A stretch of 64,000 nt of DNA from Pelagomonas calceolata (lineage: Eukaryota > Sar > Pelagophyceae > Pelagomonadales > Pelagomonadaceae), in assembly GCA_918797485.1 (NCBI GenBank), contig CAKKNE010000006.1, positions 372,001-436,000 of the forward strand. Direction: 5' to 3'. Below the pieces are notes generated by a model. That model made no database searches and was not told the origin of the DNA. It was given only the letters and a program-made list of their open reading frames with translations. Below, in pieces: positions 1 through 64,000 of the stretch (position 1 is its first letter; every line of letters starts with the position of its first letter). The position numbers were made by a program, and so were the translations under genes.

Positions 1-1831
1 GACCTAAGTAGAGAACGACGAGTGAGTGAAATTTTCGACTCTCGACGGCCCTCGGCGTCCATAAAATGAAATGCTGACTCTGGCACTCGCCGTAGGCTTC
101 CATAACTCGGGCGACAAGTAGCCGTACGAGGCCGACACCGCGTTGAAAACAGCGGTAATAAAGTTGCCCGTCGTGCGCGAGTGGCCGCGCGTCGTGGAGT
201 AGCAGTCCTGCGTGCAAAGGAGTGAGTTGGCGTTTCGCGTCATGGATGCGGCGGCCGCTAAATAGCTGGCCCGCCCCCGCCGCGACTCGAAGGCCTCATT
301 AGTTGTTGGACGCAGCTGCTGACCTCGAGGCCAGCCATGGCGAGGATCTTCTTAGAGGCCGGGGCGGCGACGAGGCCCGTGCCGCGCGGCGCCGGGATAA
401 GACGCACGCTAACGCTACCACAGGTACCGGAGAGCTTCATGGGGATCGTGTGAGGAAGCCCGGAATTTTTACTGTGTAGATCAACCAGTGAGCGATGCAA
501 CGTTTACAGCCCCGCGGAGACTCTCTCGAAGTGGCAGACGCGTCGATTCTCGTTTTCTGACGCTGTCGCGGACCCCCAGTAGCCGCGGCGGATCGGCACG
601 AGGTGCATCTTGGCCATGATAAGAGCGCCTCTAATGGCCGTAGCGACCTGTGCGCAAATCAATCAGTGAGTCGGGTGCGCGTCGATGGCGTGGAGGTCAT
701 AATTCAGCAGTGGACGTGCCGCGACAATTTGATTTAAGCGCAGGTAGCGACCTCCGAGGAGCACTTCTTGCCGAGGCCGATGTGGCCGTCGAAGTCGCCG
801 ACGGCGACGTAGGCCTCTGCGTGGAGTAAAAACGGTGAGTTTCGGCGAAGGCTGACGTTTACGTCAACATCGACGTTGAAGGCGAGGACGCTGGCAAATA
901 CTGAATCTAGTTCTCTGGCCAGCCGACGACTGCTTCTGAACGGGCTTGATGGTCATCACCTCGTCTTTGAGCTTTCCAGCGGTCGGCGGGAAGAAGTGGT
1001 CCACCTGCGAGAGGAATACGAGCGGTGACCGCGCGCTTAGCTGGGGCTGGGGGGCGGTTAAACCGTCTACGCAAAGGTGCGTCGACGTTGCGTAGATCGA
1101 AGGCGCCTATCTCGGCGCCGAGACGGCACAATCTGGTGCTCCTTGATCGGCATCGAGTGAAGGAAGATTTCCTGTGCGAAAAAACGGGTCGCGAAAACGC
1201 TCCGCGACGCCTAGACTCTCTCATGATCACGAAGACGGCGTCGAGGCGACGTGGTCTCGTGAAGACGCCATCGCCGCGCCGCCCCGGCGAGTTAAAAATT
1301 CATTTTCTGCTCCGGTGCTGACCTCGAGCGAGCGGATTCTGCCCTCCTTCACGAGGCGGCCGAGCTTGGTGACGGGGATCTGTGTGGAAATCAACCGGTT
1401 AGCGTCACGTCATTTTGGCGTGGCGGTCTACGCGTCTATTCAGAAGGCGCGATGAAAAGATTATCCGCACTGCGTTTTGCCCATTCGTCCTTATCGTCGC
1501 CCCCGCGCCTGAGTATATCGACCAGTGAGTTCGCTGCGCCATTGTGTCGATGTCGGCGAAAAAACGCAACCGTATCTGGAAAAACGCGGCCGTTTCTGGG
1601 AAAACGCAGCCACTTGGATACTTTTCGACGCAGCGGTGGTATAGCTTGCTCGATAAGGCGCTCTGCGCCCACTGGAAGCATTGTAGTGAAGGCACCTTCG
1701 ATTTAAGCACTGCGGATTTACCCTCTGCCACGTCCGCGGCCGCGGCCGCGGCCCCGGCCGTCGCGGCCGCGGCCGAAGCCGCCGCGCCCGCCGCGCCCTT
1801 CGCCTCTACCTTCTCCAGGAGGTCCGCCCAT
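1..1831 (-). CDS. RPS2: 40S ribosomal protein S2 (uS5), intron-dense, 3' end beyond the window edge
   Basis: Small-subunit ribosomal protein lining the mRNA entry region. It is not open as one frame; I assembled it from exons on the minus strand: 1722-1831, 1481-1508, 1323-1379, 1130-1171, 902-1004, 752-816, 574-647, 324-471 and about 87-207, with a further exon beginning at position 3. Exon phases agree throughout. The product has an RGG-rich N-terminus, then the uS5 landmarks [78 protein letters not shown] and [14 protein letters not shown], matching eukaryotic S2 closely. Exon 2 ends in TGG followed by GC, so intron 2 looks GC-AG. Most 3' splice sites read like CTCAC, about 16 nt, AG, the same sequence as the introner end, so the introns appear introner-derived. 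The 5' boundary of the last intron is uncertain. Start chosen at the ATG that opens the RGG region. Confidence 0.93.
472..573 (-). mobile_element. Degraded introner forming RPS2 intron 7
   Basis: On the minus strand the intron starts GTCCGCGA and ends CTCACTGGTTGATCTACACAG, a close variant of the introner end with a CTNAC branch-point-like motif about 18 nt before the AG. No 8-bp duplication is recognisable, so the copy is older than the one at 648-743. Confidence 0.6.
648..743 (-). mobile_element. Introner in RPS2 intron 6 with perfect 8-bp duplication
   Basis: A 96-bp element flanked by GTAGCGAC on the plus strand at 640-647 and 744-751, an exact 8-bp target duplication. In the gene direction this reads GTCGCTAC, so the duplicated host copy gives the 5' GT and the element end GATTTGCGCACAG gives the 3' AG. 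Splicing out 648-751 leaves the codons for SSEVATAIRG intact. Termini are CTGCGCTTAAATCAAA and TTGATTTGCGCACAG, a variant of the main family. It carries the internal GCGTCGATGGCGTGG signature seen in other copies. Confidence 0.88.
1380..1480 (-). mobile_element. Introner-derived RPS2 intron 2, apparent GC-AG
   Basis: The 3' end in gene direction is GCTAACCGGTTGATTTCCACACAG split as GCTAACCGG and TTGATTTCCACACAG, matching the family end and holding a CTAAC branch-point-like motif. The exon before it ends GAATGG followed by GCAAAAC, so the only frame-consistent donor is GC. Flanking 8-mers no longer match. Confidence 0.6.
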
Positions 1832-2410
1832 GCTGCTGTATGATATCTGGCCTGCGGGGACGATCGGTTAGCGCCGCGTCATCTCGTATTGCTCTCTTTG
1901 CGGCGACGGCGCTCTCTCGCGTGCAGACTGTGCTGCAGCAGTCACGGGTGACGTCTCGTAAGCTCTGCCGAGCCGGCGCAGCGTCGACGGCGTCAACGAG
2001 CGCCGCGAGGCTGCTGGCGACGCAATGTCGTAATAGCAGCCTAGGAGCTCGCCGCGCGCCGCGTCTTTTGCAACACGGCTCGGCTGGCTCAAACGCAGCC
2101 CTCTCGCGAGCTCTTGCTGCAGGAATACGTAGCTGGACGCTGTAGCGGACGTCTAATGCCAATCTCTATCACTGAAAGGCGATTTTGTGCGGGTTCCGCG
2201 ATATGCGAGAAGCACGAAAAGCACGCATTGGCACGCCATATAGGACCTCCCGTACGCGTCCGAGGCAAAAAACGCGACGCGCTTCCAGCTAGCTCGAGGC
2301 CCACAAAAATTGGAGTTCACATAAGACATCAAACGCCGCCCATTCGGCGCCACCGATGCGCATGGGTCGCGCAGCCTAGGCGCAGCGAGCGCACCGCAGG
2401 GGCAGCAACC
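1832..2410. promoter_or_regulatory. Divergent intergenic region between RPS2 and the glycosyltransferase
   Basis: About 580 bp separate the two start codons. Several open frames cross it on both strands but none has recognisable protein character. I treat it as a bidirectional promoter plus 5' leaders. A GGCAGCAACC context precedes the chosen downstream ATG. Confidence 0.5.
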
Positions 2411-4144
2411 ATGCGCATCCTCCTTGCGCTGGTCCCGTGCGCACTGGGAGAAATTGCCCTCTCCAACGAGTGGCGCAGGCAGCACTGCGTCGGCGACATG
2501 CGCACCCGAAGTTTGGTGGTAGCGACGGCGACGGACTCGCCCAATTTACTCCCTATCCTGGCGGTCATCAACTCGACGCTCACGCACGCCGTTGACGGCG
2601 ACGTTTCTCACGTCGTCATCACGCGGCACGTCCGACGCCTGCACGCGGCGGTCGCCAAGTTCACGCCGACGGCGCAGGTGACGATCTGCGGCGGTTTTTC
2701 CGATTTATTGACCCAAAGGCCACCTCTCGACAAATTGCAAAGGTTGGCAGATACTCAGAGGGTTAGAAGGAAGGAATTACTATCACCGTTCAACTTCGCG
2801 GCGTTCTACTTACCGTACGTGCTGCGAGAAGCCTCTCGCGTGTTGTACTTGGATACCGATGCGGTCGTGGAAGCGGACGTAACTATGTTACGCTCATTGG
2901 ACATGGGCGGAGCGCCCGCCGCGGCGGTGGAGGACTGCACGCAGAAGGTGCATAAGTACGTGAACTACGAGCTGCTCGAGGAGAAGGACCACCACAAGCT
3001 GGGCGGGGAAAAGCACTGGTCTCGGTTCGGGTTGAGCGATGCCGCGTACTCCAACGAGACTTGCGTGTTCAACCGAGGTGTCGTTTTGTTCGATTCGGCG
3101 CGATGGAGGGAATTACGCTTGACGGAGACCATCGAGGATCTGGTTGACGCGTTTGTGAGTACAAGGGCGAAGTTATGGAGAGGAGGGATCTCGCAGCCTC
3201 CGTTCTTGTTGACGCTGGCCGGAAGATACTTAAAGTTAGGCGTGGAGTGGAACGTGCGCGGTTTGGGAAGGTTGGAGCTGGGTAGAGCCGAGTGGATGTT
3301 ATTAGCGCAAGGCGCTCAGGAAAGATACGGCACGCCGGGCCTCGACGCCCACACGGCCCCCGCGGGGCCCTTCCGCCACACGTTCAACCCCTACGTGTCG
3401 CCCTTCGCGGCGCACGCGAAGATTTTGCACTTCAACGGCGACGTGAGAGCGCGGCGTCCCGTGTGAAGCTTCGACGTGATAGTACGCTGTCGCGGCGATG
3501 GCGTCGCGGCGGGCGTACAGCTATTCCCGTCGACTCATCGATCGAAGGACGCCCCGTGAAGACACGTGATGCTTCGTGAGACGAACATAGCTTCGCGTCG
3601 ACGGCGCAGGGAGGGGTCTCACACACAGGTCAAGCCCTGGATGCTCTCCAAACAGGACGCAGAAAACTGGCGGCGATTAGGTATTGAGGTGTCCACCACG
3701 GAAGACACGACACGCCACATCACCGGCGTCTGCAAACTCGCGGCCTGCCCGACGGCCGTCAACGTGACGACTGGGAGACGCCTACGGTCCAAGTGCGAGA
3801 CCTGGACGTCGTCCGAGGACGTCGATGGGCGGGTCCGCTACGACCAGCAGCGTAGAAGCTTGAGCGGCGAGCGCTGGACGGCGAAGACTCTAAAAACCTT
3901 CGGGGCCTACTACGGCCACGCCTGCGTCGCGCGGGCGCCCCTCTGCACGTGCCGCTCGGACATGTCCGACGACTGCGTCACCTCGTGCGCGGCGCTCTGG
4001 CACCGCTACGTCTCGGAAGAGTTGTCCCAGAGCTTCGCGGCGTCCGACGTCGCCTGGGCCAACGACTCGATCGCGTCGACGCCGCACCACCTTAGGGCGC
4101 TGTCGGATTCGCGGCGGCTTACAGAAGTACAATGGTGGCTCTGA
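2411..4144 (+). CDS. Family 8 glycosyltransferase, secretory, one intron
   Basis: Predicted retaining glycosyltransferase of the secretory pathway. Exon 1 is 2411-3442 and exon 2 is 3629-4144, joined in phase 0 (GAC before GTGAGA, CACACAG before GTC), giving 515 residues. The ATG at 2411 starts a signal-like leader, MRILLALVPCALG. Visible GT8 features are the metal-binding DxD in RVLYLDTDAVVEAD, the acceptor-side segment ETCVFNRGVVLFDS, and HFNG followed, across the intron, by VKPW, the classic HxxGxxKPW end of the domain. That the motif is completed only by splicing supports the intron. The C-terminal exon adds about 170 residues with many cysteines (PLCTCRSD, DDCVTSC) and is otherwise unrecognised. 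The frame is open upstream of 2411 but without domain content. Substrate cannot be told. Confidence 0.88.
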
Positions 4145-4239
4145 CGACGCCGTGCTCGTGGGGCAGTGTCCTACTACGCCGTCGCCGCGACCCGGGAACG
4201 CACCATCAGACGCGATAGTTATTAATCACAATGTTGTTA

Positions 4240-5157
4240 CTAGAGTACCTTCTTCGACGGCGCGACGTCGGGCCTTCTATCTTGTTCGAACTTCATCAGC
4301 CGCTTGAACGACGTGAGATACTTCCGCTGGGCCTCGTCGTTCATGACGTGGGCCACGTTCTTCTGCTCGACCTTTTCTCGGGCGGTCCGCGTGTGGATAC
4401 CTACCGAGGTCACACCTATGGGCCAGGCCGCGTTGCCGATCGCCACGAGAATGTACGCGTCGTTCGCTTTCACGAACTCGCCCGCGTCGCAGTGCGCGAT
4501 CATCTCTATCAAGCTAGATTTGATGGACGGCTCGAGGCCCTTTCTTTTACATAGCCTTGTCAGGGGTCGTATGTACTCCTTCGTTTGTTTATAAGTTTTT
4601 GTTTTGAGCCGGCCCTGCGCGGAGCGCTTGTCCGCATCACTCCTAGATTCGAGGGCCGCCTCCCAGGCCTTGAGCCGCGCCTTGATCCAGGATCTGATAC
4701 GAGAAAAGTCGTCTGTCAGATCTTCTTCCTCCTCTTTTTCTTCCTTGGTTTCTTTGGCCTCGCTGATCTCGTGCCCCCCTCGCAGCCGGAAGTCGTCCTC
4801 CCCCTCGTTCCGCGGATCATGTAATGCTAATCGTCGTATTCTCTCATCAGCAGTCTCTCCAAATAACGTGACGGGCTGGCCCAGTTGCCTCAGGCGCTTG
4901 ATCACGTCTCCTTGCGGCAGTTTAGTTAACGCTTTGACGCGCTCTTCAATACGGTCGTCGTCTTTCGGTGTGGTCGGTTGAACTTCTTCCACAACGACGG
5001 GTCTGGCGACCGGCTTGCGCGCGGCCGATGCCTCGATGTCCTTGCGCCGCTGCTGTTGCAAGTCGGCAGTGCGGACCCAGCGGCGCTTCGCGTCGCCGCC
5101 CTTGGCGCCGTCGACCTGCTTGCGCTTTTTTGCGATCTCGGCCGCGAGGGCGTCCAT
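4240..5157 (-). CDS. PRP18: Pre-mRNA-splicing factor Prp18
   Basis: Second-step splicing factor that stabilises U5 snRNP contacts with the exons. The 305-residue product has a charged N-terminus, then the splicing-factor motif around residues 80-110 (GDVIKRLRQLGQPVTLFGE), a KEEKEEEED acidic stretch, and the helical Prp18 domain from about 150 onward (DDFSRIRSWIKARL, YIRPLTRLCKRKGLEPSIK, NDAYILVAIGNAAWPIGVT). Length and order match the animal and plant family. ATG at 5157 is the first in frame. It diverges from the helicase-associated-domain gene across about 490 bp that hold the 24-bp promoter motif. Having this factor beside introner-rich genes is a coincidence of position, not evidence of a link. 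Confidence 0.93.
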   Translation of the reverse strand: MDALAAEIAKKRKQVDGAKGGDAKRRWVRTADLQQQRRKDIEASAARKPVARPVVVEEVQPTTPKDDDRIEERVKALTKLPQGDVIKRLRQLGQPVTLFGETADERIRRLALHDPRNEGEDDFRLRGGHEISEAKETKEEKEEEEDLTDDFSRIRSWIKARLKAWEAALESRSDADKRSAQGRLKTKTYKQTKEYIRPLTRLCKRKGLEPSIKSSLIEMIAHCDAGEFVKANDAYILVAIGNAAWPIGVTSVGIHTRTAREKVEQKNVAHVMNDEAQRKYLTSFKRLMKFEQDRRPDVAPSKKVL

Positions 5158-5651
5158 CTTTGCGTCTTTGCGCTGTTCTTGGCTGCGCCGCGGCGGCGTC
5201 CGGTGGCACGGCTGCGGCCCGCGGTGCGCCTCTTGAGCAGTGCAGTGTGCAGCACACGGCGACGGCGTCTGGGGGTGCAGCTGTCGCGGAGCAGCGCAGG
5301 GCTAGATCAATATGGCTTTAACTGGTATCAATGCGCATGCGCGTGGCTTATAGCCTCTGTTTTGCCTCCTTTTACTCTGGGCTAGTGTTTTACAGCCCGC
5401 TAGCCTCACTTTGCTAACTTGTCCTTCGTCGATTCAGCGCTTGCTGGCGAGGGACTTACCGCACGAAGCAGGCGGTCTGAAGCGTCCTTTGTCGCCGCCC
5501 CCGAGTGCTGGTGCAATCTCAGCTCACGCTGCGTCTTGCTCTTGCCGCCTGCGAGAGAAGAACTGCTGCCTGCTTGCCTGACGCATTGCCGCCGGGACGC
5601 GCAGCGCACCGGCGAAGCGCCTGGACACGCAACACACTGGTGAAGCTTGCG
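5158..5651. promoter_or_regulatory. Divergent promoter region between Prp18 and the HA-domain gene
   Basis: About 490 bp between two start codons. The recognisable element is the GCTAGTGT-type motif at 5381-5404, followed by GCTAAC at about 5413. Nothing else stands out. Confidence 0.5.
5381..5404 (+). promoter_or_regulatory. 24-bp GCTAGTGT...CGCTAGC motif, copy a
   Basis: Reads GCTAGTGTTTTACAG then CCCGCTAGC. It lies about 225 bp from the Prp18 ATG and 250 bp from the divergent HA-domain ATG. The same pattern recurs in other divergent promoters of the window. Confidence 0.55.
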
Positions 5652-6440
5652 ATGGGTGCTCTCAGCCGCGGCGCAACCGCGAGCCGCGCCTCGACCGCGA
5701 GCCGCGCCGCGCTCTGCGCCTTGCTGGCGGGGCGCTGCGCCGCTTTCACGTACTCTGCGCGCCCCCCGCGCTCGGTGACGTGCCGCTTCGTGCTCGAGCG
5801 CGCCCCCGACGCCGCCGGCGCGCCGCCGCGCCGCAAGGTCGTCCGCAAGAGCACGCAGACGACCTGGGACGAGCGCTACCGAGAGCTGTCGACCTACCGC
5901 AGCACCTGGGGCACGGCCGACGCGCCGCTCGGCGACTCATTGGGCCGCTGGTGCCGGACGCAGCGGCAACAACACGCCGAGGGTAAGCTGAGCGACGAGC
6001 GCGTCGCGAAGCTCGACGCGCTTGAGTTCTCCTGGAAGAACCCCACCGAACTTTCAACAGACGAGCTCGAGGCGATTTGGGACACGAACGTCGAGGGTTT
6101 GAGGGCCTACGTGCTCGAGCACGGCAACGGCCAGGTGCCGAAAAAATACAAATTGAATCCGCGCCTGGGCGGCTGGGTCGCCGCGGTGCGGAGACGGGGC
6201 CCGGACGCGCTACCACTAGAACGACGGTCGGATCTTGAAAACGCGGGCTTCGAGTGGATTTCGACGCGGAAATGCGGCTCGGCCTTCATGAAAAATTTTA
6301 GAGCGTTGCGCGATTTACCAAAGGGCGAGGCGCCTTCATCGGAGTTAAAAGCGTGGGCGGCGGCGCAGAAGAAGCTCGCCGCGAAGGGCGGCCTGTCGGC
6401 GGAGCGGCGCGACTACCTCGCGTCGGTGATGGACCTGTGA
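5652..6440 (+). CDS. Helicase-associated (HA) domain protein with plastid-type leader
   Basis: About 262 residues from the ATG at 5652. The leader is serine, alanine and arginine rich and ends GRCAAFTYSARPP. The AAF step resembles the signal-peptide/transit-peptide junction of plastid proteins in algae with secondary red plastids, so plastid import is inferred. The body holds two repeats of the helicase-associated type: a stretch with RYRELSTYRSTWGTAD, LGRWCRTQRQQHAEGKL and RVAKLDALEFSW, and a second with LRAYVLEHGNGQVPK, LGGWVAAVRRRGPD and RRSDLENAGFEW. No helicase core is present. These domains are stand-alone and abundant in stramenopiles and are thought to bind nucleic acid. An AATAAA lies at 6451. 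The open frame extends to 5505 but that part has no domain character. Confidence 0.8.
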   Translation: MGALSRGATASRASTASRAALCALLAGRCAAFTYSARPPRSVTCRFVLERAPDAAGAPPRRKVVRKSTQTTWDERYRELSTYRSTWGTADAPLGDSLGRWCRTQRQQHAEGKLSDERVAKLDALEFSWKNPTELSTDELEAIWDTNVEGLRAYVLEHGNGQVPKKYKLNPRLGGWVAAVRRRGPDALPLERRSDLENAGFEWISTRKCGSAFMKNFRALRDLPKGEAPSSELKAWAAAQKKLAAKGGLSAERRDYLASVMDL

Positions 6441-6732
6441 GTTTTTGTAGAATAAACATACCTTGAACATACCTGGAACCAGCCTGGGTCGGGCACCCGC
6501 GGCGACGGCGTACGAGGGCCGGGGGCGGGGCGGGTGTGGGCACCGCGTGCGGTCACGCAGAGTCGCAGACCCCGCGCCGGCCGGGTGGCAGGCAGCCTAG
6601 CTCTAAGCAAAGCAATGGGACGCAGACGGGTCCCGGGCACGCGCAAAAAAAGAAGTACAGCAAAACTGTTAACAGGCGCGGCCCACAAAACTGGGAGGGG
6701 GATGGGGACAAAGGGCCGGCACCAAAACGACT

Positions 6733-8808
6733 TCAGGGCTCATCGGCGGCAAGCTCTTCACCACTGATGAAGTGCGCGAAGGTCAGCTCGTGGGGCTCGT
6801 AGAAGTTCGACTTGACGGCGTCGTAGACGTCGAGCTCCGTGAGCTCCTTGGGCGGGATGGACTGGCCCCAGAACTTGCGCATGTAGTGGGCCGACGCGTT
6901 CTTCGCTTCTTGGTTGCTCTGGTCGAAGAAGGCCGAGGCATTATAACGCATGACGCAGAAGGGCGACACGCCCGTCGACAGGCCGACGTCCATGCCCGCG
7001 AGGCCCTGGGCGTTCGTGAAGAAGGGCATGGGCGACTCCTCCATGCGCTTCCGCGCGAGACCTTCCAAGCCGGCGGCCATGCCGACCTCGCCCCAGCCTG
7101 TGTTGATCGTCGCGTCGATGGCGTTTGGGCGGGTCTCTCTCGCGGCCGCGGCGACGGCGTCGCAACGGCGCGGCGATGGCGTGGGGGTCGTAGCGTCGCC
7201 GGAAGTACAAAAGGACGCCGCGAAACAAACCGGCCCACTGCATCGCCGTGCAGGGCAGGCCCTTGGCGTTGCGGTAGCGCGACAGCGAGTCCAGCAAACT
7301 ATTGGCGGCACTATACGGAGACTGGCCAGGATTGCCATAAGTAGCGACACTAGAAAAGAGCCACAGGAACTCGAGCTTGTCGCAGTTAAACTTCTCGAGG
7401 GCGTGATTCAAATATAAAGCCGCCCAGGCCTGTGTGGAAATCAAATTTCGGGCGCCCCACGCCATCGACGCGACGTTGTCGCCGTGCCCGCGTCGGTTCG
7501 ATGCAACCTAACTCACTGGTTGATTTCCACACACAGGCAAGGGCCTTGGGCTTGAAGACGGCGTCGTACTTTTCGGCATCTTGATTCATCAATAACGCGT
7601 CTCTCAGTATTCCCGCCGAGTGCACGAAACCAACTAGACGATCCGCATGTTCCGACACGAACGCCTCGACGGCCTCGCGACTAGACACGTCGCACTTCTC
7701 CTGGGTGACCTTGATCGAACCTTCTGCAGCTAAGCGTTGCACGTCGTCCCACAGCTGTTGTTGCGCCGGCTGGATCTTGCAGGACCGCGACAGGAACTTG
7801 ATCTCCAACGAAGCCGTCTTTCGTTGATCGCCCAACCTTTCTAGGAGGTACTTGCCCATCACTAAACCTAAAGCACCGTTCCCGCCTCCGATGCCCACGA
7901 CACCGGTAGAAGGCGGCTGGAAGATTTTGGAAGAGGTGTATCGAGGTTCAGCTAACACCATCCTCGCGACGAACCTTCCTCTCCAATTCAACCGCACGGA
8001 ATTCTCGCCGAAACCGGCTTTCCTAGAAACCTCATACCCGATCTGCTCCACTAAGTCATCGTCCACTTTATATTCGCAGTCCACGTAATGAATCGGTGTG
8101 GACGGTAACTCTAATCTGCAAGTATTGCACATGCCGAATAAGTGGGAGGCTGCTACTAAGCCAACTCCAGCTTCATTCCAGGTCTTACTTTCGTTCGAAT
8201 GCGTGTCGGTCGTCAACACAAATAACTTCTTCGCATAGCTTGGTTTGCGTTGGATGATTTGTACTAGTGTGAGGAATACTTTAATGAGTCGGTCGGACCA
8301 CTTGACCACATCGTCCGGATCATTACTTTCCGGCGAGTCCGCGCCAGCCCCGAACACGACCACGTCCCATGAATCAGCTAGTAACTCTTCGACCTTCTCC
8401 GCATCCAACAAGTCGTCATTACCGTAGACGTTGACGACTTTTTTGGCGCCGACATGTCTGTGCTGTTGGAGCGAGTCGAGGACCGAGGTCGTTAATCCCG
8501 ATTCGTCGGCAAAGGCCAGAATATCTAATTTGCCCGTTTCGGAAGGATCTTCCTTGGGGACCGCATCGATAATGGCCTTCGGGAGCGTGGGACCGGCCTT
8601 GCGGATCGTATCCCTTATAGCTTTTTCAGTAGGGGGTAGCGGCTGCTCGACCCACTCTACTAGACAACAAAACTTGCCGTCGACCTCGCTTATAATTTCG
8701 GGCTTGCGCTTCGCGTAGAGGGCGTCGTCCCAGGCCTGCGTTGTGTGGTGTCGTGGTGCGGCGTTTTTTGTGCGGACGCCGGCTCCGCGCGGCAAAGACT
8801 TCGGACAT
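6733..8808 (-). CDS. Stand-alone polyketide-synthase-type ketoreductase
   Basis: Predicted NADPH-dependent ketoreductase of the modular polyketide or fatty-acid synthase kind. Exons on the minus strand: main exon ending at 7533, 7231-7429, and 6733-7097. The second junction restores AMQWAG + WGEVGMAA, a conserved KR tail. Visible parts are an N-terminal pseudo-Rossmann half (DILAFADESGLTT, HYVDCEYKVDDDL, NSVRLNWRGRFVARM), the cofactor glycine motif GVVGIGGGNGALGLVMGKYL, VGFVHSAGILRDALL, and the catalytic-type FLWLFSSVATYGNPGQSPYS followed by a YSAANS tyrosine. No ketosynthase, acyltransferase or carrier domain lies in this gene. The start is unsettled: ATG TCC GAA at 8800-8808 joined to GCCTGGGAC across a short intron is my best fit. 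The open frame continues to 9083 as arginine-rich sequence that I doubt is coding. Confidence 0.8.
7430..7532 (-). mobile_element. Introner in the ketoreductase gene
   Basis: A 103-bp intron. In gene direction it begins GTGTGGAAATCAACCAGTG and ends AAATTTGATTTCCACACAG, the two family ends. It includes CCACGCCATCGACGCG on the plus strand. Orientation is opposite to the RPS2 copies, since the CCAGTGAGT end is 5'. The flanks GCCTGTGT and GCCTGGGC match at 6 of 8 positions, so the exact duplication and donor are less clean than in the other copies. Confidence 0.7.
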
Positions 8809-9422
8809 GGTGGTGGCGGGCGCGGCGGCGGCGTCGGATGTGGCCTGCGGCGAGGGGCGCGTGACGTGGCGTCGCCGGCGCGGCGGTTTGCGCGACGGCG
8901 CCGCGGCGTAGGGCGCCGCCGCCCCGGCGCGCGCGCGCGTGTGCGACGCCTGTCCGACGGATGCGCGCCACGATTCGCGCAGCGCCGTGGCGCACCGCGC
9001 CGCGCTGTAAGCGCCGTCGAACTGCACCGCTGGCGCGGCGCGCGTGTTAAACTGCTCACCGAGGCGACATGCTTGCAGGACACTGAGCGTCGCGCCTGGA
9101 GCGCTATTTATTGCGCGGTCGCTTCGACGTCTTCTTGACGTATCAGTGCGTTGTCTCGCGCAGTACGAGCACAAATGGTGCGCGCGACGACGAGCTAGCA
9201 GTCCTCAAAACCGGGTAGTGGACTTGCAAATATGCACCCCGCACGCAAAAGAAGGACCAAAATTTGCGCGGCATACCTCGTTTCGGAGCCTTCAGACGAC
9301 GCGGGGAGACGCTAGTTCAAGAACTGGGCCGCGCGCTTCTCCTCCGTTAGCCCAAGCCGGCAGCGCAAAGGGCAGCCATAAGACCATGCCATCGGCCTAA
9401 CAACACACAGAAAGCGAAGAAT
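8809..9422. promoter_or_regulatory. Divergent region between ketoreductase and ZSWIM2-like gene
   Basis: About 610 bp. The part next to the ketoreductase is extremely GC-rich with alternating purine-pyrimidine GCGCGCGCGCGTGTGCG around 8929-8945. Long open frames here are arginine or alanine rich on both strands and look compositional. No recognised motif. Confidence 0.4.
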
Positions 9423-11711
9423 ATGCCGATCGCACGCCAGCCGGCGAGCAATAGCATCGGGGCGCGGCCTACACCATTCATCAAGACCGCATCGGCAGCT
9501 ACCCAGCAAAGGATAAATGAAGTGCTGGGCGCCGAAGGAATAGAGCGCCGAAGAATGCTCCTCGTCTCGACCACGGGGCCGACGTCTTTTGTGGTTGCGG
9601 AACAAAACGCGCCAGACGGCGACGAGGCGAGCGAGCGGCCCGCGCGCGAGAAGCATAGGGTCAAAATAGGCCACCGCCACTCGTGCTCATGTGGACACCT
9701 GGGAGACGGCGAGCTCTGCCACCACGCCCTGTTCATTTTGTTGAAGGTGCTGCGCGTCCCCAAAGACAACCCGCTGGCCTTCCAGACTTCTTTGCTAGAG
9801 TCTGAGCTTGAAGCTGTCCTACGCTTCCGCGCGCTGGCGGACCAGCAAGCGCGGGACCAGGCGAAGCGCCACCGCATCTCCCAACTACGGGCCGAGCGAA
9901 GGCAGCAGCAGCCCGTCGTTCCAGTAGTGGAAGCGCCTGATGAGGCGTTATGCCCCGGACCTAGAGCACAAAACGCCCCGCAGCCGCCTCTGGATGGCGA
10001 GGACTGCCCCATCTGCATGGATTCGTTGACGGATGGTGCTCCACTCACCTATTGTCCGAAGACGTGCGGGAACTGGGTCCATGTCAGATGTTTGAAGGAG
10101 TATGCTGAACATACCGCACCAAGGGAAGCAAAGTGCCCTCTGTGTCGCGACGCCTGGGGCGGCGTGGAGCTGATCCAGGCGTGTAAAGCTAGACTACGGC
10201 GGGAGGCGGCGCAGCCTATGATAGGTGCGAAAGGGTCTGATACCCATAGATTGCGATGCGCGGGCTGCGGCGTCACACCCATCGTCGGCGAGCGATACCG
10301 GTGCGTGCGCTGTGTTCAAGGCGTCGATTTGTGTTCGGGGTGTTTTGGGAGAGGCAAGCACGGCCACCACGGCTTCGTCGCCAAGAGTCTGGTGGGCGAC
10401 GCGTGGGCGGCCGCGCCGCGCGTCAAAGCGCGACCGAACCAGTGGCGGCCCGTCGCGGGGCTAGCCGACGCTAATTTACCAGCGTCGGCGTTAGCTGCCT
10501 TACAGTATCGGGATCTGGGTCCCAACGACTACGCTCTGTTGCAGCAGCTCGATCAGCCGGCGGCGGTGCCGACCTTCCGGTCCCTGGGTTCTTATTTGAC
10601 CAAGGGCCTCGCGTCTTCATCAGACGGCGTTTGCGACGTCTGCGGCGCGGCGTGCGACGCCGTCCTCGCCTGCGGCCACGGCGTCCACCGCGCGTGCGTC
10701 TCGAACGCAATTGACGAGGGAAAGCCCGAGGACGTGCTCTGCCCCGTTTGTGGGGTATCGGCCTTCCCGGGGTTGCGCCGGAAGCCGCGGCGGCCGCGCC
10801 CCGAGGCGCCTCCTTCACAACCGCAAGCCGTGGCGGCCTTCGGTTCCGTCGTCGAGCGCTCGGCGTTCAACGTGCCGCGGTCGCCGCCGCCCGGGCCGCA
10901 AGGTCTGGAAGCGCTCGTCGTCGGCTCGACGATCGGCCCGGCGGCGTCTGTCGTCGGGCCTTCGGCGGGCTCGTTGTTCACCGGCTCGGTCGCGGCGACG
11001 TCGGTGGTCGAGCCGCTGGCGGCGCCGTCCCTGCTGGAGACGGGCTCGGTGTTCACGCTGTCGAACGCGGCGCCGATGAGCCCCAGCTCGCGCGCGGCCC
11101 TCGCCGTCGCGCAGCGGTCCCAGCGCGCGGCGCTCGAAAGGAGCGACCGCGCGGAACGGGCCCGCCAGCGCCGAGCAGCAGCGGCGTCGCGCGGCCCCAT
11201 CGAGTTGGCCGAGGCCGCGGAACGGAACGCGCGGGCCGACGCGGCGCTCGAGCGGCGCGACACGGCGCGCGAGGCGCGGCGGCGCGCGGCGGCGGATCGA
11301 CGCGCCGCCGCGGCGGACCGGCGCGCCGCGCGCGCGGGCAATGACGTGCCTTTGCTGGCCCAGGCGTCGGTCGCCCGCGACGCCGACGCGGCCCTCGAGC
11401 GGGCGACCGCGGCGCGCGAACAGCGGCGCCGCGCCGTCGCGGATCGCAGGGCCGCGGTGGCCGACCGCCGCGCGGCCCGGAGCGAACCAACCCTTGACGC
11501 GGTCGCAGCAATGCCGCCAATGTGGCTCGCGGACGCGGTGCGCTCGGCGTCGGCGCCCGAGGACGGCGTGCTGCAACGGCGGCGGCTCCTGAAGCAGCGC
11601 CAGCGCCTCCACGAAAAGAAGGCCGTGGCGGCACGCGAACGCCGGGAGCGCCTGGCGGGCCGCGTGCTGGTCCTGGCGCCGCCCCGTTTAGGCTTCGCGC
11701 ACGAGTGTTAA
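9423..11711 (+). CDS. ZSWIM2/MEX-like E3 ubiquitin ligase (SWIM-RING-ZZ-RING)
   Basis: Predicted RING-type E3 ubiquitin ligase of 762 residues. Four zinc modules occur in the order of animal ZSWIM2 (MEX): a SWIM finger near residues 80-105 (HSCSCGHLGDGELCHH), a RING near 196-243 (CPICMDSL, NWVHVRCLKEY, CPLCRDAWGG), a ZZ finger near 268-315 (LRCAGCGVTPIVGERYRC, DLCSGCFGRG, HHGF), and a second RING near 405-445 (CDVCGAACDAVLACGHGVH, CPVCG). The last 300 residues are low complexity: serine/proline/valine first, then Arg/Ala helices repeating units such as AREARRRAAADRRAAAADRR. The ATG at 9423 is the first in frame and lies just upstream of conserved sequence. No intron is needed. The architecture match is what I rely on; substrate is unknown. 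Confidence 0.85.
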   Translation: MPIARQPASNSIGARPTPFIKTASAATQQRINEVLGAEGIERRRMLLVSTTGPTSFVVAEQNAPDGDEASERPAREKHRVKIGHRHSCSCGHLGDGELCHHALFILLKVLRVPKDNPLAFQTSLLESELEAVLRFRALADQQARDQAKRHRISQLRAERRQQQPVVPVVEAPDEALCPGPRAQNAPQPPLDGEDCPICMDSLTDGAPLTYCPKTCGNWVHVRCLKEYAEHTAPREAKCPLCRDAWGGVELIQACKARLRREAAQPMIGAKGSDTHRLRCAGCGVTPIVGERYRCVRCVQGVDLCSGCFGRGKHGHHGFVAKSLVGDAWAAAPRVKARPNQWRPVAGLADANLPASALAALQYRDLGPNDYALLQQLDQPAAVPTFRSLGSYLTKGLASSSDGVCDVCGAACDAVLACGHGVHRACVSNAIDEGKPEDVLCPVCGVSAFPGLRRKPRRPRPEAPPSQPQAVAAFGSVVERSAFNVPRSPPPGPQGLEALVVGSTIGPAASVVGPSAGSLFTGSVAATSVVEPLAAPSLLETGSVFTLSNAAPMSPSSRAALAVAQRSQRAALERSDRAERARQRRAAAASRGPIELAEAAERNARADAALERRDTAREARRRAAADRRAAAADRRAARAGNDVPLLAQASVARDADAALERATAAREQRRRAVADRRAAVADRRAARSEPTLDAVAAMPPMWLADAVRSASAPEDGVLQRRRLLKQRQRLHEKKAVAARERRERLAGRVLVLAPPRLGFAHEC

Positions 11712-11865
11712 CCAGTGTTTGTTTTTTTCAAGTTTCAAGTTTGAACACTGGCACTACTAGTAACACAAAGAACTTTACCCGAGCGCATCCACAGCCGCTC
11801 GACGCGACAGACTCTCCTAGCAACGCAAACTGCATACGCCATCGACGCCGCGAGCCACGCAAAAG

Positions 11866-12171
11866 TCACCGCGCGTCCCAGCAGAAGGACGGGTAGTCGT
11901 GCTTCCGCCGCTTCGACCCCTTCTGCTTGGGCGGCAAAGGGCGCCAGTTCGCGCCCGGCCGGCCCTGCTCGTCGAGCTCGTCCGAGTAGTCGCCCCTCAA
12001 TAGAGCCGCCCGCAGCCAGGGCTTCGTCGCGAGCCAGTAGAGCGGCGCGGTTATAGCCGCCGCGAGTACAATGAAAAACTGGATGCCTACCAATAAATGG
12101 GTGTAGCGCTCGACGTCGGCCAAGGTTAAGCCGTGGTGGAACTTGTGGTAGAACCAGCGCTCGATGGCCAT
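11866..12171 (-). CDS. Small single-pass membrane protein, unknown
   Basis: A 101-residue frame with clear protein character: an amphipathic start (MAIERWFYHKFHHGLTLAD), one hydrophobic helix near residues 28-50 (LVGIQFFIVLAAAITAPLYW), an aromatic-basic continuation (LATKPWLRAALLRGDY) and a charged tail (PPKQKGSKRRKHDYPSFCW). This is typical of small organelle-membrane or respiratory-complex accessory subunits, but I do not recognise a family. It ends convergently about 150 bp from the ZSWIM2-like gene and diverges from the TauE/SafE gene. Confidence 0.65.
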   Translation of the reverse strand: MAIERWFYHKFHHGLTLADVERYTHLLVGIQFFIVLAAAITAPLYWLATKPWLRAALLRGDYSDELDEQGRPGANWRPLPPKQKGSKRRKHDYPSFCWDAR

Positions 12172-12693
12172 GGTTTGTTGTTGTTGCTTTTGTGCCGATG
12201 TGAGTGGCTGCCCCGGGAGTCCTTTTCGATGCGAGCAGGCTGCCTCCTGGCGTCGGACGACCGGAAGCGTTCTCCTGCTTGGTTCTCAGCCTCTCACACG
12301 GGGCGTTTTACGCTCGGCGCTGGCCAAGCAGCCCCACCGATTTGTTTTTTAGCCGGGTCGACGGCGCGGTCGCAGCCAAACTTTGTGAGGTTTATGAAGG
12401 AAGCCTAGAGAGGGGTCCTGGCTGATTTTACGCCGCATCCGGCCGGGCCCACTACATGTCTTTGAGGCCACAGCACATCGCATTTAGGCTGGGATCACGC
12501 ACTTGCGAAACTCTGGTAACGTTAGGCATCGTGAGTTATCGTCGTTAAGGCACAGCTGCACAAGCGACAAGTCTCCGGCACCGCTTCCCTGCTTTGCACA
12601 AAGTTGCAGCCTGTCACGTGTAGCCTGCATCACAGAGACGCACGCGCAATCCGCAACTCAAGCTAAAAGCCCACCGCACGAAAAGCAAACAAG
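12172..12693. promoter_or_regulatory. Divergent promoter region upstream of the TauE/SafE gene
   Basis: About 520 bp between two start codons, less GC-rich than its surroundings. Short open frames on the plus strand look spurious. No repeated motif recognised. Confidence 0.4.
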
Positions 12694-13542
12694 ATGCTCG
12701 ACGGCATCTTCCCCTGGTCCGCGCCCGTGGCCGGCCTACCGGTCGTTTTATCGGTAGCCGTAGCGCGGCAGTACTTGAGTGGCTTCCTCATTGGGTGCGG
12801 CGTCGGCGGCGTGGTAGGAGCGTCCACTTTGGGAGTGGCTATGTTTTCGCTGAGCGCGCCGACGGGCGAGCTGAAAAACTTCACGGCCGTCGTACCTGTG
12901 GTCAATTGCTGCGCGAACGTCGGTACGGTACTCCAGTACTCGAAGCATGCGAACAGAAGTATTTGCATGAAGATGTGGCCGTTCATCGTGTTGGGCATCT
13001 GCGTCGGTACCTGGTTACTCCCTCGCATCGACGAGGCGTCTCTTAGGAAATTTACTTCTGTGGTCTACGCGCTAGTCCTCGCGCAGTCCGTGAGCGAGTA
13101 CTTCCTGCAGAAGCAACGGGCCAAAAGCGCCCAGAAGGAGGACGACGCTCTGAAGGACCAGAAGAAAGCTTCCGAACAGTTCTACGGGAGATTGGAGGTT
13201 GCGGCGGCCATTTCGATACTTTGTGGGTTGCTCACGGTGCTGACGAACAACAGTGGTCCGATTTTCAACATATATCTGTTGAACTGTGGTTTGTCCATGA
13301 ACCAGTTCGTCGCGACGAGAGCGGTCCTGATGGCGGGCAAGAACGTCGCGAAGGTCGGCGCAAGGCTCGTGGCCGGCTCGATCTCCGTCCCAGTGATCAT
13401 CCACGGCCTCCAGATCGGCGTCATGTGCCTGGTCGGCATCCAGTGCGCCAAGCCCATCAAGGACCGGACGAGTCCGCAGCTGTACAAGTTCTTCACGTGG
13501 GGGGTCCTGCTCTACACGGCGGTGAAGATGTGGTTCGCGTAG
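12694..13542 (+). CDS. TauE/SafE-family membrane transporter
   Basis: A 282-residue polytopic membrane protein. The pattern is two homologous halves of about four helices separated by a charged loop (QKQRAKSAQKEDDALKDQKK, near residues 140-160). The first half has YLSGFLIGCGVGGVVGAST and MWPFIVLGICVGTWLLPRID; the second has AAAISILCGLLTVLTNNSGP, the helix-breaking NNSGPIFNIYLL loop, FVATRAVLMAGKNVAKV, and a final GVLLYTAVKMW helix. This matches the sulfite/organic anion exporter family TauE/SafE, probably exporting a sulfur-containing anion, though substrate and membrane are inferred. The ATG at 12694 is the first in frame. Confidence 0.8.
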   Translation: MLDGIFPWSAPVAGLPVVLSVAVARQYLSGFLIGCGVGGVVGASTLGVAMFSLSAPTGELKNFTAVVPVVNCCANVGTVLQYSKHANRSICMKMWPFIVLGICVGTWLLPRIDEASLRKFTSVVYALVLAQSVSEYFLQKQRAKSAQKEDDALKDQKKASEQFYGRLEVAAAISILCGLLTVLTNNSGPIFNIYLLNCGLSMNQFVATRAVLMAGKNVAKVGARLVAGSISVPVIIHGLQIGVMCLVGIQCAKPIKDRTSPQLYKFFTWGVLLYTAVKMWFA

Positions 13543-13698
13543 GGGTTGTAAGTATAAGTCGAGTCGAGTTTCATCTCTCCCGTCCGCGTCGATGGCGTGC
13601 GGGTGGCGCAGAATTCAGATCTTGGACGCCGCGCGGCGCCGCGCCGGGCGTATTACACAAATAAACTTATATAGCCGCGGACCGTCGGGCCCGCGGGA

Positions 13699-15039
13699 CT
13701 ACACGACGGAGAAGCGCCGCCGCGCCCGGCGAAACACGTGCGCGATGGAGTCGTGCTCGACGCTCACGACGCGGCTCGCCGCGCGCCGCGCGCTCGCCCG
13801 CCGCATCCGCGAGCGCACGACCTGCACGGCCCGGAAGCCGCACTGCGCCAACCTCAGCCAGCGGACGCAGCGCAACGCGACCAACAGACGAATCAGCCGC
13901 AGGATCCGCGCGATGAGCGTCGGCAGGTCGGGCAGCCAACTGGCCAAATAAGCGTCCACAACGCCGCCGATGCGTGGGGCCGCCTCGCGGAGCCGTCTCT
14001 TCAGGTCGAATGCCTTCAAAATCCGTCGCGCGATCTGGAGGGGTCCCGGCGGTGGGGGCTTGCACTGCGCCCACCTGTGTGGAAATCAACCAGTGTGTCG
14101 GACGAACGCGCCGTAAAATGTTGATTTCCACACAGGCGCCCACCACGTGTCGTAGGAGCCGACGGCGCACCTCCTCGGTGCCGGCACCGCCGCCAGCGCG
14201 CTCGGGCCCAGCGCGCCCAGGACGTCCGGCAGGAGCCAGCCCGCGGCGTAGTGCCTCATAATGCGGCCGCGTCGTAAGATCAAAGTACCTCCTTTATCCA
14301 CATAACCCGTGTGCAGGTTCAGCGCCGCGTCAGCGACGAAGAAGGCCGACCCCATCACATTAACGTTCGGGTTGAGCACCATCGCGACGGCGACGAGCGC
14401 AGCACAAAAATCCCAGAGGCGCCGCGGGCCCGAGTTCGGATGAATCACGCCCGCGTCGCGGCTCGTCTGGCGCATGAACGTGACCCGTTCTCGTAGCGGG
14501 AGGGCCCGCGACGCGCGCTCCGCGCCATCCGCGAGCGCGTCGAGCGACCGCCGCGAGGTGCGTCGTCGTAATGGCGGCTCGGAGAGGGGCGCGTGCGTCG
14601 GCGGCGACTTGATTGTCGGTGTGGCGGGCAGGGACCGCGGTGAGACCGGCGGTACCGTCGCTGCTGATGGTGACGTCGGCGGCGATGCGGGATTCGCGTC
14701 GAACGTCTTCTCGGCGGACCCGAGGGCCTTGCGGCGGCGGCGTTTCCGCCGCGCTCGCACCGTTACATTGGGTGAGGGCGTGCAGACGTCGTCGTCGGCG
14801 TCCAGCAGGGACTGGTGCGGTCGCAGTGGTGACTGGCGCTGCCGCGGCGGCGTCCTTGCGACGGCGGTCGGCGCTGCCGCGGCGCATGCCTGCTTCTTGG
14901 CCTCCCCGATCTCAGCGCAGTTCTCCGCGCGCGACGGGCCCAGGGGCGCGCGCGGCGCAGGAGCCGGCTGTGGCAGCTCTTCGCAACTGGCGCGCATCTT
15001 CACCACCCCAGCGGTTTGGCTTAAACACAGCCCGGGCAA
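13699..15039 (-). CDS. Voltage-sensor-like channel relative lacking a pore, one introner intron
   Basis: Exon 1 is 14144-15039 and exon 2 is 13699-14074 on the minus strand; splicing at GT of the duplicated GTGGGCGC and the element's CACACAG joins them in phase (TW + WAQCKPP) and gives about 423 residues. The N-terminal half is disordered and basic. From about residue 205 the sequence resembles S1-S4 of EAG/CNG-type channels: RRLWDFCAALVAVAMVL, then AFFVADAALNLHTGYVDKGG, LILRRGRIMRHYAAGWLLPD, and in exon 2 an S4-like arginine ladder, IARILRLIRLLVALRCVRWL. The protein stops about 50 residues later with a basic tail, so no S5, pore loop, S6 or nucleotide-binding domain is present. It could be a voltage-sensor-domain protein or a truncated channel; another downstream exon was not found before the TauE/SafE gene. 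Confidence 0.65.
14075..14135 (-). mobile_element. Minimal 61-bp introner with perfect 8-bp duplication
   Basis: The cleanest copy. Ends are exact 16-bp inverted repeats, CTGTGTGGAAATCAAC and GTTGATTTCCACACAG on the gene strand, with only 29 bp between them. Flanks at 14067-14074 and 14136-14143 are both GCGCCCAC on the plus strand (GTGGGCGC in the gene direction). Removing 14075-14143 restores the reading frame of the channel-like gene exactly. Confidence 0.92.
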
Positions 15040-15056
15040 AAGTTAACTGCGAAAAC

Positions 15057-15078
15057 CTAGCGTATCAACACTACTAGC
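15057..15078 (-). promoter_or_regulatory. Weak copy of the GCTAG promoter motif
   Basis: Reverse strand reads GCTAGTAGTGTTGATACGCTAGG split as GCTAGTAGTGTTG and ATACGCTAGG. It shares the GCTAGT start and CGCTAG end with the better copies. It lies just upstream of the channel-like gene and 160 bp from the divergent luciferase-like ATG. Confidence 0.3.
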
Positions 15079-15238
15079 TCCGTGCTCGACGGCTTCCGCC
15101 GCCACAGGGCGCCTCTGGGCAGCCCACCACACGAGGTTATGCCTTAATAGTGGTATTACTAAGGCCCTGTCGCGAAGGATTTGCAAGAAACGCTGCCCGA
15201 ACACCAGAAGTACCATTCAGCACCGCGAGGCCGACGCG

Positions 15239-16099
15239 ATGGCCGAGCGCACGTCGCCCGCGACCCTCCGGTCGCAGCCGGACTACGAGGCGTCTCCCAC
15301 ATATCTGACGTCGGCGCTCCCGCCCCGCGAGGGCCAACGACCGCGGACGGAGTCGTGCCTGCCCCACGCGCAAATGGAAGCCGAGAGCCCGGACGCAATT
15401 TTCGAGGCGCTCACCGCGGCAGCTTCCGCGAGCCTGGGCGATGGCGTGGTGGAGGGCCCTACGACGGTGTCGGTGCCATCCACGTGGCCAGCGTACCACC
15501 TTTGCAGGCCGTGCGGCGACGCCATGCCGCGCGAGGCGTGCATGACGCCGGGCGGCCCGGCCTGTGGTCTTGAGCTGTGTGGAAATCAACCAGTGCGTCG
15601 GGTGCACCGACAATTCTTCACTAAGTCATTTCCCGGCGATGATGCTGCCGTGCTGGCTCCATGGAGCGGCGAGGAACCGGCATCGCCACGCCATCGAGCA
15701 GGCGTCGCGTCGATGGCGTGGGGGACGACGCGACGATTCAGCACGAACGCGCCGTGAAATTTTGATTTCCACATAGGTCTAGAGTTTGCCCACGTGCACG
15801 CCCGATATATCCCGGGCGACCATCCGACCGCGGTCCAGGCCAAAGCCCGAGGTCTGCCATGGCAGGCGTACCAGGGCGGCGGTCAGGGCTCGATGCACCT
15901 GTGCCTCACCCTGCGAGACGCGGCGGCCGTCCTGGACGCGGGCTGGGGCGAGCTGCACCTGCTCGCCGGAAGGACCATGGGGCCGGGCGCAAAGGTGCCG
16001 CGCGGACTCGTACTCGTCTATGCGCCGCGCACGGCCGAGGAGGTCTCGACGGTGGTGCGGATCCTGGGGGCGTCGCATGCGTTTGCCCGATCGGCGTGA
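15239..16099 (+). CDS. Luciferase-domain-like (DUF5519-type) small protein, one introner intron
   Basis: Exon 1 is 15239-15566 and exon 2 is 15777-16099. Splicing at the GT of GTCTTGAG and the element's CACATAG joins TGT G + GT CTA to give ACGLEFAHVHARYIPGDHP, 216 residues in all. The N-terminal half is unremarkable, with CRPCGD and MPREACMTPGGPACG. The second half reads EFAHVH, GSMHLCLTLRDAAAVLDAGW, GELHLLAGR, VPRGLVLVYAPRTAEEVST and VVRILGASHAF, which resembles the small domain called luciferase (PF17648/DUF5519) in fungi and bacteria; despite the name, light emission is not implied. Function is unknown. A C-terminal continuation past the stop at 16099 was not found. Confidence 0.65.
15575..15776 (+). 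mobile_element. 202-bp introner in the luciferase-like gene
   Basis: Starts CTGTGTGGAAATCAACCAG and ends TTTTGATTTCCACATAG. Flanks are GTCTTGAG (15567-15574) and GTCTAGAG (15777-15784), 7 of 8 identical and starting with GT. Internal GCGTCGATGGCGTGG and the ACGAACGCGCCGTGAAAT end are shared with other copies. The CCAGTG end is 5', so this copy is spliced in the orientation opposite to the RPS2 and channel copies. Confidence 0.85.
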
Positions 16100-16119
16100 A
16101 TGTGTAAAGATGAAAATTG

Positions 16120-19100
16120 TTATCCAACTAACTGGATTGGCCCCTCAAACGTACTGGAGCTCTGCGTAAGATAAATCTCGTCCTTCACGGCCGGCGCCGG
16201 CGCCGGCGCCGGCACGGCGGCGTAGAGCGCCGGCGCCGGCGCCTCGACGAGCGGCGCGGGCACCGGCGCCTCGGCCACGTGGATGCGGTCCACCGAGAGC
16301 GTCGAGCCAGGCGGCGGCGCCGCCGCGTCGACGTAGGCCACGGCCTCGCGCACGGGCGTCAACGTCGCGCTCGGCGAGCGCAGCGTCGTCTCTTCGAGTA
16401 GCTCGGTGATGTGGTCCAAGCGCTGTCTCATGGATTGTTGGCTGCGACTGAGCCGTATCTTCAGCGACGATTCGCGGCGTAGCAGCTCCTTCACGTCGGC
16501 GCGGAGCTCTATGTGGAACTCTCGTAGTTCCGCGGCGAACTCCTTGTCTGGGATATGCGCACCGACGGTCTCGACCGCCGCCGCATCCTTGGACAGCGCC
16601 TCGACGGCCGTCGCTTTGGACTCGCCGGTCGTCTGCACCTGTGTGGAAATCAAATTTACGGCGCATTCGTCCTGAATCGCCGCGTCGACCTCCACGCCAT
16701 CGACGCGACGCCTGCTCGATAGCGTGGTGGTGTCGATTCCTCACCGCTCGACGGAGCCAGCGCGGCCACGTCGTCGCCGAGAAATGACACACTGGTTGAT
16801 ATCCACACAGGTCTGCACTCTCTCGGCCACAAGCCGCTCAATGGCTTGCTCGATCCGGTAAGTTCGCTCGAGGTAAACATTGTCAGTCGCTAGGCGCGAC
16901 GCGTCGCGAAACATCTCGAGCTGAAGCTTGATGTCGCGGTCCAGCTCAGACAACGAATCGACGTGCGACCTAATCGTCCACATGCGCTTGAACCATCCCC
17001 GCTCGCCGAAGGCCCGCACGGCGGCGTGGAATTGACGCAGTAGCTCCAGCAGTTGCCGCATCCGCGCCTCCACGATCTCCTTGCCTTCTACCAGCGACTC
17101 CGCGTTCTTATTCATCAGCGTCACCAGCTCGAGCACCTCCACGACGCGCCGCGCCGCGGTGACGACGTCGTCCGCCTTGTCCGCAAATTCGCTGGCGGAG
17201 CCGAAGAACTCGTTCGCGACCTCGGCGATGTCTCCCACAAACGGCACGAGAGAGCCCGCCGTGAGCAATGTGTTCACCAGAGACATGCCCGACGCCACGA
17301 CCTGGGCGACGTCTTGGTGCTGCTCCAACGCTGCCTCGTTCGCCATCTCCGTCGCTGTGAGCGCCGCGGCGGCACCGGCCTCCGCGGGCGCGACCTTCGT
17401 GCCCTTGTCCTTCCGCGGGGACGCCCGCACGAAGCCGATGCACGCGCTGACGCCCGCGAAGGCGAACACGATGACGACGACGACGATGATAATGATGGTA
17501 ACATTGCTGTCCTCACCGCCGCCGCCGCCGCCGCCTGAGCCCCCGGGACTTGTTGTTGGAGCTGAGGTCGGCTCCGGCGTCCTTGCAACTTCCATGCACA
17601 CGGCTTCGACGGTCATTCCGGCAAAAACGACCTGATTACCCGTTTCTGCGGCTTCCTTATGCATGGCCCTTTCAATCTCGCCGGCCCCCACTGGAATAAA
17701 TGACACGGCGTTCGCTGCGTGCTCCACCGATTCGTAGCGAATCCAGTAGGGGACGTATACGACGTCACCACTCTGAAGACGTCTTTGCCCCGTACCGTTA
17801 CGGCATACGTCATCACTCTGGAGACGTCTTCGGCCAGATGAAAACGTCACGGTGACCCGGTCGGGGTGGACGCCGTAGACGCTGGCGATTGCCGCCACGA
17901 AGACGTCCGCGAGCGCCTCCGCGTCCGCCAGCGAGATGCCCGCGCACGTCAGCGAGCCCTCGAGGAGGCCGTCGGCGGCCGCGGTTAGCGCGCCCGGCGT
18001 CGGTGGGCGCGTACTGGGCGCGGGCGTCGGCCACAAAGTAGGTAGAGGTGTCGGTTGGGGTGATGGGCGCGTGCTGGGCGCAGGCGTCGGCCGGAAAGTA
18101 GGCATAGGTGTCGGAACCGGAGTCGGGCGGAAAGTAGGGCGAGGCGTCGGGCCGGGCGTAGGACTTGGCGTCGGGCGTGCAGTCGGCGCGCAGCCGCCCG
18201 CCACTTGCGTGACGCCGCACGACGTCGACGCGCACGGAGAGTCAACGAACGCGTTGTTCAGGTTCACGCCGTCGTCCACGCACCAGCCGAGGTCCTGGTT
18301 AAAGGCGAAGGCCTCGGCGAACATGAGCTCCATGCTCGTGACGCTGTGGACCGCCCATCCACTGATGTCCTGGTCGAAGGCGTCGGCTTGGTAGAACACC
18401 CCGTACATATCAGTGACGCCGTCAACCGCCCAAAAACCGATGTCCTGGTTAAAGACCGAGGCGCGGGCGAACATAATGCGCATGCTCGTGACGCCTGAGG
18501 TGTCCCAATCACCGAGGTCCTGGTCGAAGGCCGAGGCGGAAAAGAACATCCCGTGCATGCTTGTCACGCTGTGGACCGCCCAATTACCGACGTCTTGGTT
18601 AAAGGCCGAGGCTTCGTAGAACATGGACCTCGTGCTCATGACGTTGTCGACCGCCCAATCACTGAGGTCCTGGTCGAAGGCTGAGGCGCGGGCGAACATG
18701 CACCTCATGCTCGTTATGCTGTCGACTGCCCAACCGCCGATCGGCCGGTTGAACGCCGAGGCGCCTTGAAACATGTTTTGCATGGTTGTGACGCCGGATG
18801 TATCCCACGCGCCGATGTCGTCGTTAAAGGACGCCGCGGCCGTGTTGTAGTACGAGCACTCAGCACCATCGCTGCAAAACAACTCCGACATGTCCGTCAC
18901 CCCGCCAGTCGCCCACGTCGAGATGTGGCCGTATGTCGTCTCTGCGGATGCGCTGTCCGAGAGCCACGCAGCGACGGCTGTTCTAATGTTGCTGTCGGTC
19001 ATGACGTACCCGAGCTTGCGCCGCGTCATGGACGCGTTTGCAGTTCCGAAGGGCCGGGCCGCCGCCGCGAGCTGCGGAAAGGCCAGCAGCACGCCGAGGA

Positions 19101-19302
19101 CCCGCGCGCGCCCCGCGGAGCTGCCGCGCGTCGGCAGCGCCGAGCCGGACAAAAAGGCGCCGACGCCCGTGACCGCAGCAGCAGCACTCTGCGGCGACGA
19201 CCACCAGCCGACGTCCGCGCCGGCGCGGCGCGTCGCCGCCATCGCCGCCAGGACCGCGAGGGAGGCAGCCCAGCCAGCTGTGCAGGGGCAGCGCCGCCTC
19301 AT
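16120..19302 (-). CDS. DUF285/BspA-repeat surface protein with one membrane helix, one introner intron
   Basis: Exon 1 is 16819-19302 and exon 2 is 16120-16638 on the minus strand, joined in phase 0 (GAG AGA + GTG CAG) to give 1000 residues. The ATG at 19302 opens a signal peptide ([20 protein letters not shown]). Then come about nine DUF285/BspA-type repeats of the form [19 protein letters not shown] with MFxxASAFNQDL; a Thr/Pro linker built from PTPxPTP; a folded segment with [20 protein letters not shown]; a glycine run; one membrane helix ([20 protein letters not shown]); and a long helical cytosolic part with coiled-coil character. The tail after the intron is Ala/Pro rich ([17 protein letters not shown]) and shares DNA similarity with the gene at 22718. 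The topology suggests a surface adhesin or receptor; ligand is unknown. Confidence 0.8.
16639..16810 (-). mobile_element. 172-bp introner in the DUF285 gene, perfect 8-bp duplication
   Basis: Ends on the gene strand are CTGTGTGGATATCAACCAG and AAATTTGATTTCCACACAG. Flanks GTCTGCAC at 16631-16638 and 16811-16818 are identical (GTGCAGAC in gene direction, beginning with GT). Excision of 16639-16818 is frame-perfect. It contains CCACGCCATCGACGCGACG on the plus strand. The CCAGTG end lies 5', as in the luciferase-like copy. Confidence 0.9.
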
Positions 19303-19597
19303 CGTTCTCGTGCGCGGGGTGCAAGATCCAAACGCCGCAGACACTCTCGCGCCGCGTTGCTGCGCCAGCTGCAATGCCAGACTCGCCGGTCAGGAGCACC
19401 AGTGGGGGCGCTCCGGCATGACGTCTTGCCATGGTGCGGGCTTGCCGTGCGCGCGCCGGGCCAGCTCGGAGTTTGTCTGGAGACGGCAGGGACGCTGAAG
19501 GATAGCCTTCCACGGGACTCGGCTCGTAGAACGCAGCACGAGACAACGCGGGACAAGCAACTAGATATAAACGAAACTTTAGATTCGATAACCCGAC

Positions 19598-22291
19598 TCA
19601 CTCGTCCTTCGGGTTGAAGCCCAGGGGAATGCCCAGCGCTCTGAAGAGAGCAACTTGCGCGTTCCACTTTTTCAAATAACCGCCGCCGCCGTCCGGGTTC
19701 GCCGGAGGATAATTAGCAACCGGATGCACGGCGTGGAAGTCCTCCTTGATGCCCACCGTGCCCCTCAGTTCATCATCATCAATATCGCTCCAGTCCCGCG
19801 CGGTGCCGTCGCCGACGATGACCCGATTGTACTCGTTGTCCCCCGTCCACCTTGCAAAATAAGGCTGGCCGCCGTCGTTCTCCAACGCTTTATTGTACCA
19901 GTTGTAGAACTTATATATTAAATCATCACCTTTTCCTGCCTTATTTATTCTGGGAGCACCTAAGTCGTCGATCATGTGCGCCTGGCCCTGCATCACACTG
20001 TAGTCCTCCAGGCCGATGTGGTAGTTCCAGTTGTTCACTAACACCTCTAAGAACTTCGGGACTCCGGGGAACCCCGTAACAGTCGTGAGAATAGGTCCCT
20101 TCGGCAGGTGCTGCCGCAGCAATACTCGTGTCCGCTTCGGCGCAATCGGGACGATGTGGAACTCCTCGTGGAAGCCACTGACGCCGCCGTGCCTTACAAT
20201 ATTCGGCGCGTCAAATCTCACAAGTTTGTTCGGCTTCAGGGCGCCGCGCAGCTTGCCGACGTGGCCCGGTCCTACGTCGTCAGAAAACGCTTTCATCAAT
20301 AAGTTGTCCGTGTTCGACCGCCTCATCCCCAAAGCGGCGATGGGCGGGATCGACCCATCGTGTAAGTGGAAGAGGTGGACGGAGTCGAGGTTGTTCTCGA
20401 CGATGTACTCGAATCCGACCTTGTAATCTAAGACGGTGTCGACGGGGTACGTCGGCGTCGCGTCGGGCACTTTTTGGGGCAGCTTCGACGCGTCGGCCTC
20501 GAGCAGAGGTCCTCGCCACACATAGACAATCCCGTCGACCTCCTCCGCGGCAAATTGCTTCAACGAACAAGCGTTCTTCTTGAGCGTCCCGTCAGGCTTG
20601 AACTGGTCGACGTCAGCCCGGACCCCGTCCTTCCCGAAGGCCCAGCCGTGGTAGAAGCACCGCAAATTCCCGTCATCCCCAACCCTCCCCATGGACATCG
20701 GCGCGGATCGATGCGGACAGGCATCCGCGACGGCGTTTATTTGACCGGAAGCATCCCTGTAAATAACCATCGGTTCTCCAAACAAACGCGTCGCGTAGGG
20801 CGTGTAGCCGAGTTCGTCGAAGTCGTCGCCCTCCTGCCGTTCCAATTGTTTGGAGAAGGCGACGGCGTACCAGGCGTTCTCGAACGTCGGCTTCTTTTGT
20901 AACGCGGCGGCACCATGGGATAAGATCGGTAGGTACGAGACGGTCGTGTCCTGGCGGTCCACGACGAGCTGGTCGTAGATCTGCGAATCTCTCCTAGCAG
21001 CAAAGGCGTAGTGGACCGCGCCGCCCCATCTTGCGCTGTGTTTGAGCAAGTCGAAGTTCGAATCCTCGAAGAAGGCTCTCGCCTCGTGCGTGAAGGGTGA
21101 CGGGAGTAAGGGCTTGAGGTTGTCCGTCAAGACGACTGCACTATCGGGCGACGTCGTCGACGCGAGCAATAAGTCCTGGAACAGCCTTCGCTTGGGGAGG
21201 TCGTCCACATAAAATAGGACAGCTTCCGAGCAGAACAAAGTAGGTCGCTCCTTCGAGAAGCCGGCCGACGTGAGGATATCTAACGGTGTCGCCTTGTCGG
21301 GGTCGCCGGCGTCGTTCAAATCATAAGGTATATAAGAAGGCTTCTTGTAGCTGTCGGAGCCGTGCTCGGCGACCCACGTGTCCCAGAGGCCCGACTTACC
21401 TTTGCAGACGTGGGGCAGGTCGAGCTCGTAGATGTCGCCGTCGATGTCCCTTATTCTTTCAGCGTAGCGCATGGCCCGCGTGTCGAAGCCCGCACCTAGT
21501 AGGACAATTTGGGGCTTTCCTGCGCCACTGTTCTCGACGGCGGCTAAGAACTTGTCGACGGCGGCGTCGATGAACTTCGTTCGACTCGTGACGAATTCGG
21601 CGAAGCGCGCCGCCGGTTTGAGGGCGTCCCACTTGGCGACGTCTCTCGTCAACTTCGGTAACAGATTGTGGGCGACCTTGTCCTCGAGCTCACCCGCATC
21701 ATCGAGCAAAGCGCGGGCCCACAACACTCTAAGGTTCTTGGACGAGTCCTCGATGCCCGACGCGTCGCCGAAGTGCAGCAAATCGAACAAGGCGCCCGTC
21801 ACGGCGTCCGTCGCGTAGCCCAGAGGTGATTGGCTTGCCTCGCCGTCGTCCTGCACCACAGACGCCTCGTCCGCCTCGAAGTCCTCGAAGACCTGGACCA
21901 TGTCGCGCGCGTCCGTGAGGACCTGCGTGGTTCGGGGCGTCGCGGCGATGGCGTGATCGAGCAGTAGTCTCGCTCGCGTCGATGGCGTGGTCGCGGAGCC
22001 TCCCCGCGCCGCGCGCCGGCGCCGCGGCGGCGGCGCGGGCGCGGGCCCGACGTCTACGGCGGGCGCGCGGGCCGTGCGCTTCGACGAAGGTACGGTATGG
22101 TGGTTTCCGGCGCCGGGACGCGCCGGCGCGGCCCGAAGGCTGCTTCTCTTCGTGACCTGTGCCTCGTCGGCGACGGTGGCAGGGTCTTCCGTTGCTACAT
22201 TCAGGCTGACGGCGCGCGGCCGCGGCGCAGGCCTAGCCGGAGCCCAAGCACGCGCCGCCACAGCGAAGGCCAGCACGCCTGCGGCCCGCAT
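19598..22291 (-). CDS. Fusion of a PPM-type methyltransferase and a PAO-like Rieske oxygenase, plastid-type leader
   Basis: About 897 residues from the ATG at 22291, whose leader (MRAAGVLAFAVAARAWAPARP) looks like a signal plus transit sequence. Numbers below count from 22321. Around 170-430 is a methyltransferase of the leucine-carboxyl/PPM family: FVTSRTKFIDAAVDKFL, the SAM loop IVLLGAGFDTRAMRY, DIYELDLPHV and LFCSEAVLFYVDD. From about 480 comes a Rieske non-haem iron oxygenase: AWYAVAFSKQL, CPHRSAPMSMG with CFYHGWAFGKDG (the CxH and CxxH cluster ligands) and NNLDSVHLFHLHDGS, the mononuclear-iron region typical of pheophorbide a oxygenase, TIC55 and chlorophyll(ide) a oxygenase relatives. 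Plastid tetrapyrrole or pigment chemistry is inferred. Residues of about 70-125 look like a read-through intron: the DNA carries two ACGCCATCG signatures and ends CCACGCAG at 21923. Confidence 0.85.
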   Translation of the reverse strand: MRAAGVLAFAVAARAWAPARPAPRPRAVSLNVATEDPATVADEAQVTKRSSLRAAPARPGAGNHHTVPSSKRTARAPAVDVGPAPAPPPRRRRAARGGSATTPSTRARLLLDHAIAATPRTTQVLTDARDMVQVFEDFEADEASVVQDDGEASQSPLGYATDAVTGALFDLLHFGDASGIEDSSKNLRVLWARALLDDAGELEDKVAHNLLPKLTRDVAKWDALKPAARFAEFVTSRTKFIDAAVDKFLAAVENSGAGKPQIVLLGAGFDTRAMRYAERIRDIDGDIYELDLPHVCKGKSGLWDTWVAEHGSDSYKKPSYIPYDLNDAGDPDKATPLDILTSAGFSKERPTLFCSEAVLFYVDDLPKRRLFQDLLLASTTSPDSAVVLTDNLKPLLPSPFTHEARAFFEDSNFDLLKHSARWGGAVHYAFAARRDSQIYDQLVVDRQDTTVSYLPILSHGAAALQKKPTFENAWYAVAFSKQLERQEGDDFDELGYTPYATRLFGEPMVIYRDASGQINAVADACPHRSAPMSMGRVGDDGNLRCFYHGWAFGKDGVRADVDQFKPDGTLKKNACSLKQFAAEEVDGIVYVWRGPLLEADASKLPQKVPDATPTYPVDTVLDYKVGFEYIVENNLDSVHLFHLHDGSIPPIAALGMRRSNTDNLLMKAFSDDVGPGHVGKLRGALKPNKLVRFDAPNIVRHGGVSGFHEEFHIVPIAPKRTRVLLRQHLPKGPILTTVTGFPGVPKFLEVLVNNWNYHIGLEDYSVMQGQAHMIDDLGAPRINKAGKGDDLIYKFYNWYNKALENDGGQPYFARWTGDNEYNRVIVGDGTARDWSDIDDDELRGTVGIKEDFHAVHPVANYPPANPDGGGGYLKKWNAQVALFRALGIPLGFNPKDE

Positions 22292-22717
22292 CTTCGAGCG
22301 TGGAGCGTTGCAGAGGATCACTGGGAGTCAGTTTACAGCAATGGTCTGCCGCGGGGGTCCGTCTTGGCTGCGCAAACAGGAGATTAGATCGAGGATCACC
22401 TCAAAAGCTGCTATGCGATCCTAAAGTTGCTTTTCGTGAAATGTCCTCGCACGGCTCTCAGCGGCTTCACTACGCGTGGCATAATCGCGCAAGACGCCGC
22501 AAAAAAATGTCGGAAAAGGCAAAAAGTATGGGCGTGGTCCAGATCTTCGGCACCCGTCGCGCCACACGCAAGAGCGGTCCATGCGGCGCCGACGGGGCGT
22601 CTGAACGTCTCCGCCGGAGGCCTTTCTCTGAAGTCTAGCGGCGCTCTCAAAGTTGAGTGGGGCAGCAGCGCCATCTCTTGGGCAAGAGAGGGCTCAATTG
22701 AAGCGGACCTAGCCACA
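22292..22717. promoter_or_regulatory. Divergent region between the Rieske fusion and the low-complexity protein gene
   Basis: About 425 bp. The plus-strand frame of the next gene is open from 22427 but without domain features before the ATG at 22718. No shared motif found. Confidence 0.35.
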
Positions 22718-24085
22718 ATGGAGGACGAGCAGCCCGCGGCCGCACCGATCGTCGGCGAGGAGCTGCCCGGCGAGGCCGAGCTCCAGCTCGAGGTGGGGCA
22801 GGAGCCCGCGGCTCTGGAGGAGCTGGGGGCAGCGCCGAGCCCGGCCCGGGGCGCCGTCATCATGTCCCGCGGCCTGCGGACGCGCGACGGCGACTCGCTG
22901 CTCGTGCGGTTTGTGAACCACGAGGGGTGGCTGGAAGCGCGGGCCTTGGACTGCTCGGGTGGAAAGGTCGGGCGCGTCGTGCTGTGCGGCATTGCGGACG
23001 ACGACGCCGCGGCGCAGCGGCGCCTCTGCGAGGAGCTCGCGCCTCGATTGATCGTGCGGGACGGGACGTTGGCGCTGGGCGACGCGCCGCGGCCGGCGGA
23101 CGAGGGCAGCGTGGCGGACAGCGTCCAGCTCGCCGAGGCGCCGGCGCCCGCGCCGCTCGTCGAAGCGCCGGCGCCGGCGCTCAACGCCGCCGCGCCGGCG
23201 CCCGCTCCATCAGCGGCCGAGGCGCCCGTGCCGGCGGCCGAGGCGCCGGCGCCCGCGGCGCCCGAGGAGCCTGAGGCACCGGCGGCGCCCGCGGAGCAGC
23301 CGGTCGAGGCGCCCCCGACCCCGCCAAGGCTCTCCGTGCGCTTCAAGGAGACGGTCACGTTCCAGAGCGCCCGCTTCGGCGCCATCGACGCCGTCGACGG
23401 CGCGCACGCCGGCGCGGCCAACGCCTTCGGATTTGAATCAAAAGAATACGACGACGAGGACCCGACATCGCCAGCAGCACTGGTGCGGCGCGCGGCGGCG
23501 GCCGCGACGGTGGCTGATTTAGCTATGATGCGCGCCAGCATCGCACTAACACGTGCAAAGGAGGCTTCCAGCGGCGCGAACCTCGCGCACCACCGCGACA
23601 ACCGGAGCATGTGGACGGGCCTCGTCGCGACGGCGTCGGCCAAGGCGAAGTGGAAGGCTCTTAGTAAACGCAAGAGCCGCGTGACGGCGCTGCCGCCGGC
23701 TCGAAGCTACGACACGACGCCTACCATGAGACGGCGCCAGCGCGACCGGGAAGCGATGAAGAGATGGTGGGCCGCCGACGCGCCGCCCTGGGAGCGCGAC
23801 GTCACGGCGGCGCTCGCGGTGCGGACCGCACCGGCGCCGCTCATGAGGGTGCCGCGGCCCGCGTCGGCCGCCGTCGACATCGGCGCGATCGCGGCCGCCG
23901 CCGTGCCGCGCCTCCGGCCGAAAACGGCGCCGGTGCCGCGCCAGGTCGTTTCGCGACGGCCGGCGCCGCGGAAACCGGCGCCGGCGCCAGATGGCGCCTG
24001 GCCCCTGCCTCACTTACTACGGCCGCGCGTCGCGCGGCACCGCGAGGCGATGGAGTCCATGCGGCGGACGTATCGGTGCCCCTAA
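22718..24085 (+). CDS. Low-complexity Ala/Pro-rich protein, unknown
   Basis: 455 residues from ATG 22718 (MEDEQPAAAPIVGEELPG). A small folded segment is possible near residues 45-125 (RGLRTRDGDSLLVRFVNHEG, ALDCSGGKVGRVVLCGI). Next is an Ala/Pro/Glu tract built from EAPAPAP units, then LSVRFKETVTFQSARFGAID, two Ala/Arg helices, and a basic, proline-containing tail with several KPAPAP and RRPAPRK segments. No catalytic motif. The EAPAPAP tract and the 30 bp before it match exon 2 of the DUF285 gene at 16.2 kb. The frame and codon pattern stay coherent for the whole length, so I accept it as a gene. Confidence 0.6.
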   Translation: MEDEQPAAAPIVGEELPGEAELQLEVGQEPAALEELGAAPSPARGAVIMSRGLRTRDGDSLLVRFVNHEGWLEARALDCSGGKVGRVVLCGIADDDAAAQRRLCEELAPRLIVRDGTLALGDAPRPADEGSVADSVQLAEAPAPAPLVEAPAPALNAAAPAPAPSAAEAPVPAAEAPAPAAPEEPEAPAAPAEQPVEAPPTPPRLSVRFKETVTFQSARFGAIDAVDGAHAGAANAFGFESKEYDDEDPTSPAALVRRAAAAATVADLAMMRASIALTRAKEASSGANLAHHRDNRSMWTGLVATASAKAKWKALSKRKSRVTALPPARSYDTTPTMRRRQRDREAMKRWWAADAPPWERDVTAALAVRTAPAPLMRVPRPASAAVDIGAIAAAAVPRLRPKTAPVPRQVVSRRPAPRKPAPAPDGAWPLPHLLRPRVARHREAMESMRRTYRCP

Positions 24086-24446
24086 CACTACGGTTTTTAT
24101 TCTACAGTGTGCGACATCTGGCGTTGTTTCTAGATCGCGTCGACGGCGCGGGAGGAGTAGCGTTCGATATCGTTGTATTGTTACGTTGCTAGGACTAGTG
24201 GGGCGGCCCCCCTGGGCGGTGCGCCGTCCTATTTGCGGAGCTAGTGTGTTTAAGTTCACGCTAGGTTCGGCAAAGGGCCACTTTTTGGCTTGGAGCAAGC
24301 CAGGCTCCCCATAGGTCTAGAAAACGCGCAACGAGCAGTCGGAGTGAGTGCTGCTGCTGCGCCCGAGAAGTTGAGACATCATCCAACGGTGAGCGAGCTG
24401 AGCGAGCACCAGTGCTGGAGCCACACTGAGTGCCACCGCAAAAACG
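24086..24446. other. Intergenic spacer, tandem genes
   Basis: About 360 bp between two plus-strand genes. It is more AT-rich than neighbours. It contains GCTAGTGTGTTTAAG near 24240, a partial match to the promoter motif. Confidence 0.35.
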
Positions 24447-26459
24447 ATGCCCTACCCGCCCCCACCGCCCGCGGAACCCACGAAAACAACGCCACCAATA
24501 GCCTTCGTGCAACGATTACGCAACCGCGCGGCCTGCCTCTGCTGCGCGCGCTGCGGCGCCTTCGCGGGAAATGACGCGCTGGTCCAGTGCGCCGCACCGT
24601 CGATACCACGAGACGGCGCGTCGCTCGCCGACGCACTGAAAGAATTGAAGATAAAGCACCGTTCTCATGGTGTTGTCTTCTGCGGCTGCGGTGCTGTTTT
24701 TTGTTCAGAAGCATGTCTCGACGACGACGAGGCGCACGCGCTGCACTGCTGCGGGCCGCGCGCCGAGGGAGATCCGGTCGTGGCGTTCCGTGCATCAATC
24801 TGCGGGCTGCCCTACGCCGACGAGGTTTTGCTGGCCGTCGCGGTCGCGTGCGCGGCGGTCAATGACTCAGAAAGCGAGGCGGCCGCGTGGGTCGAGTTCG
24901 CGCTCTCCGCGTTTGACGCGTCTTCGGAAGACATCCCGTGGGCTAAATTGATCGAGGGCGTGCCCGCTTTGGAGTCTTTAGGTGTAGAGGGCCTGAAACG
25001 CGTGTACGGACGAGTGAGAGAAGAGGCCCTCTCAATCACGCGCGAGAGCCCGCTCGTGGCGAGGTGCCGCGCCTGCACGGACGCCAAGGACCAATCAATT
25101 CTTGTAGAATTCGCGCGGCAAGACGACTACGACGAGGACGAGTCGGATGAGCCACCGGAGGACACGTCGCGCGCGGCCTTGGCGGTCGCGGCGGCCTTCG
25201 CCGACGAGACGAGCAGTAGTGATGAGGAAGCAACCGAGGAGTCCTTCGCGAGCGTCGCGGCGGACGCGGAGGCGCGCTTCGAGCCGCTCGAAGTGCTTGT
25301 CTTGAGCGAGGCGCGGCCCCACGCCTGCGCGCCTACTTATACATTGAGTGCTAACTCAAAGTCGGCCCCCCTCACGTTACTGGAGAAGCGCGTCGCGCCG
25401 GGGCCCGCCACTTTATCGAGGGTCGACACGGTTCTGGAACGGGAGGACCGCTTGGAATGGCTCAAGATGAAGGGCCTCGAGTGCGATTGTTCAAGGTGCC
25501 GCTTCGAAAACGGCGAGAGCGTCTCCAGTACTTTGTTACGGGCCGTCGCGGCGTGCGCCGAGCGCGACGGGAGGTTCGAGGACGCTTTACGAGCGCACGG
25601 CGCCGTCCTCGCAGAGGACCCGAGTGATGGCGACGCGTTGTATGGGCGAGCTCGAGTGCACGGCTGGTCGGACAAGTGGGGGATTGAACGACGGTTATTG
25701 GAGGAAGCGATCGCGCTCGCGCCCGACCATCCTGATATAAGGAAAGCGGTAAACACCAGAGACGCGTACCACGCCGGGGCCTGTTCGTCTAGAACCTTTG
25801 GATTTGAGACCATCTCCCGTGGAGGCGTGAGCGTGTGGTCCTCGAATAGCGTCGTCTCTTCAGAAGCGTGCGCGACGGCGATCGAGCTCGCCGAGGCCCA
25901 CGCTTCTGCCACAGATGGCTGGACGACGGCGAGGCACTTCGCGGTCCCGACGACGGACCTACCGGTCCACGCATCTCCCGATCTCCTGAAGTGGTTCAAC
26001 GCTTGTCTGAAAGATGCCATCTTCCCGGCGGTCGCTCAAGTGACCGGGGCTTCTTCGGAAAAGCTAAGGGTCATCGACGCGTTTGTCGTCCGTTACGACG
26101 CGAGCAAACAGAAAGCATTACCGCTCCATAGCGACCAGTCGGAGTATTCCATTACATTACCATTGAACGATCGGTCGCAATACGAGGGCGGCGGCACGTA
26201 TTTTGCTGCCTTAGATGAAGCGGTGAACTGCGACACCGGCGGATTGGTCGTCTTCCCCGGCGCGCTGTACCACGCCGGCGCGCCTACCACCAAAGGTCGA
26301 AGGTACGTCATTGTCGCATTTTTATTTGAGGATAGAGATCAGGATGAACTGGAGAGGCGATTGGACGGCGCGGACCGAAAGCTGGATGGAGGCGCTGGGT
26401 TCGCGGACGATAGCGAGGACGACCTCAGTCGATTGTTAGCGAACATGAACGACCAATAA
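24447..26459 (+). CDS. SMYD-like zinc/TPR protein fused to a 2-oxoglutarate Fe(II) dioxygenase
   Basis: 670 residues. The N-terminus has paired cysteines (CLCCARCGAF, FCGCGAVFCSEACLDDDEAH) like the zinc part of SMYD proteins, a helical middle, an acidic linker and LECDCSRCRFENG, the post-SET-type cysteine cluster of SMYD proteins. I do not see a complete SET catalytic core (no clear NHxC), so methyltransferase activity is doubtful. A TPR-like helical stretch follows (RDGRFEDALRAHGAVLAEDP). From about residue 475 is a prolyl-4-hydroxylase-type domain: WSSNSVVSSEACATAIELAE, the iron ligands in LPLHSDQSEYSITLPLN and GALYHAG, and the 2-oxoglutarate arginine in GRRYVIVAFLF. Likely a protein hydroxylase with a zinc/TPR targeting module. 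Its stop is 6 bp from the stop of the convergent gene. Confidence 0.82.
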   Translation: MPYPPPPPAEPTKTTPPIAFVQRLRNRAACLCCARCGAFAGNDALVQCAAPSIPRDGASLADALKELKIKHRSHGVVFCGCGAVFCSEACLDDDEAHALHCCGPRAEGDPVVAFRASICGLPYADEVLLAVAVACAAVNDSESEAAAWVEFALSAFDASSEDIPWAKLIEGVPALESLGVEGLKRVYGRVREEALSITRESPLVARCRACTDAKDQSILVEFARQDDYDEDESDEPPEDTSRAALAVAAAFADETSSSDEEATEESFASVAADAEARFEPLEVLVLSEARPHACAPTYTLSANSKSAPLTLLEKRVAPGPATLSRVDTVLEREDRLEWLKMKGLECDCSRCRFENGESVSSTLLRAVAACAERDGRFEDALRAHGAVLAEDPSDGDALYGRARVHGWSDKWGIERRLLEEAIALAPDHPDIRKAVNTRDAYHAGACSSRTFGFETISRGGVSVWSSNSVVSSEACATAIELAEAHASATDGWTTARHFAVPTTDLPVHASPDLLKWFNACLKDAIFPAVAQVTGASSEKLRVIDAFVVRYDASKQKALPLHSDQSEYSITLPLNDRSQYEGGGTYFAALDEAVNCDTGGLVVFPGALYHAGAPTTKGRRYVIVAFLFEDRDQDELERRLDGADRKLDGGAGFADDSEDDLSRLLANMNDQ

Positions 26460-26465
26460 TTATTT

Positions 26466-28670
26466 TTAACTTATAGCATCTAGAGCCTTTGATGTTCGCG
26501 CCACGAGCCAGGTCGCCGCGTTGATATCCTTGTTGTAGGAGTTGCGGTTCCAGATTTTTGAGCCTCTCTCCAACTCCGCCGGCGACGCGTCGATGCGCGG
26601 CCAGAGGTACGAGAAGACGAACCGCGCCTTGTCGACGACGGCGACCTCGAATTGCTGTTTAAATGCATCGCCGTCGATGTCGCGTAACGTGGCGAACTCC
26701 GCGAGGTACAGATCGACGAGGGCCCCATCTAACAGCGACCCGTCTTCACTCAACAGTTCGGAGCCGGCCACCGACGCCGTCAGAAAATGTGCGAGGTCGG
26801 TGGCAGCAAGTCCATCGCCCACATACTGAAAATCCAACAGAGCCACGTCGTCTCCTCTGACGAGCACGTTCGCGGCCTTCAGATCGCCGTGAATCAACGT
26901 GCGCCACTCTTCCACATCAGTACAGTCGTCGTGGGCGAAGGGGTGCGCCTCCCGCCCAGCGGCCACGGCCGCGCGCTGGACGCGGCCCCCGATCGATTCA
27001 AGATCGAGGTCCCGCGTCGCCGGCGAGGCCTCGAGCACGCTCCGGAAGTTGTCGAGCAACCGCGGCCACGCGGCCTCGACAGCACTCTCGAACTGCTCGG
27101 CGTTCTGATAGGCGGGTTGCCAGTGGCCGCCGCAGCGCCACTTTTCGTCCGGGCGCGGCCTCCGCGCCGCCTCGGAAAAGTGCGCGTGGAAGCGGGCCAG
27201 CGCCTTCAGCGTCGCGCGCAGGTCGTCTCCCGCGAGCAGGTTGCTCTGCCGGTAGCCGTCGTCGGGCGAGAAATCCCTCAGGAAGAGCAGCGACGCGGCG
27301 TCCAAGGGGTCGTCGGTCGGCGTGTCGACCGTCGCGGACAGCACCGTCGGCACCTGGACGCCAATGGCGGCCAGTCCCTTCGCCGCGTCCGACGAGAGGA
27401 ACGCCGCCTCGACGCGGAAGGATGCGACATCTCTCCGCAACTTCTGCGGCTGCGCCGTCGCCTTCTTCACGGCTGCGGGTAGCTCCCGCATCTTCACGCG
27501 TTTCAGGAACACCGACGTGTCCGCGACGCGCAGGCGGCAACCGGCAGACAAAGCGCCGCGGAAGGCCTCAGCCTCGGGCGCCTGGTAAGTAGACGCTGCC
27601 ACGCCCGCAGCTTCCGCGACCGTTGCGACGGCGAGCGGCGCCCCGGTTAAGTCGCGAGCTATGTCGGCGGCATGGGAAGAACCTCGAATACCGTAGCGCT
27701 CGAGGACCGCCAGGGCGCGGGCGTCGCGCCGCAGCGTCGCGCAGGCGGCGTCGTGGGCCTTGGACGCGCGTGCCGACGACGCGATGACGCCCAGCGTGTT
27801 CCCGACGGCGCCCGTGTAGGACAGCGGGGCGCCGAAGTAGTCCGTGACCCTGCCGCCGGCGGCGAGGATGGCGGCGGAAGGCGCGCAGGTGTCCCAGGCC
27901 GACGTTTTGCAGTGGAGAATTGCCACGTCCGCTTCTCCCTCGGCGACGCTTTTTAGTTTGTTGCCCGCGGCGCCGCGCACCGCGAAGTCCGCGCCCGGGA
28001 AGGCCTCGACGCCTGCCGCCTGGGCCGCGTCGGAGCCGTCGCCCGCGATTACCAGTAGCGTCTCGCTGTCGCGTTTCAGCGCTCGCGGCGCGTCAGAGGG
28101 ACCCACGGACCCGCGAGAAGTAGCGTAAATGACGCGCGGCGGCCCGCCGTCCGCGGGAAACGGCAGGCCGACGGCACCACACACGGGCGCGTCGCCCACG
28201 GCGACGCCGACGAGGCACTGCACGGCGTCGAGGCGCCCCTCGACGAATTCTCTAGTACCATCCAACGGGTCGACGAAAATGCGCGCCTTCGACAAATCCA
28301 CGCTCGTGGTACATTCCCAGTCCAGTAGGGCGTCGTCGAGTGGTTTGTCGAGTTCGTGATCCTCATCGAGCGCGGCCTCGTCCTCCTCGCCGACAATCGT
28401 CAGGCCCGGCCACGCCTTTGAGAGCGCGCCGACGACGGCGGCCTGCGCCGCGAGGTCGGCTGCTGTCAACGCGGATTTCGCGTCGCCTGCTATTTTGAGC
28501 GTCGCGTCGGTGGCGCCGGACTCCTGGACGCGTCGTATGCGGTCGCAGCCCCGCGCCGCCGCATCGATGCAGGTGCTCAGGAGCTTGTGGAGCGGGACGG
28601 TTTGTGGCTGCAGCGATGCGGCCATTGCAACGCAGCAGAGTGCTGCGGCAAGCCGCATCGATGCACGCAA
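26466..28670 (-). CDS. Fusion of a 3'(2'),5'-bisphosphate nucleotidase/IMPase domain and a choline-kinase-like phosphotransferase
   Basis: 734 residues. The leader (MRLAAALCCVAMAASLQP) looks like a signal peptide. The first 320 residues are an inositol-monophosphatase superfamily enzyme with all metal ligands: KSALTAADLAAQ, IVGEEDE (94-97), DPLDGTREF (134-142) and WDTCAPSAAILAAGG. The TREF variant and insertion pattern favour the BPNT1 (3'-phosphoadenosine phosphate) group. Residues 380-734 resemble the aminoglycoside/ecdysteroid-kinase fold: LLFLRDFSPDDGYRQSNLL, LARFHAHFSEAA, the catalytic loop LIHGDLKAANVLVRG, the metal-binding VALLDFQYVGDGLAATDLAH. The combination suggests coupled nucleotide or sugar phosphate turnover, but substrates are not determinable. 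Convergent with the dioxygenase fusion gene. Confidence 0.85.
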   Translation of the reverse strand: MRASMRLAAALCCVAMAASLQPQTVPLHKLLSTCIDAAARGCDRIRRVQESGATDATLKIAGDAKSALTAADLAAQAAVVGALSKAWPGLTIVGEEDEAALDEDHELDKPLDDALLDWECTTSVDLSKARIFVDPLDGTREFVEGRLDAVQCLVGVAVGDAPVCGAVGLPFPADGGPPRVIYATSRGSVGPSDAPRALKRDSETLLVIAGDGSDAAQAAGVEAFPGADFAVRGAAGNKLKSVAEGEADVAILHCKTSAWDTCAPSAAILAAGGRVTDYFGAPLSYTGAVGNTLGVIASSARASKAHDAACATLRRDARALAVLERYGIRGSSHAADIARDLTGAPLAVATVAEAAGVAASTYQAPEAEAFRGALSAGCRLRVADTSVFLKRVKMRELPAAVKKATAQPQKLRRDVASFRVEAAFLSSDAAKGLAAIGVQVPTVLSATVDTPTDDPLDAASLLFLRDFSPDDGYRQSNLLAGDDLRATLKALARFHAHFSEAARRPRPDEKWRCGGHWQPAYQNAEQFESAVEAAWPRLLDNFRSVLEASPATRDLDLESIGGRVQRAAVAAGREAHPFAHDDCTDVEEWRTLIHGDLKAANVLVRGDDVALLDFQYVGDGLAATDLAHFLTASVAGSELLSEDGSLLDGALVDLYLAEFATLRDIDGDAFKQQFEVAVVDKARFVFSYLWPRIDASPAELERGSKIWNRNSYNKDINAATWLVARTSKALDAIS

Positions 28671-29023
28671 CGATTGGTCTTGCTAGGCAACCGCTACGCG
28701 CGACGTATTCACAGTGTGATCTCGCTGCTGCAGGAGAGCGGCAAGTCAATTTGTGATAGTGCTCCGCTGCGCCGTGATCTATCGCACGCGGTGGTTGCAA
28801 GAGACGTAACGCACTGCTTGGAAGCCATAAACGCTGCGCCGCCGTCCCGCGCACAAAGCTAACCACAGCACTGCTGCCTGCACAGTGTGCTGCCAGTCAC
28901 CTCCGCGAACGACGCGTTGTGCGGAAAGAGCTGCTGTGCTGGCGCTCTACGAACCGTGCGGAGCGGTGCGGAGATCAACCGCTGCACGCCATCGACGCGA
29001 AGTTGTGAGACGACCGAGACGGC
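28671..29023. promoter_or_regulatory. Divergent promoter region between the nucleotidase fusion and the SENP8-like gene
   Basis: About 350 bp. Near 28965-29005 the sequence GGAGATCAACCGCTGC then ACGCCATCGACGCG resembles an introner end plus its internal signature, so a relic or a 5' leader intron may lie just upstream of the SENP8-like ATG. Confidence 0.4.
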
Positions 29024-29644
29024 ATGGCGTCCGAGATCAACTACCGCGACGCCGTCCTCGAGCGCGCCGACCTGGCCTTGTTCGCACCACCACATTGGCT
29101 CAACGACCGCGCCATCCACTTCGCGATGAAGCTGCTCGAGGACGATTCGGCGGTGAAGTGGCTCCTCTTGGACCCGGCCGTGTACGCCTTCTTGATGCTC
29201 CAGTGCGAGTTTGAGGATGAAGATGAGGTTTCGGATTTGCGGCGGGGGCTGGTGTTTCCTGGTGATGAGCGGGTGCTTGTTACTGTTGTATCGGATGCAG
29301 CGGGATTGCACGTCGGCGGCGGGTCGCACTGGTCCCTGCTCGTGTATGATGTGGACGCGGATCTTGCAAGGCACTACGACTCCATGGGGCGCTCGGCAAA
29401 TGAACAGCGCGCTAGGCAGTGCGCGGAGAGGCTGCGGGTCTGCTTTGAACGTGAAACGGTGACGTTCGAGGCCATAGACACGCCGCGCCAGACCAATGCT
29501 TATGACTGCGGCGCCTACGCCCTGGCGGTCTGCCGCGCGTTGATGATGAAGGGGGACATTGGGTTCGTGACGCCGGCGACCGTCGAGGCGCTGCGAGAGG
29601 GGTTCGGGGCGCGGGCGCGGGCGATGTTCCGGGAGGCTTCTTGA
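29024..29644 (+). CDS. SENP8/DEN1-like Ulp1-family cysteine protease
   Basis: 206 residues, the usual size of the NEDD8-specific protease SENP8 (NEDP1). The triad is visible in order: histidine in GGGSHWSLLVYD, aspartate in RHYDSMGRSANEQ, and glutamine plus cysteine in PRQTNAYDCGAYALAVCRAL. PPHWLNDRAIHFAMKLL is the family's N-terminal WLND box. Likely removes NEDD8 or a related modifier from cullins or processes its precursor; SUMO specificity cannot be excluded. Start is ATG 29024 in the context GACGGCATGG. The MAPEG-like gene follows in the same direction. Confidence 0.87.
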   Translation: MASEINYRDAVLERADLALFAPPHWLNDRAIHFAMKLLEDDSAVKWLLLDPAVYAFLMLQCEFEDEDEVSDLRRGLVFPGDERVLVTVVSDAAGLHVGGGSHWSLLVYDVDADLARHYDSMGRSANEQRARQCAERLRVCFERETVTFEAIDTPRQTNAYDCGAYALAVCRALMMKGDIGFVTPATVEALREGFGARARAMFREAS

Positions 29645-29816
29645 GTAGGTGTTGTTTGATTGTATTATTTGGTGTCTCGTCCTGGGATTCCTCCGCGGAC
29701 CCAGCTCTGCTCTGTGGAGAGTTCAGCAAAAGCTAAGTCTGAGAGCCATTGCAGTCCGTGCGCAAATAGGTCGTCATCACTCGCGTTTGCCGCACGATTC
29801 AACTATACTCTGCAAT

Positions 29817-30557
29817 ATGGTGGACCTCGGCTTCATGAAGCTCCCGTGCGCGGGCGACTTTAGCGTCTTCAAACTGCTCTTCGGCATGGCCTGTGCCTGT
29901 GTGTCGATCGCTAAGGTGTTCGCGTTTACAGATCTGGTCGGTCCCGCGCTGGCGACGAGCCTCGAGGCCTCGCGCGGCGGCGTCGACTTAGAGCCACTTA
30001 TCGACGCGCTGAGACCGGCGGCGCTCGTCACGCTCGGGTGGAACGTCCTATTTTACAACCTGCTCGGGTCGCAAGTCTGGACGCTCGCGGTCGTGCGCAT
30101 CTTCGAGTTTGTGCAACCGGAAGAAGTCGACGAGGCCTACCACCGCGTCGCGGCGCGCTGGTCGGCCAACACCCTCGAGCAAGCTCCGGTCTTCCTCTCC
30201 TCGCTCTGGCTCTACGCTCTGTTCGCCGACTCGGCCTCCGCGGGCACGCTGGGCGCCCTCTACTTAGTTTCGAGGTTAATGTACCCGCTCGTCTATTGCT
30301 GGATTGGAAGATTTACGTTCGGCTTCGAGCCCGTGACGCAGACGGGCTACGGCGTCGTCGGCGTGTTCTGGCTCGGGACGTATATGGCGCTCGTCGACCA
30401 AGGCTGGCTCTGGTGGGTATCGTCTGTGGGACCTGTCCCGGCGGCTCTGACGGGATTCGCCGTCGGTTCGCTGGCCCTCTTCCCCGGGCTCCCGACGGCT
30501 CCGTTCTACACGTTTGCACACTTCAAGTGCCACACGAGGAAGCACAAGCGCGCCTAG
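29817..30557 (+). CDS. MAPEG-like four-helix membrane protein
   Basis: 246 residues from the ATG at 29817. Helices are visible at FKLLFGMACACVSIAKVFAF, ALVTLGWNVLFYNLLGSQVW, FLSSLWLYALFADSASAGTL, ALYLVSRLMYPLVYCWIG, and later GVFWLGTYMALVD and VGPVPAALTGFAVGSLALF. The sequence RWSANTLEQAPVFLSSL followed by LGALYLVSRLMYPLVY is the characteristic core of the MAPEG superfamily (membrane glutathione transferases and relatives). The protein is longer than the usual 150 residues and has extra C-terminal helices ending in a basic tail (HFKCHTRKHKRA). Enzymatic activity is not assured. Upstream in-frame sequence back to 29649 lacks protein character. Confidence 0.65.
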   Translation: MVDLGFMKLPCAGDFSVFKLLFGMACACVSIAKVFAFTDLVGPALATSLEASRGGVDLEPLIDALRPAALVTLGWNVLFYNLLGSQVWTLAVVRIFEFVQPEEVDEAYHRVAARWSANTLEQAPVFLSSLWLYALFADSASAGTLGALYLVSRLMYPLVYCWIGRFTFGFEPVTQTGYGVVGVFWLGTYMALVDQGWLWWVSSVGPVPAALTGFAVGSLALFPGLPTAPFYTFAHFKCHTRKHKRA

Positions 30558-30767
30558 GTCGGCCGCCGTCGACGGGGCCGCAAGAAAAGACCACGACTCC
30601 CTCCCCCCAAGATAAAGTCCCGCTACTATTAGTGACTAGTATCGGTCCTTCTGTGGGGCTGGAGTGCGTCGCTGCGCGGCGGCGGCAAGCCGGCCGCGCG
30701 AGCTCGAGCTTCTTGGGCAGCCTCGCAAAGCAGCAGTCCAATCGCTGGGAGTGGGCAAGTGGAGACC

Positions 30768-32306
30768 ATGCCAGCTGCGGAAAAGAAGAAATTGGTCGAG
30801 AAAGGAGATGGGGAGCTCGGTCTCACAATGGACCCGTCGCTCCTCCGCGGCGCCACAGCTGATTTGCTCATCAAGAACCGCAGTGAGATATTCAGCTCGA
30901 ATGTACTCTCCCAGAAGGACCTGGCGCAGCTCCACGAGTCCACGGCGATCGTCAGCTTCCTGCACGACTTTTTTAGTCACAGCTGGCGCACCGCGCGCCT
31001 CGACAAATGGGCGGCACTACTGCTTTATTTGAATGTGCGGGCGGCGGCCGTGGCGATGGTCGGGAGTTGCTTCCTCTGGGCACTCCTGGAGGATTTCAAA
31101 GCGGTCCCGCGACTGCTCGTGATCACAGGACCCGGTTATTATTTTTCCGGAATGCCTGTTCTCGTTGGTTTATGCAGCGGTTGCTTCTTCCTCATCAATT
31201 GGCAACGAATCCGAAAGTTCTTCGGTCTCGGTCCGCGCTACTGCTTCCTCGACAAGGTCTGCATCGACCAGGTCGACGAGGTGCGTAAGTCGGCTGGGAT
31301 CGCGTCGCTCGGCGCATTTCTGGGCTCAGCGGAAAACTTCGTCGTACTATTCTCGCCGGATTACTTTTCGCGACTATGGTGCTGTTATGAGCTCGCAGCC
31401 TTCCGGCACCTGCAAGTCGCGGGCAAGCAAAAGATTACCTTCCTACCCCTCGCCTTTCCCAGGGTGCTCTTCGCCAACGCGGTGGCACAGTCCGTGATGT
31501 GCTTGCCGCACGTTCTACTCCCAATCTTTGGGCCCTGGGTTGGCATCGACATCAATAACGTCGATACCAACATGTACTTAGCATTATGCATACCCGGGTC
31601 TCTGCTGAGTGCGTGGACAATGTATGAGGCCCAGAGGTACGTCGACGCCCGCGACATGATCGACGAGCAGCTTGAGAACTTTTCCATAACAAAGACGGAA
31701 TGCTACGAGGAAAAGGATCGCCCGCGCGTCGAGCGAGAAATAGCAAAATGGTTCGGCGACGGCGACCGTGATGAGGGCATCCGCAAATTCGACCAGTACG
31801 TCAAAACTGACGTCCGCGAGCTCATCGAGGACATGGTCGGCAAGCGCAAGCCGTTCGGCGCTGGTATTCCGTGGCTCTACATTCTCCTCTCCTCGACGTG
31901 CGCGATCCTGGAAGACATTTCGATGTTTGCGAATATTTATCAGATACATGGCGTATGGGATAAGGTATTTTTCGCCATGTCGCCCCTAACCTGCATACTT
32001 GTCGGAACGCCGATGATACCGGTGTTATTACTTTGGTGCGCCTCGAAGGAGTACCGTGTTGGGGGCAAGGGGCCTATGATATTCCTCGCGCCGCTGATCG
32101 GTTGGATCCCGACTTACCTTCTGATCGTCGGTTTTGTGACACCCAACCCGACGTTCTGCCTCATTCAATTTCCGCTGGTCCTGGCGTTCGGGGCCGTCGT
32201 CTTCCGCGACTCCATCGCCAATTTGCTGGGCCTCAACAAGCAGCGAAAGGTCCAGAAGCAGCAGTACGTCCAGCTCCCGGCGCATTCCTACGGCTCCAAT
32301 CTATGA
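30768..32306 (+). CDS. TIR-like (SHSW) multi-pass membrane protein, tandem copy 1
   Basis: 512 residues from MPAAEKKKLV, the start conserved with copy 2. A cytosolic TIR-like region is split around the first membrane hairpin: FFSHSWRTARLDKW near residue 70, then YCFLDKVCIDQVDEVRKSAG, FLGSAENFVVLFSPDYFSRL and WCCYELAAFRHLQVAGK, resembling the SHSW...D...RLWCxYEL proteins common in algae and dinoflagellates. Membrane segments lie at about 80-110, 125-145, 225-245, 265-280, 370-400 and 415-475. The soluble middle (YVDARDMIDEQLENFSI, KWFGDGDRDEGIRKFDQYVK) is nearly identical in the paralogue. The C-terminus QYVQLPAHSYGSNL is also shared. Function unknown; a membrane sensor or signalling role is only inferred. 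Whether it hydrolyses NAD is not evident. Confidence 0.75.
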   Translation: MPAAEKKKLVEKGDGELGLTMDPSLLRGATADLLIKNRSEIFSSNVLSQKDLAQLHESTAIVSFLHDFFSHSWRTARLDKWAALLLYLNVRAAAVAMVGSCFLWALLEDFKAVPRLLVITGPGYYFSGMPVLVGLCSGCFFLINWQRIRKFFGLGPRYCFLDKVCIDQVDEVRKSAGIASLGAFLGSAENFVVLFSPDYFSRLWCCYELAAFRHLQVAGKQKITFLPLAFPRVLFANAVAQSVMCLPHVLLPIFGPWVGIDINNVDTNMYLALCIPGSLLSAWTMYEAQRYVDARDMIDEQLENFSITKTECYEEKDRPRVEREIAKWFGDGDRDEGIRKFDQYVKTDVRELIEDMVGKRKPFGAGIPWLYILLSSTCAILEDISMFANIYQIHGVWDKVFFAMSPLTCILVGTPMIPVLLLWCASKEYRVGGKGPMIFLAPLIGWIPTYLLIVGFVTPNPTFCLIQFPLVLAFGAVVFRDSIANLLGLNKQRKVQKQQYVQLPAHSYGSNL

Positions 32307-32465
32307 GCTCTCCATCCCCCACTGCCTGACTTTGAGTAAGTCTCCTACTTCTGTTACCCAGAGCCCTAAGGATTACTGCTCGCGCGCGCGCGCCCCCGCA
32401 CGGTCTCGAGCTTCTGCTTTGGGCAGCCCTGCAAATCAGTCGCGGGAGCGGGCAAGCGGCGCACC

Positions 32466-34010
32466 ATGCCGGCTGCGGAAAAGAAGAAGCTGGTGACTGA
32501 TGGGGAGCTCGGCCTGACTATCGATCCCTCGCTCCTGCGCGGCGCCACAGCTGATTTGCTCATCAAGAACCGCAGTGAGATATTCAGCAGCAATGTGCTC
32601 AGCCAAAAGGACCTGGCGCAGCTGCACGAATCGACCGCGATCGTCAGCTTCCTCGACAGCTTCTTCTCGCATAGCTGGCGCACCGCGAGACTCGACAAGT
32701 GGGCGGGTCTGCTCCTCTACCTGAACGCCCAGGCCGCCGCGCTGGCGATGGTCGCTGGAACGGTGTTCTGGACACTCCTGGAGGATTTCGGCGTCGTCCC
32801 CCGGCTTCTCGTGTTTTACATGGCAGACCGTCATATGATGTCTACCGGGATGCCTATACTCGTTGGCATCGCGAGCGGAATCACCTTCCTCATCAATTGG
32901 CAGCGAATCCGTGCGTTCTTCGGTCTCGGCCCGCGCTATTGCTTCCTCGACAAGGTCTGCATTGATCAGGTCGACGACGTGCGCAAGGCGGCGGGCATTG
33001 CTTCCCTTGGCGCATTTCTGGGGTCAGCCGAGAATTTCGTCGTGCTCTTCTCGCCGGATTACTTCTCAAGGTTGTGGTGCGTCTACGAGCTGGCGGCGTT
33101 CCGACACCTGCAAGTCGCTGGCAAGCAAAAGATTACGTTCCTGCCGTTAGCCTTCCCCCGAGTCCTCTTCGCCAACGCGTTGGCGATTGCAGTCGCGTGC
33201 TTGCCCTATGCGATCACTCCGATCATCGGGCCGTGGCTCGGCATCGATACAAATGCAGTCACAACCGGATTTCTGAACTGGGGTTGTCTACCTGGCACCT
33301 TTCTATGCATGTGGACGATGTACGAGGCCCAGAGGTACGTCGACGCCCGTGACATGATCGATGAGCAGCTCGACAATTTTTCCATTACGAATACTGAATG
33401 CTACGACGAGAAGGATCGCCCTCGCGTCGAGCGCGAAATCGCCAAGTGGTTCGGCGACGGCGATCGGGCCGAGGGCATTCGCAAATTCGACCAATATGTC
33501 AAAACGGACGTTCGTGAGCTAATCGAGGACATGGTCGGAAAGCGCAAGCCGTTCAGCGCGGGCATACCGTGGCTCTATATCTTCCTCTCGTCCGCTGGCG
33601 CGATCCTGGTGGACATTATTATGTTTGCTACTTGTTACACCCAACCGACCTGGCAGGATCGGCTGTACGAAATCGTTGCGGGCGCGTCTTGCATTCTGGT
33701 CGGCACGCCGATGGTCCCGGTGGTCTTTATCTGGTGCGCATCGAAGCGATGCAGATTGGGGGGGAAGGCGCCGATGATTCTGTTGGCTCCAATCATCTTT
33801 CAGATTCCGCAGTGCCTACTCATCATCGGGACGTTGTCGGCGGACTTCACTTTCGCCATGCTCCAGTTCTTCTGCTTCACGTTGCCGATCGGGGCCGTCG
33901 TCTTCCGCGACTCCATCGCAAATCTGCTGGGCCTCAACAAGCAGGGCCGGAAAGCCCAGAAGAAACAGTACGTCCAGCTCCCGACGCACTCCTACGGCTC
34001 CAATCTGTGA
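32466..34010 (+). CDS. TIR-like (SHSW) multi-pass membrane protein, tandem copy 2
   Basis: 514 residues, same architecture and direction as copy 1, 160 bp downstream. The duplication also covers about 70 bp of upstream DNA (CTCGAGCTTCT...GGGCA...GCGGAAAAG). Cytosolic parts are almost unchanged (ADLLIKNRSEIFSSNVLSQK, RYCFLDKVCIDQVD, ENFVVLFSPDYFSRLW) while membrane helices and their loops differ (for example VLVITGPGYYFSG against the copy-2 FYMADRHMMSTG). This pattern suggests conserved signalling or assembly faces with diversified membrane or extracellular parts. Copy 2 retains a single cysteine in WCVYELAAF. Confidence 0.75.
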   Translation: MPAAEKKKLVTDGELGLTIDPSLLRGATADLLIKNRSEIFSSNVLSQKDLAQLHESTAIVSFLDSFFSHSWRTARLDKWAGLLLYLNAQAAALAMVAGTVFWTLLEDFGVVPRLLVFYMADRHMMSTGMPILVGIASGITFLINWQRIRAFFGLGPRYCFLDKVCIDQVDDVRKAAGIASLGAFLGSAENFVVLFSPDYFSRLWCVYELAAFRHLQVAGKQKITFLPLAFPRVLFANALAIAVACLPYAITPIIGPWLGIDTNAVTTGFLNWGCLPGTFLCMWTMYEAQRYVDARDMIDEQLDNFSITNTECYDEKDRPRVEREIAKWFGDGDRAEGIRKFDQYVKTDVRELIEDMVGKRKPFSAGIPWLYIFLSSAGAILVDIIMFATCYTQPTWQDRLYEIVAGASCILVGTPMVPVVFIWCASKRCRLGGKAPMILLAPIIFQIPQCLLIIGTLSADFTFAMLQFFCFTLPIGAVVFRDSIANLLGLNKQGRKAQKKQYVQLPTHSYGSNL

Positions 34011-34045
34011 GTCCCCCTTTGCCTGAGTACAACAATATGTCCTAG

Positions 34046-34318
34046 TTAATCCGCCTCAGACTTCAGCCCGAGCGCCCCCGCCTCCTCGGCAGCCTTCGCT
34101 TCCGCCCTCAACCGCTCGAGCCGCTTTTGCCGCGCGGCCTCGGCGTCCGCGGCGAGGCGCTGGAAGTACGTCATCCCCTTCGCTCGAGTTGTGGTGATAG
34201 GCCGCGGCGTCGGCAGAGGAGCCGGCGCCGATGCGGCCATCGCCTCGGCCGCGGCGACGAACGCGTTCTTGTGGTGCGGCGCCCGTAGAGCGTCCCCGCT
34301 GCGGCGATGATTGGTCAA
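34046..34318 (-). CDS. Small basic coiled-coil protein, unknown
   Basis: 90 residues: MTNHRRSGDALRAPHHKNAF, an Ala/Pro linker, GMTYFQRLAADAEAARQK and an Arg/Ala/Glu helix ending ALGLKSEAD. The helix is convincing and the stop lies just after it. The start could be further upstream. It converges with TIR-like copy 2 at a distance of 35 bp. A competing frame on the same strand (to 34730) looks random. Confidence 0.45.
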   Translation of the reverse strand: MTNHRRSGDALRAPHHKNAFVAAAEAMAASAPAPLPTPRPITTTRAKGMTYFQRLAADAEAARQKRLERLRAEAKAAEEAGALGLKSEAD

Positions 34319-34825
34319 AAAAGGGGAGAGTTGTGAAAAACCACCGGCGGCGCTCGTCGGCGCGAGTTTTCGACAGTTTATCGTTACGTGTCAATAAGTG
34401 ATGCAACCTCGGTCGATATGGCTCCCGCTGGACCACTACGCGGGACCTGCGGTCGCTACGCCTGAAACCTGTTTTGTCGTTGCCCACGAATCGTACCAGC
34501 AGCATATAGAGCAGGTACTGGAATGATGCGACGACTCTGGACTTCTTGTACGACACCTGAGAAACCCGCGTGGGCACTTGAGCTTTGGCAGAGCGTCGCG
34601 TCTCATCGCTCCGTGCTCCGTGCCAAGGGGTGCAAATATACGCGAAGAATTCGCAGGCGTCACTTAAATACTGTGGCCTTCGCGCTGCCAACGCGAATTC
34701 GTGCTCGCCGGCCGCTCGCGGCGCGCACACAACATCGCAGTGCTCACTTGCAGCAAGGCGACGCGCACATCAGTCGTTGCGGCTGCAAGACGACAACCAT
34801 AAGCGTTTCCCAACGCTAACCGACG
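34319..34825. other. Intergenic region upstream of carbonic anhydrase
   Basis: About 500 bp, more AT-rich and less coding-like than surroundings. It should hold the carbonic anhydrase promoter and possibly that of the small coiled-coil gene. No repeat or known motif identified. Confidence 0.4.
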
Positions 34826-35766
34826 ATGAAGCTCCTCCTCACGCTCGCCTCGGCCGCCGCGCTGTCGGCGCCGACGCGCCTGCCCGCCCGAGCCAGCGCA
34901 TGAATCAAACTGTGTCGCGGCGCGTCTCCGCTCGTAGCCTCCACGCCATCGACGCGACGTGATTGATGCGCGCGCAGGCCCTGGCCGCCGACAAGCAGCT
35001 CAAAACGATCTTCGAGAACAACCGGAGGTGGGTCCGCGAGGAAGTCAAGAAGGACAAGGACTACTTTAATCGGATGGCCTCCGGGCAGTCGCCGCAAATC
35101 CTGTGGATCGGCTGCTCCGATTCACGAGTCCCTGCCAATCGTATTATGGGTTTAGATGCGGGAGAAGTCTTCGTGGCGCGAAATGTCGCCAACCAGGTCA
35201 TCGGCACGGACATGTCCATGATGTCCGTCATCCAGTACGCCGTGAACGTGCTGAAAGTACCTCATATCGTCATCTGTGGCCACTACGATTGTGGAGGTGT
35301 GAAAGCTTCCATGGAAAACGTCGACCACGTCCCACCTTTGGAGAATTGGCTGCGGAACATCCGCGATACGTATCGGTTGAATCGCCAGGAGCTGGACCGC
35401 ATCTCCGACAAGGACCAGCGGACGCGTCGCTTGGTCGAGTTGAACACCTTAGAACAGGCCTTCGCCGTTTTTAAAACTGGAGTCGTCCAGAGGAGGCGGG
35501 TCCAGACCTACGGTTCTGATCAAGAGCCCTACACGCAGCCGCGGATCCACGCCGTCGTGTTTGATCCCGGGACTGGCGAACTGAAGGAACTGAACGTCAA
35601 CTGGAAGCAGGAGCTCGACAAATTGGGGCCGATCTACAATTTGTATGCCCCGGAGACGGCGGAAGCTAGAGCGGAGCGGCTCGGCGACGGCGGTGCTGCG
35701 GCGGCCGCGCCGCCTCCTGTGGAGCCTGCGAAGAAGAAGGGCCTCTGGGGGCGTCTTCGAGGGTGA
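34826..35766 (+). CDS. Beta carbonic anhydrase with signal peptide, one introner intron
   Basis: Interconverts CO2 and bicarbonate. Exon 1 (34826-34885) encodes only a signal-like leader, MKLLLTLASAAALSAPTRLP; exon 2 (34978-35766) encodes the enzyme, 282 residues in total. Zinc ligands and catalytic pair are visible: ILWIGCSDSRVPANRI (Cys, Asp-Arg) and IVICGHYDCGGVKA (His, Cys). MGLDAGEVFVARNVANQV and TDMSMMSVIQYAVNVLKVPH are family landmarks. The C-terminal tail is Ala/Pro rich and ends KKKGLWGRLRG. The leader implies entry to the secretory route or plastid, consistent with a carbon-concentrating role (inference). The intron donor appears to be GC (GCCCGAGC) rather than GT. An in-frame TTG or ATG inside the intron would give a leaderless protein and is less likely. 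Confidence 0.88.
34894..34977 (+). mobile_element. 84-bp introner in carbonic anhydrase, GC-AG
   Basis: Ends are CAGCGCATGAATCAAACTG and GTGATTGATGCGCGCGCAG, the CTGCGC-type variant of the family end. Flanks GCCCGAGC (34886-34893) and GCCCTGGC (34978-34985) match at 6 of 8. Internal CCACGCCATCGACGCGACG is the family signature. The only frame-preserving donor is the GC that starts the left flank. Confidence 0.72.
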
Positions 35767-35847
35767 GGGTTGTCCGGTCACGCTGGCACCGGACATTGCT
35801 AGGGAGTAAGTTAGATAGCTTTACCCCTTGCCGGTGGCGTGCACGTG

Positions 35848-36318
35848 TTATGTATATTCGAAGACCACGCTCTTCCCGGCTTCGCGGGCGCGGAGCGTGG
35901 CTCGCGACTGTCGTAGAGCGTCCACAATCCCCGTTGCGAACGGATGCGCGCCGCCGAGCACGCGCCGCGTGGTCCGTTCCAAATCCTCGAGTGTCCTCAC
36001 GGCCTCGCGGATATCGTCGAGCGTTGCGTCGGGGTCCGTGTAGAGCGCGTCCGCGTAATTCCACCCCAATTTGAGCGTGAGCTCCTCATCATTCTTCCCG
36101 CTAACGCGCCGCGCCACGGGTATCGTTTTGCGATACAATGCCTTGGCTTCTTCGTGGCGCTTTAGAGTTAATAGGGACGCCGCGTAGTTGTTGGCTGCTA
36201 TGGCGGTTTGTTCATGTTCCTCGCCATGGAGCTTCAAACGTCCAGAGTATACATCTCGAAGCATGTTTGAGGCCTGTTCGCTTCGTCCAAGCTTCGTGTG
36301 CGCGTTCGCAAGACGTGT
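35848..36318 (-). pseudogene. 5'-truncated TPR (kinesin-light-chain type) gene remnant
   Basis: About 156 residues of TPR sequence: TRLANAHTKLGRSEQASNML, EQTAIAANNYAASLLTLKRH, EEAKALYRKTIPVARR, DEELTLKLGWNYADAL and LDDIREAVRTLEDLERTTRR, ending with a stop at 35848. It begins abruptly after GCGCAG next to a 32-bp introner-like piece, with no start codon or upstream exon, because the DNA beyond belongs to an opposite-strand relative. It is probably a remnant or a misplaced 3' exon, unless an exon lies outside the locus. Confidence 0.5.
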
Positions 36319-36350
36319 CTGCGCGATGAGTATGCTTGATTTCCACACAG
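36319..36350. mobile_element. 32-bp introner-like junction sequence
   Basis: Reads CTGCGCGATGAGTATG then CTTGATTTCCACACAG, that is a CTG...CAG unit with one well-preserved family end. It separates two diverging TPR remnants. Its flanks are not duplicated. Confidence 0.5.
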
Positions 36351-36703
36351 GTATTGATCACGAGAGCACGCTGTTTTCGGCGCTTAATCTCGCTATATCG
36401 CTGGTTACGCTCGAACGTTGGGCAGAAGCTAAGTCCCTGGTGCGCAAGGCATTGCCGGCCGCGCGCCGCGGCGCCCTCGGACGGGATGACGAGATTACCC
36501 TCAAACTGGAGAGCGCGCTAACCGAGGCCATCCATCGGGATGATAGCTCGTCACTCGATGAATTACGCAAGGCTATTTCGTACGCGGCGGACGGATGTCG
36601 GAGGGCGCGACGCGTATACGGCGATGCGCATCCCATCACGGAGGAACTCGCTGCGGTGCTAGACGACGCGCGCGGGAACCTCGCGCGCAGGGCCCAGTCA
36701 TAA
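36351..36703 (+). pseudogene. Second TPR remnant, opposite strand to the first
   Basis: About 117 residues: HESTLFSALNLAISLVTLER, WAEAKSLVRKALPAARRG, DDEITLKLESALTEAIH, SLDELRKAISYAADGCRRAR, GDAHPITEELAAVLDDAR. It is clearly paralogous to the minus-strand remnant over its whole length and starts directly after the introner-like CACACAG. No start codon or 5' exon on the plus strand. It converges with the AP endonuclease gene 22 bp away. Confidence 0.5.
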
Positions 36704-36725
36704 GTACAAGAATAACCATCTATTC

Positions 36726-38159
36726 TTAGTCGAGCTGAAACACCGCCCCGACCGGCGAGTGGTCCGCGAAGGGCCACGCGTCGTCCGTCGACAGGATGAA
36801 CGCGTCGGCCAGCTTGAGCGAGGGCGACGCCAGGACGTAGTCGAGGCGCAGCCCTCGGTTCATGCCCCGGTTCGCGACGACGCGCTGCGAGTAGTACGAG
36901 AAGACGCCCAGGGCCTCCGGGTGCTTCGTGCGGAACGCGTCGACCAGGTCGGCGTCCGCCAGCAGCTTTGAGAACGATTTGCGCTCTTCCACCGTCAAAC
37001 CGGCCTGCTTCGCCGGGCCCGAGAGGCCCTTGTATTGCTCCTCCACGGGCACATCCCCGGCACGCATCTCCGCGAAGTTCGGCCTCGTATACATATTATG
37101 TATATCTTCGGGCAGGTGGCAGCAGTTCAGGTCCCCAATGACAATCGTATTGCCGAGACCCTTCACGTAGGAAGCGAGGCCGCGGTCCCAGGTCTCGCAG
37201 CGGTATTGTAATCTGTCTAGTTTTTGACCCGAGTTCGGGACGTACGTCGCCACAATCGTAGGTAGTCCTGGCGCTTTTAGTGTGAGTAAACGACCTTCCG
37301 TCTTCACGATTTCATCAGTAGTCTCATATCCAGCCGTCACGTCCGCGCCTTCCGCGACACCGCCCCTCCTGATTAACATAGCAACACCAGAGTAGCCCTT
37401 CTTCGCCGTGCTACACGTGAAGTGCTGTAAGGAGACGGGGTAGTCCGGCAGGAGTGATGCTAGTTCTTCCTTCATGGCGTCCACATGACTTTCCTGGAGC
37501 TTATGTTCATTCAGACATAGGACGTCGGGCTTTTCGTCTTGGACAAGTTTCTGTAACGCGTCCCTTCGCGCGGCGTCCTTGGCTGGGTCTAGTAAAGCCC
37601 TCAGGCCGGCGACGTTTACCGATAATAATGCAAGCTTCTTGCCTTCCACTGAAGTGCGGGGGCAGGCCGACCGCGGGATCGGCCCGGCCGGCGCCTTCGC
37701 CTTTTTGGTCTTGGTCTTCTTCTTCTTCTCGTCTTGCGTCGAGAGCTTCGCGACGCCGCCGACCCTTAGCTCGAGGGACCCGCCGTCGTCGAGCGTCGTC
37801 GAGTGGCGCAATTTGCCGAACTCCGCGCGCGCGTCGGAGTAGGACTGGGGCGCCTCGAGCGTTTCTTGAATGGCGCCTTTGCTGTCTAATCGAACGATTT
37901 CTATTTTCTGGCCGTCCGGCTTGGGTTTCGCGGGCGACTTGGCCTTCTTGGCCGACGGTGGCGGCGACGGGGCGGCCGGCGGCACTTCGGCGGACCCGTC
38001 GCGAGCCGCCGCGACGAGGCGCTCCACGAGTTCGGCCTTCAATCCTTTCGAATCGGCGCCGGCGGCCTCGAGCGCGGCGCGGAGCTCGGCGACCTTGAGC
38101 TTCTTCGCGTCGCGGGTGGCGGCGGCCTCGTCGAAGGCGCTGGCGTCGCGTTTGGCCAT
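36726..38159 (-). CDS. AP endonuclease (ExoIII/APEX type) with N-terminal SAP domain
   Basis: Base-excision-repair endonuclease cutting abasic sites. From MAKRDASAFDEA at 38159 it has 477 residues. A SAP DNA-binding motif (KKLKVAELRAALEAAGADSK) is followed by a Lys/Pro linker, a conserved-looking segment (PQSYSDARAEFGKLRH), then the exonuclease III fold from about residue 165: LLSVNVAGLRALLDP, VLCLNEHKLQESH (metal-binding Glu), IVATYVPNSGQKLDRL, NTIVIGDLNCCHLPED (Asp/Asn pair), GLRLDYVLASPSL and FADHSPVGAVF (catalytic His). SAP plus ExoIII is the layout of plant ARP, suggesting plastid or nuclear use. The open frame continues upstream of 38159 with a hydrophobic stretch that could be an organelle leader (MLQVASFSRQPHRK to VRRPVTRQLSVLA); I could not settle the start. 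Confidence 0.9.
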   Translation of the reverse strand: MAKRDASAFDEAAATRDAKKLKVAELRAALEAAGADSKGLKAELVERLVAAARDGSAEVPPAAPSPPPSAKKAKSPAKPKPDGQKIEIVRLDSKGAIQETLEAPQSYSDARAEFGKLRHSTTLDDGGSLELRVGGVAKLSTQDEKKKKTKTKKAKAPAGPIPRSACPRTSVEGKKLALLSVNVAGLRALLDPAKDAARRDALQKLVQDEKPDVLCLNEHKLQESHVDAMKEELASLLPDYPVSLQHFTCSTAKKGYSGVAMLIRRGGVAEGADVTAGYETTDEIVKTEGRLLTLKAPGLPTIVATYVPNSGQKLDRLQYRCETWDRGLASYVKGLGNTIVIGDLNCCHLPEDIHNMYTRPNFAEMRAGDVPVEEQYKGLSGPAKQAGLTVEERKSFSKLLADADLVDAFRTKHPEALGVFSYYSQRVVANRGMNRGLRLDYVLASPSLKLADAFILSTDDAWPFADHSPVGAVFQLD

Positions 38160-38318
38160 GGCTAGGACGGAGAGCTGTCTGGTGACTGGCCGCCTGACGA
38201 GTCGCAGCGCGGACAGACGCACCGCCAGCGCCAGCGCGGCGATGGCGTAGTAGTGTCTAATTTTGAATTTGCGCAGCGATGCGCAAGAGCTGCGCTTGCG
38301 ATGCGGCTGGCGCGAGAA

Positions 38319-38342
38319 GCTAGCGACCTGTAACATACTAGC
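38319..38342 (-). promoter_or_regulatory. 24-bp GCTAGTGT...CGCTAGC motif, copy b
   Basis: Reverse strand reads GCTAGTATGTTACAG then GTCGCTAGC. It lies 160 bp from the AP endonuclease ATG and about 85 bp before the divergent TPR-ankyrin ATG. Confidence 0.55.
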
Positions 38343-38425
38343 AAATCGGGGAGTGTTCCAAAGATCGGGAACGCTGCCCTTTAGGAACTGCAGCGACTAT
38401 CGCGCAGTTGCTATAGCTCACAAAA

Positions 38426-40843
38426 ATGCGAGCACATCTCGTGCGGCGCCTGGTCCACGCCCGACGCGGGCAGCATCTGAACCGCTCCGCACTGGCAGCC
38501 ATGCCTTCCTCTGCTTCGGCCTGGCACGTGGCGACGCCATGGGTGAACGCGCGAGCTCCACTCGCCACCAACCTCGCAGCGGCGGCGTCTTGTCGACGGG
38601 CGTTCAGCACCGACATAGATGCGCGCATCGCCGCCGAGAACAAGTCCCTCCAGGCGCGAGATATGGAAAAGAGCGACCCCGATGGCGCAATGGCGCTCTA
38701 TCGTGAAGTGCTAAAGGACTACGCTAAGCTCAGGGATGCATACGTGGGCCTCGGCGACTATGCCAACGCGAGAGACGTCCTGGAGCGTGCTGTCGCGATC
38801 GAGGAGCGGGCGTACGGCCGCGACCACCCGACAGTGGCCCTCACGCTGACAACCCTCGGGTGCGCGTACGTCGACTCAGGCGACCACGCCAAGGCGCGAG
38901 AGGTCATGGTTCGCGCGCTCGCAATCTTTGAGCGGGAGTTCGGCCGCGATAGCACGTTTGTGGCCACCACGCTGACGAACCTCGGGATCGCGTACGGCTA
39001 CTTAGGCGACCAGGCGAAGAAAAGAGACATGCTGGAGCGCGCGCTGCCGATCCAGGAGCGGGAGTACGGCCGCGACAGCACGCAAGTGGCCACCACGCTG
39101 ACGAACCTCGGGAACGCGCACAGCCAATTAGGCGACCACGCGAAGGCACAACACATGCTGGAGCGCGCGCTTGCGATCTTTGAGCGGGAGTACGGCCGCA
39201 ACCACACGAATGTGGCCCGGGCGCTGAATGGCCTCGGGTGCATGTACGGCGCTTTAGGCGACCACGCCAAGGCGCGAGAGGTCCTGGTTCGCGCGCTCGC
39301 GATCGACGAGCAAGCGCACGGGCCCGATCATCCCAGCACGAAGCAGACCAAGGAGAATCTCGCCAACGTGCAAGCCGACTTAGAGTTCCCGCTGCGCGCT
39401 GCGGCAAAGAGAGGCGACGTCGACGCTATGACTCAGCTCCTGGACGAAGGCGCCAAGGTCAATGTGACGATTCAGAACGGCCAGACGCCGCTCTATATCG
39501 CGTGCGAGCAGGGCCAGATCGACGCGGCGCGGCTGTTGTTAGATAAAGGCGCGGAAATAGACCGCGCGAACGAGCAGGGCGCGACGCCGCTGCTCGTCAC
39601 GTGCGCTTACGGCCACGTCGATGCGGCGCGGCTGTTGCTGGAGAAAGGCGCAGAGGTCGATCGGGCGGACAAGAACGGGCAGACGCCGCTGTACCTCGCC
39701 TGCGCTCTCGGCCACGTCGACGTGGCGCGGATATTGCTGGAAAAGGGTGCCGACGTTGATCGGGCGACGGAGAACGGAGCGACGCCGCTGCTCGTCGCCT
39801 GCCATCAGGACCACGTCGACGCGGCGCGGCTGTTGCTGGAGAAAGGCGCAGAGGTCGATCGGGCGGACAAGAACGGGCAGACGCCGCTGTACATTGCCTG
39901 CCAGAAGGGCCACGTCGACGCAGCGCGGTTGTTGTTAGATAAAGGCGCGGCGGCCGATCGGGCGAATAAGAACGGTGTGACGCCGCTATGGACCGCCTGC
40001 TACTGTGGCCAAGTCGACGCGGTGCGGCTGTTGCTAGATAAAGGCGCGGCGGTCGATCGGGCGTCTGAGGACCGTGGGACGCCGCTGCACGTCGCCTGCC
40101 ATCAGGGCCACGTCGACGTGGCGCGGCTGCTGCTGGACAAGGGCACGGAGGTCAATCGGGTGGGCAAGGACGGTGCGACTCCGCTGTACCTCGCCTGCCA
40201 GAACGGCCATGTCGACGCGGTGCGACTATTGCTGGAGAAAGGCGCGGAGGTCGACCGGGCGGAGAAGCAAGGTGCGACGCCGCTGTTCATCACCTGCCAG
40301 CAGGGCCAGGTCGATGCGGCGCGGTTATTGCTGGACAACGACGCGGAGGTCGATCGGGCGGCGGAGGACGGCCGGACGCCGCTATGGACCGCCTGCTACG
40401 AGGGCCACGTCGACGCTGCGCGGCTGCTGCTGGACAACGGCGCGGCGGTCGATCGGGCGCAAAAGCAGGGCGCGACGCCGCTGCTCGTCGCGTGCTACAA
40501 CGGCCACGTCGACGCGGCGCGGCTGTTGCTAGATAAAGGCGCGGATATCAATCGGGCGACGGAGGACGGTGCGACGCCGCTGTCCATCGCTTGCCAGAAC
40601 GGCCACGTCGACGTGGCGCGTATGTTGCTAGACAAGGGCACGGAGGTCAATCGGGTGGGCAAGGACGGTGCGACTCCGCTGTACCTCGCCTGCCAGAACG
40701 GCCATGTCGACGCGGTGCGACTATTGCTGGAGAAAGGCGCGGAGGTCGATCGGGCGAGGGAGGACGGAGCGACGCCGCTGTCCATCGCGAAAAGCAAAGG
40801 CCACTCGTCCATCGTCGCGCTCCTCGGGGAGCATCAGAAGTGA
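38426..40843 (+). CDS. TPR and ankyrin repeat protein, possibly mitochondrial
   Basis: 805 residues. The N-terminus is arginine-rich and ends SCRRAFSTDIDAR, which resembles a mitochondrial presequence with an R-x-F/S cleavage region (inference). Residues of about 85-315 are five or six 42-residue kinesin-light-chain-type TPRs (ALAIFEREYGRNHTNVARAL, GDHAKAREVLVRALAIDEQA). From about 320 to the end come 15 ankyrin repeats, each 33 residues and exactly 99 bp, of the form DGATPLYLACQNGHVDAVRL with LLEKGAEVDRA. Repeats 8-9 and 13-14 share a 119-bp identical block, so the array has expanded or been homogenised recently. It is a scaffold protein; partners unknown. Confidence 0.85.
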   Translation: MRAHLVRRLVHARRGQHLNRSALAAMPSSASAWHVATPWVNARAPLATNLAAAASCRRAFSTDIDARIAAENKSLQARDMEKSDPDGAMALYREVLKDYAKLRDAYVGLGDYANARDVLERAVAIEERAYGRDHPTVALTLTTLGCAYVDSGDHAKAREVMVRALAIFEREFGRDSTFVATTLTNLGIAYGYLGDQAKKRDMLERALPIQEREYGRDSTQVATTLTNLGNAHSQLGDHAKAQHMLERALAIFEREYGRNHTNVARALNGLGCMYGALGDHAKAREVLVRALAIDEQAHGPDHPSTKQTKENLANVQADLEFPLRAAAKRGDVDAMTQLLDEGAKVNVTIQNGQTPLYIACEQGQIDAARLLLDKGAEIDRANEQGATPLLVTCAYGHVDAARLLLEKGAEVDRADKNGQTPLYLACALGHVDVARILLEKGADVDRATENGATPLLVACHQDHVDAARLLLEKGAEVDRADKNGQTPLYIACQKGHVDAARLLLDKGAAADRANKNGVTPLWTACYCGQVDAVRLLLDKGAAVDRASEDRGTPLHVACHQGHVDVARLLLDKGTEVNRVGKDGATPLYLACQNGHVDAVRLLLEKGAEVDRAEKQGATPLFITCQQGQVDAARLLLDNDAEVDRAAEDGRTPLWTACYEGHVDAARLLLDNGAAVDRAQKQGATPLLVACYNGHVDAARLLLDKGADINRATEDGATPLSIACQNGHVDVARMLLDKGTEVNRVGKDGATPLYLACQNGHVDAVRLLLEKGAEVDRAREDGATPLSIAKSKGHSSIVALLGEHQK
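40136..40254 (+). repeat. 119-bp exact duplicate within the ankyrin array, copy 1
   Basis: Identical to 40631-40749, offset 495 bp, which is exactly five 99-bp ankyrin units. It covers the parts of repeats 8 and 9 that encode DKGTEVNRVGKDG to GAEVDR. Confidence 0.9.
40631..40749 (+). repeat. 119-bp exact duplicate within the ankyrin array, copy 2
   Basis: Second copy of 40136-40254, in repeats 13 and 14. Flanking repeats differ at silent and replacement sites, so the identity is local. Confidence 0.9.
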
Positions 40844-40990
40844 CTACACGCGGACGAACCTCGGGCCCAATCATCTTAACACGGAAAAGACCAACACAGA
40901 ACCTACTTACCAACTGGCTCCTGAACACGACGGCCGACGAGAGTTTTCTACCTCCCTTTTAGGCCACTTAATTTCATCTAGTTCTATGTA

Positions 40991-42127
40991 CTACTTACCC
41001 GCCGACGACGCGTTGAGCGCCGCCAGCCTGGCCAGCGCCGTCCGAAAACACCCGAGGTTGTAGTCGATCAGGTCCCGCTTCTCGAGGTTCTCCGTCCTGA
41101 GTAAGCAAACTAACGCCAAATTGCGATCAACTTCATCCAAGACCAGAGCCATGCCGTTCGACAGCTGGATCGACGCGGCATTGGACCGCGTTTGCTTCGG
41201 CTCCTCCTCTCGGACAGGCGTATCCTCTTCAGAGGGTTCCGGCTGTTGGGTTTTATCAGGGGCATATATGGACGCGACGTCGAGCACGACGTCGATGGCG
41301 TCGGCGCACAGCTCGTACGAGGCCGAGTCCACAGGGGCACTATCCGTGGCCACATAAACTTTGGACGCCACGTCAAACAGGAACGACTTCTCCATGTCGC
41401 AGGCCGTCACGAGCGCGTCGAGCATCTTTCTCAATACAATTCTCTGGGGCACTAATGCCCTCGACACAAGCTTGGAAAACGCCTCAAAAACAGAATGGTC
41501 ATATATAGACGTGAGAGAAAAAGCAGCGCCCGCCAGACAGTCGTCCGCATACGCCTGGGCCTGCTGGGGGTCGACGGTTTCGTCACTGCCATGGGCATAC
41601 AACTCCGCAAGTTCCGCGCGCGCGCACGCTTCCACCTCCCGCCGACAATCCAACTTCTGCTCCTCGCTCAGGAAGTGGTCGCCATCCACCTTGTGGACGA
41701 AGACCTCGAGTTGCACCCTGGGATTAGCTGCTTTGGCCGCAGCAGCGACCTCCGCTAGTCGAGCACATTCGGAGTACGGGTCCGCCTCGGCGTCGACCAC
41801 GTACGCCAAGACGACGCACCGCCCGAACAAGTCGCGCGGCGTCATCTGCGCGTCGCGCCACCGCAATTCGCTCAAGTCCCTATCTCCCGGAACGTCGAAA
41901 ATGCTGAAATGTACTAAATCGCTGTTGGCCACCAATCGTAAAGTGGGCTGCGCCGTCGACGGGACGAAGAGCGTCTCGTGGGGGCTCATCTTGCCGAAGA
42001 CGACGCGCGCCATGGACGTTTTACCCGAGCGGCGCGAGCCCATGAGCACGATGCGCGGGGCGCGCTCGGCCCGTTCGTTGTCGCCCTCGGAAGGTGTCGC
42101 CGGCCAGCGCTCGAGGTTGGCGTACAT
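40991..42127 (-). CDS. RagC/RagD-type GTPase (Gtr2)
   Basis: 378 residues. Heterodimeric Rag GTPase subunit that recruits TORC1 to the lysosome or vacuole in response to amino acids. The P-loop is IVLMGSRRSGKTSMARVVFG, followed by KMSPHETLFVPSTAQPTLRL, a switch-II region FSIFDVPGDRDLSEL (the RagC-type DxPG), and HKVDGDHFLSEEQKLDCRRE, the RagC-specific replacement of NKxD by HKVD. The C-terminal half has the roadblock-like dimerisation fold (FLFDVASKVYVATDS, MALVLDEVDRNLALVCLL). Length and motifs favour RagC/D over RagA/B. Diverges from the TBC gene across about 390 bp. Confidence 0.92.
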   Translation of the reverse strand: MYANLERWPATPSEGDNERAERAPRIVLMGSRRSGKTSMARVVFGKMSPHETLFVPSTAQPTLRLVANSDLVHFSIFDVPGDRDLSELRWRDAQMTPRDLFGRCVVLAYVVDAEADPYSECARLAEVAAAAKAANPRVQLEVFVHKVDGDHFLSEEQKLDCRREVEACARAELAELYAHGSDETVDPQQAQAYADDCLAGAAFSLTSIYDHSVFEAFSKLVSRALVPQRIVLRKMLDALVTACDMEKSFLFDVASKVYVATDSAPVDSASYELCADAIDVVLDVASIYAPDKTQQPEPSEEDTPVREEEPKQTRSNAASIQLSNGMALVLDEVDRNLALVCLLRTENLEKRDLIDYNLGCFRTALARLAALNASSAGK

Positions 42128-42290
42128 GTTTTTGTGTGGTGCTGCTGGTTTGAGTGCCCACGGTGCGCGGCGACGGCGCGCGATGCTCCAGCGAATTAGG
42201 CTCGACGGTAGGCTGCCAGAGGCTTGTCTACGCGTGCAGAGCTGTGCAGGAACGCTTGCGGCGGCGTGTCTTTTGTGTTTTTGCCTGCTG

Positions 42291-42314
42291 GCTAGTGTGT
42301 TACATGCCGCTAGC
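42291..42314 (+). promoter_or_regulatory. 24-bp GCTAGTGT...CGCTAGC motif, copy c
   Basis: Reads GCTAGTGTGTTACATG then CCGCTAGC. It is 164 bp from the RagC/D ATG and 206 bp from the divergent TBC ATG. Confidence 0.55.
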
Positions 42315-42519
42315 TGTGGTTTTGCGCGACGCGCGCACGGGACGAAGACCAGCCTTCAGCGCTCTCCGAAGCTCGCGCGGTACTTTATAGATCGCTCGAA
42401 ACGGCCTTGGCCTCGTACGGCTGCGCCAGGCGGAGTCCGGCTGGGTAGCTCTCCCAAGCTCAAAAGTGCCAAAAAACAGCGCGGACAAACGCATAGCTGG
42501 AAAATAGAGCTAAAAAACA

Positions 42520-44876
42520 ATGGCCGATGACGCAGCACCACAAGCGGAAGCGCCAGAACCTACTGCCGAGCCGAACGCGGATGCCGCAAACGAGCCGGCG
42601 CGTGCGATACCGCAGCCGCGCCCGACGGCCTGGGTCACGGGCGGCGGCGCCCTGACCTACGCGCGGCCGGTCCCGGACGTGGACGAGGCCTCCGCGGACG
42701 CCGAGCTACACTCCGCGCGGGCAGCCGCCACGCCGACCGCGGACGACGACGCCGACGACTCGCGGGAGGGACTGGACGACGATGCCACAAGCACGGACAG
42801 CGACACGGACAGCGACGGCGACGAGGCGGCCTGGGCCGCCGCCGATGGGTTAACAGAAGACCACCGCGCGTTGCGGGTCCAGGGCCTCGCGTGGGACGGC
42901 GTTCCACAAAATAGGCGGCGACGCGTCTGGCTGGAGCTCTCCGGAGCTTCAAGGAGGGCGGGCGACCCCACGGTGCCTCCTGACGAGCTGCGGCGGACGA
43001 CGGAGGAGCTTGAGAGTGTCGTAGGGAGTCGCGTCGCCGCAGATGTCAAACTCGACTGTGGACGGGGCGGCGGCCGGACGAATAGTCGAGAGCGCCTTGT
43101 GCTGCGGAGGGTGCTCCTCGCCGTCGCCGCGAAATACCCGGCGACGGGCTACGCCCAAGGGTTAAATGTGGTCGCCCAGACGCTCTTGGAATCTGTTGGT
43201 TGTGAAGAGTCTATCCTCTTCTGGCTCCTCGCGGAATTAGTTGATGGGAGATTAAAAGGATGGTGGGCCGGCGACTTCTCCGTGTCGTTGGGTTCAATAG
43301 CGTCGGCGCTGGGCAAGTGGTCCGCGCTGAACGGCGAGGACGAGTGCCTGCCGTCGTTTGCCACCACCTGGGCGCTGTCCCTCTTCGGCCAGCACGCGGG
43401 GAAGCCGACGCCCAAACCTTTCAGGAGGGCCTGCCTCGACGCGATATTGTGTTCGAACGAGGGCGGCGTGCAAGCCGTCCTCGGGATTGCATTGGCGGCC
43501 GCGGACGTCGTACAAAGGTGTCCCTCAGAAGACATGGTCGGGCGGGGCTTGGCCGTCGCGCGGGCCTTCTCAAATGAAAGACGCCAGGTGCTCCTCGAAG
43601 CGAGTCGCCTCGCGCGGACGGCGCTCGTCGAGGTCGAGCCGAACCAATTGTTGTTTGACGCGCCGTCGGAGTTCTTCTGGTTACATACGGCGCGGCGCGT
43701 CGCCGAGGCGCGACTGGCACCCGTCGAACAAGCTGTTGAGACCGCGGCTCCATCATTATACGCGACGACCGCCTCTGCCAGAAAGGCAGCGGACCGCAGT
43801 CTCGCCCACGACGAGAAGCCGCTGCTGCTGATTCTTGGAGACGCTTCATCAGCGGACGCCTGCGCCTACGTGGCGGCGGAGCTGCTCGGCGTCGACAACG
43901 AGCGATCGCCGCCGGTGGAGGAAACGGACGAGCCAAGCTGTAACCCGGGCGCGGCCCCCGGCAACGTGCGCTACCGCTGGGGCGACGCCGCGATCGACTC
44001 CGTTTCGTCCTTCGGCGTGCCGGTGCGCTCGCGGCCGACGGCCGCGCTCCGGCGCGTCGACGCGGCCGTCGTCGTCGACGCCGAGGTCGCGCAGAAGTTA
44101 CTCGCCGAAGCAGACGGCGTCATCTTCGTGATCGACGCGTCGGCCGAGCTGCCAACGCCTGCGTGGAAACCAACCCGTGATTGTGTGCCGCTGATATTTG
44201 ATTTCCACACAGGTCGACGCCCTGGCGCCGGCAGAGCGCGCCCGTCGAGCGGGCCGCCTTCGCTTCGATGGACGCGGGCGGGCCCCAAGTCCGCGTCGTC
44301 TGCGTGACGACGGGCGCCGGCGACGGCGACGACGAGGTTGCTAACCACTGGAACGCGCGCGGGACCCAGGCCGCCTTCCGCACAGCGGGCACGGCCCTCG
44401 CCGCCGCGGGCGCGCGGACCGCGCGGCCGCTGCCGGCCTTCGGGGTCCTCGGCGTCTCCTCAAAAACGACGCGTGCCGAACTGCGGGCCCTGTCGAAGCT
44501 CGTCGACGGCCTGCCCGCGGCGTGTGCCGAGAAGGCCGTCGCGGCGTTACTGGCGCGCTGCGATTGCGTGAGGGCGGTCGCGACGACGCTCGACGCCCTC
44601 GCCGCGACGCCGCCGTCGCGGCTCTACCGGTGGAGCAGCGCGCTGATCGGGCTCGTGACGCCGGAGACCGTCGCGCCGATCCTAGACGAGGCCTCCGCCT
44701 ACCGCGCGATGCCGGACGACGCCCGGCCGCCGCTCGCCGCGTCGGCGGCGGCGTGGGAGGGCCTGGATGGCACTCGGTTGGCGGCTTGGGCCGACGCTTC
44801 ACCAGCGCGGAAGCGCCTCGACCGGGCCCTCGACGTCGAGGCGCCGGCGATGCTCCGGGCGGCGCAGAAGCGCTGA
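42520..44876 (+). CDS. TBC-domain Rab GTPase-activating protein, one introner intron
   Basis: Exon 1 is 42520-44150 and exon 2 is 44213-44876; joined in phase 2 they give 764 residues. After an acidic, low-complexity N-terminus, a TBC domain spans about 115-370: LRVQGLAWDGVPQNRRRRVW, LVLRRVLLAVAAKYPATGYA, QGLNVVAQTLLESVGCEESI, FWLLAELVDGRLKGWW and TTWALSLFGQH. The catalytic arginine finger IPxxxRxxxW is represented by GVPQNRRRRVW and the Q finger by GYAQGLN. The C-terminal third has a small GTPase-like or adaptin-binding-like segment (KPLLLILGDASSADACAYVA, ADGVIFVIDASAEL) interrupted by the intron, then continues VRVVCVTTGAGDGDDEVANH. That domain is not identified with certainty. The donor is GC. 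Confidence 0.85.
44159..44212 (+). mobile_element. 54-bp introner in the TBC gene, GC-AG
   Basis: Starts CTGCGTGGAAACCAACCCG and ends GATATTTGATTTCCACACAG. Flanks GCCAACGC (44151-44158) and GTCGACGC (44213-44220) match at 6 of 8; the ancestral target GTCGACGC began with GT, and the 5' copy now begins GC. Frame-perfect splicing requires that GC as donor, giving AEL + STPWRR. The whole intron is 62 bp. Confidence 0.82.
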
Positions 44877-44924
44877 TTTTGTGTAGTTGTCCTAGGTATG
44901 ATGTCGTGTTAAGAAGGGGAGGAC

Positions 44925-45329
44925 CTATCCCTGCATGAGTCCCTGCAGCAGCGCGTGGCCCGAGAAGGGAGTAGGAGAAGGTTCCGCCGGCGCGGGCGCC
45001 GGCGCGGCGTCCTCGCGCGAGCGGCGCAGGGCCTCGGCGAGGTCTCGCGCCTCCTGCGCCGCCGAGACGGGGCCGGTCGCGAGCTGGCTCGTCTCGGACG
45101 GGGCCGGGGGCGGCATGCTCATGCGGACGTCGCCGTCGTCGTCATATCTCTGGGGCGTGCGCCGGCGCTTGTCCGGCGAGGGCGTGCGGCGCCGAATACC
45201 GGGCTTGTTCGAGTTGAACTCGTTGATGGCCTTGCGGTTCACCCTCCCGAACGTCGACTCCTGGACCCAGCGACCCAAGCACGGCTCGTTCGCCTCCATG
45301 GAGTGGGGCGTCGGCGGGAGGCGCGGCAT
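44925..45329 (-). CDS. Hypothetical basic/proline-rich small protein
   Basis: 134 residues from MPRLPPTPHSMEANEPCL at 45329. A conserved-looking core, LGRWVQESTFGRVNRKAINE followed by FNSNKPGIRRRTPSPDKRRR, precedes a disordered part and a helical end (AQEARDLAEALRRSREDAAP, FSGHALLQGLMQG). The RRTPSPDKRR segment resembles phosphorylated SP sites of nuclear proteins. No family recognised. Convergent with the TBC gene. Confidence 0.6.
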   Translation of the reverse strand: MPRLPPTPHSMEANEPCLGRWVQESTFGRVNRKAINEFNSNKPGIRRRTPSPDKRRRTPQRYDDDGDVRMSMPPPAPSETSQLATGPVSAAQEARDLAEALRRSREDAAPAPAPAEPSPTPFSGHALLQGLMQG

Positions 45330-45568
45330 CTTTGTTGTGGCTCTATGGAGATCGCGGCGGCGGCGATTGAGGCGCGTCGCGCGTCCGTAGCGTAACCGCT
45401 CGATTGATGGTGACCGGGTCACTCGGCTTTTTGGAGACCTTTGGGTTTCCCGCGGTCTTGAAACCGTGGCCCTGTCTATCAGTGATATGTCGGGCGTCTC
45501 GCGTACGTGCCGGATCGACGGGTACACACGCGCTAGACCTCCCAGAGCTTTTTTGCTCGAGTCTCGAA

Positions 45569-45592
45569 GCTAGCGTCCAGTAAGACACTAGC
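45569..45592 (-). promoter_or_regulatory. 24-bp GCTAGTGT...CGCTAGC motif, copy d
   Basis: Reverse strand reads GCTAGTGTCTTACTG then GACGCTAGC. Confidence 0.55.
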
Positions 45593-45693
45593 AAGCAGAG
45601 GCGTGATGAGTCAGTTCGACAATGAGCCAGTTTGAGGAGATCCCGTCCCCGGGTTGCGGCTTCCAGGGCTCCCGCGTTTAGGAAATCCCGCGC

Positions 45694-45717
45694 GCTAGCG
45701 GCCTGTAAGACACTAGC
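45694..45717 (-). promoter_or_regulatory. 24-bp GCTAGTGT...CGCTAGC motif, copy e
   Basis: Reverse strand reads GCTAGTGTCTTACAG then GCCGCTAGC, the copy closest to the consensus. Same orientation as copy d. Confidence 0.6.
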
Positions 45718-45886
45718 ACGCAGAGGCGGCCGCTTTGGCAGGCTCCTGCGCGCGGACAGTAAGCGTTTGAGGCACGCCACCGCTGCAGGGACTTTCTCTC
45801 TACACCCTCAACACGACAACTAACACGTATTGCTGCGGCCGCAAGCGTAAGCGGCTCAAAACCCACCGCTCTCCGGTAGCACAGCG

Positions 45887-46405
45887 ATGCCAGTCTTCGT
45901 AGCATACATCAAGGCGGACCTCGAGAACGTCGGCAGCGCGTCCGTCGACGTCGCGAGCGCCACGCTCACGATCGACGTGAAGCAGGGCCAGAGCGACGAG
46001 ACGCGCGAGTCGGTCACGATCTGTAGAGAGGACGAGGTGCCGCTCGACGGCAGCCGCGGCATCGCCAACTTAGTACTAAGTGACTGGAAGGCGAGCTGTT
46101 CCGTGCTGACCGCGGACGAATTCACGACGCGGTTCAAGAAGAAGAAGCAGGCGCTGGCCGAGACGCCGCGCCCCGTGACGGACGAGGACTCGGGGAGCTG
46201 GGTACCGCTCGTCGCCTTCGAAGCGCGAGGTTTAGATGTGGTGCGGTGGCGGCTGCGCGAGGGCGACGTCAGCGTGCGGTCGACGGCAGGCTACCCCTTC
46301 GAGGACGTCGACCTGTCGGACGGTGACTGGGCCGACTACGACGTCGAGGCCGACGCGCCCGTGGCTCTGTCGGATATCGAGACGAAGGTCGAGCTCGTGC
46401 GATGA
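45887..46405 (+). CDS. CXXC-zinc-binding protein (UPF0587/CZIB) homologue lacking the CXXC pairs
   Basis: 172 residues, close to the usual 160 of the eukaryotic UPF0587/C1orf123 family. Matching landmarks are the start MPVFVAYIKADLENV, the core REDEVPLDGSRGIANLVLSD, LVAFEARGLDVVRWRLREG, and the end GYPFEDVDLSDGDWADYDVE. In the family, two CXXC pairs bind zinc. Here the first position reads VKQGQSDE and the second DWKASCSV, so at most one of four cysteines remains. The fold is probably retained without zinc. It converges with the repeat-protein gene 66 bp away. Confidence 0.75.
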   Translation: MPVFVAYIKADLENVGSASVDVASATLTIDVKQGQSDETRESVTICREDEVPLDGSRGIANLVLSDWKASCSVLTADEFTTRFKKKKQALAETPRPVTDEDSGSWVPLVAFEARGLDVVRWRLREGDVSVRSTAGYPFEDVDLSDGDWADYDVEADAPVALSDIETKVELVR

Positions 46406-46471
46406 TAGGCAGGCGAGTAGGACTATTTAGGAACTTGCGAACGAACCGACCCCAGTCAGTCCCCGCGCGAG

Positions 46472-47575
46472 CTAGCCAGACTCGCGCGCGTCCCAGCCCT
46501 CGTGGGCCGCGCCGTAGGCCGCGGCGAAGCCCTCGCGCTGGCCGGCACCGGCGTCCGGACGTAGACTGCCGACGGCGATGTTGTCCTTCGCGTCGCGGCC
46601 CTCCCACTCCGTGCCGTACGCGCCCTCGTACCCCTCCCTCCGAGAAGCACCTTTGTCGGGCATGAGGCTACCCGTCTGTAAGTTGTCCAGCGAATCCCTG
46701 CCTTCCCACTCCGAGCCATAGGCTCCCTCGAAACCTATTCCCGCGCCGGCGCCGGCATCGGGAACCAAGCTTCCGACTTGTAGATTGTCCTTAGCGTCGC
46801 GGCCCTCGTGCGCCGACCCGTAGACGTTGGGCACCTCGTCGCGGCCCGCGCCCGCGTCCGGAATCAAGCCTGCCCCGAGGTTGTCGAGCGAATCGCGGCC
46901 CTCCCACTCATTACCGTACGCGGCAGCGAATCCTTCGCGCGCCGCCGCCGCCTCGGTCGTCGTAAATCCTCCCTTCGCCCGGACGATATTCGACCGCGTG
47001 TCCTCGCCCTCCCACTCATTCCCGTACGCCCCCTCGAAGCCTTCCCGCGCGGCCTTCGCGGCCGTCGTCGTGATCCCAGCTTTGACGTTGACAAGGTCCG
47101 AATGCGTGTCCTTGCCCTCATGCTCGTCGCCGTATGCTGCCGCGAAGGCCTCCCTGGCAGCCTTTTCCTTCGTCGTCGTGATGCCGGCCTTGACATTCAC
47201 TAAATCGGAATGAGTGTCCTTGCCTTCATGCTCCGTGCCATACGCTGCGGCGAACGCCTCGCGCGCCGCTTTCTCGGCCGTGGTAGTGATGCCAGCCTTC
47301 ACATTCACCAAATCGGAGTGCGTGTCTCTCCCTTCGTGCTCCGTGCCGTACGCGGCCGCGAACGCCTCGCGCTGCGCCCCCTTCTTCGTCGTCGTCAGGC
47401 CCATGGGTCTTTGAAGCACATTGCTATCGAAATACTCTTTATTGGCCTGGTGCGCGAGCACCTCGCGCGCGCGCTGGCGCCGGCGCTGGGCCTCCAGTTT
47501 TTGCTGTCGTTCTTTCTTCCTCCAATAGGCGCCGATGGCGGAGCTGGACGTCGTCCAGCGGCCGTAGTCGGCCAT
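46472..47575 (-). CDS. Protein of nine degenerate AYGxEHEGxD repeats, unknown
   Basis: 367 residues. After a short basic leader (MADYGRWTTSSSAIGAYWRK) and a helix, the protein is made of about nine repeats. The first four are 36 residues, REAFAAAYGTEHEGKDTHSD then LVNVKAGITTTKEKAA; the later ones are about 32-33 residues, REGYEGAYGTEWEGRDAKDN then IAVGSLRPDAGAG. The aromatic AYG, the E(H/W)EG and the DN/SDL positions are constant. I do not recognise the repeat. No signal peptide or membrane helix. The alternation of aromatic and charged positions suggests short structural or binding modules. Confidence 0.7.
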   Translation of the reverse strand: MADYGRWTTSSSAIGAYWRKKERQQKLEAQRRRQRAREVLAHQANKEYFDSNVLQRPMGLTTTKKGAQREAFAAAYGTEHEGRDTHSDLVNVKAGITTTAEKAAREAFAAAYGTEHEGKDTHSDLVNVKAGITTTKEKAAREAFAAAYGDEHEGKDTHSDLVNVKAGITTTAAKAAREGFEGAYGNEWEGEDTRSNIVRAKGGFTTTEAAAAREGFAAAYGNEWEGRDSLDNLGAGLIPDAGAGRDEVPNVYGSAHEGRDAKDNLQVGSLVPDAGAGAGIGFEGAYGSEWEGRDSLDNLQTGSLMPDKGASRREGYEGAYGTEWEGRDAKDNIAVGSLRPDAGAGQREGFAAAYGAAHEGWDARESG

Positions 47576-47854
47576 GATAGCTGCCCGGGCGCCAATGAAT
47601 GGCCTTCTCCCGGCGCTGCCGCGCTGCCCACCAGGGAGAGCAGAGCTTTTGGATCCGTTGCGCCCGCGCGTCGGCCCGCGCGTCGACGGCGGCGGGCCGA
47701 CGCAGGCGCGCCCTCGACGGATACCACGCGTCGTCGACGGCGTCGGACGTAGGACGAGTCGCCCCGGCCCCTCGCGCTCGCGTCGACCCCGCGGAAGGAC
47801 GCGCCGACCCAGGACCCAGCCCGACAGCTAGACCCGACAGGTCTCCTATGATCC

Positions 47855-48181
47855 TTAGCCGCCGCCCCCCGGCCCCGGCTTGACCCGAATCCCCATGAGC
47901 GTGCTCTGGCCCTCCTGCGCGATGGCCTGCCACGCGAGCATGATGCCGCCCAGGAAGAGGACCGAGACGAGGGTCGCCAGGTAGGGGAAGGAGTGGGCCT
48001 CGTTCGCTTGCATTGGGGAGGCGCATCCTTCCAGAACGCAGGTGTGCCAGGCGTCGTAATTTATGATCGGGTCCCTCCTTCTGGTTGTCGTCGTGAGTAG
48101 GGCTATCGCGGGGATGAGTAATGGTAAAAGGTCGTCTCCATGAAATCGTCGTCGTCTTACGACGTCGTCGGCGCGCGTCAT
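47855..48181 (-). CDS. Small membrane protein, unknown
   Basis: About 108 residues from MTRADDVVRRRRFHG at 48181. A first hydrophobic stretch, LLPLLIPAIALLTTTT, is followed by DPIINYDAWHTCVLEGCASP and a second helix, SFPYLATLVSVLFLGGIMLA, then a short tail ending in glycines. A start at MQANEAHSFPYLAT (48013) would leave one helix. The second helix looks genuinely coding. No family recognised; a small subunit of a membrane complex is possible. Confidence 0.5.
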   Translation of the reverse strand: MTRADDVVRRRRFHGDDLLPLLIPAIALLTTTTRRRDPIINYDAWHTCVLEGCASPMQANEAHSFPYLATLVSVLFLGGIMLAWQAIAQEGQSTLMGIRVKPGPGGGG

Positions 48182-48561
48182 GGTGGTGTGTGGAGAACTA
48201 AGCTCTCGAGATGCCCAGCGGTCGTCAGGCAGCCAAACCGCCAAAAGGGCTCGTCGGGCAGCTCAAACAAGTCCCCGTCCCGTGTTTTTGGGCCTCTCTG
48301 CGACGATGAACGCAGCCCTCTCGAGCGCTCCAGTCCGCTGCACCCGCACGTTACACGAAGCGCCATCCCACGCGTCCCACGCCTTCCACCAAACCCCGCG
48401 ACGCGTCGCCCGGCAAAACTAAGCCCCGGCGCCCCGCGCGCGGATCACATGATGGCTGGGCCATCAGAGTGAGGCACGGCCGGCCCGACTGACTGCACAT
48501 AAATCGCAGGGCGCCCCCGGGCGCGCCGGGCGCGCAGGTCCGGAGCCGAGCCAGCCGGACC
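48182..48561. promoter_or_regulatory. Divergent intergenic region
   Basis: About 380 bp between the small membrane protein and the next plus-strand gene. No repeat or motif found. Confidence 0.35.
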
Positions 48562-50043
48562 ATGCGACCGCTCCTCGCGGTCGCCCTCGCGGCGCGGGCC
48601 GCCGCCTTTCATGGAGGCAGCCCGCCTCAGCGGAGGGAGGTCGCCGCGGCGGAGGCGCCCTGGTGGGACGACCATGGCACGGACGAGCCCAAGACCCCCT
48701 GGTGGGAGCCGGCCGCGGAGAAGGCGCATGCGACGCCCTGGGCCGACCACGAGTATGACGACCACGAGAGCTATGCGTCCGGGCCCTGGGCCGTCGTCGC
48801 CTTGGCTGCTCTGGGCGTGTTGGCGGCGGTCTACGTCGACGCCGATCAACCTGAACCAGTTGTGAGGCGCCGCCGGCGACGAACGCGCCACGTGCGGCCG
48901 GCTCCCTCGATGAGCGAACCTTCGTCCGCTCTCCGGGCCCTCTTCGCGCCCCAGCCCCAAAAGATCTATGGAAACGATTCCGAGGCAGAGGACGCGTCAC
49001 CACGAGCCTTGGTGACCGAGATGAGGCCCTTCCACGTCTTTGGCGGAGCGCATCTGAGGATCGTGCGCTTCGACCCCGCAACTGCACAGATGAAAGGACC
49101 TTCTTACAAGCCGCTCACGGACCGGTTCCGCTCCGTGAGTGATTGTCTCCTGATCGATGAAAATACGACTCTACCAGAGGGCACGCACGTCTTCGCGCAC
49201 GCGCCGGGCTGCGGTGCTGACTTAAGGGTCGCGCCGCCGCTCGGGTCGGGTCTACCGTTCGGTCGGGGCGAGTGCTGGCACCACCTCGTGGCCTTACCGC
49301 TCCCTCGCACGCGGGACCAGGGCGGTGCCGTCCAATTAGATCGGAGGGCGTTGGCCGTCGGGGCCGCCGGTGGCCAGCTCGACATCGACGCAAATGGGAG
49401 GCTGAAGAGGTGGTGCTGCTACACGTACGCCTCTTACGTCGACGCCGAGGCCGTGGCGAAGGTCGCGAGGCACGTACCGTTGCCTTTCGAACGGTTATGG
49501 CTCGTCGCCGTCCAGTCGTCGGAGGGCGAGTGGCCGTTGTGGATGCCTTCGGTGGAGCGGCGCCCTTCCTTAGAAAAGGGTGGAAGATTGGAGAAATGTG
49601 GTTCGAGAGCGTTCACCATAAAAGCGACGGCGCACGACGACCGGCGAGCTTATGAAAAGGCGAAGCGCATCGCCCTGAAAGCGCGGGAGGCGCGTCGCGA
49701 GGCGCGGATCGCGCTCGCCGACCACGGCCCGGAGCATCCCATTACCAGAGAGGCGCTGCACCTGCGAGAGGCGGCGAAGCGCGAACTGGTCGAGACGGGT
49801 TCATTGCAAACGTACGCGCGGGCCGCGCACGAGCGGCGCGCGCGGCGCGCGCTAGGCCTGATCGACGAGCGGTGGCCCCGTCTCCTATGCCGGCTGCGGC
49901 TCCTGGAGCTTGCTCAAAAATGTCCAACGAGCCCATTGGGCCGCGTGCCGCCGGAGATCGTCGGCCACGTCGCGTCGTTCCTAAAGCTGCGGCCGCGGGA
50001 CCTGGCCGTCGCGCGGCGGCGCTGCGACCCGGGCCCGCTCTGA
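48562..50043 (+). CDS. Membrane-anchored protein with F-box-like C-terminus, unknown
   Basis: 493 residues. Begins with a signal-like leader (MRPLLAVALAARAAAFHG), an acidic/Trp-rich part (EAPWWDDHGTDEPKTPWWEP) and a membrane helix (WAVVALAALGVLAAVYVDAD), followed by a basic stretch. The middle (MRPFHVFGGAHLRIVRFDPA, RWCCYTYASYVDAEAVAKVA, FERLWLVAVQSSEGEWPLWM) looks globular but unknown. The C-terminal RRARRALGLIDERWPRLL and GRVPPEIVGHVASFLKLRPR resemble the LPxEIxxxIxSFL start of F-box-like domains found in related algae. Two genes fused by annotation cannot be excluded, the second starting at MSEPSSALRALF (about 48909). Confidence 0.55.
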   Translation: MRPLLAVALAARAAAFHGGSPPQRREVAAAEAPWWDDHGTDEPKTPWWEPAAEKAHATPWADHEYDDHESYASGPWAVVALAALGVLAAVYVDADQPEPVVRRRRRRTRHVRPAPSMSEPSSALRALFAPQPQKIYGNDSEAEDASPRALVTEMRPFHVFGGAHLRIVRFDPATAQMKGPSYKPLTDRFRSVSDCLLIDENTTLPEGTHVFAHAPGCGADLRVAPPLGSGLPFGRGECWHHLVALPLPRTRDQGGAVQLDRRALAVGAAGGQLDIDANGRLKRWCCYTYASYVDAEAVAKVARHVPLPFERLWLVAVQSSEGEWPLWMPSVERRPSLEKGGRLEKCGSRAFTIKATAHDDRRAYEKAKRIALKAREARREARIALADHGPEHPITREALHLREAAKRELVETGSLQTYARAAHERRARRALGLIDERWPRLLCRLRLLELAQKCPTSPLGRVPPEIVGHVASFLKLRPRDLAVARRRCDPGPL

Positions 50044-50205
50044 AATTCATCCCCTATTCCCTGTCCATAGTCTTTGCTAACGTTCCTTGTGCATACTCGT
50101 ACCTTGTCGCCATCGACGCGAAGCCCCCTCGCGTCGGACATCATGTTTCAGATGGACAGGTGTTTACACATACGGAGGAGGGATGGGCGTTGGGGGAATC
50201 GGCAC

Positions 50206-50714
50206 TCACTTGCGCAGCGCCTTCTGGCGCTCGGCCAGGTGCTTCTGGTGGAGCATCGTCGCGAGTTCTTGGCTGAACTCCTTCTTGAAGGCCTTCGACG
50301 CGTCCGCGAGGCGCTCGGCCTGGAGCTCGGCCTCGCGCTTGTACTTGGCCGCGGCCTCCTTGTCGCGGATGTAGAGGTTCTCCTCGACCGCCTCGCGGCC
50401 CTGGAGCGTCTTCTCGAAACTGCTGAAGGGGTGCGCGCCTGCGCGTGGGGTTTTGGTGAGGACACTCTGTCGGCGTCGCCCGCGCTCTGAGGGCGTCTTG
50501 GCGGATCCCGGCCACGTGAGAAGCTCTCGTCTTGCTGGGAGGCAGGTATTGTATATAGCTTACTCTCTCGCTATGGTTTCAATTCAAAATGAGTTCCACG
50601 CTGCGCGTATAGACCTAGCTGCCAGGGGAGCTGCTTCTCTTTACAGGTTGTCGTAGTGCCGAGGGCCGCAATTTGCGGGCGCGCGACCCGAGCGAGACGG
50701 AGGGTCCGGAGCAT
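50206..50714 (-). CDS. Mitochondrial ATPase inhibitor IF1-like protein, two exons
   Basis: Assembled here across an intron because neither exon is a long open frame. Exon 1 is 50645-50714 and encodes a mitochondrial-type leader, MLRTLRLARVARPQIAALGT. The donor is T before GTAAAGAG and the acceptor is CACGCGCAG. Exon 2 is 50206-50438. The join is in phase (TTTT, C, AHPFSS) and gives 100 residues. The core FEKTLQGREAVEENLYIRDK followed by EAAAKYKREAELQAERLAD resembles the IF1 inhibitory helix (FxKREx-AEExYIRxKE), and the rest is a charged coiled coil ending HLAERQKALRK. IF1 blocks ATP hydrolysis by mitochondrial F1. A different small mitochondrial coiled-coil protein is the alternative. Confidence 0.6.
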
Positions 50715-50784
50715 CGTTGCTGGCAGCTTTTGACGTCGTTCGTGGCGTGAATGGCCCGTGCTCTGCTTCGGATCCTCGTAGCTA

Positions 50785-50807
50785 GCTAGTGTGTACATGC
50801 ATCTAGC
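50785..50807 (+). promoter_or_regulatory. GCTAGTGT...CTAGC motif, copy f
   Basis: Reads GCTAGTGTGTACATG then CATCTAGC, one base shorter than the others. It is 71 bp from the IF1-like ATG and 154 bp from the divergent prolyl-hydroxylase ATG. Confidence 0.45.
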
Positions 50808-50960
50808 AAGCGCGGATTAAAGAGCAAAAAAAGTAGCCGCAGCACGCGCACGAGGCGCGAGGCTGCAAGCATAGGCGTGCACCGCTGCCACAGCACCGCT
50901 GCGCAGCCGCACAGCTCAAACGCAGCGCAACGCCGGCCGGCGAGCTTCCAAATAGAAACC

Positions 50961-52250
50961 ATGGCCAGGCTGCTCGTGCTGCTCACGGCAGCCACCCGCG
51001 CCGCGCACGCGCTCGAATACTGCTCCGCCCTGAACGACGGCCAGTGCGAGACCTTGCGGGCCCACGACACGGGCGCGCCCGTCTTCCTCGACACGGGCTC
51101 GTTGGGAGGCGAGACGACCCTAGACGACTTGTTGGACACGGGAATCAAGGAGCTCAAGTACATGAAGGCCCACACGTCGCCGCGGAAAGCGCGCGGCGCC
51201 TCGATGGGCGCGAAGTTCCGGAATTTCCGGCGAGAAACGTTAGATATGCGCTGGGACGACGGGAGCAAGGAAGGAGTGTATAGTGGCGACCTCGCGGGCC
51301 TGGGCCGGACCTCGACGCTGTCCTACGACGGCCACACCTTCTTCTTCATGCTTCATGGAGAGGAGGTCGCTCGGTTCCGGATGAACAGTGACGAGAATGT
51401 GTACATCATCGAACCTCTACCTGATGATCATGAGGTCCGCAATAGCGACCAGTACAAGGCCGCGCTCGAGGAGCGGACGTTCATGCGCGACTACGCTAAA
51501 AGAACAGGAGTGCCTTGGTTGGCGTTCTATCCACGGCCCAAGCCAATTTTAAATATGTGGCCGGCGGAGTTCCTCGGCCAGACCCACGTCGTCGCGAGCC
51601 CCCACGCCTACACCCATGAAGAGGGCATCGCAGAAGGAGATTTAGCTCTATCCTTACAAGTCGTCAGCCACGCGCCGCAAGGGCCTCGAGTGTTCCTCGT
51701 GAGGGAGATGCTCTCGCAATTTGAATGTGATCATATTATAGAGATGGGTACCAAAGTTATCAGAGAGTCGATGGTCGGCCAAGGTGGGGGCTTCAAGTCC
51801 AAGACCCGCACCTCGAGAAATGGGTGGCTCCGTCGAAGCGCCTCGCCGACGCTGGAGCGGATCTACAAGCGCTTCGGGGACGTGCTGGGCATCGACCACG
51901 AGTTACTCTCGTCGAACCGTAATGCGGAGGAGTTGCAGGTGGTACGGTACCAGCAGTCGCAAGAATACGCGCCGCACCACGACTTCGGCGACGACGGCAC
52001 GCCGGAGCAGCGGTTCTTGACCTTACTGTTGTATATCCAACTCCCGGACAAGGGCGGGGCGACGTCGTTCCCGAAGGCCGCCGATGGACGGGGTTTACAG
52101 GTAGTACCAGCTAGGGGCGACGCCGTGCTCTTCTACAGCATGCTTCCTGATGGGAATGCGGATGACCTCGCTTTACACGCGGGCATGCCCATCCACGAGG
52201 GCGAGAAGTGGGTCTGCAATTTGTGGGTCTGGGACCCCGTGCGGAAGTAG
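50961..52250 (+). CDS. Secretory prolyl 4-hydroxylase (2-oxoglutarate Fe(II) dioxygenase)
   Basis: 429 residues from ATG 50961, which starts a signal peptide (MARLLVLLTAATRAAHALEY). An N-terminal domain of about 200 residues includes STLSYDGHTFFFMLHGEEVA and DENVYIIEPLPDDHEVRN and is not identified. The P4H domain starts near residue 240: RVFLVREMLSQFECDHIIEM, SRNGWLRRSASPTLERIYKR, LQVVRYQQSQEYAPHHDFGD (iron ligands His and Asp), RFLTLLLYIQLPDKGGATSF, and ALHAGMPIHEGEKWVCNLWV (distal His and the 2-oxoglutarate Lys). All catalytic residues are present. It should hydroxylate proline in secreted or wall proteins. Diverges from the IF1-like gene. Confidence 0.9.
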   Translation: MARLLVLLTAATRAAHALEYCSALNDGQCETLRAHDTGAPVFLDTGSLGGETTLDDLLDTGIKELKYMKAHTSPRKARGASMGAKFRNFRRETLDMRWDDGSKEGVYSGDLAGLGRTSTLSYDGHTFFFMLHGEEVARFRMNSDENVYIIEPLPDDHEVRNSDQYKAALEERTFMRDYAKRTGVPWLAFYPRPKPILNMWPAEFLGQTHVVASPHAYTHEEGIAEGDLALSLQVVSHAPQGPRVFLVREMLSQFECDHIIEMGTKVIRESMVGQGGGFKSKTRTSRNGWLRRSASPTLERIYKRFGDVLGIDHELLSSNRNAEELQVVRYQQSQEYAPHHDFGDDGTPEQRFLTLLLYIQLPDKGGATSFPKAADGRGLQVVPARGDAVLFYSMLPDGNADDLALHAGMPIHEGEKWVCNLWVWDPVRK

Positions 52251-52339
52251 TCGTCCGTCGCTATCGCCTCCTAAGTCATTGTGTTATCGTGCTCTACTAG
52301 TACTCTTTCACAGGCCATTACACAGGGAGTGGGTTTGCC

Positions 52340-53242
52340 CTACAGCGCGATGTTCTCGAGAGCCGCTTGCGACGGCATCCGCTCGAAGCTGATACGGAGG
52401 TTGTTTCCAGTGTGGCTCGACGCCGACGGCGCTCTTAGAGCCTCGTGGCGGGGGTTCCAGTACTTGAGCACTCGCCAGCAAAGCTCGTTCGGGAAGGTCG
52501 GCGCGAAAAGAAGTTCGAGTTCGCGCGGGGTCTTCGCGCGGAGGCGCTTGATGCTCCGGGCGCGGCCGCGAGCCACGAGCGACCGGAGGCGTAGCAACTC
52601 CTTCGGCGGCACGCGCGCATAATTTTTCCAACTCCCCGCGGCGCGCAGGTCGGCGACGAGCTGCTTACACGCGATATAGTGCTCGTCGTTAGCAAGCTCG
52701 TCGAAACCTCGTCCGCGCACATCCAGGACATCCTCGGCCGTTAATGAGCCACATACATCATCGAGTGACGCCCCGGCTCGCAGTAATAGCTTTACGCTAT
52801 CGAAAGCTGGCCGCCGTCGGTCGTTAGTGTACCAATTTTTGTACTTCAGTGCCATGTAGAGAGGAGTCTCTCCCCCCCAATTCTTGTGATTCACAGATGC
52901 GCCAGCTGCTAGATAGATCCCAATGATTTCCAGGATCACTGCTTTAGCCAAGGCCGGAGCCAAACAATCGAGGCAGCAGTGTAAAGCCGAGTATTCGTCT
53001 TCGCCATCGTCGGGAATACAATTCACGTCCCCGCCGCGCTGTAGCAATATCTTGGCCAACTCGATATGCTGAGTGCTGACCCCGTCAGCCTGCGGTATAC
53101 CCATCAACAGGGTGTCGCCCGGAAAAAACGGGCTGCTGTGACTGGCGGTGTCGTTCACGTCGCCTCCCCCGTCGAGCCAGGCAACCACCGTGCTCACGTC
53201 GCCTTCGTTCACGGCTGTCACGACATTGTCGGGTACGACCAT
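52340..53242 (-). CDS. Ankyrin repeat protein
   Basis: 300 residues. Ankyrin units are degenerate but clear: NVVTAVNEGDVSTVVAWLDG, QHIELAKILLQRGGDVNCIP, YSALHCCLDCLA, IYLAAGASVNHKNWGGETPL, FDSVKLLLRAGASLDDVCGS. The C-terminal block, SWKNYARVPPKELLRLRSLV with ARGRARSIKRLR and FAPTFPNELCWRVLKYWNPR, is of the type that ends many ankyrin proteins in related algae. Convergent with the prolyl hydroxylase gene. Confidence 0.8.
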   Translation of the reverse strand: MVVPDNVVTAVNEGDVSTVVAWLDGGGDVNDTASHSSPFFPGDTLLMGIPQADGVSTQHIELAKILLQRGGDVNCIPDDGEDEYSALHCCLDCLAPALAKAVILEIIGIYLAAGASVNHKNWGGETPLYMALKYKNWYTNDRRRPAFDSVKLLLRAGASLDDVCGSLTAEDVLDVRGRGFDELANDEHYIACKQLVADLRAAGSWKNYARVPPKELLRLRSLVARGRARSIKRLRAKTPRELELLFAPTFPNELCWRVLKYWNPRHEALRAPSASSHTGNNLRISFERMPSQAALENIAL

Positions 53243-53600
53243 CGTCCTCCGGTGTGAGCCCTCGGCCGCGGTTGGCCGGCGCGGCTGCGGTCCAGACCAC
53301 CAGAGTCGCCTCCTCCACAGGTGAGGCCTCTTGCTGCTCTACGGTTCGCGCGATCGCTCACAGGTGGCTTGCAGCGTCAACGCGATCACAAATTGATGTG
53401 AAACCGCACCTCTGTGGTACTACCGCCGGCAACGCGCTTGAGCTCGAGCTGCTTGCTTGCTTGCTTGATTGCTAGTGTCTTACCGCTAGGCAAGGACAGC
53501 GCCTAACAATAACTGGACGACGCGCGCGGCTAGAGCGCGCGGCCCGCACCACTCGAGTGGAAAACCTATTTTATAGACGAGGGGGGGAAGCCAGAACCGA
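53243..53600. other. Spacer between the ankyrin gene start and the SPT6 stop
   Basis: About 360 bp. It contains the motif copy at 53471-53490 and a TTGCTTGCTTGCTTGATTGC microrepeat at about 53453-53472. Confidence 0.4.
53471..53490 (+). promoter_or_regulatory. Shortened GCTAG motif, copy g
   Basis: Reads GCTAGTGTCTTACCGCTAGG, lacking about four bases of the internal spacer. It lies 229 bp upstream of the ankyrin ATG. Confidence 0.45.
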
Positions 53601-56600
53601 CTACTGGTTCTGCGCCGTCATCCACGCCGGCAGCGTCGTGCCGCGGCCGCGGCCCTGCGGCCCGCCCGCCGGCCGCGGCGGCGCCATCGGCGGTTGGGCG
53701 CCCCACCCTTGTTGGGGAGGCGGCGCGCCCCAGCCCTGCTGTTGAGGCGGCGGCGCGCCCCAGCCTCCTTGTTGAGGTGCACCCCACGCCTGTTGTTGCG
53801 GCGGCGGCGCCCACTGCTGCTGGATCGGCTGCAAGGGCACCGGCGCCGGAGCCTGCTTCTTCGGCTCGGCGCGGTGCGGCGCGAGCTTCGCACCCTTGGC
53901 CCAGTCCTTCGCATGTCTTTTAAAGTAGTTGAGGACCTCATCGGTCGCGAAGTACCTTCGTTCCCTTAACTCCAATCCCTCAGGCGTGACCTTGACCCAT
54001 TCATTCTTCGGTCTCGAGGCCCTCGGAGCTAAGTAGGTCAGAGCAAATCTACCAGGGTACCGCGGGTCCACCCACAAGACGTAGGGGATACTGGAGGGAG
54101 CCGCCCGGCGCAGCGCCATCAGCTTTTCCGAGGCGGCGTCGGGATCACTCAACTCGGCGTCGTACTTCCGGTGTCTACAAACGTCCTCCGTCAAATCATT
54201 CATGGGCAGGACGTATCTCGCTAACAGCTCATCGAGGTCCTCGTACTCCTCCTCGTCGATTTTATATTTTTTGTCCGTTTCATCAATTTCGACATGCCTA
54301 TACACGTTCTGGCGGAAGGACCAGGTCAATGCCACTTTTCCGGAGGACGACGGCCGCAATATAACTTCCCCCGGGTCCATCCTCGACAGGAGCTCTTCGG
54401 CTTGCCGGTAGTCGCAGTTCGGCCGGTACGCGGGGTGCGTGATCGCCCGTCGCGCTTTTCTCTTCGGCAAAGCATCGAGCCGCGCCCGTTCCTCCTTTTG
54501 TTTTCTCACATCTGTAGCGCGCTTCTTCCGCTGGGAGGCCAGATCAACGTAGTCCTGGACAACCGCAGCGACGTCGAGACACGCATCTACACTGTCCGTA
54601 GTCGCGGCATAGTAAGCGTGAGAATCACTCGGGAAGAAGACGTCGTCGTCCCTCCTACTAAGTTCGACGCGCATCCGCTCCGGATCCACTTTCAATATAG
54701 CACATTCAATGACATCCTCCAGACCCAATGCAGCATCAAAGGGCGGCCTCCTATTCTTCTCCCGGAGCCACTCGTCGCAGTTCTCGACCAGTTGGCCACT
54801 GACATCCAGGTAATCCTGGTGCAGCCCGCCCTGCACGCCCAGATCCGTGGTCGTAAATACGCGGTACTTGTCCGCCCTTTGAATACGAGCAGCAACGATC
54901 TGCCGCGGTCGTATCTGGCCATTGTCACCACCCGCCGTGAGCCACTTGAACACTAAGCTATCGGGCGGCCGCCGCCAGGGCTGCCGTAAGTCGCGGTACG
55001 GCGTTCGCAATTCCCTCTTGATGTCCTCGAGCATGAGTCTCCGTTTCCCTTTGCCCTCGCCTTCTAGGAGCTGCGCGTACGCGTCTAGGTCGAGCTCCGA
55101 GATCTTATCATCCAAGGCCTCGTCGGCGCCCTCGTCGGCGCCGGACAGCGGCGCGCCGAACGGCGGCGGGCTCCAGAAGGCCTTATCATCAAATTCATTT
55201 TGTTGTTGCTTTCTGAGATCTTTCTCCATTCTAGTTCTAGAGTCATCAAGAGCGGCAATGACCACATCTTGATACCCTTCCGGGTCGTCGCGGTCAAAAT
55301 CTCTATCCAAAGCATCGCTACAGATCTTTTGGGCAAAATCATAGGAAATTCCCTCCGTCTGGTCGAAGTAGCACTCCGGGTGGATGCGCGTGTCGTCCAA
55401 CGGGTTCGTGGCGGCGTCCTGCAGGGGGCCCGTCGCTCGCACGCGCAAGAACCCGGCCGCATTCTGAAAACAGACCGTTTCACTCCCTCGTTCTTCCTTG
55501 TGATTCTTCGTGTCGAAGAGCGCGGCCATGGCTCGTCGCGACGTGACCATACCATGCCCGCCGCCTTCTCGAGCTGCTGCACCTGCTCCTGACCGAGCCG
55601 CTCGTCGGAACGCTTGGGCCTTCCTCGGCCCGAGTCCCGCGACGAATTGGAGCTTGCCGAAGTGATGATCATATTGCAAGGCGCGGTTCACGTCGACGCC
55701 AGAACGACAAACTTGGTCGACTAGCGTCCGCTCGAAGGCTTGCAGGAGCTCCTTCGGTCGTACGAACGACTGTAAGGGGTGTAGGGGTAGCGCCACGAGT
55801 TCCTCACCAGCCAAACCCAACCCGGTGCCGTTCTTGAGTCCCAGCGACGTGAAGGCGTAGGTCAGTTCAGCCAAAGGGTCCTGGGCGGACCTCGCTAATG
55901 ACGTGGCAATCCTCAGGCCCATCGAGGCCGTCTTGCCGAGCTCTCGGTCAGACCTCACGGAAGCCGCATAGCACCTCGCCAGACCATCATCCGCGAACGC
56001 CAAAGTAGGGTTCCAGGCGTTCACATTTTCTTGTTCTTCTTCCCTTCGCATCGCGGCGTCCGGCATCTCGTCCTCGAGAATCGGGTATTCTGTGCGAGCC
56101 GCGGCCAAGGCGTCGCCGATGAACCGCAAGGTCCGTCGGCACGCCCCCATGCCCGCCGAGGTCGACACCACGACGATATCGGGCAAGTGGTTCCGCAAAA
56201 ACAGCGCCGCCACGCGCAGCGACTCCATGTCTCTTTCGGTCGCTCGCGACGACACCCCTTCCTGCGCTACTAAGGCGCCCGACGGTGCTAATGCCGCAAA
56301 GATCGTCGAGTCGCCCATCCTAGCGGCTCCCCTTCTTCGCTCACACCGCGCTTCGCTGTTCGGCCGCGGGACGCAGATCCCGACCGCGCTACACCCTTCC
56401 AGCCGCTGCGGGGCGGACTCGGCCAGGCCGTTGCTGCCACCTTCGACGACCGCGAAGGGCTGGACGTCGGCCATGCGTCTGAGAGCGTTCGCCGCTAATG
56501 AAGCGACGGCCTTTTGGCCTCGGCGTTTGAGTTCGAGTCTGATTTCATCCACAAACAGAGGCGCTAGTAACTTTTCAATGGCGTGCGTGACGACCTCCCT

Positions 56601-59600
56601 CCGCAGCGCGTCCCACTGCTGGGCCACCTCTTCGGTTGGCGTCGCGTCGTCCTTGACGGGTTCCGGCTCTTGTTCGCCAGTCAAGTCGAGCTCCGCAAAG
56701 TCCTCTTCTTCCTCCTCGGGCTCCTCTTCGACGACCTCCTCTTCGACGGGCGGCTCGCCACCGAAGACGTCGTCGTCGCTGTCCTCTTGTACACTAGGCT
56801 TCTCGGGGGCCGCCGCGGGCGCCGCGACGCCGAAGAGGTCGTCGTCGTCGTCTGACAACCCGTCGTCCTCAATCACTCTACGCTTCTTCGGGTCCTTGGG
56901 CACGATTTCAGGCGCCGGTTTCTCTGGGACGGACCCTTTCTTGATGGGTGGCCCTGGGGCGAAGTCGTCTTCCGAGTCGTCATCCTCGGCGGCCTTCGGC
57001 GCGTCGGCGGCCTTCGGCGGGGGCACCGAGCCCTTCTTGATCGGCGGGCCCGGGGCGAAGTCGTCGTCGCTGTCGTCGGCGTCCATTGGGGCCGCCGGGG
57101 CCGGCGCGGCCGCGGCCTCGGGCGCCGCCGCGGCTGCGGGCTCCGGCTCGGCCGGCGGAGCGGGCGCGGCCGCATCATCATCAGACGAGTCCCCAAAAAT
57201 GTCGGCGGCAGAGGGCGGCGCGGGCGCCGGTGCGGCCTCCGTCGGCGCGGCCGCGGCCTCGGGCTCTGGCGCCGGCGCCGGCGCGGCCGGCTCAGGCGCG
57301 GCCGCCTCGGGAGCGGCCGGCGCGGCATCGACGTCCATCGGGTCGTCGCCGCCGCCGCCGCGCTCGTGCAGCACGCCACTCCCCTCCTCGGCGGCGATGG
57401 CCGCCTCGGCGGCGCGCGCGAGAGCCGCCGCGTCCTCGGTCGCGCCTTCTTCTTGTTGAATGGCAGCTTCCGCGGCTCTAGCCATGGCCATGGCCTCGGC
57501 CGTCGCCGGGTCGGCCGGCGCGGCGTCGGGCGCGGCGGCCGCCGGCTCCGCCTTCACCGGACCCTCGTCGCCGGGGATCGCCTCGTCCATGAAAGCAGCT
57601 GCCGACGATCTAGGTGGTAAAGGCGCCGCCTGCGCGACCTCCTGGACGGGCGGCGCCCAGGTTTCCGCAGCAGCTAAAGCCGCCGCGGCGCCGGCGGCCG
57701 ACGGCACCTCAGGGGCCGCCGCTTCGACCGGCGCCTGGAAGGGCACCGCGAGATACGCCGCCAGGACGCGCGCCGCGATGGCCTCGGGGCCGCCGTACGT
57801 AATGGTGGTCGAGATCAGACCCTCCTGCTCCGCCTTGAGTAGTCGCACATAATCCGCGGCGGCCAAATCATCTAGAGAATCGGAAGGGTCCTCGTCAGCT
57901 CTACGCTGCCGCCCCATGGCGCCGTCGAGGAAGGTCGCCACGGGCTTGTCTCTCAACCTTTGTAAGCCGTGGAACTCGTGGGACGGGTCGATCTCTTGAC
58001 GCCCTTTCTCCGTCGGCTGCGATTGCAGACACGCCTTCCTCCGGAATTCTGTGCGGCACGCCTCTCTCACACTAGGTAAGGCAGCCAGCTCACGCGCCGC
58101 CACGGCGATGGCGTTCGTTCTCACGCGTTCCTCCGTGTCGCAGTCGCCCACTCCCACATAATCCAAGCAGAGCATGTCGACGCTCTCCGACGGCGTCGGG
58201 GGTAATTTGACCTCGTCACTTCGCAGTGCTTTGTCCAAATCTTGGGGCCGCAGCGTGAACTTGCGCGCGAACTGGTCGACGCCCGAAGCCTTGGCCTTGG
58301 CCCACTGCGCGGCTTCCCGGCGCGCCGGTCGTCTGGCTTGGGAGGTTATTAAACCGTGTTTGGCCGCCTGCTGGCGCGCGTAGGCGCGCGCGTCGGCGTA
58401 CGCCGTGGCATCGGTCTCCAAACAGGCCTGCTGGGCTACCGACAACGAACAGCGGCCCTCGCCGGCACCGTGAACAGCTTTCACAAATCTCTGCGAATCT
58501 TTCCTCTTTTGGACGAGAGAACACCACTCTTCATCGAGGTCGTGGATCCGCCAGAGTTCCTCCACTCGTACGGGCGCGAGGTCGTCTCTCCGATACGCAG
58601 CGACGTACGGCGGCTCCAAGGCATCCTCGTTGAAGAACACGAGACACCTCTTCACGGCTTCGATCTCCTCCTCGGACGACTTCTTCATCTTCGACGCGAC
58701 CCACTTCGACTCGGCATCCAAATCCCGCTCGAACTGGGCCCGCCTCCTTCGTACGGTCGGTAGTTGTCGACACTGCAACCGCTCCGGAATATCTCTCCTC
58801 CGAATGTTCTCGTCGTCACCCGTCACGTAGTACTCCTTCAGCATCTGCGGCTCGAAACGAGACAAAGTGGAGGGCTTCTCGCGCTGGACGGGCGCCTCCT
58901 CGTCGGACATATCTTCTAGCTTCTCCTCGCCGAAGATGTCGACCTGCGTTGGTGTTGTGAGAGCTCCGCGGTGACGCCATCGCCGCGCGTGTGTGTCACC
59001 TGTCCCCGACGCGCCCGACGCGGTCCGAACGGCCCGGGAATCGGAAACGGAACCACTTTCCCCCAGACGCCATCGCCGCGACGCGTATGAACCGGACGCC
59101 GTGTTCAGACCATGTCCATGAGCTGCATCTGACTTACATCAGTAGCAGGGCCATCTCGAGCACCCTTCAAGGAAGCTTCGTGTTCGCGCTTCAGAGCCTG
59201 CTGGATGCCGAGATCATCTTCAATGAAATCATCAAAGTCGTCTTCATCAAAAAGGCCGTCCTTCTTCTTCGTTGGCTTCGCCGGCTCCTCGTCGCTATCA
59301 TCTGCGAAAAGGTCGTCGACGGCGTCGCGCTTCTGCTTCTTGGGCTCCTGCTGCTGCAGGTTGTCCTGGATTAATTGGAGGTCAGCTAGTTCGTCCTCCT
59401 CCCGGTTTCTCTTCAGTCGGTTTTCATCTTCTTCTTCGTCGTCCGAACTGCTGGCACCGTCGGGCTTCGGGGCGGGAATCAATCCCTCATCATCGTCTCC
59501 CACGACGAAGCCGTCCACCACGTATTCATTTTTTTCTTCTTCGGGGACAGCTTCGTCTTCCTTGGGCGCGAGGTCGTCGTCTTCCTCGTCGGCCTCCTCG

Positions 59601-59629
59601 TCGAAGAGCTTGGCGGTGGGGTCCGCCAT
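53601..59629 (-). CDS. SPT6: Transcription elongation factor SPT6, two exons
   Basis: Histone chaperone and RNA polymerase II elongation factor. Exon 1 (59111-59629) encodes the acidic N-terminus (DEEADEEDDDLAPKEDEAV, DLFADDSDEE, DDFDDFIEDDLG); exon 2 is 53601-58943. They join in phase 0 as LMDM + VDIFGEEKLEDMSDEE, giving about 1953 residues. Later parts match SPT6 in order: helical N-domain (WRIHDLDEEWCSLVQKRKD), a long Ala/Pro/Glu insertion near 57.0-57.8 kb, YqgF-like and HhH regions (GLGPRKAQAFRRAARS), the S1 domain (KYRVFTTTDLGVQGGLHQDY), and tandem SH2 domains (GEVILRPSSSGKVALTWSFR, YRHVEIDETDKKY). The tail is a Gly/Trp/Ala/Pro repeat (GWGAPPPQQQGWGAPPPQQG). The low-complexity insertion inside a conserved core is unusual. 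Confidence 0.92.
58944..59110 (-). other. SPT6 intron 1, introner-like
   Basis: 167 bp, GT...CCAACGCAG in gene direction. It holds two copies of GACGCCATCGCCGCG on the plus strand, related to the introner internal signature, but lacks recognisable inverted ends or an 8-bp duplication (GTCTGAAC against GTCGACAT). Confidence 0.55.
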
Positions 59630-60236
59630 CGTGCTGGCGCGCGGCCGAGAGGCTACGGGGCAGACGCAGGTGTTGCGCGGCGCTGCGGCGGCGCCGGCTG
59701 CTGGCTAAGGGCTTCTCCTTCGCGTGCGCGCGCCGCTGCGACGCGGCGGCGAGGCAGCAGCTGTGCTCGCCTAGGGGCGCCCCGCGGCCCTCAGCGGTGC
59801 GGTCTTCGCTCCTGCCGTTGCAGCCACCGCCTGCAGCACTCGTGCAGCACAACGGCTACGTTTCTGGCTCACTACTAATGGCGTACGCGCTCGCAAGCGA
59901 TGCGCCTCTATCGAGTCGATAAGTCCCGCACGCTAGGTGTCTAGCGTTTTAGCCGCCACGGCTATTTGCAAGGCGTCCAAGCGACCGCTCTGTACGCGAT
60001 GCGTGGGTCGCGAGACGCATCGCAGCTCGGGTCACTGGAGCGCTTCGCAGTTGTGGCCTCCGAGCAATTGCCTGCGCGCTGGGCTAATATCTGCACACAA
60101 GTACTGCATCACGTCGTACAGGACCATTTCACTGGTAAGCAGCGGCCCACGCGGTTTGAGCGCGGTTCTTGGGCGCCGCTAGGAGCAACACTGCAGCAAA
60201 GGTCCTCGGGTCGGAAACGGCGCCGCGCTCACCACC
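59630..60236. promoter_or_regulatory. Divergent promoter region between SPT6 and the phosphatase gene
   Basis: About 600 bp. GCTAGGTGTCTAGCGTTTTA at 59935-59954 is a partial match to the GCTAG motif. Open frames in both directions look compositional. Confidence 0.4.
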
Positions 60237-61694
60237 ATGCGCTCCCTGGCCCCACCCGTCGCCGGAGAGAACCGCCCGACGGCCCAGCAAGCCTACACCA
60301 ATGCCGAAACGGCCCCACCGTCGCAACGGAGGACGCTCCCGCCGCTCGAGTCGTTCCAGGTCATCAGCCAACGCAAACAAAGATATGTGGGCCCGACGGA
60401 CGAGTCGAACTGGGTGTTGCCCGGGCGATTGATGGTCGGCGCGTTTCCTGGGGTGAGCGATGACCGCGAGAACGATCGACTCCTGAATTCGATACTCAGT
60501 TGTGGAATTACGACCTTCGTCTGCCTCCAGCGCGAGTACGACCCCGACGCGCCCGAATCGGCGTGGCGGAGCGGCGCCGCTATAAGACCGTACTATCCGA
60601 GCGCGGTCGCGTTGGCCGCGCGGCACCATCGGGGCCGACGGTTGGAGTTTATTCATTTTGGGATTGAGGACTGTTCAGTGGTGGAAGACGACGCCGTCGC
60701 CGCCTTTTCTCGAAGTTTAGCTGATAGGTTACGCTGTACGGATGAGGTGATTTACCTACATTGCTGGGGCGGGCACGGTCGCGCTGGTACGATTACCTGT
60801 CTTTTGCTACACTGGCTCTACGGCCTGAACGCCTTGGACGCCATGGCGCGGTGCCAGTTCGTGCATGATTTGCGTAGAGTTCCCATCGTCGTCGGTTCTC
60901 CCCAGACACAAACCCAAAGAGACCAGGTGTGTAGAGTTGTCGCGTCCTCACTGGCCTCGGACAAGCTCGCGGCGGCCGACGCGTCGGATCTTGCTAGAAG
61001 GCAGCGCGCCGAGAGCGATGAAAGACTAAGGCGCCAAGTGGCCGCACGGCAAGAAGCCGCACGGCGAGAAAAGGTTCACAGGGAAAACGCAAGGCAAGCG
61101 GCCGCCGACCAAGCGCGGCGCGCCCAGCGCAAGGCTGGTTCTGTGTGGCACCCGTCGCGGACGCCGTCGCCGGATGCGTTGCCTACTTTATTACATGGTG
61201 TCGCTGTGAGCGATGAAAACGATCCTCGGGGAGCGAACGGCTTCGCTCCGGTGCGCGCGCCTCCAATACCACCTTCCGGTCCCATCGTCGTCCAGACGCA
61301 GCGCGTCAAGGCGCAAGCCTCCAAGCCGACCGCCTCCGCCTTCGCGCCGCCGCCTTCTGACGAGGTGCCCACGCCGCCCGACGTGCCGGTCGTGCGAAAG
61401 CGCATGGCATCGAACCAGTCGCTCCACTCGGCGGGCTCGCGGGGCTCGATGACGGCCATCGGCGGCCACGGCCCGCCCCGCAAACAGATGCAGATGCCGC
61501 CGCCGGCCGCCTCCGAGGTCCCGCGCGGCGTGGTGCCGCGGCGGCCGGCCGGCGGCGCCCCGCGGCCCGCGGGGCGGCCGAGCGGCGGCCGGCGCATCGT
61601 CGCGACGAGCCTCGCGCAGCACCAGTCGCTGAACGGCATCGTGCCGCGGCCGCCGCCCGGGCCGCGGCCGCCGCGGCGCGGGCCCCCGGGCTAG
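60237..61694 (+). CDS. Dual-specificity-type protein phosphatase with disordered tail
   Basis: 485 residues. A compact phosphatase domain covers about 45-235: SNWVLPGRLMVGAFPGVSDD, GITTFVCLQREYDPD, LEFIHFGIEDCSVVEDDAVA, then the signature VIYLHCWGGHGRAGTITCLL with Cys176 and Arg182 (CX5R), and ALDAMARCQFVHDLRRVPIV. The general-acid aspartate is likely in FGIEDCSV. A charged coiled coil follows (RRQVAARQEAARREKVHREN) and then a long Pro/Ser-rich tail. The phosphatase part resembles the plant and protist family with the HCWGGHGR loop. ATG 60237 follows CACC. Confidence 0.82.
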   Translation: MRSLAPPVAGENRPTAQQAYTNAETAPPSQRRTLPPLESFQVISQRKQRYVGPTDESNWVLPGRLMVGAFPGVSDDRENDRLLNSILSCGITTFVCLQREYDPDAPESAWRSGAAIRPYYPSAVALAARHHRGRRLEFIHFGIEDCSVVEDDAVAAFSRSLADRLRCTDEVIYLHCWGGHGRAGTITCLLLHWLYGLNALDAMARCQFVHDLRRVPIVVGSPQTQTQRDQVCRVVASSLASDKLAAADASDLARRQRAESDERLRRQVAARQEAARREKVHRENARQAAADQARRAQRKAGSVWHPSRTPSPDALPTLLHGVAVSDENDPRGANGFAPVRAPPIPPSGPIVVQTQRVKAQASKPTASAFAPPPSDEVPTPPDVPVVRKRMASNQSLHSAGSRGSMTAIGGHGPPRKQMQMPPPAASEVPRGVVPRRPAGGAPRPAGRPSGGRRIVATSLAQHQSLNGIVPRPPPGPRPPRRGPPG

Positions 61695-61860
61695 TGCTAG
61701 TAGACCTTAATTCGTAGTGAACGTGATGCTTCATTCGAACGCTAGATTTCAGGAATATATTTACTGGGGGATCGGGAGAGGGAGAGTCGACGCCGCCTGT
61801 CCGCGGCGTCGTGGGGATAGGCACCAACCGGGGTCGGCAGGCGCCAGAGTGTCGTCTCAA

Positions 61861-62022
61861 CTACGCCGCGATGACGACGGGCTGCTCTTCGTCGTCCTCG
61901 ACGCGGTCCGGACCTTTAATAGTCGCTTCGGAGGGCCGAGGCGACTTGGCGGAGTCGGATCCCTCTGAGCCGGGGGCCTTGGGGGAATCGGGCTCCAGGC
62001 CGAGGACGACGCTGAGCCGCAT
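61861..62022 (-). CDS. Possible terminal exon or micro-protein, 53 residues
   Basis: A short frame, MRLSVVLGLEPDSPKAPGSE continuing GSDSAKSPRPSEATIKGPDR and ending QPVVIAA, preceded directly by AATTGCAGCC, which would make a good 3' splice site. Composition is protein-like (Ser/Pro/acidic) rather than the Arg/Ala bias of spurious frames here. It could be the last exon of an undetected gene or a small protein. No upstream exon was identified. Confidence 0.3.
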   Translation of the reverse strand: MRLSVVLGLEPDSPKAPGSEGSDSAKSPRPSEATIKGPDRVEDDEEQPVVIAA

Positions 62023-62448
62023 GGCTGCAATTGTATTCCAGTGGAGTTTCGCGATCTAGTCACCTCTCACGGCTCCGCGGGCCCCTGGGTAGTCGCAGTA
62101 TCAAAATTTAGGATGGCGTTGAGCTCTGAACTTCGAGCGGTGACGCCGCTGGACCGATACGCCACGCGTGTCCAGCGCAAGTTTGCAAAGATAGAGAGAG
62201 ACTAGTTACTCGGTTTTGGGGACGCTAGCCTAGCTCAGGGGGGATGGACGACTAGAACCAGGCCTCTAAAGGTCCGAATCCAGCGTCACGTCTTCACCGT
62301 CGGGTCTTCGAGCAGGGTCCGCCTGGGGGGGCACTTGAGGATTGTAATCGTCTGCCACATGCCCAGGCCGAGTCGTGTCACCGCTAAGATATGAGTTGGA
62401 AAACCCGCCACAGTAGACGAACAATACATATATTAAGCCCCCAAAAAA
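62023..62448. other. Spacer with no recognised gene
   Basis: About 425 bp, lower in GC, with AAATATATGTATTGTTCG-like AT-rich stretches near 62425. A tRNA-like segment at about 62210-62290 was examined and rejected. Confidence 0.4.
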
Positions 62449-64000
62449 CTACTCCTCCTCCAAAAACTCCAAATCCCCCTCCTCCTCCTCGCCGCCGACG
62501 GCGTCCGGCGTGACAACGTGTGAAGAGACGAGCTCGCCGCCGCCGCCGCAGAACGCGCGCTTCGGGTCGCGCACGTCCTCCCTGAATAGCCCGGCCGCGG
62601 CCGCCGCGGCGTAGAACAGCGCGTCGACCCGGACCAGGGACCGCGCGAATCCATAGAGAGCAATGTCCAGCCGGTTCCTCTCCATGAGCAACGACCGGTC
62701 CACCGCCGACAGGTTCCGCTTCAACATCATTCGCTTCCTTCCACTCTGACGGTCGCGCACGGGCAGCACCTCATTTAGAGACCAGGGCCGCCACCGTAAA
62801 GCGTGGCGGACGATCGGCAATGCCTCAGACGCGTCGTCCGTCGTGAGGACCACCGCGTAGTCTAGTAATGTTCGTTTGGCTTTATCTAACATATCATCAT
62901 GCGTATGTAGCGGAGGCGTCTCGCCGTCGTACGGCCTTGGTGAATACGACGTCCCCAGCAGTGAACGTGTATGATAGTCCGACGACAGCGCGCAGACCAT
63001 GGACCAGTCGTAGCCCGTCCGGTGCGGCGCTGCCATCGTATAAGGTAATTCCTTCGCCGGGATACACGATCCATCATCCTGGAACACGCCCCTAAAATAC
63101 TCATCAGGCAGACTCCGGACCTTCTCGTGTTTTCTAGGTCTGGCCCTCAGAATGGTACTCCAAAGATGGTTGTGGTGCGACACGATGCGATCGAGAGGAT
63201 CCCGCAACAACGTCGCGTGCCAGATGTCCGGAGAACACGTAGCACCGCCGTTGTCGGCCCATCTTTCAATCGCCATCAGTTCATAGTTATTCCGCTCGAA
63301 GATCGCCCTTCTTGACTCACACGACCGCTCGACGGCGGCGCACCGCGCCCGCCGCCCCTTCCCCACGGACTCCTTGCTTTCGTGCATCACGGACAGGCCG
63401 CGCGCGCAGTTGCCCCAGGTGGGACCTGCGCGGGAGACGGGTCGCGGCGATGGCGTGGGGGCGGCGCGAGGTCCGACGCCATCGACGCGAGCAAACGGAC
63501 GCCGCAACCAACCGTCGCCCGGCGCCCAGAGCGTCGAGAACCGCGGGGGAGCTTTACACCGATTGCGTGAGGCTAATTTGCACAGCGACGTGCCCGCGGC
63601 TTTTGAGACATGTAAATATACAAGGTACCTCGCGGCGCGCTGGGCCTCGACGAGCGCGTTGGCGCAGGCGTCGATGAAATAATTCAACGGTCGTCCCTCG
63701 AGATCGGACGCCGCGAGCAGAAATAAACGCCGGTCGGCGTGCATGGCATCTGTTGAACCCGTGGCTAGATTTGACGAAATAGCGGCGCCCGCGCGGTAGG
63801 CCGCACAGGCCATCACGTGTTGCCTTCGTTTCAGGGTCATTTTCTGAACCGTTGGAGATGCGAGGACCTTTGCGAGTCTGGCGACCGTCGAATTTTCACT
63901 GAACCGCTTCTCGAGCGCGTGCAGCGACAAGCACGACGGCTCGGCGGAAGAAGGAAGCCTCGCCTCGACTGCATTTATCGCCTCAGATAATGCGGGAGTC
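62449..64000 (-). CDS. Sulfotransferase-family protein, 5' end beyond the window edge
   Basis: The frame is open to the right edge with no stop, so the gene starts outside; at least 517 codons are visible. PAPS-dependent sulfotransferase features: the 5'-phosphosulfate loop YLVYLHVSKAAGTSLCKLA (the HxPKxGGTSL type) and the 3'-phosphate site IWHATLLRDPLDRIVSHHNH. Later segments (LLGTSYSPRPYDGETPPLHT, LLDYAVVLTTDDASEALPIV, RNLSAVDRSLLMERNRLDIA, LYGFARSLV) follow heparan-sulfate-2-O or related Golgi sulfotransferases. Between them the frame runs through 29 codons (63426-63512) that look like an unspliced intron; removing them gives APGDG + PTWGNCARG. The C-terminus is acidic. Acceptor substrate unknown. 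Confidence 0.8.
   Translation of the reverse strand, partial: TPALSEAINAVEARLPSSAEPSCLSLHALEKRFSENSTVARLAKVLASPTVQKMTLKRRQHVMACAAYRAGAAISSNLATGSTDAMHADRRLFLLAASDLEGRPLNYFIDACANALVEAQRAARYLVYLHVSKAAGTSLCKLASRNRCKAPPRFSTLWAPGDGWLRRPFARVDGVGPRAAPTPSPRPVSRAGPTWGNCARGLSVMHESKESVGKGRRARCAAVERSCESRRAIFERNNYELMAIERWADNGGATCSPDIWHATLLRDPLDRIVSHHNHLWSTILRARPRKHEKVRSLPDEYFRGVFQDDGSCIPAKELPYTMAAPHRTGYDWSMVCALSSDYHTRSLLGTSYSPRPYDGETPPLHTHDDMLDKAKRTLLDYAVVLTTDDASEALPIVRHALRWRPWSLNEVLPVRDRQSGRKRMMLKRNLSAVDRSLLMERNRLDIALYGFARSLVRVDALFYAAAAAAGLFREDVRDPKRAFCGGGGELVSSHVVTPDAVGGEEEEGDLEFLEEE
63426..63512 (-). other. Likely in-frame intron of the sulfotransferase gene
   Basis: 87 bp, GTTGGTTG...CCCGCGCAG in gene direction, containing GCGTCGATGGCGTCGG and, inverted, CCACGCCATCGCCGCG. 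These are the introner internal signatures. It has no stop codon and a length divisible by three, so it does not break the frame if retained. Confidence 0.6.

Follow-up and report, generated by a model that had tools for sequence, protein, structure and literature searches.

The window, a 64,000-nucleotide stretch of the Pelagomonas calceolata genome, contains six short elements with CTGTGTGGAAATCAAC-type inverted ends, all of which the preliminary description had listed. All six are members of one family of non-autonomous inverted-repeat transposons. E1 (648–743, minus strand) lies in the uS5 (RPS2) gene. Its predicted intron spans 648–751, its duplication starts with GT and matches at 8/8 positions, and the retained copy at 640–647 reads GTCGCTAC in gene direction. 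E3 (7430–7536, minus strand) lies in a gene with a KR (ketoreductase) domain, and its predicted intron at 7430–7544 starts with GC. E4 (14075–14135) and E6 (16639–16810), both on the minus strand, have GT-starting predicted introns at 14075–14143 and 16639–16818, and 8/8 duplications of GTGGGCGC and GTGCAGAC, respectively. E5 (15575–15776, plus strand) is 202 bp long, close to the family mode of 203 bp, and its predicted intron at 15567–15776 has a GT start and a 7/8 duplication. E8 (44159–44212, plus strand) lies in a TBC-domain gene. Its predicted intron at 44151–44212 starts with GC, and the upstream copy GCCAACGC matches the downstream copy GTCGACGC at 6/8 positions. The match counts given earlier (8/8 three times, 7/8, and 6/8 for E8) hold except for E3, whose copies at 7537–7544 and 7422–7429 agree at 5/8 positions, not 6/8. 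As described before, the upstream copy begins with GT in four elements and the element ends with AG in all six.

Two single ends were absent from the earlier list. The first is an exact end at 1380–1395 (minus strand), in the same gene as E1. The exon there, which by eye we take to belong to uS5, continues beyond the end, and the end apparently serves as the acceptor of another intron of this gene; no partner end flanked by a matching duplication was detected. The second, at 36335–36350 (plus strand), is a right-type, acceptor-like end, for which no partner was found.

Genome-wide copies and the search for a mobiliser

The genome-wide search proposed with the preliminary description covered 32.4 Mb in eight contigs. 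The exact end CTGTGTGGAAATCAA has 1,562 matches, whereas its reversed control has none; hence the ends are not chance occurrences. We counted 77 element pairs with duplications matching at 5/8 positions at least, 42 of them at 8/8; before this count, 17 ends (at most one mismatch), E3's included, were left out, as none could be paired across a duplication matching at 5/8 positions or more. For some element pairs, a matching duplication was not found. TTGATTTCCACACAG is present at both ends of the element, and both orientations occur because of this, with 33 and 30 of the 63 coding-class copies in either orientation relative to the gene. The family shares with introner elements of the DNA-transposon type the inverted ends with a target duplication and the many similar copies in unrelated genes (63 genic copies).

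By their look, the introner ends made P elements and hAT candidate sources. The whole genome was searched for the families KDZ, hAT dimerisation, MULE, P element, IS1595, DDE_Tnp_4, and DUF659, and also with a hAT protein. This returned a single complete-looking hAT element, whose ends differ from those of the introners, and an 832-aa hAT-like frame on C5, at about 1,220,000–1,224,500. These searches found no mobilising transposase and no hAT gene with introner ends, the ends having been compared for the complete-looking hAT element only. The domains of KDZ (PF18758), MULE (PF10551), P element (PF21787), IS1595/Merlin (PF12762), and the Harbinger-like DDE_Tnp_4 (PF13359) had no match in the genome; PF18758 and PF21787 gave none in the control genomes either. 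A viral carrier was considered and rejected: a 21-base end has no match in IMG/VR, and none of the 12 stretches matching a 16-base end contains a partner end with up to three mismatches.

Predicted splice sites at the duplication and the terminal repeat

We inspected 63 sampled genic copies of the coding class, whose coding strand had been assigned without knowledge of the duplication. On the sense side, the upstream copy starts with GT in 46 and with GC in 17, together 63/63, and the AG end is present in 63/63; random coding 8-mers start with GT or GC in 406 of 2,353 cases (17%). At one locus (L012:2992), the strand call differed between two analyses, and the start is GC or GT accordingly. 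Among the 1,562 ends genome-wide, 31 have neither G at −8 nor C at −1, compared with 631 in the shifted control. The two duplication copies mismatch in 2/126 cases at positions 1–2 and in 42/378 at positions 3–8. The outermost dinucleotide of the element is altered in 0/39 acceptor-side ends versus 7/41 donor-side ends, and comparing 15 bases of acceptor-side and donor-side ends gave no significant difference (p 0.11). The 31 rule-breaking ends include the window's own end at 1380 and duplicated regions, specifically two pairs with identical flanks (C3, C6) and a tandem pair (C2). Five rule-breaking ends were examined (L072–L076); in L072, the donor copy seems to be displaced by one base, and four of the five have no recognisable duplication.

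The sample contains no insertion whose target starts with anything other than GT or GC on the coding strand; the simplest explanation is that such insertions were unspliceable and disappeared. Alternatively, the elements may be spliced while the rule mainly reflects target choice by the transposase. GT/GC starts are indeed also raised on the antisense side (23/63 versus 421/2,353 in random coding 8-mers), and the rule is obeyed by most of the 1,562 ends, some of which may lie outside genes. However, a symmetric synapse should treat both sides alike, and the sense side obeys in 63/63 where the antisense side does so in 23/63, which makes target choice an improbable main cause.

Since precise insertion with a target duplication makes restoration of the frame nearly automatic, the predicted junctions were tested on conserved proteins and relatives. 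These support the earlier claim that splicing restores the host frame for E1, E3, E4, E6, and E8; in E5, the Pfam domain begins past the junction, outside the reach of the Pfam test. The KR profile match of E3 stops at position 115 of 180 in the unspliced gene and extends to 176 upon predicted splicing. For uS5, UreG, and FKBP, alignments with solved structures have no gap at the junction. Retention of the element would break the frame in 53 of the 63 copies and leave it open in the other 10, and in 11/63, one to three stops persist in the joined frame at up to 240 bp from the junction.

A different donor could be located in the terminal repeat itself (CTGT, then GTGGAAATC), in which case splicing would add 12 nt, eight from the duplication and four from the element. 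An Aureococcus family with such a donor and 12 added nt appears in Fig. 2F of PMC9860276. Here the necessary GT is available, with 52/63 elements beginning with CTGTGTGG, and 12 nt would preserve the frame. Yet such a donor gives no reason to expect GT or GC where the duplication begins, as seen in 63/63, and the junction with nothing added outscores that with four extra residues in 6/6 informative Pfam pairs (for Ribosomal_S5 of E1, 51.6 versus 42.5 bits). Relatives have no four-residue difference at E4, E6, or E8 either, and we regard the in-repeat donor as very unlikely.

Environmental matches were aligned at E4 (10/12), E6 (4/7), and E8 (5/5), and each record may be DNA or transcript. At the E4 site, P0006, P0007, P0008, P0011, P0012, and P0013 are uninterrupted, and P0009 and P0010 enter the element. 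At the E6 site, P0018–P0021 are uninterrupted. At the E8 site, P0001 is uninterrupted and P0002–P0005 enter the element. At all three sites, there are relatives with uninterrupted proteins that lack the insert. The environmental records that enter the element at E4 and E8 have gene calls terminating within it, as would fit ordinary unspliced MITEs that damage their host genes. The hosts, however, include the uS5, UreG, and FKBP genes, whose reading is otherwise conserved, and unspliced MITEs would leave both the strand-specific GT/GC rule and the loss of variation at the splice dinucleotides without reason. Hence, we give this explanation very little credence. At E8, the downstream, exonic copy encodes LSTPW, matching the relatives, while the donor copy has diverged, with an apparent change from GT to GC. 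E8 presents the aftermath of an insertion, in which protein constraint holds the exonic copy and the donor copy drifts.

Proposed mechanism of intron formation

We propose, with a probability of about 0.93, that the family is a MITE-like introner, i.e. a non-autonomous DNA transposon with inverted repeats whose insertions into exons become spliceosomal introns. Insertion into an exon duplicates 8 bp. The upstream copy would then serve as the 5′ splice site, with GT in most cases and GC in roughly one in four. The 3′ splice site would come from the terminal repeat, whose stretch TTGATTTCCACACAG combines AG with a branch-point-like TTGAT and a few pyrimidines in a row. Because TTGATTTCCACACAG stands at both ends, either orientation should be spliceable. 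Removal of the element and one duplication copy would regenerate the ancestral coding sequence, and insertions without a GT/GC start on the coding strand would presumably be purged. This origin of donor and acceptor, already put forward in the preliminary description, is supported by the 63/63 GT/GC rule (with the GC start in 17), the shifted-control count, the restoration of domains, and the relatives. From the restored proteins, we infer that the copies are introns, with RNA predicted to be spliced from the duplicated GT/GC to the element's AG. TTGAT probably acts as the branch point, and a transposase encoded elsewhere would mobilise the elements.

More tentatively, and in our judgement rather doubtfully, the terminal repeat may have been shaped by both transposase binding and the spliceosome, with a transposase that mildly prefers a GT/GC start of the target, whichever the strand; the family would then be a transposon selected for splicing whichever its orientation, not a MITE spliced by chance. 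Spread through reverse splicing of RNA would account for many similar introns in unrelated genes, but it copies the sense strand only, whereas the orientations number 33 and 30, and the inverted ends and an 8-bp duplication that includes the donor also contradict it, so that we dismiss it as extremely improbable.

Relation to known introners

The origin of new introns is a long-standing question, to which introners are a leading answer. In P. calceolata, the mechanism can be tested site by site, as there are 63 genic copies with a one-sided GT/GC filter and relatives whose sites are filled or uninterrupted. This alga is abundant in the open ocean, and public metagenomes could yield many dated intron gains.

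Another pelagophyte, Aureococcus anophagefferens, has introner elements reportedly described by Huff, Zilberman and Roy in 2016, a study cited in PMC9481584 and PMC7789003. The Aureococcus introners are described as having inverted ends, direct repeats, and canonical splice motifs (PMC7789003), and an intron length near 210 bp (PMC9481584). By these descriptions, as distinct from the end sequences, they resemble the present family in inverted ends, direct repeats, canonical splice motifs, and length. The introns of P. calceolata likewise have a length peak near 210 bp in PMC9481584, the main text of which gives length only. The modal element of 203 bp and 8 bp of duplication add up to 211 bp, and this peak very probably corresponds to the present family. 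hAT transposons share the 8-bp duplication with the present family, but the ends of the complete-looking hAT element differ. The Symbiodinium-type introners, as depicted in Fig. 2B of PMC9860276, carry the 3′ site in the element, the duplication providing the 5′ site; this division of labour and the inverted ends are common to both, whereas the duplication is 4 bp there and 8 bp here. DNA transposons making introns are a known principle, as the preliminary description acknowledged, and one that this window shows with unusual clarity; the design is known from Aureococcus, and P. calceolata introners were previously noted by length; what is new here is the detailed documentation of the family.

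Introner elements in the window and across the genome

The window contains six introner elements with CTGTGTGGAAATCAAC-type inverted ends, namely E1 (648-743), E3 (7430-7536), E4 (14075-14135), E5 (15575-15776), E6 (16639-16810), and E8 (44159-44212). The preliminary description had reported six elements between 8-bp direct repeats matching at 8/8, 8/8, 8/8, 7/8, 6/8, and 6/8 positions. All six are present, but their duplications match at 8, 5, 8, 7, 8, and 6 of 8 positions, respectively. Its claim that four duplications start with GT and that every element ends in AG holds. In gene direction, the upstream duplication copy starts with GT in 4/6 elements and with GC in 2/6, and AG is the terminus of 6/6. 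Within 1380-1720 on the reverse strand, an exact introner end apparently serves as acceptor for intron 1 of the uS5 gene, which was assigned by eye; the donor is a G followed by GTAAATC, ca. 325 bp upstream, and a second introner end was not recognised there. The motif CACGCCATCGACGCGA is located at 7453-7479, 16688-16714, 28980-29006, and 34937-34963, both within introners and at spots without recognisable ends, the latter being possibly decayed copies. Direct-repeat arrays at 18279-18793, 38726-39355, and 39413-40801 have units of 75, 126, and 99 bp, each divisible by three, and are probably protein repeats.

The genome searched has 32,445,274 bases in 8 contigs, and the window corresponds to C6:372001-436000; PMC9481584 gives the P. 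calceolata RCC100 assembly as 32.4 Mb in six nuclear contigs, alongside circular plastid and mitochondrial genomes. The exact end CTGTGTGGAAATCAA occurs 790 times forward and 772 times reverse, versus 0 and 0 for the reversed control. With up to two mismatches allowed, the 16-base end occurs 1,426 and 1,415 times, versus 4 and 2 in the control. The two inner ends are unlike each other, CAACCAGTG... on one side and CAAAATTTTACGG... on the other, so the orientation of an element can be read. Elements at L018:2620-2739 and L018:3270-3469 (a stretch fetched from elsewhere in the genome) and E1 have a variant inner end of GTGCATAAATC or GTGCGCAAATC type, and are possibly an older or separate subfamily.

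We surveyed the window, twenty 10-kb stretches, and forty 1.3-kb stretches, the fetched ones picked for containing listed exact ends, so that the sample is anchored on exact ends. Pairing of ends with a duplication of at least 5/8 gave 77 elements with a modal length of 203 bp (10/77). The preliminary description had proposed a genome-wide search for the 16-bp end with 8-bp flanking duplications; there are 1,562 exact ends, and 42 of the 77 sampled elements have 8/8 duplications. Long ORFs were used to train a codon model, which called the coding strand from the joined flanks, blind to the duplication. The calls are 63 coding, 12 weak, and 2 none; E1 is among the last although it lies inside the uS5 gene, hence the classifier misses short exons. 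The coding class comprises 63/77 elements versus 2,353/4,000 random positions; within it, 33 elements lie in one orientation to their gene and 30 in the other. At L028:9210-9346, the flanking 8-mers TCCTTCGC and GCGAAGGA are mutually reverse complementary rather than direct repeats. Three further pairs of good ends (L015:3836-4005, L026:3239-3407, and L055:601-743) have flanks that both start with GT yet mismatch each other, which recombination of two introners with loss of the intervening exon would explain.

Splice signals and the junction

In the coding class, the sense duplication starts with GT in 46/63 elements and with GC in 17/63, and with no other dinucleotide, compared with a GT/GC start in 406/2,353 coding 8-mers drawn at random from these 10-kb stretches and the window. 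On the antisense side, GT/GC starts 23/63 elements versus 421/2,353 random 8-mers, which suggests a weak target preference beneath a strong filter for sense GT/GC. The 12 weak-call elements start with GT (6), GC (4), TG (1), and TT (1), and the 2 without a call with GT and GC (1 each). Genome-wide, 31/1,562 ends lack both G at -8 and C at -1, versus 631/1,562 in a shifted control that asks for the same letters at -16 and -9. We propose that a transposase working on the inverted ends would insert the element and generate the 8-bp duplication, whose upstream copy would provide GT/GC, while the terminal repeat would provide TTGATTTCCACACAG, the consensus acceptor end in either orientation. The putative branch point is TTGAT, which agrees with the yUnAy branch-point consensus.

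Under a rival, unlikely reading, the donor would lie inside the terminal repeat and splicing would add 12 nt, as described for an Aureococcus family in the Fig. 2F legend of PMC9860276. As frame restoration alone is nearly automatic, we inspected whether conserved domains span the junction, and compared Pfam bit scores of splicing with nothing added and with 12 nt added. The scores favour nothing added for cobW/UreG (125.3 versus 116.7), FKBP (94.4 versus 91.0), aldehyde dehydrogenase (234.8 versus 227.9), TYW1-type (66.2 versus 58.1), and the KR domain at E3 (126.1 versus 117.5), these five being chosen by eye for recognisable domains from 30 of 58 spliced models and the window, and for ribosomal S5 at E1 (51.6 versus 42.5). 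The E5 pair (53.9 versus 53.0) is uninformative because the domain lies beyond the junction. At E3, the KR match of the unspliced frame ends at profile position 115/180, and that of the spliced model reaches 176. UreG, FKBP, and uS5 show no gap at the junction against solved chains (best two chains listed for each).

The splice signals themselves bear marks of selection. Between duplication copies, mismatches occur in 2/126 cases at positions 1-2 and in 42/378 at positions 3-8 (Fisher p 4e-4). Among non-anchor ends, the outermost dinucleotide is altered in 0/39 on the acceptor side and 7/41 on the donor side (p 0.012); a similar comparison over 15 bases is not significant (p 0.11). Retention of the element would introduce a frame shift or stop in 53/63 cases and neither in 10/63. 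The joined frame is stop-free for 240 bp on each side in 52/63, and has 1 to 3 stops in 11/63.

Relatives at three insertion sites

Orthologues lacking the insert had been named as support for these junctions, and uninterrupted proteins from environmental relatives were found at E4, E6, and E8. As the record type is unstated, such a protein may come from a site without the element or from a transcript after splicing, and both cases support the junction. At E4, P0006, P0007, P0008, P0011, P0012, and P0013 are uninterrupted, P0009 and P0010 enter the element (APVWKST..., with RHTG at the end) and match the filled frame of the window, and P0014 and P0015 diverge before the site; the alignments cover P0006-P0015 out of P0006-P0017. 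P0007, uninterrupted here, carries at another site 27 inserted residues that look like a translated introner, and this argues for DNA there. At E6, P0018-P0021, the four aligned out of P0018-P0024, are uninterrupted.

At E8, in a TBC-domain gene, P0001 (78-79% identical) is uninterrupted, and P0002-P0005 enter the element, ending in STPAWKPTRD..., where the filled frame of the window reads TPAWKPTRDC. The mRNA model keeping the downstream copy reads AELSTPW, compared with PLSTPW in P0001 and ELSTP in P0002-P0005, and the upstream copy would translate LPTP. The downstream copy, which matches the relatives, is thus kept by constraint on the protein, and the upstream copy, which differs, has drifted. 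In P0002-P0005, LSTP is still encoded by the upstream copy; from these protein sequences, the E8 donor, now GC, was probably GT earlier and changed in this genome.

Candidate mobilisers and known introners

Family-profile and protein searches of the genome found no transposase gene bearing introner ends. The sole PF05699 gene lies inside a 3,651-bp hAT element (L030:4549-8199, i.e. C4:4499549-4503199) with perfect 20-base inverted ends CAGGGCAGCAGAAGGGCAAG, an 8/8 duplication TTGCTCGC, and a single open frame of 721 aa that includes a hAT dimerisation domain. This element looks complete, and a genome search found no second copy of its protein. Its ends are unlike introner ends. A DUF659 (hAT-like) match at C5:1222172-1222657 on the reverse strand (E 3.5e-5, below the curated cut-off) belongs to an 832-aa open frame. 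PF18758, PF10551, PF21787, PF12762, and PF13359 have no match in the genome, and control genomes are also silent for PF18758 and PF21787.

Huff et al. reportedly described introner elements of A. anophagefferens in 2016. That DNA transposons make introns, which the preliminary description took as known, agrees with two papers: PMC9860276 describes introners whose 5' site comes from the duplication and whose 3' site lies in the element itself, and PMC7789003 cites A. anophagefferens introners with direct repeats, terminal inverted repeats, and canonical splice motifs. Within the literature searched, as far as its accessible text goes, only PMC9481584 mentions Pelagomonas calceolata and introner together, reporting for P. 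calceolata an intron length peak of ca. 210 bp as characteristic of the introners described in A. anophagefferens. Introners of this kind are known; for the present member, our account goes beyond the detail that the literature searches showed.
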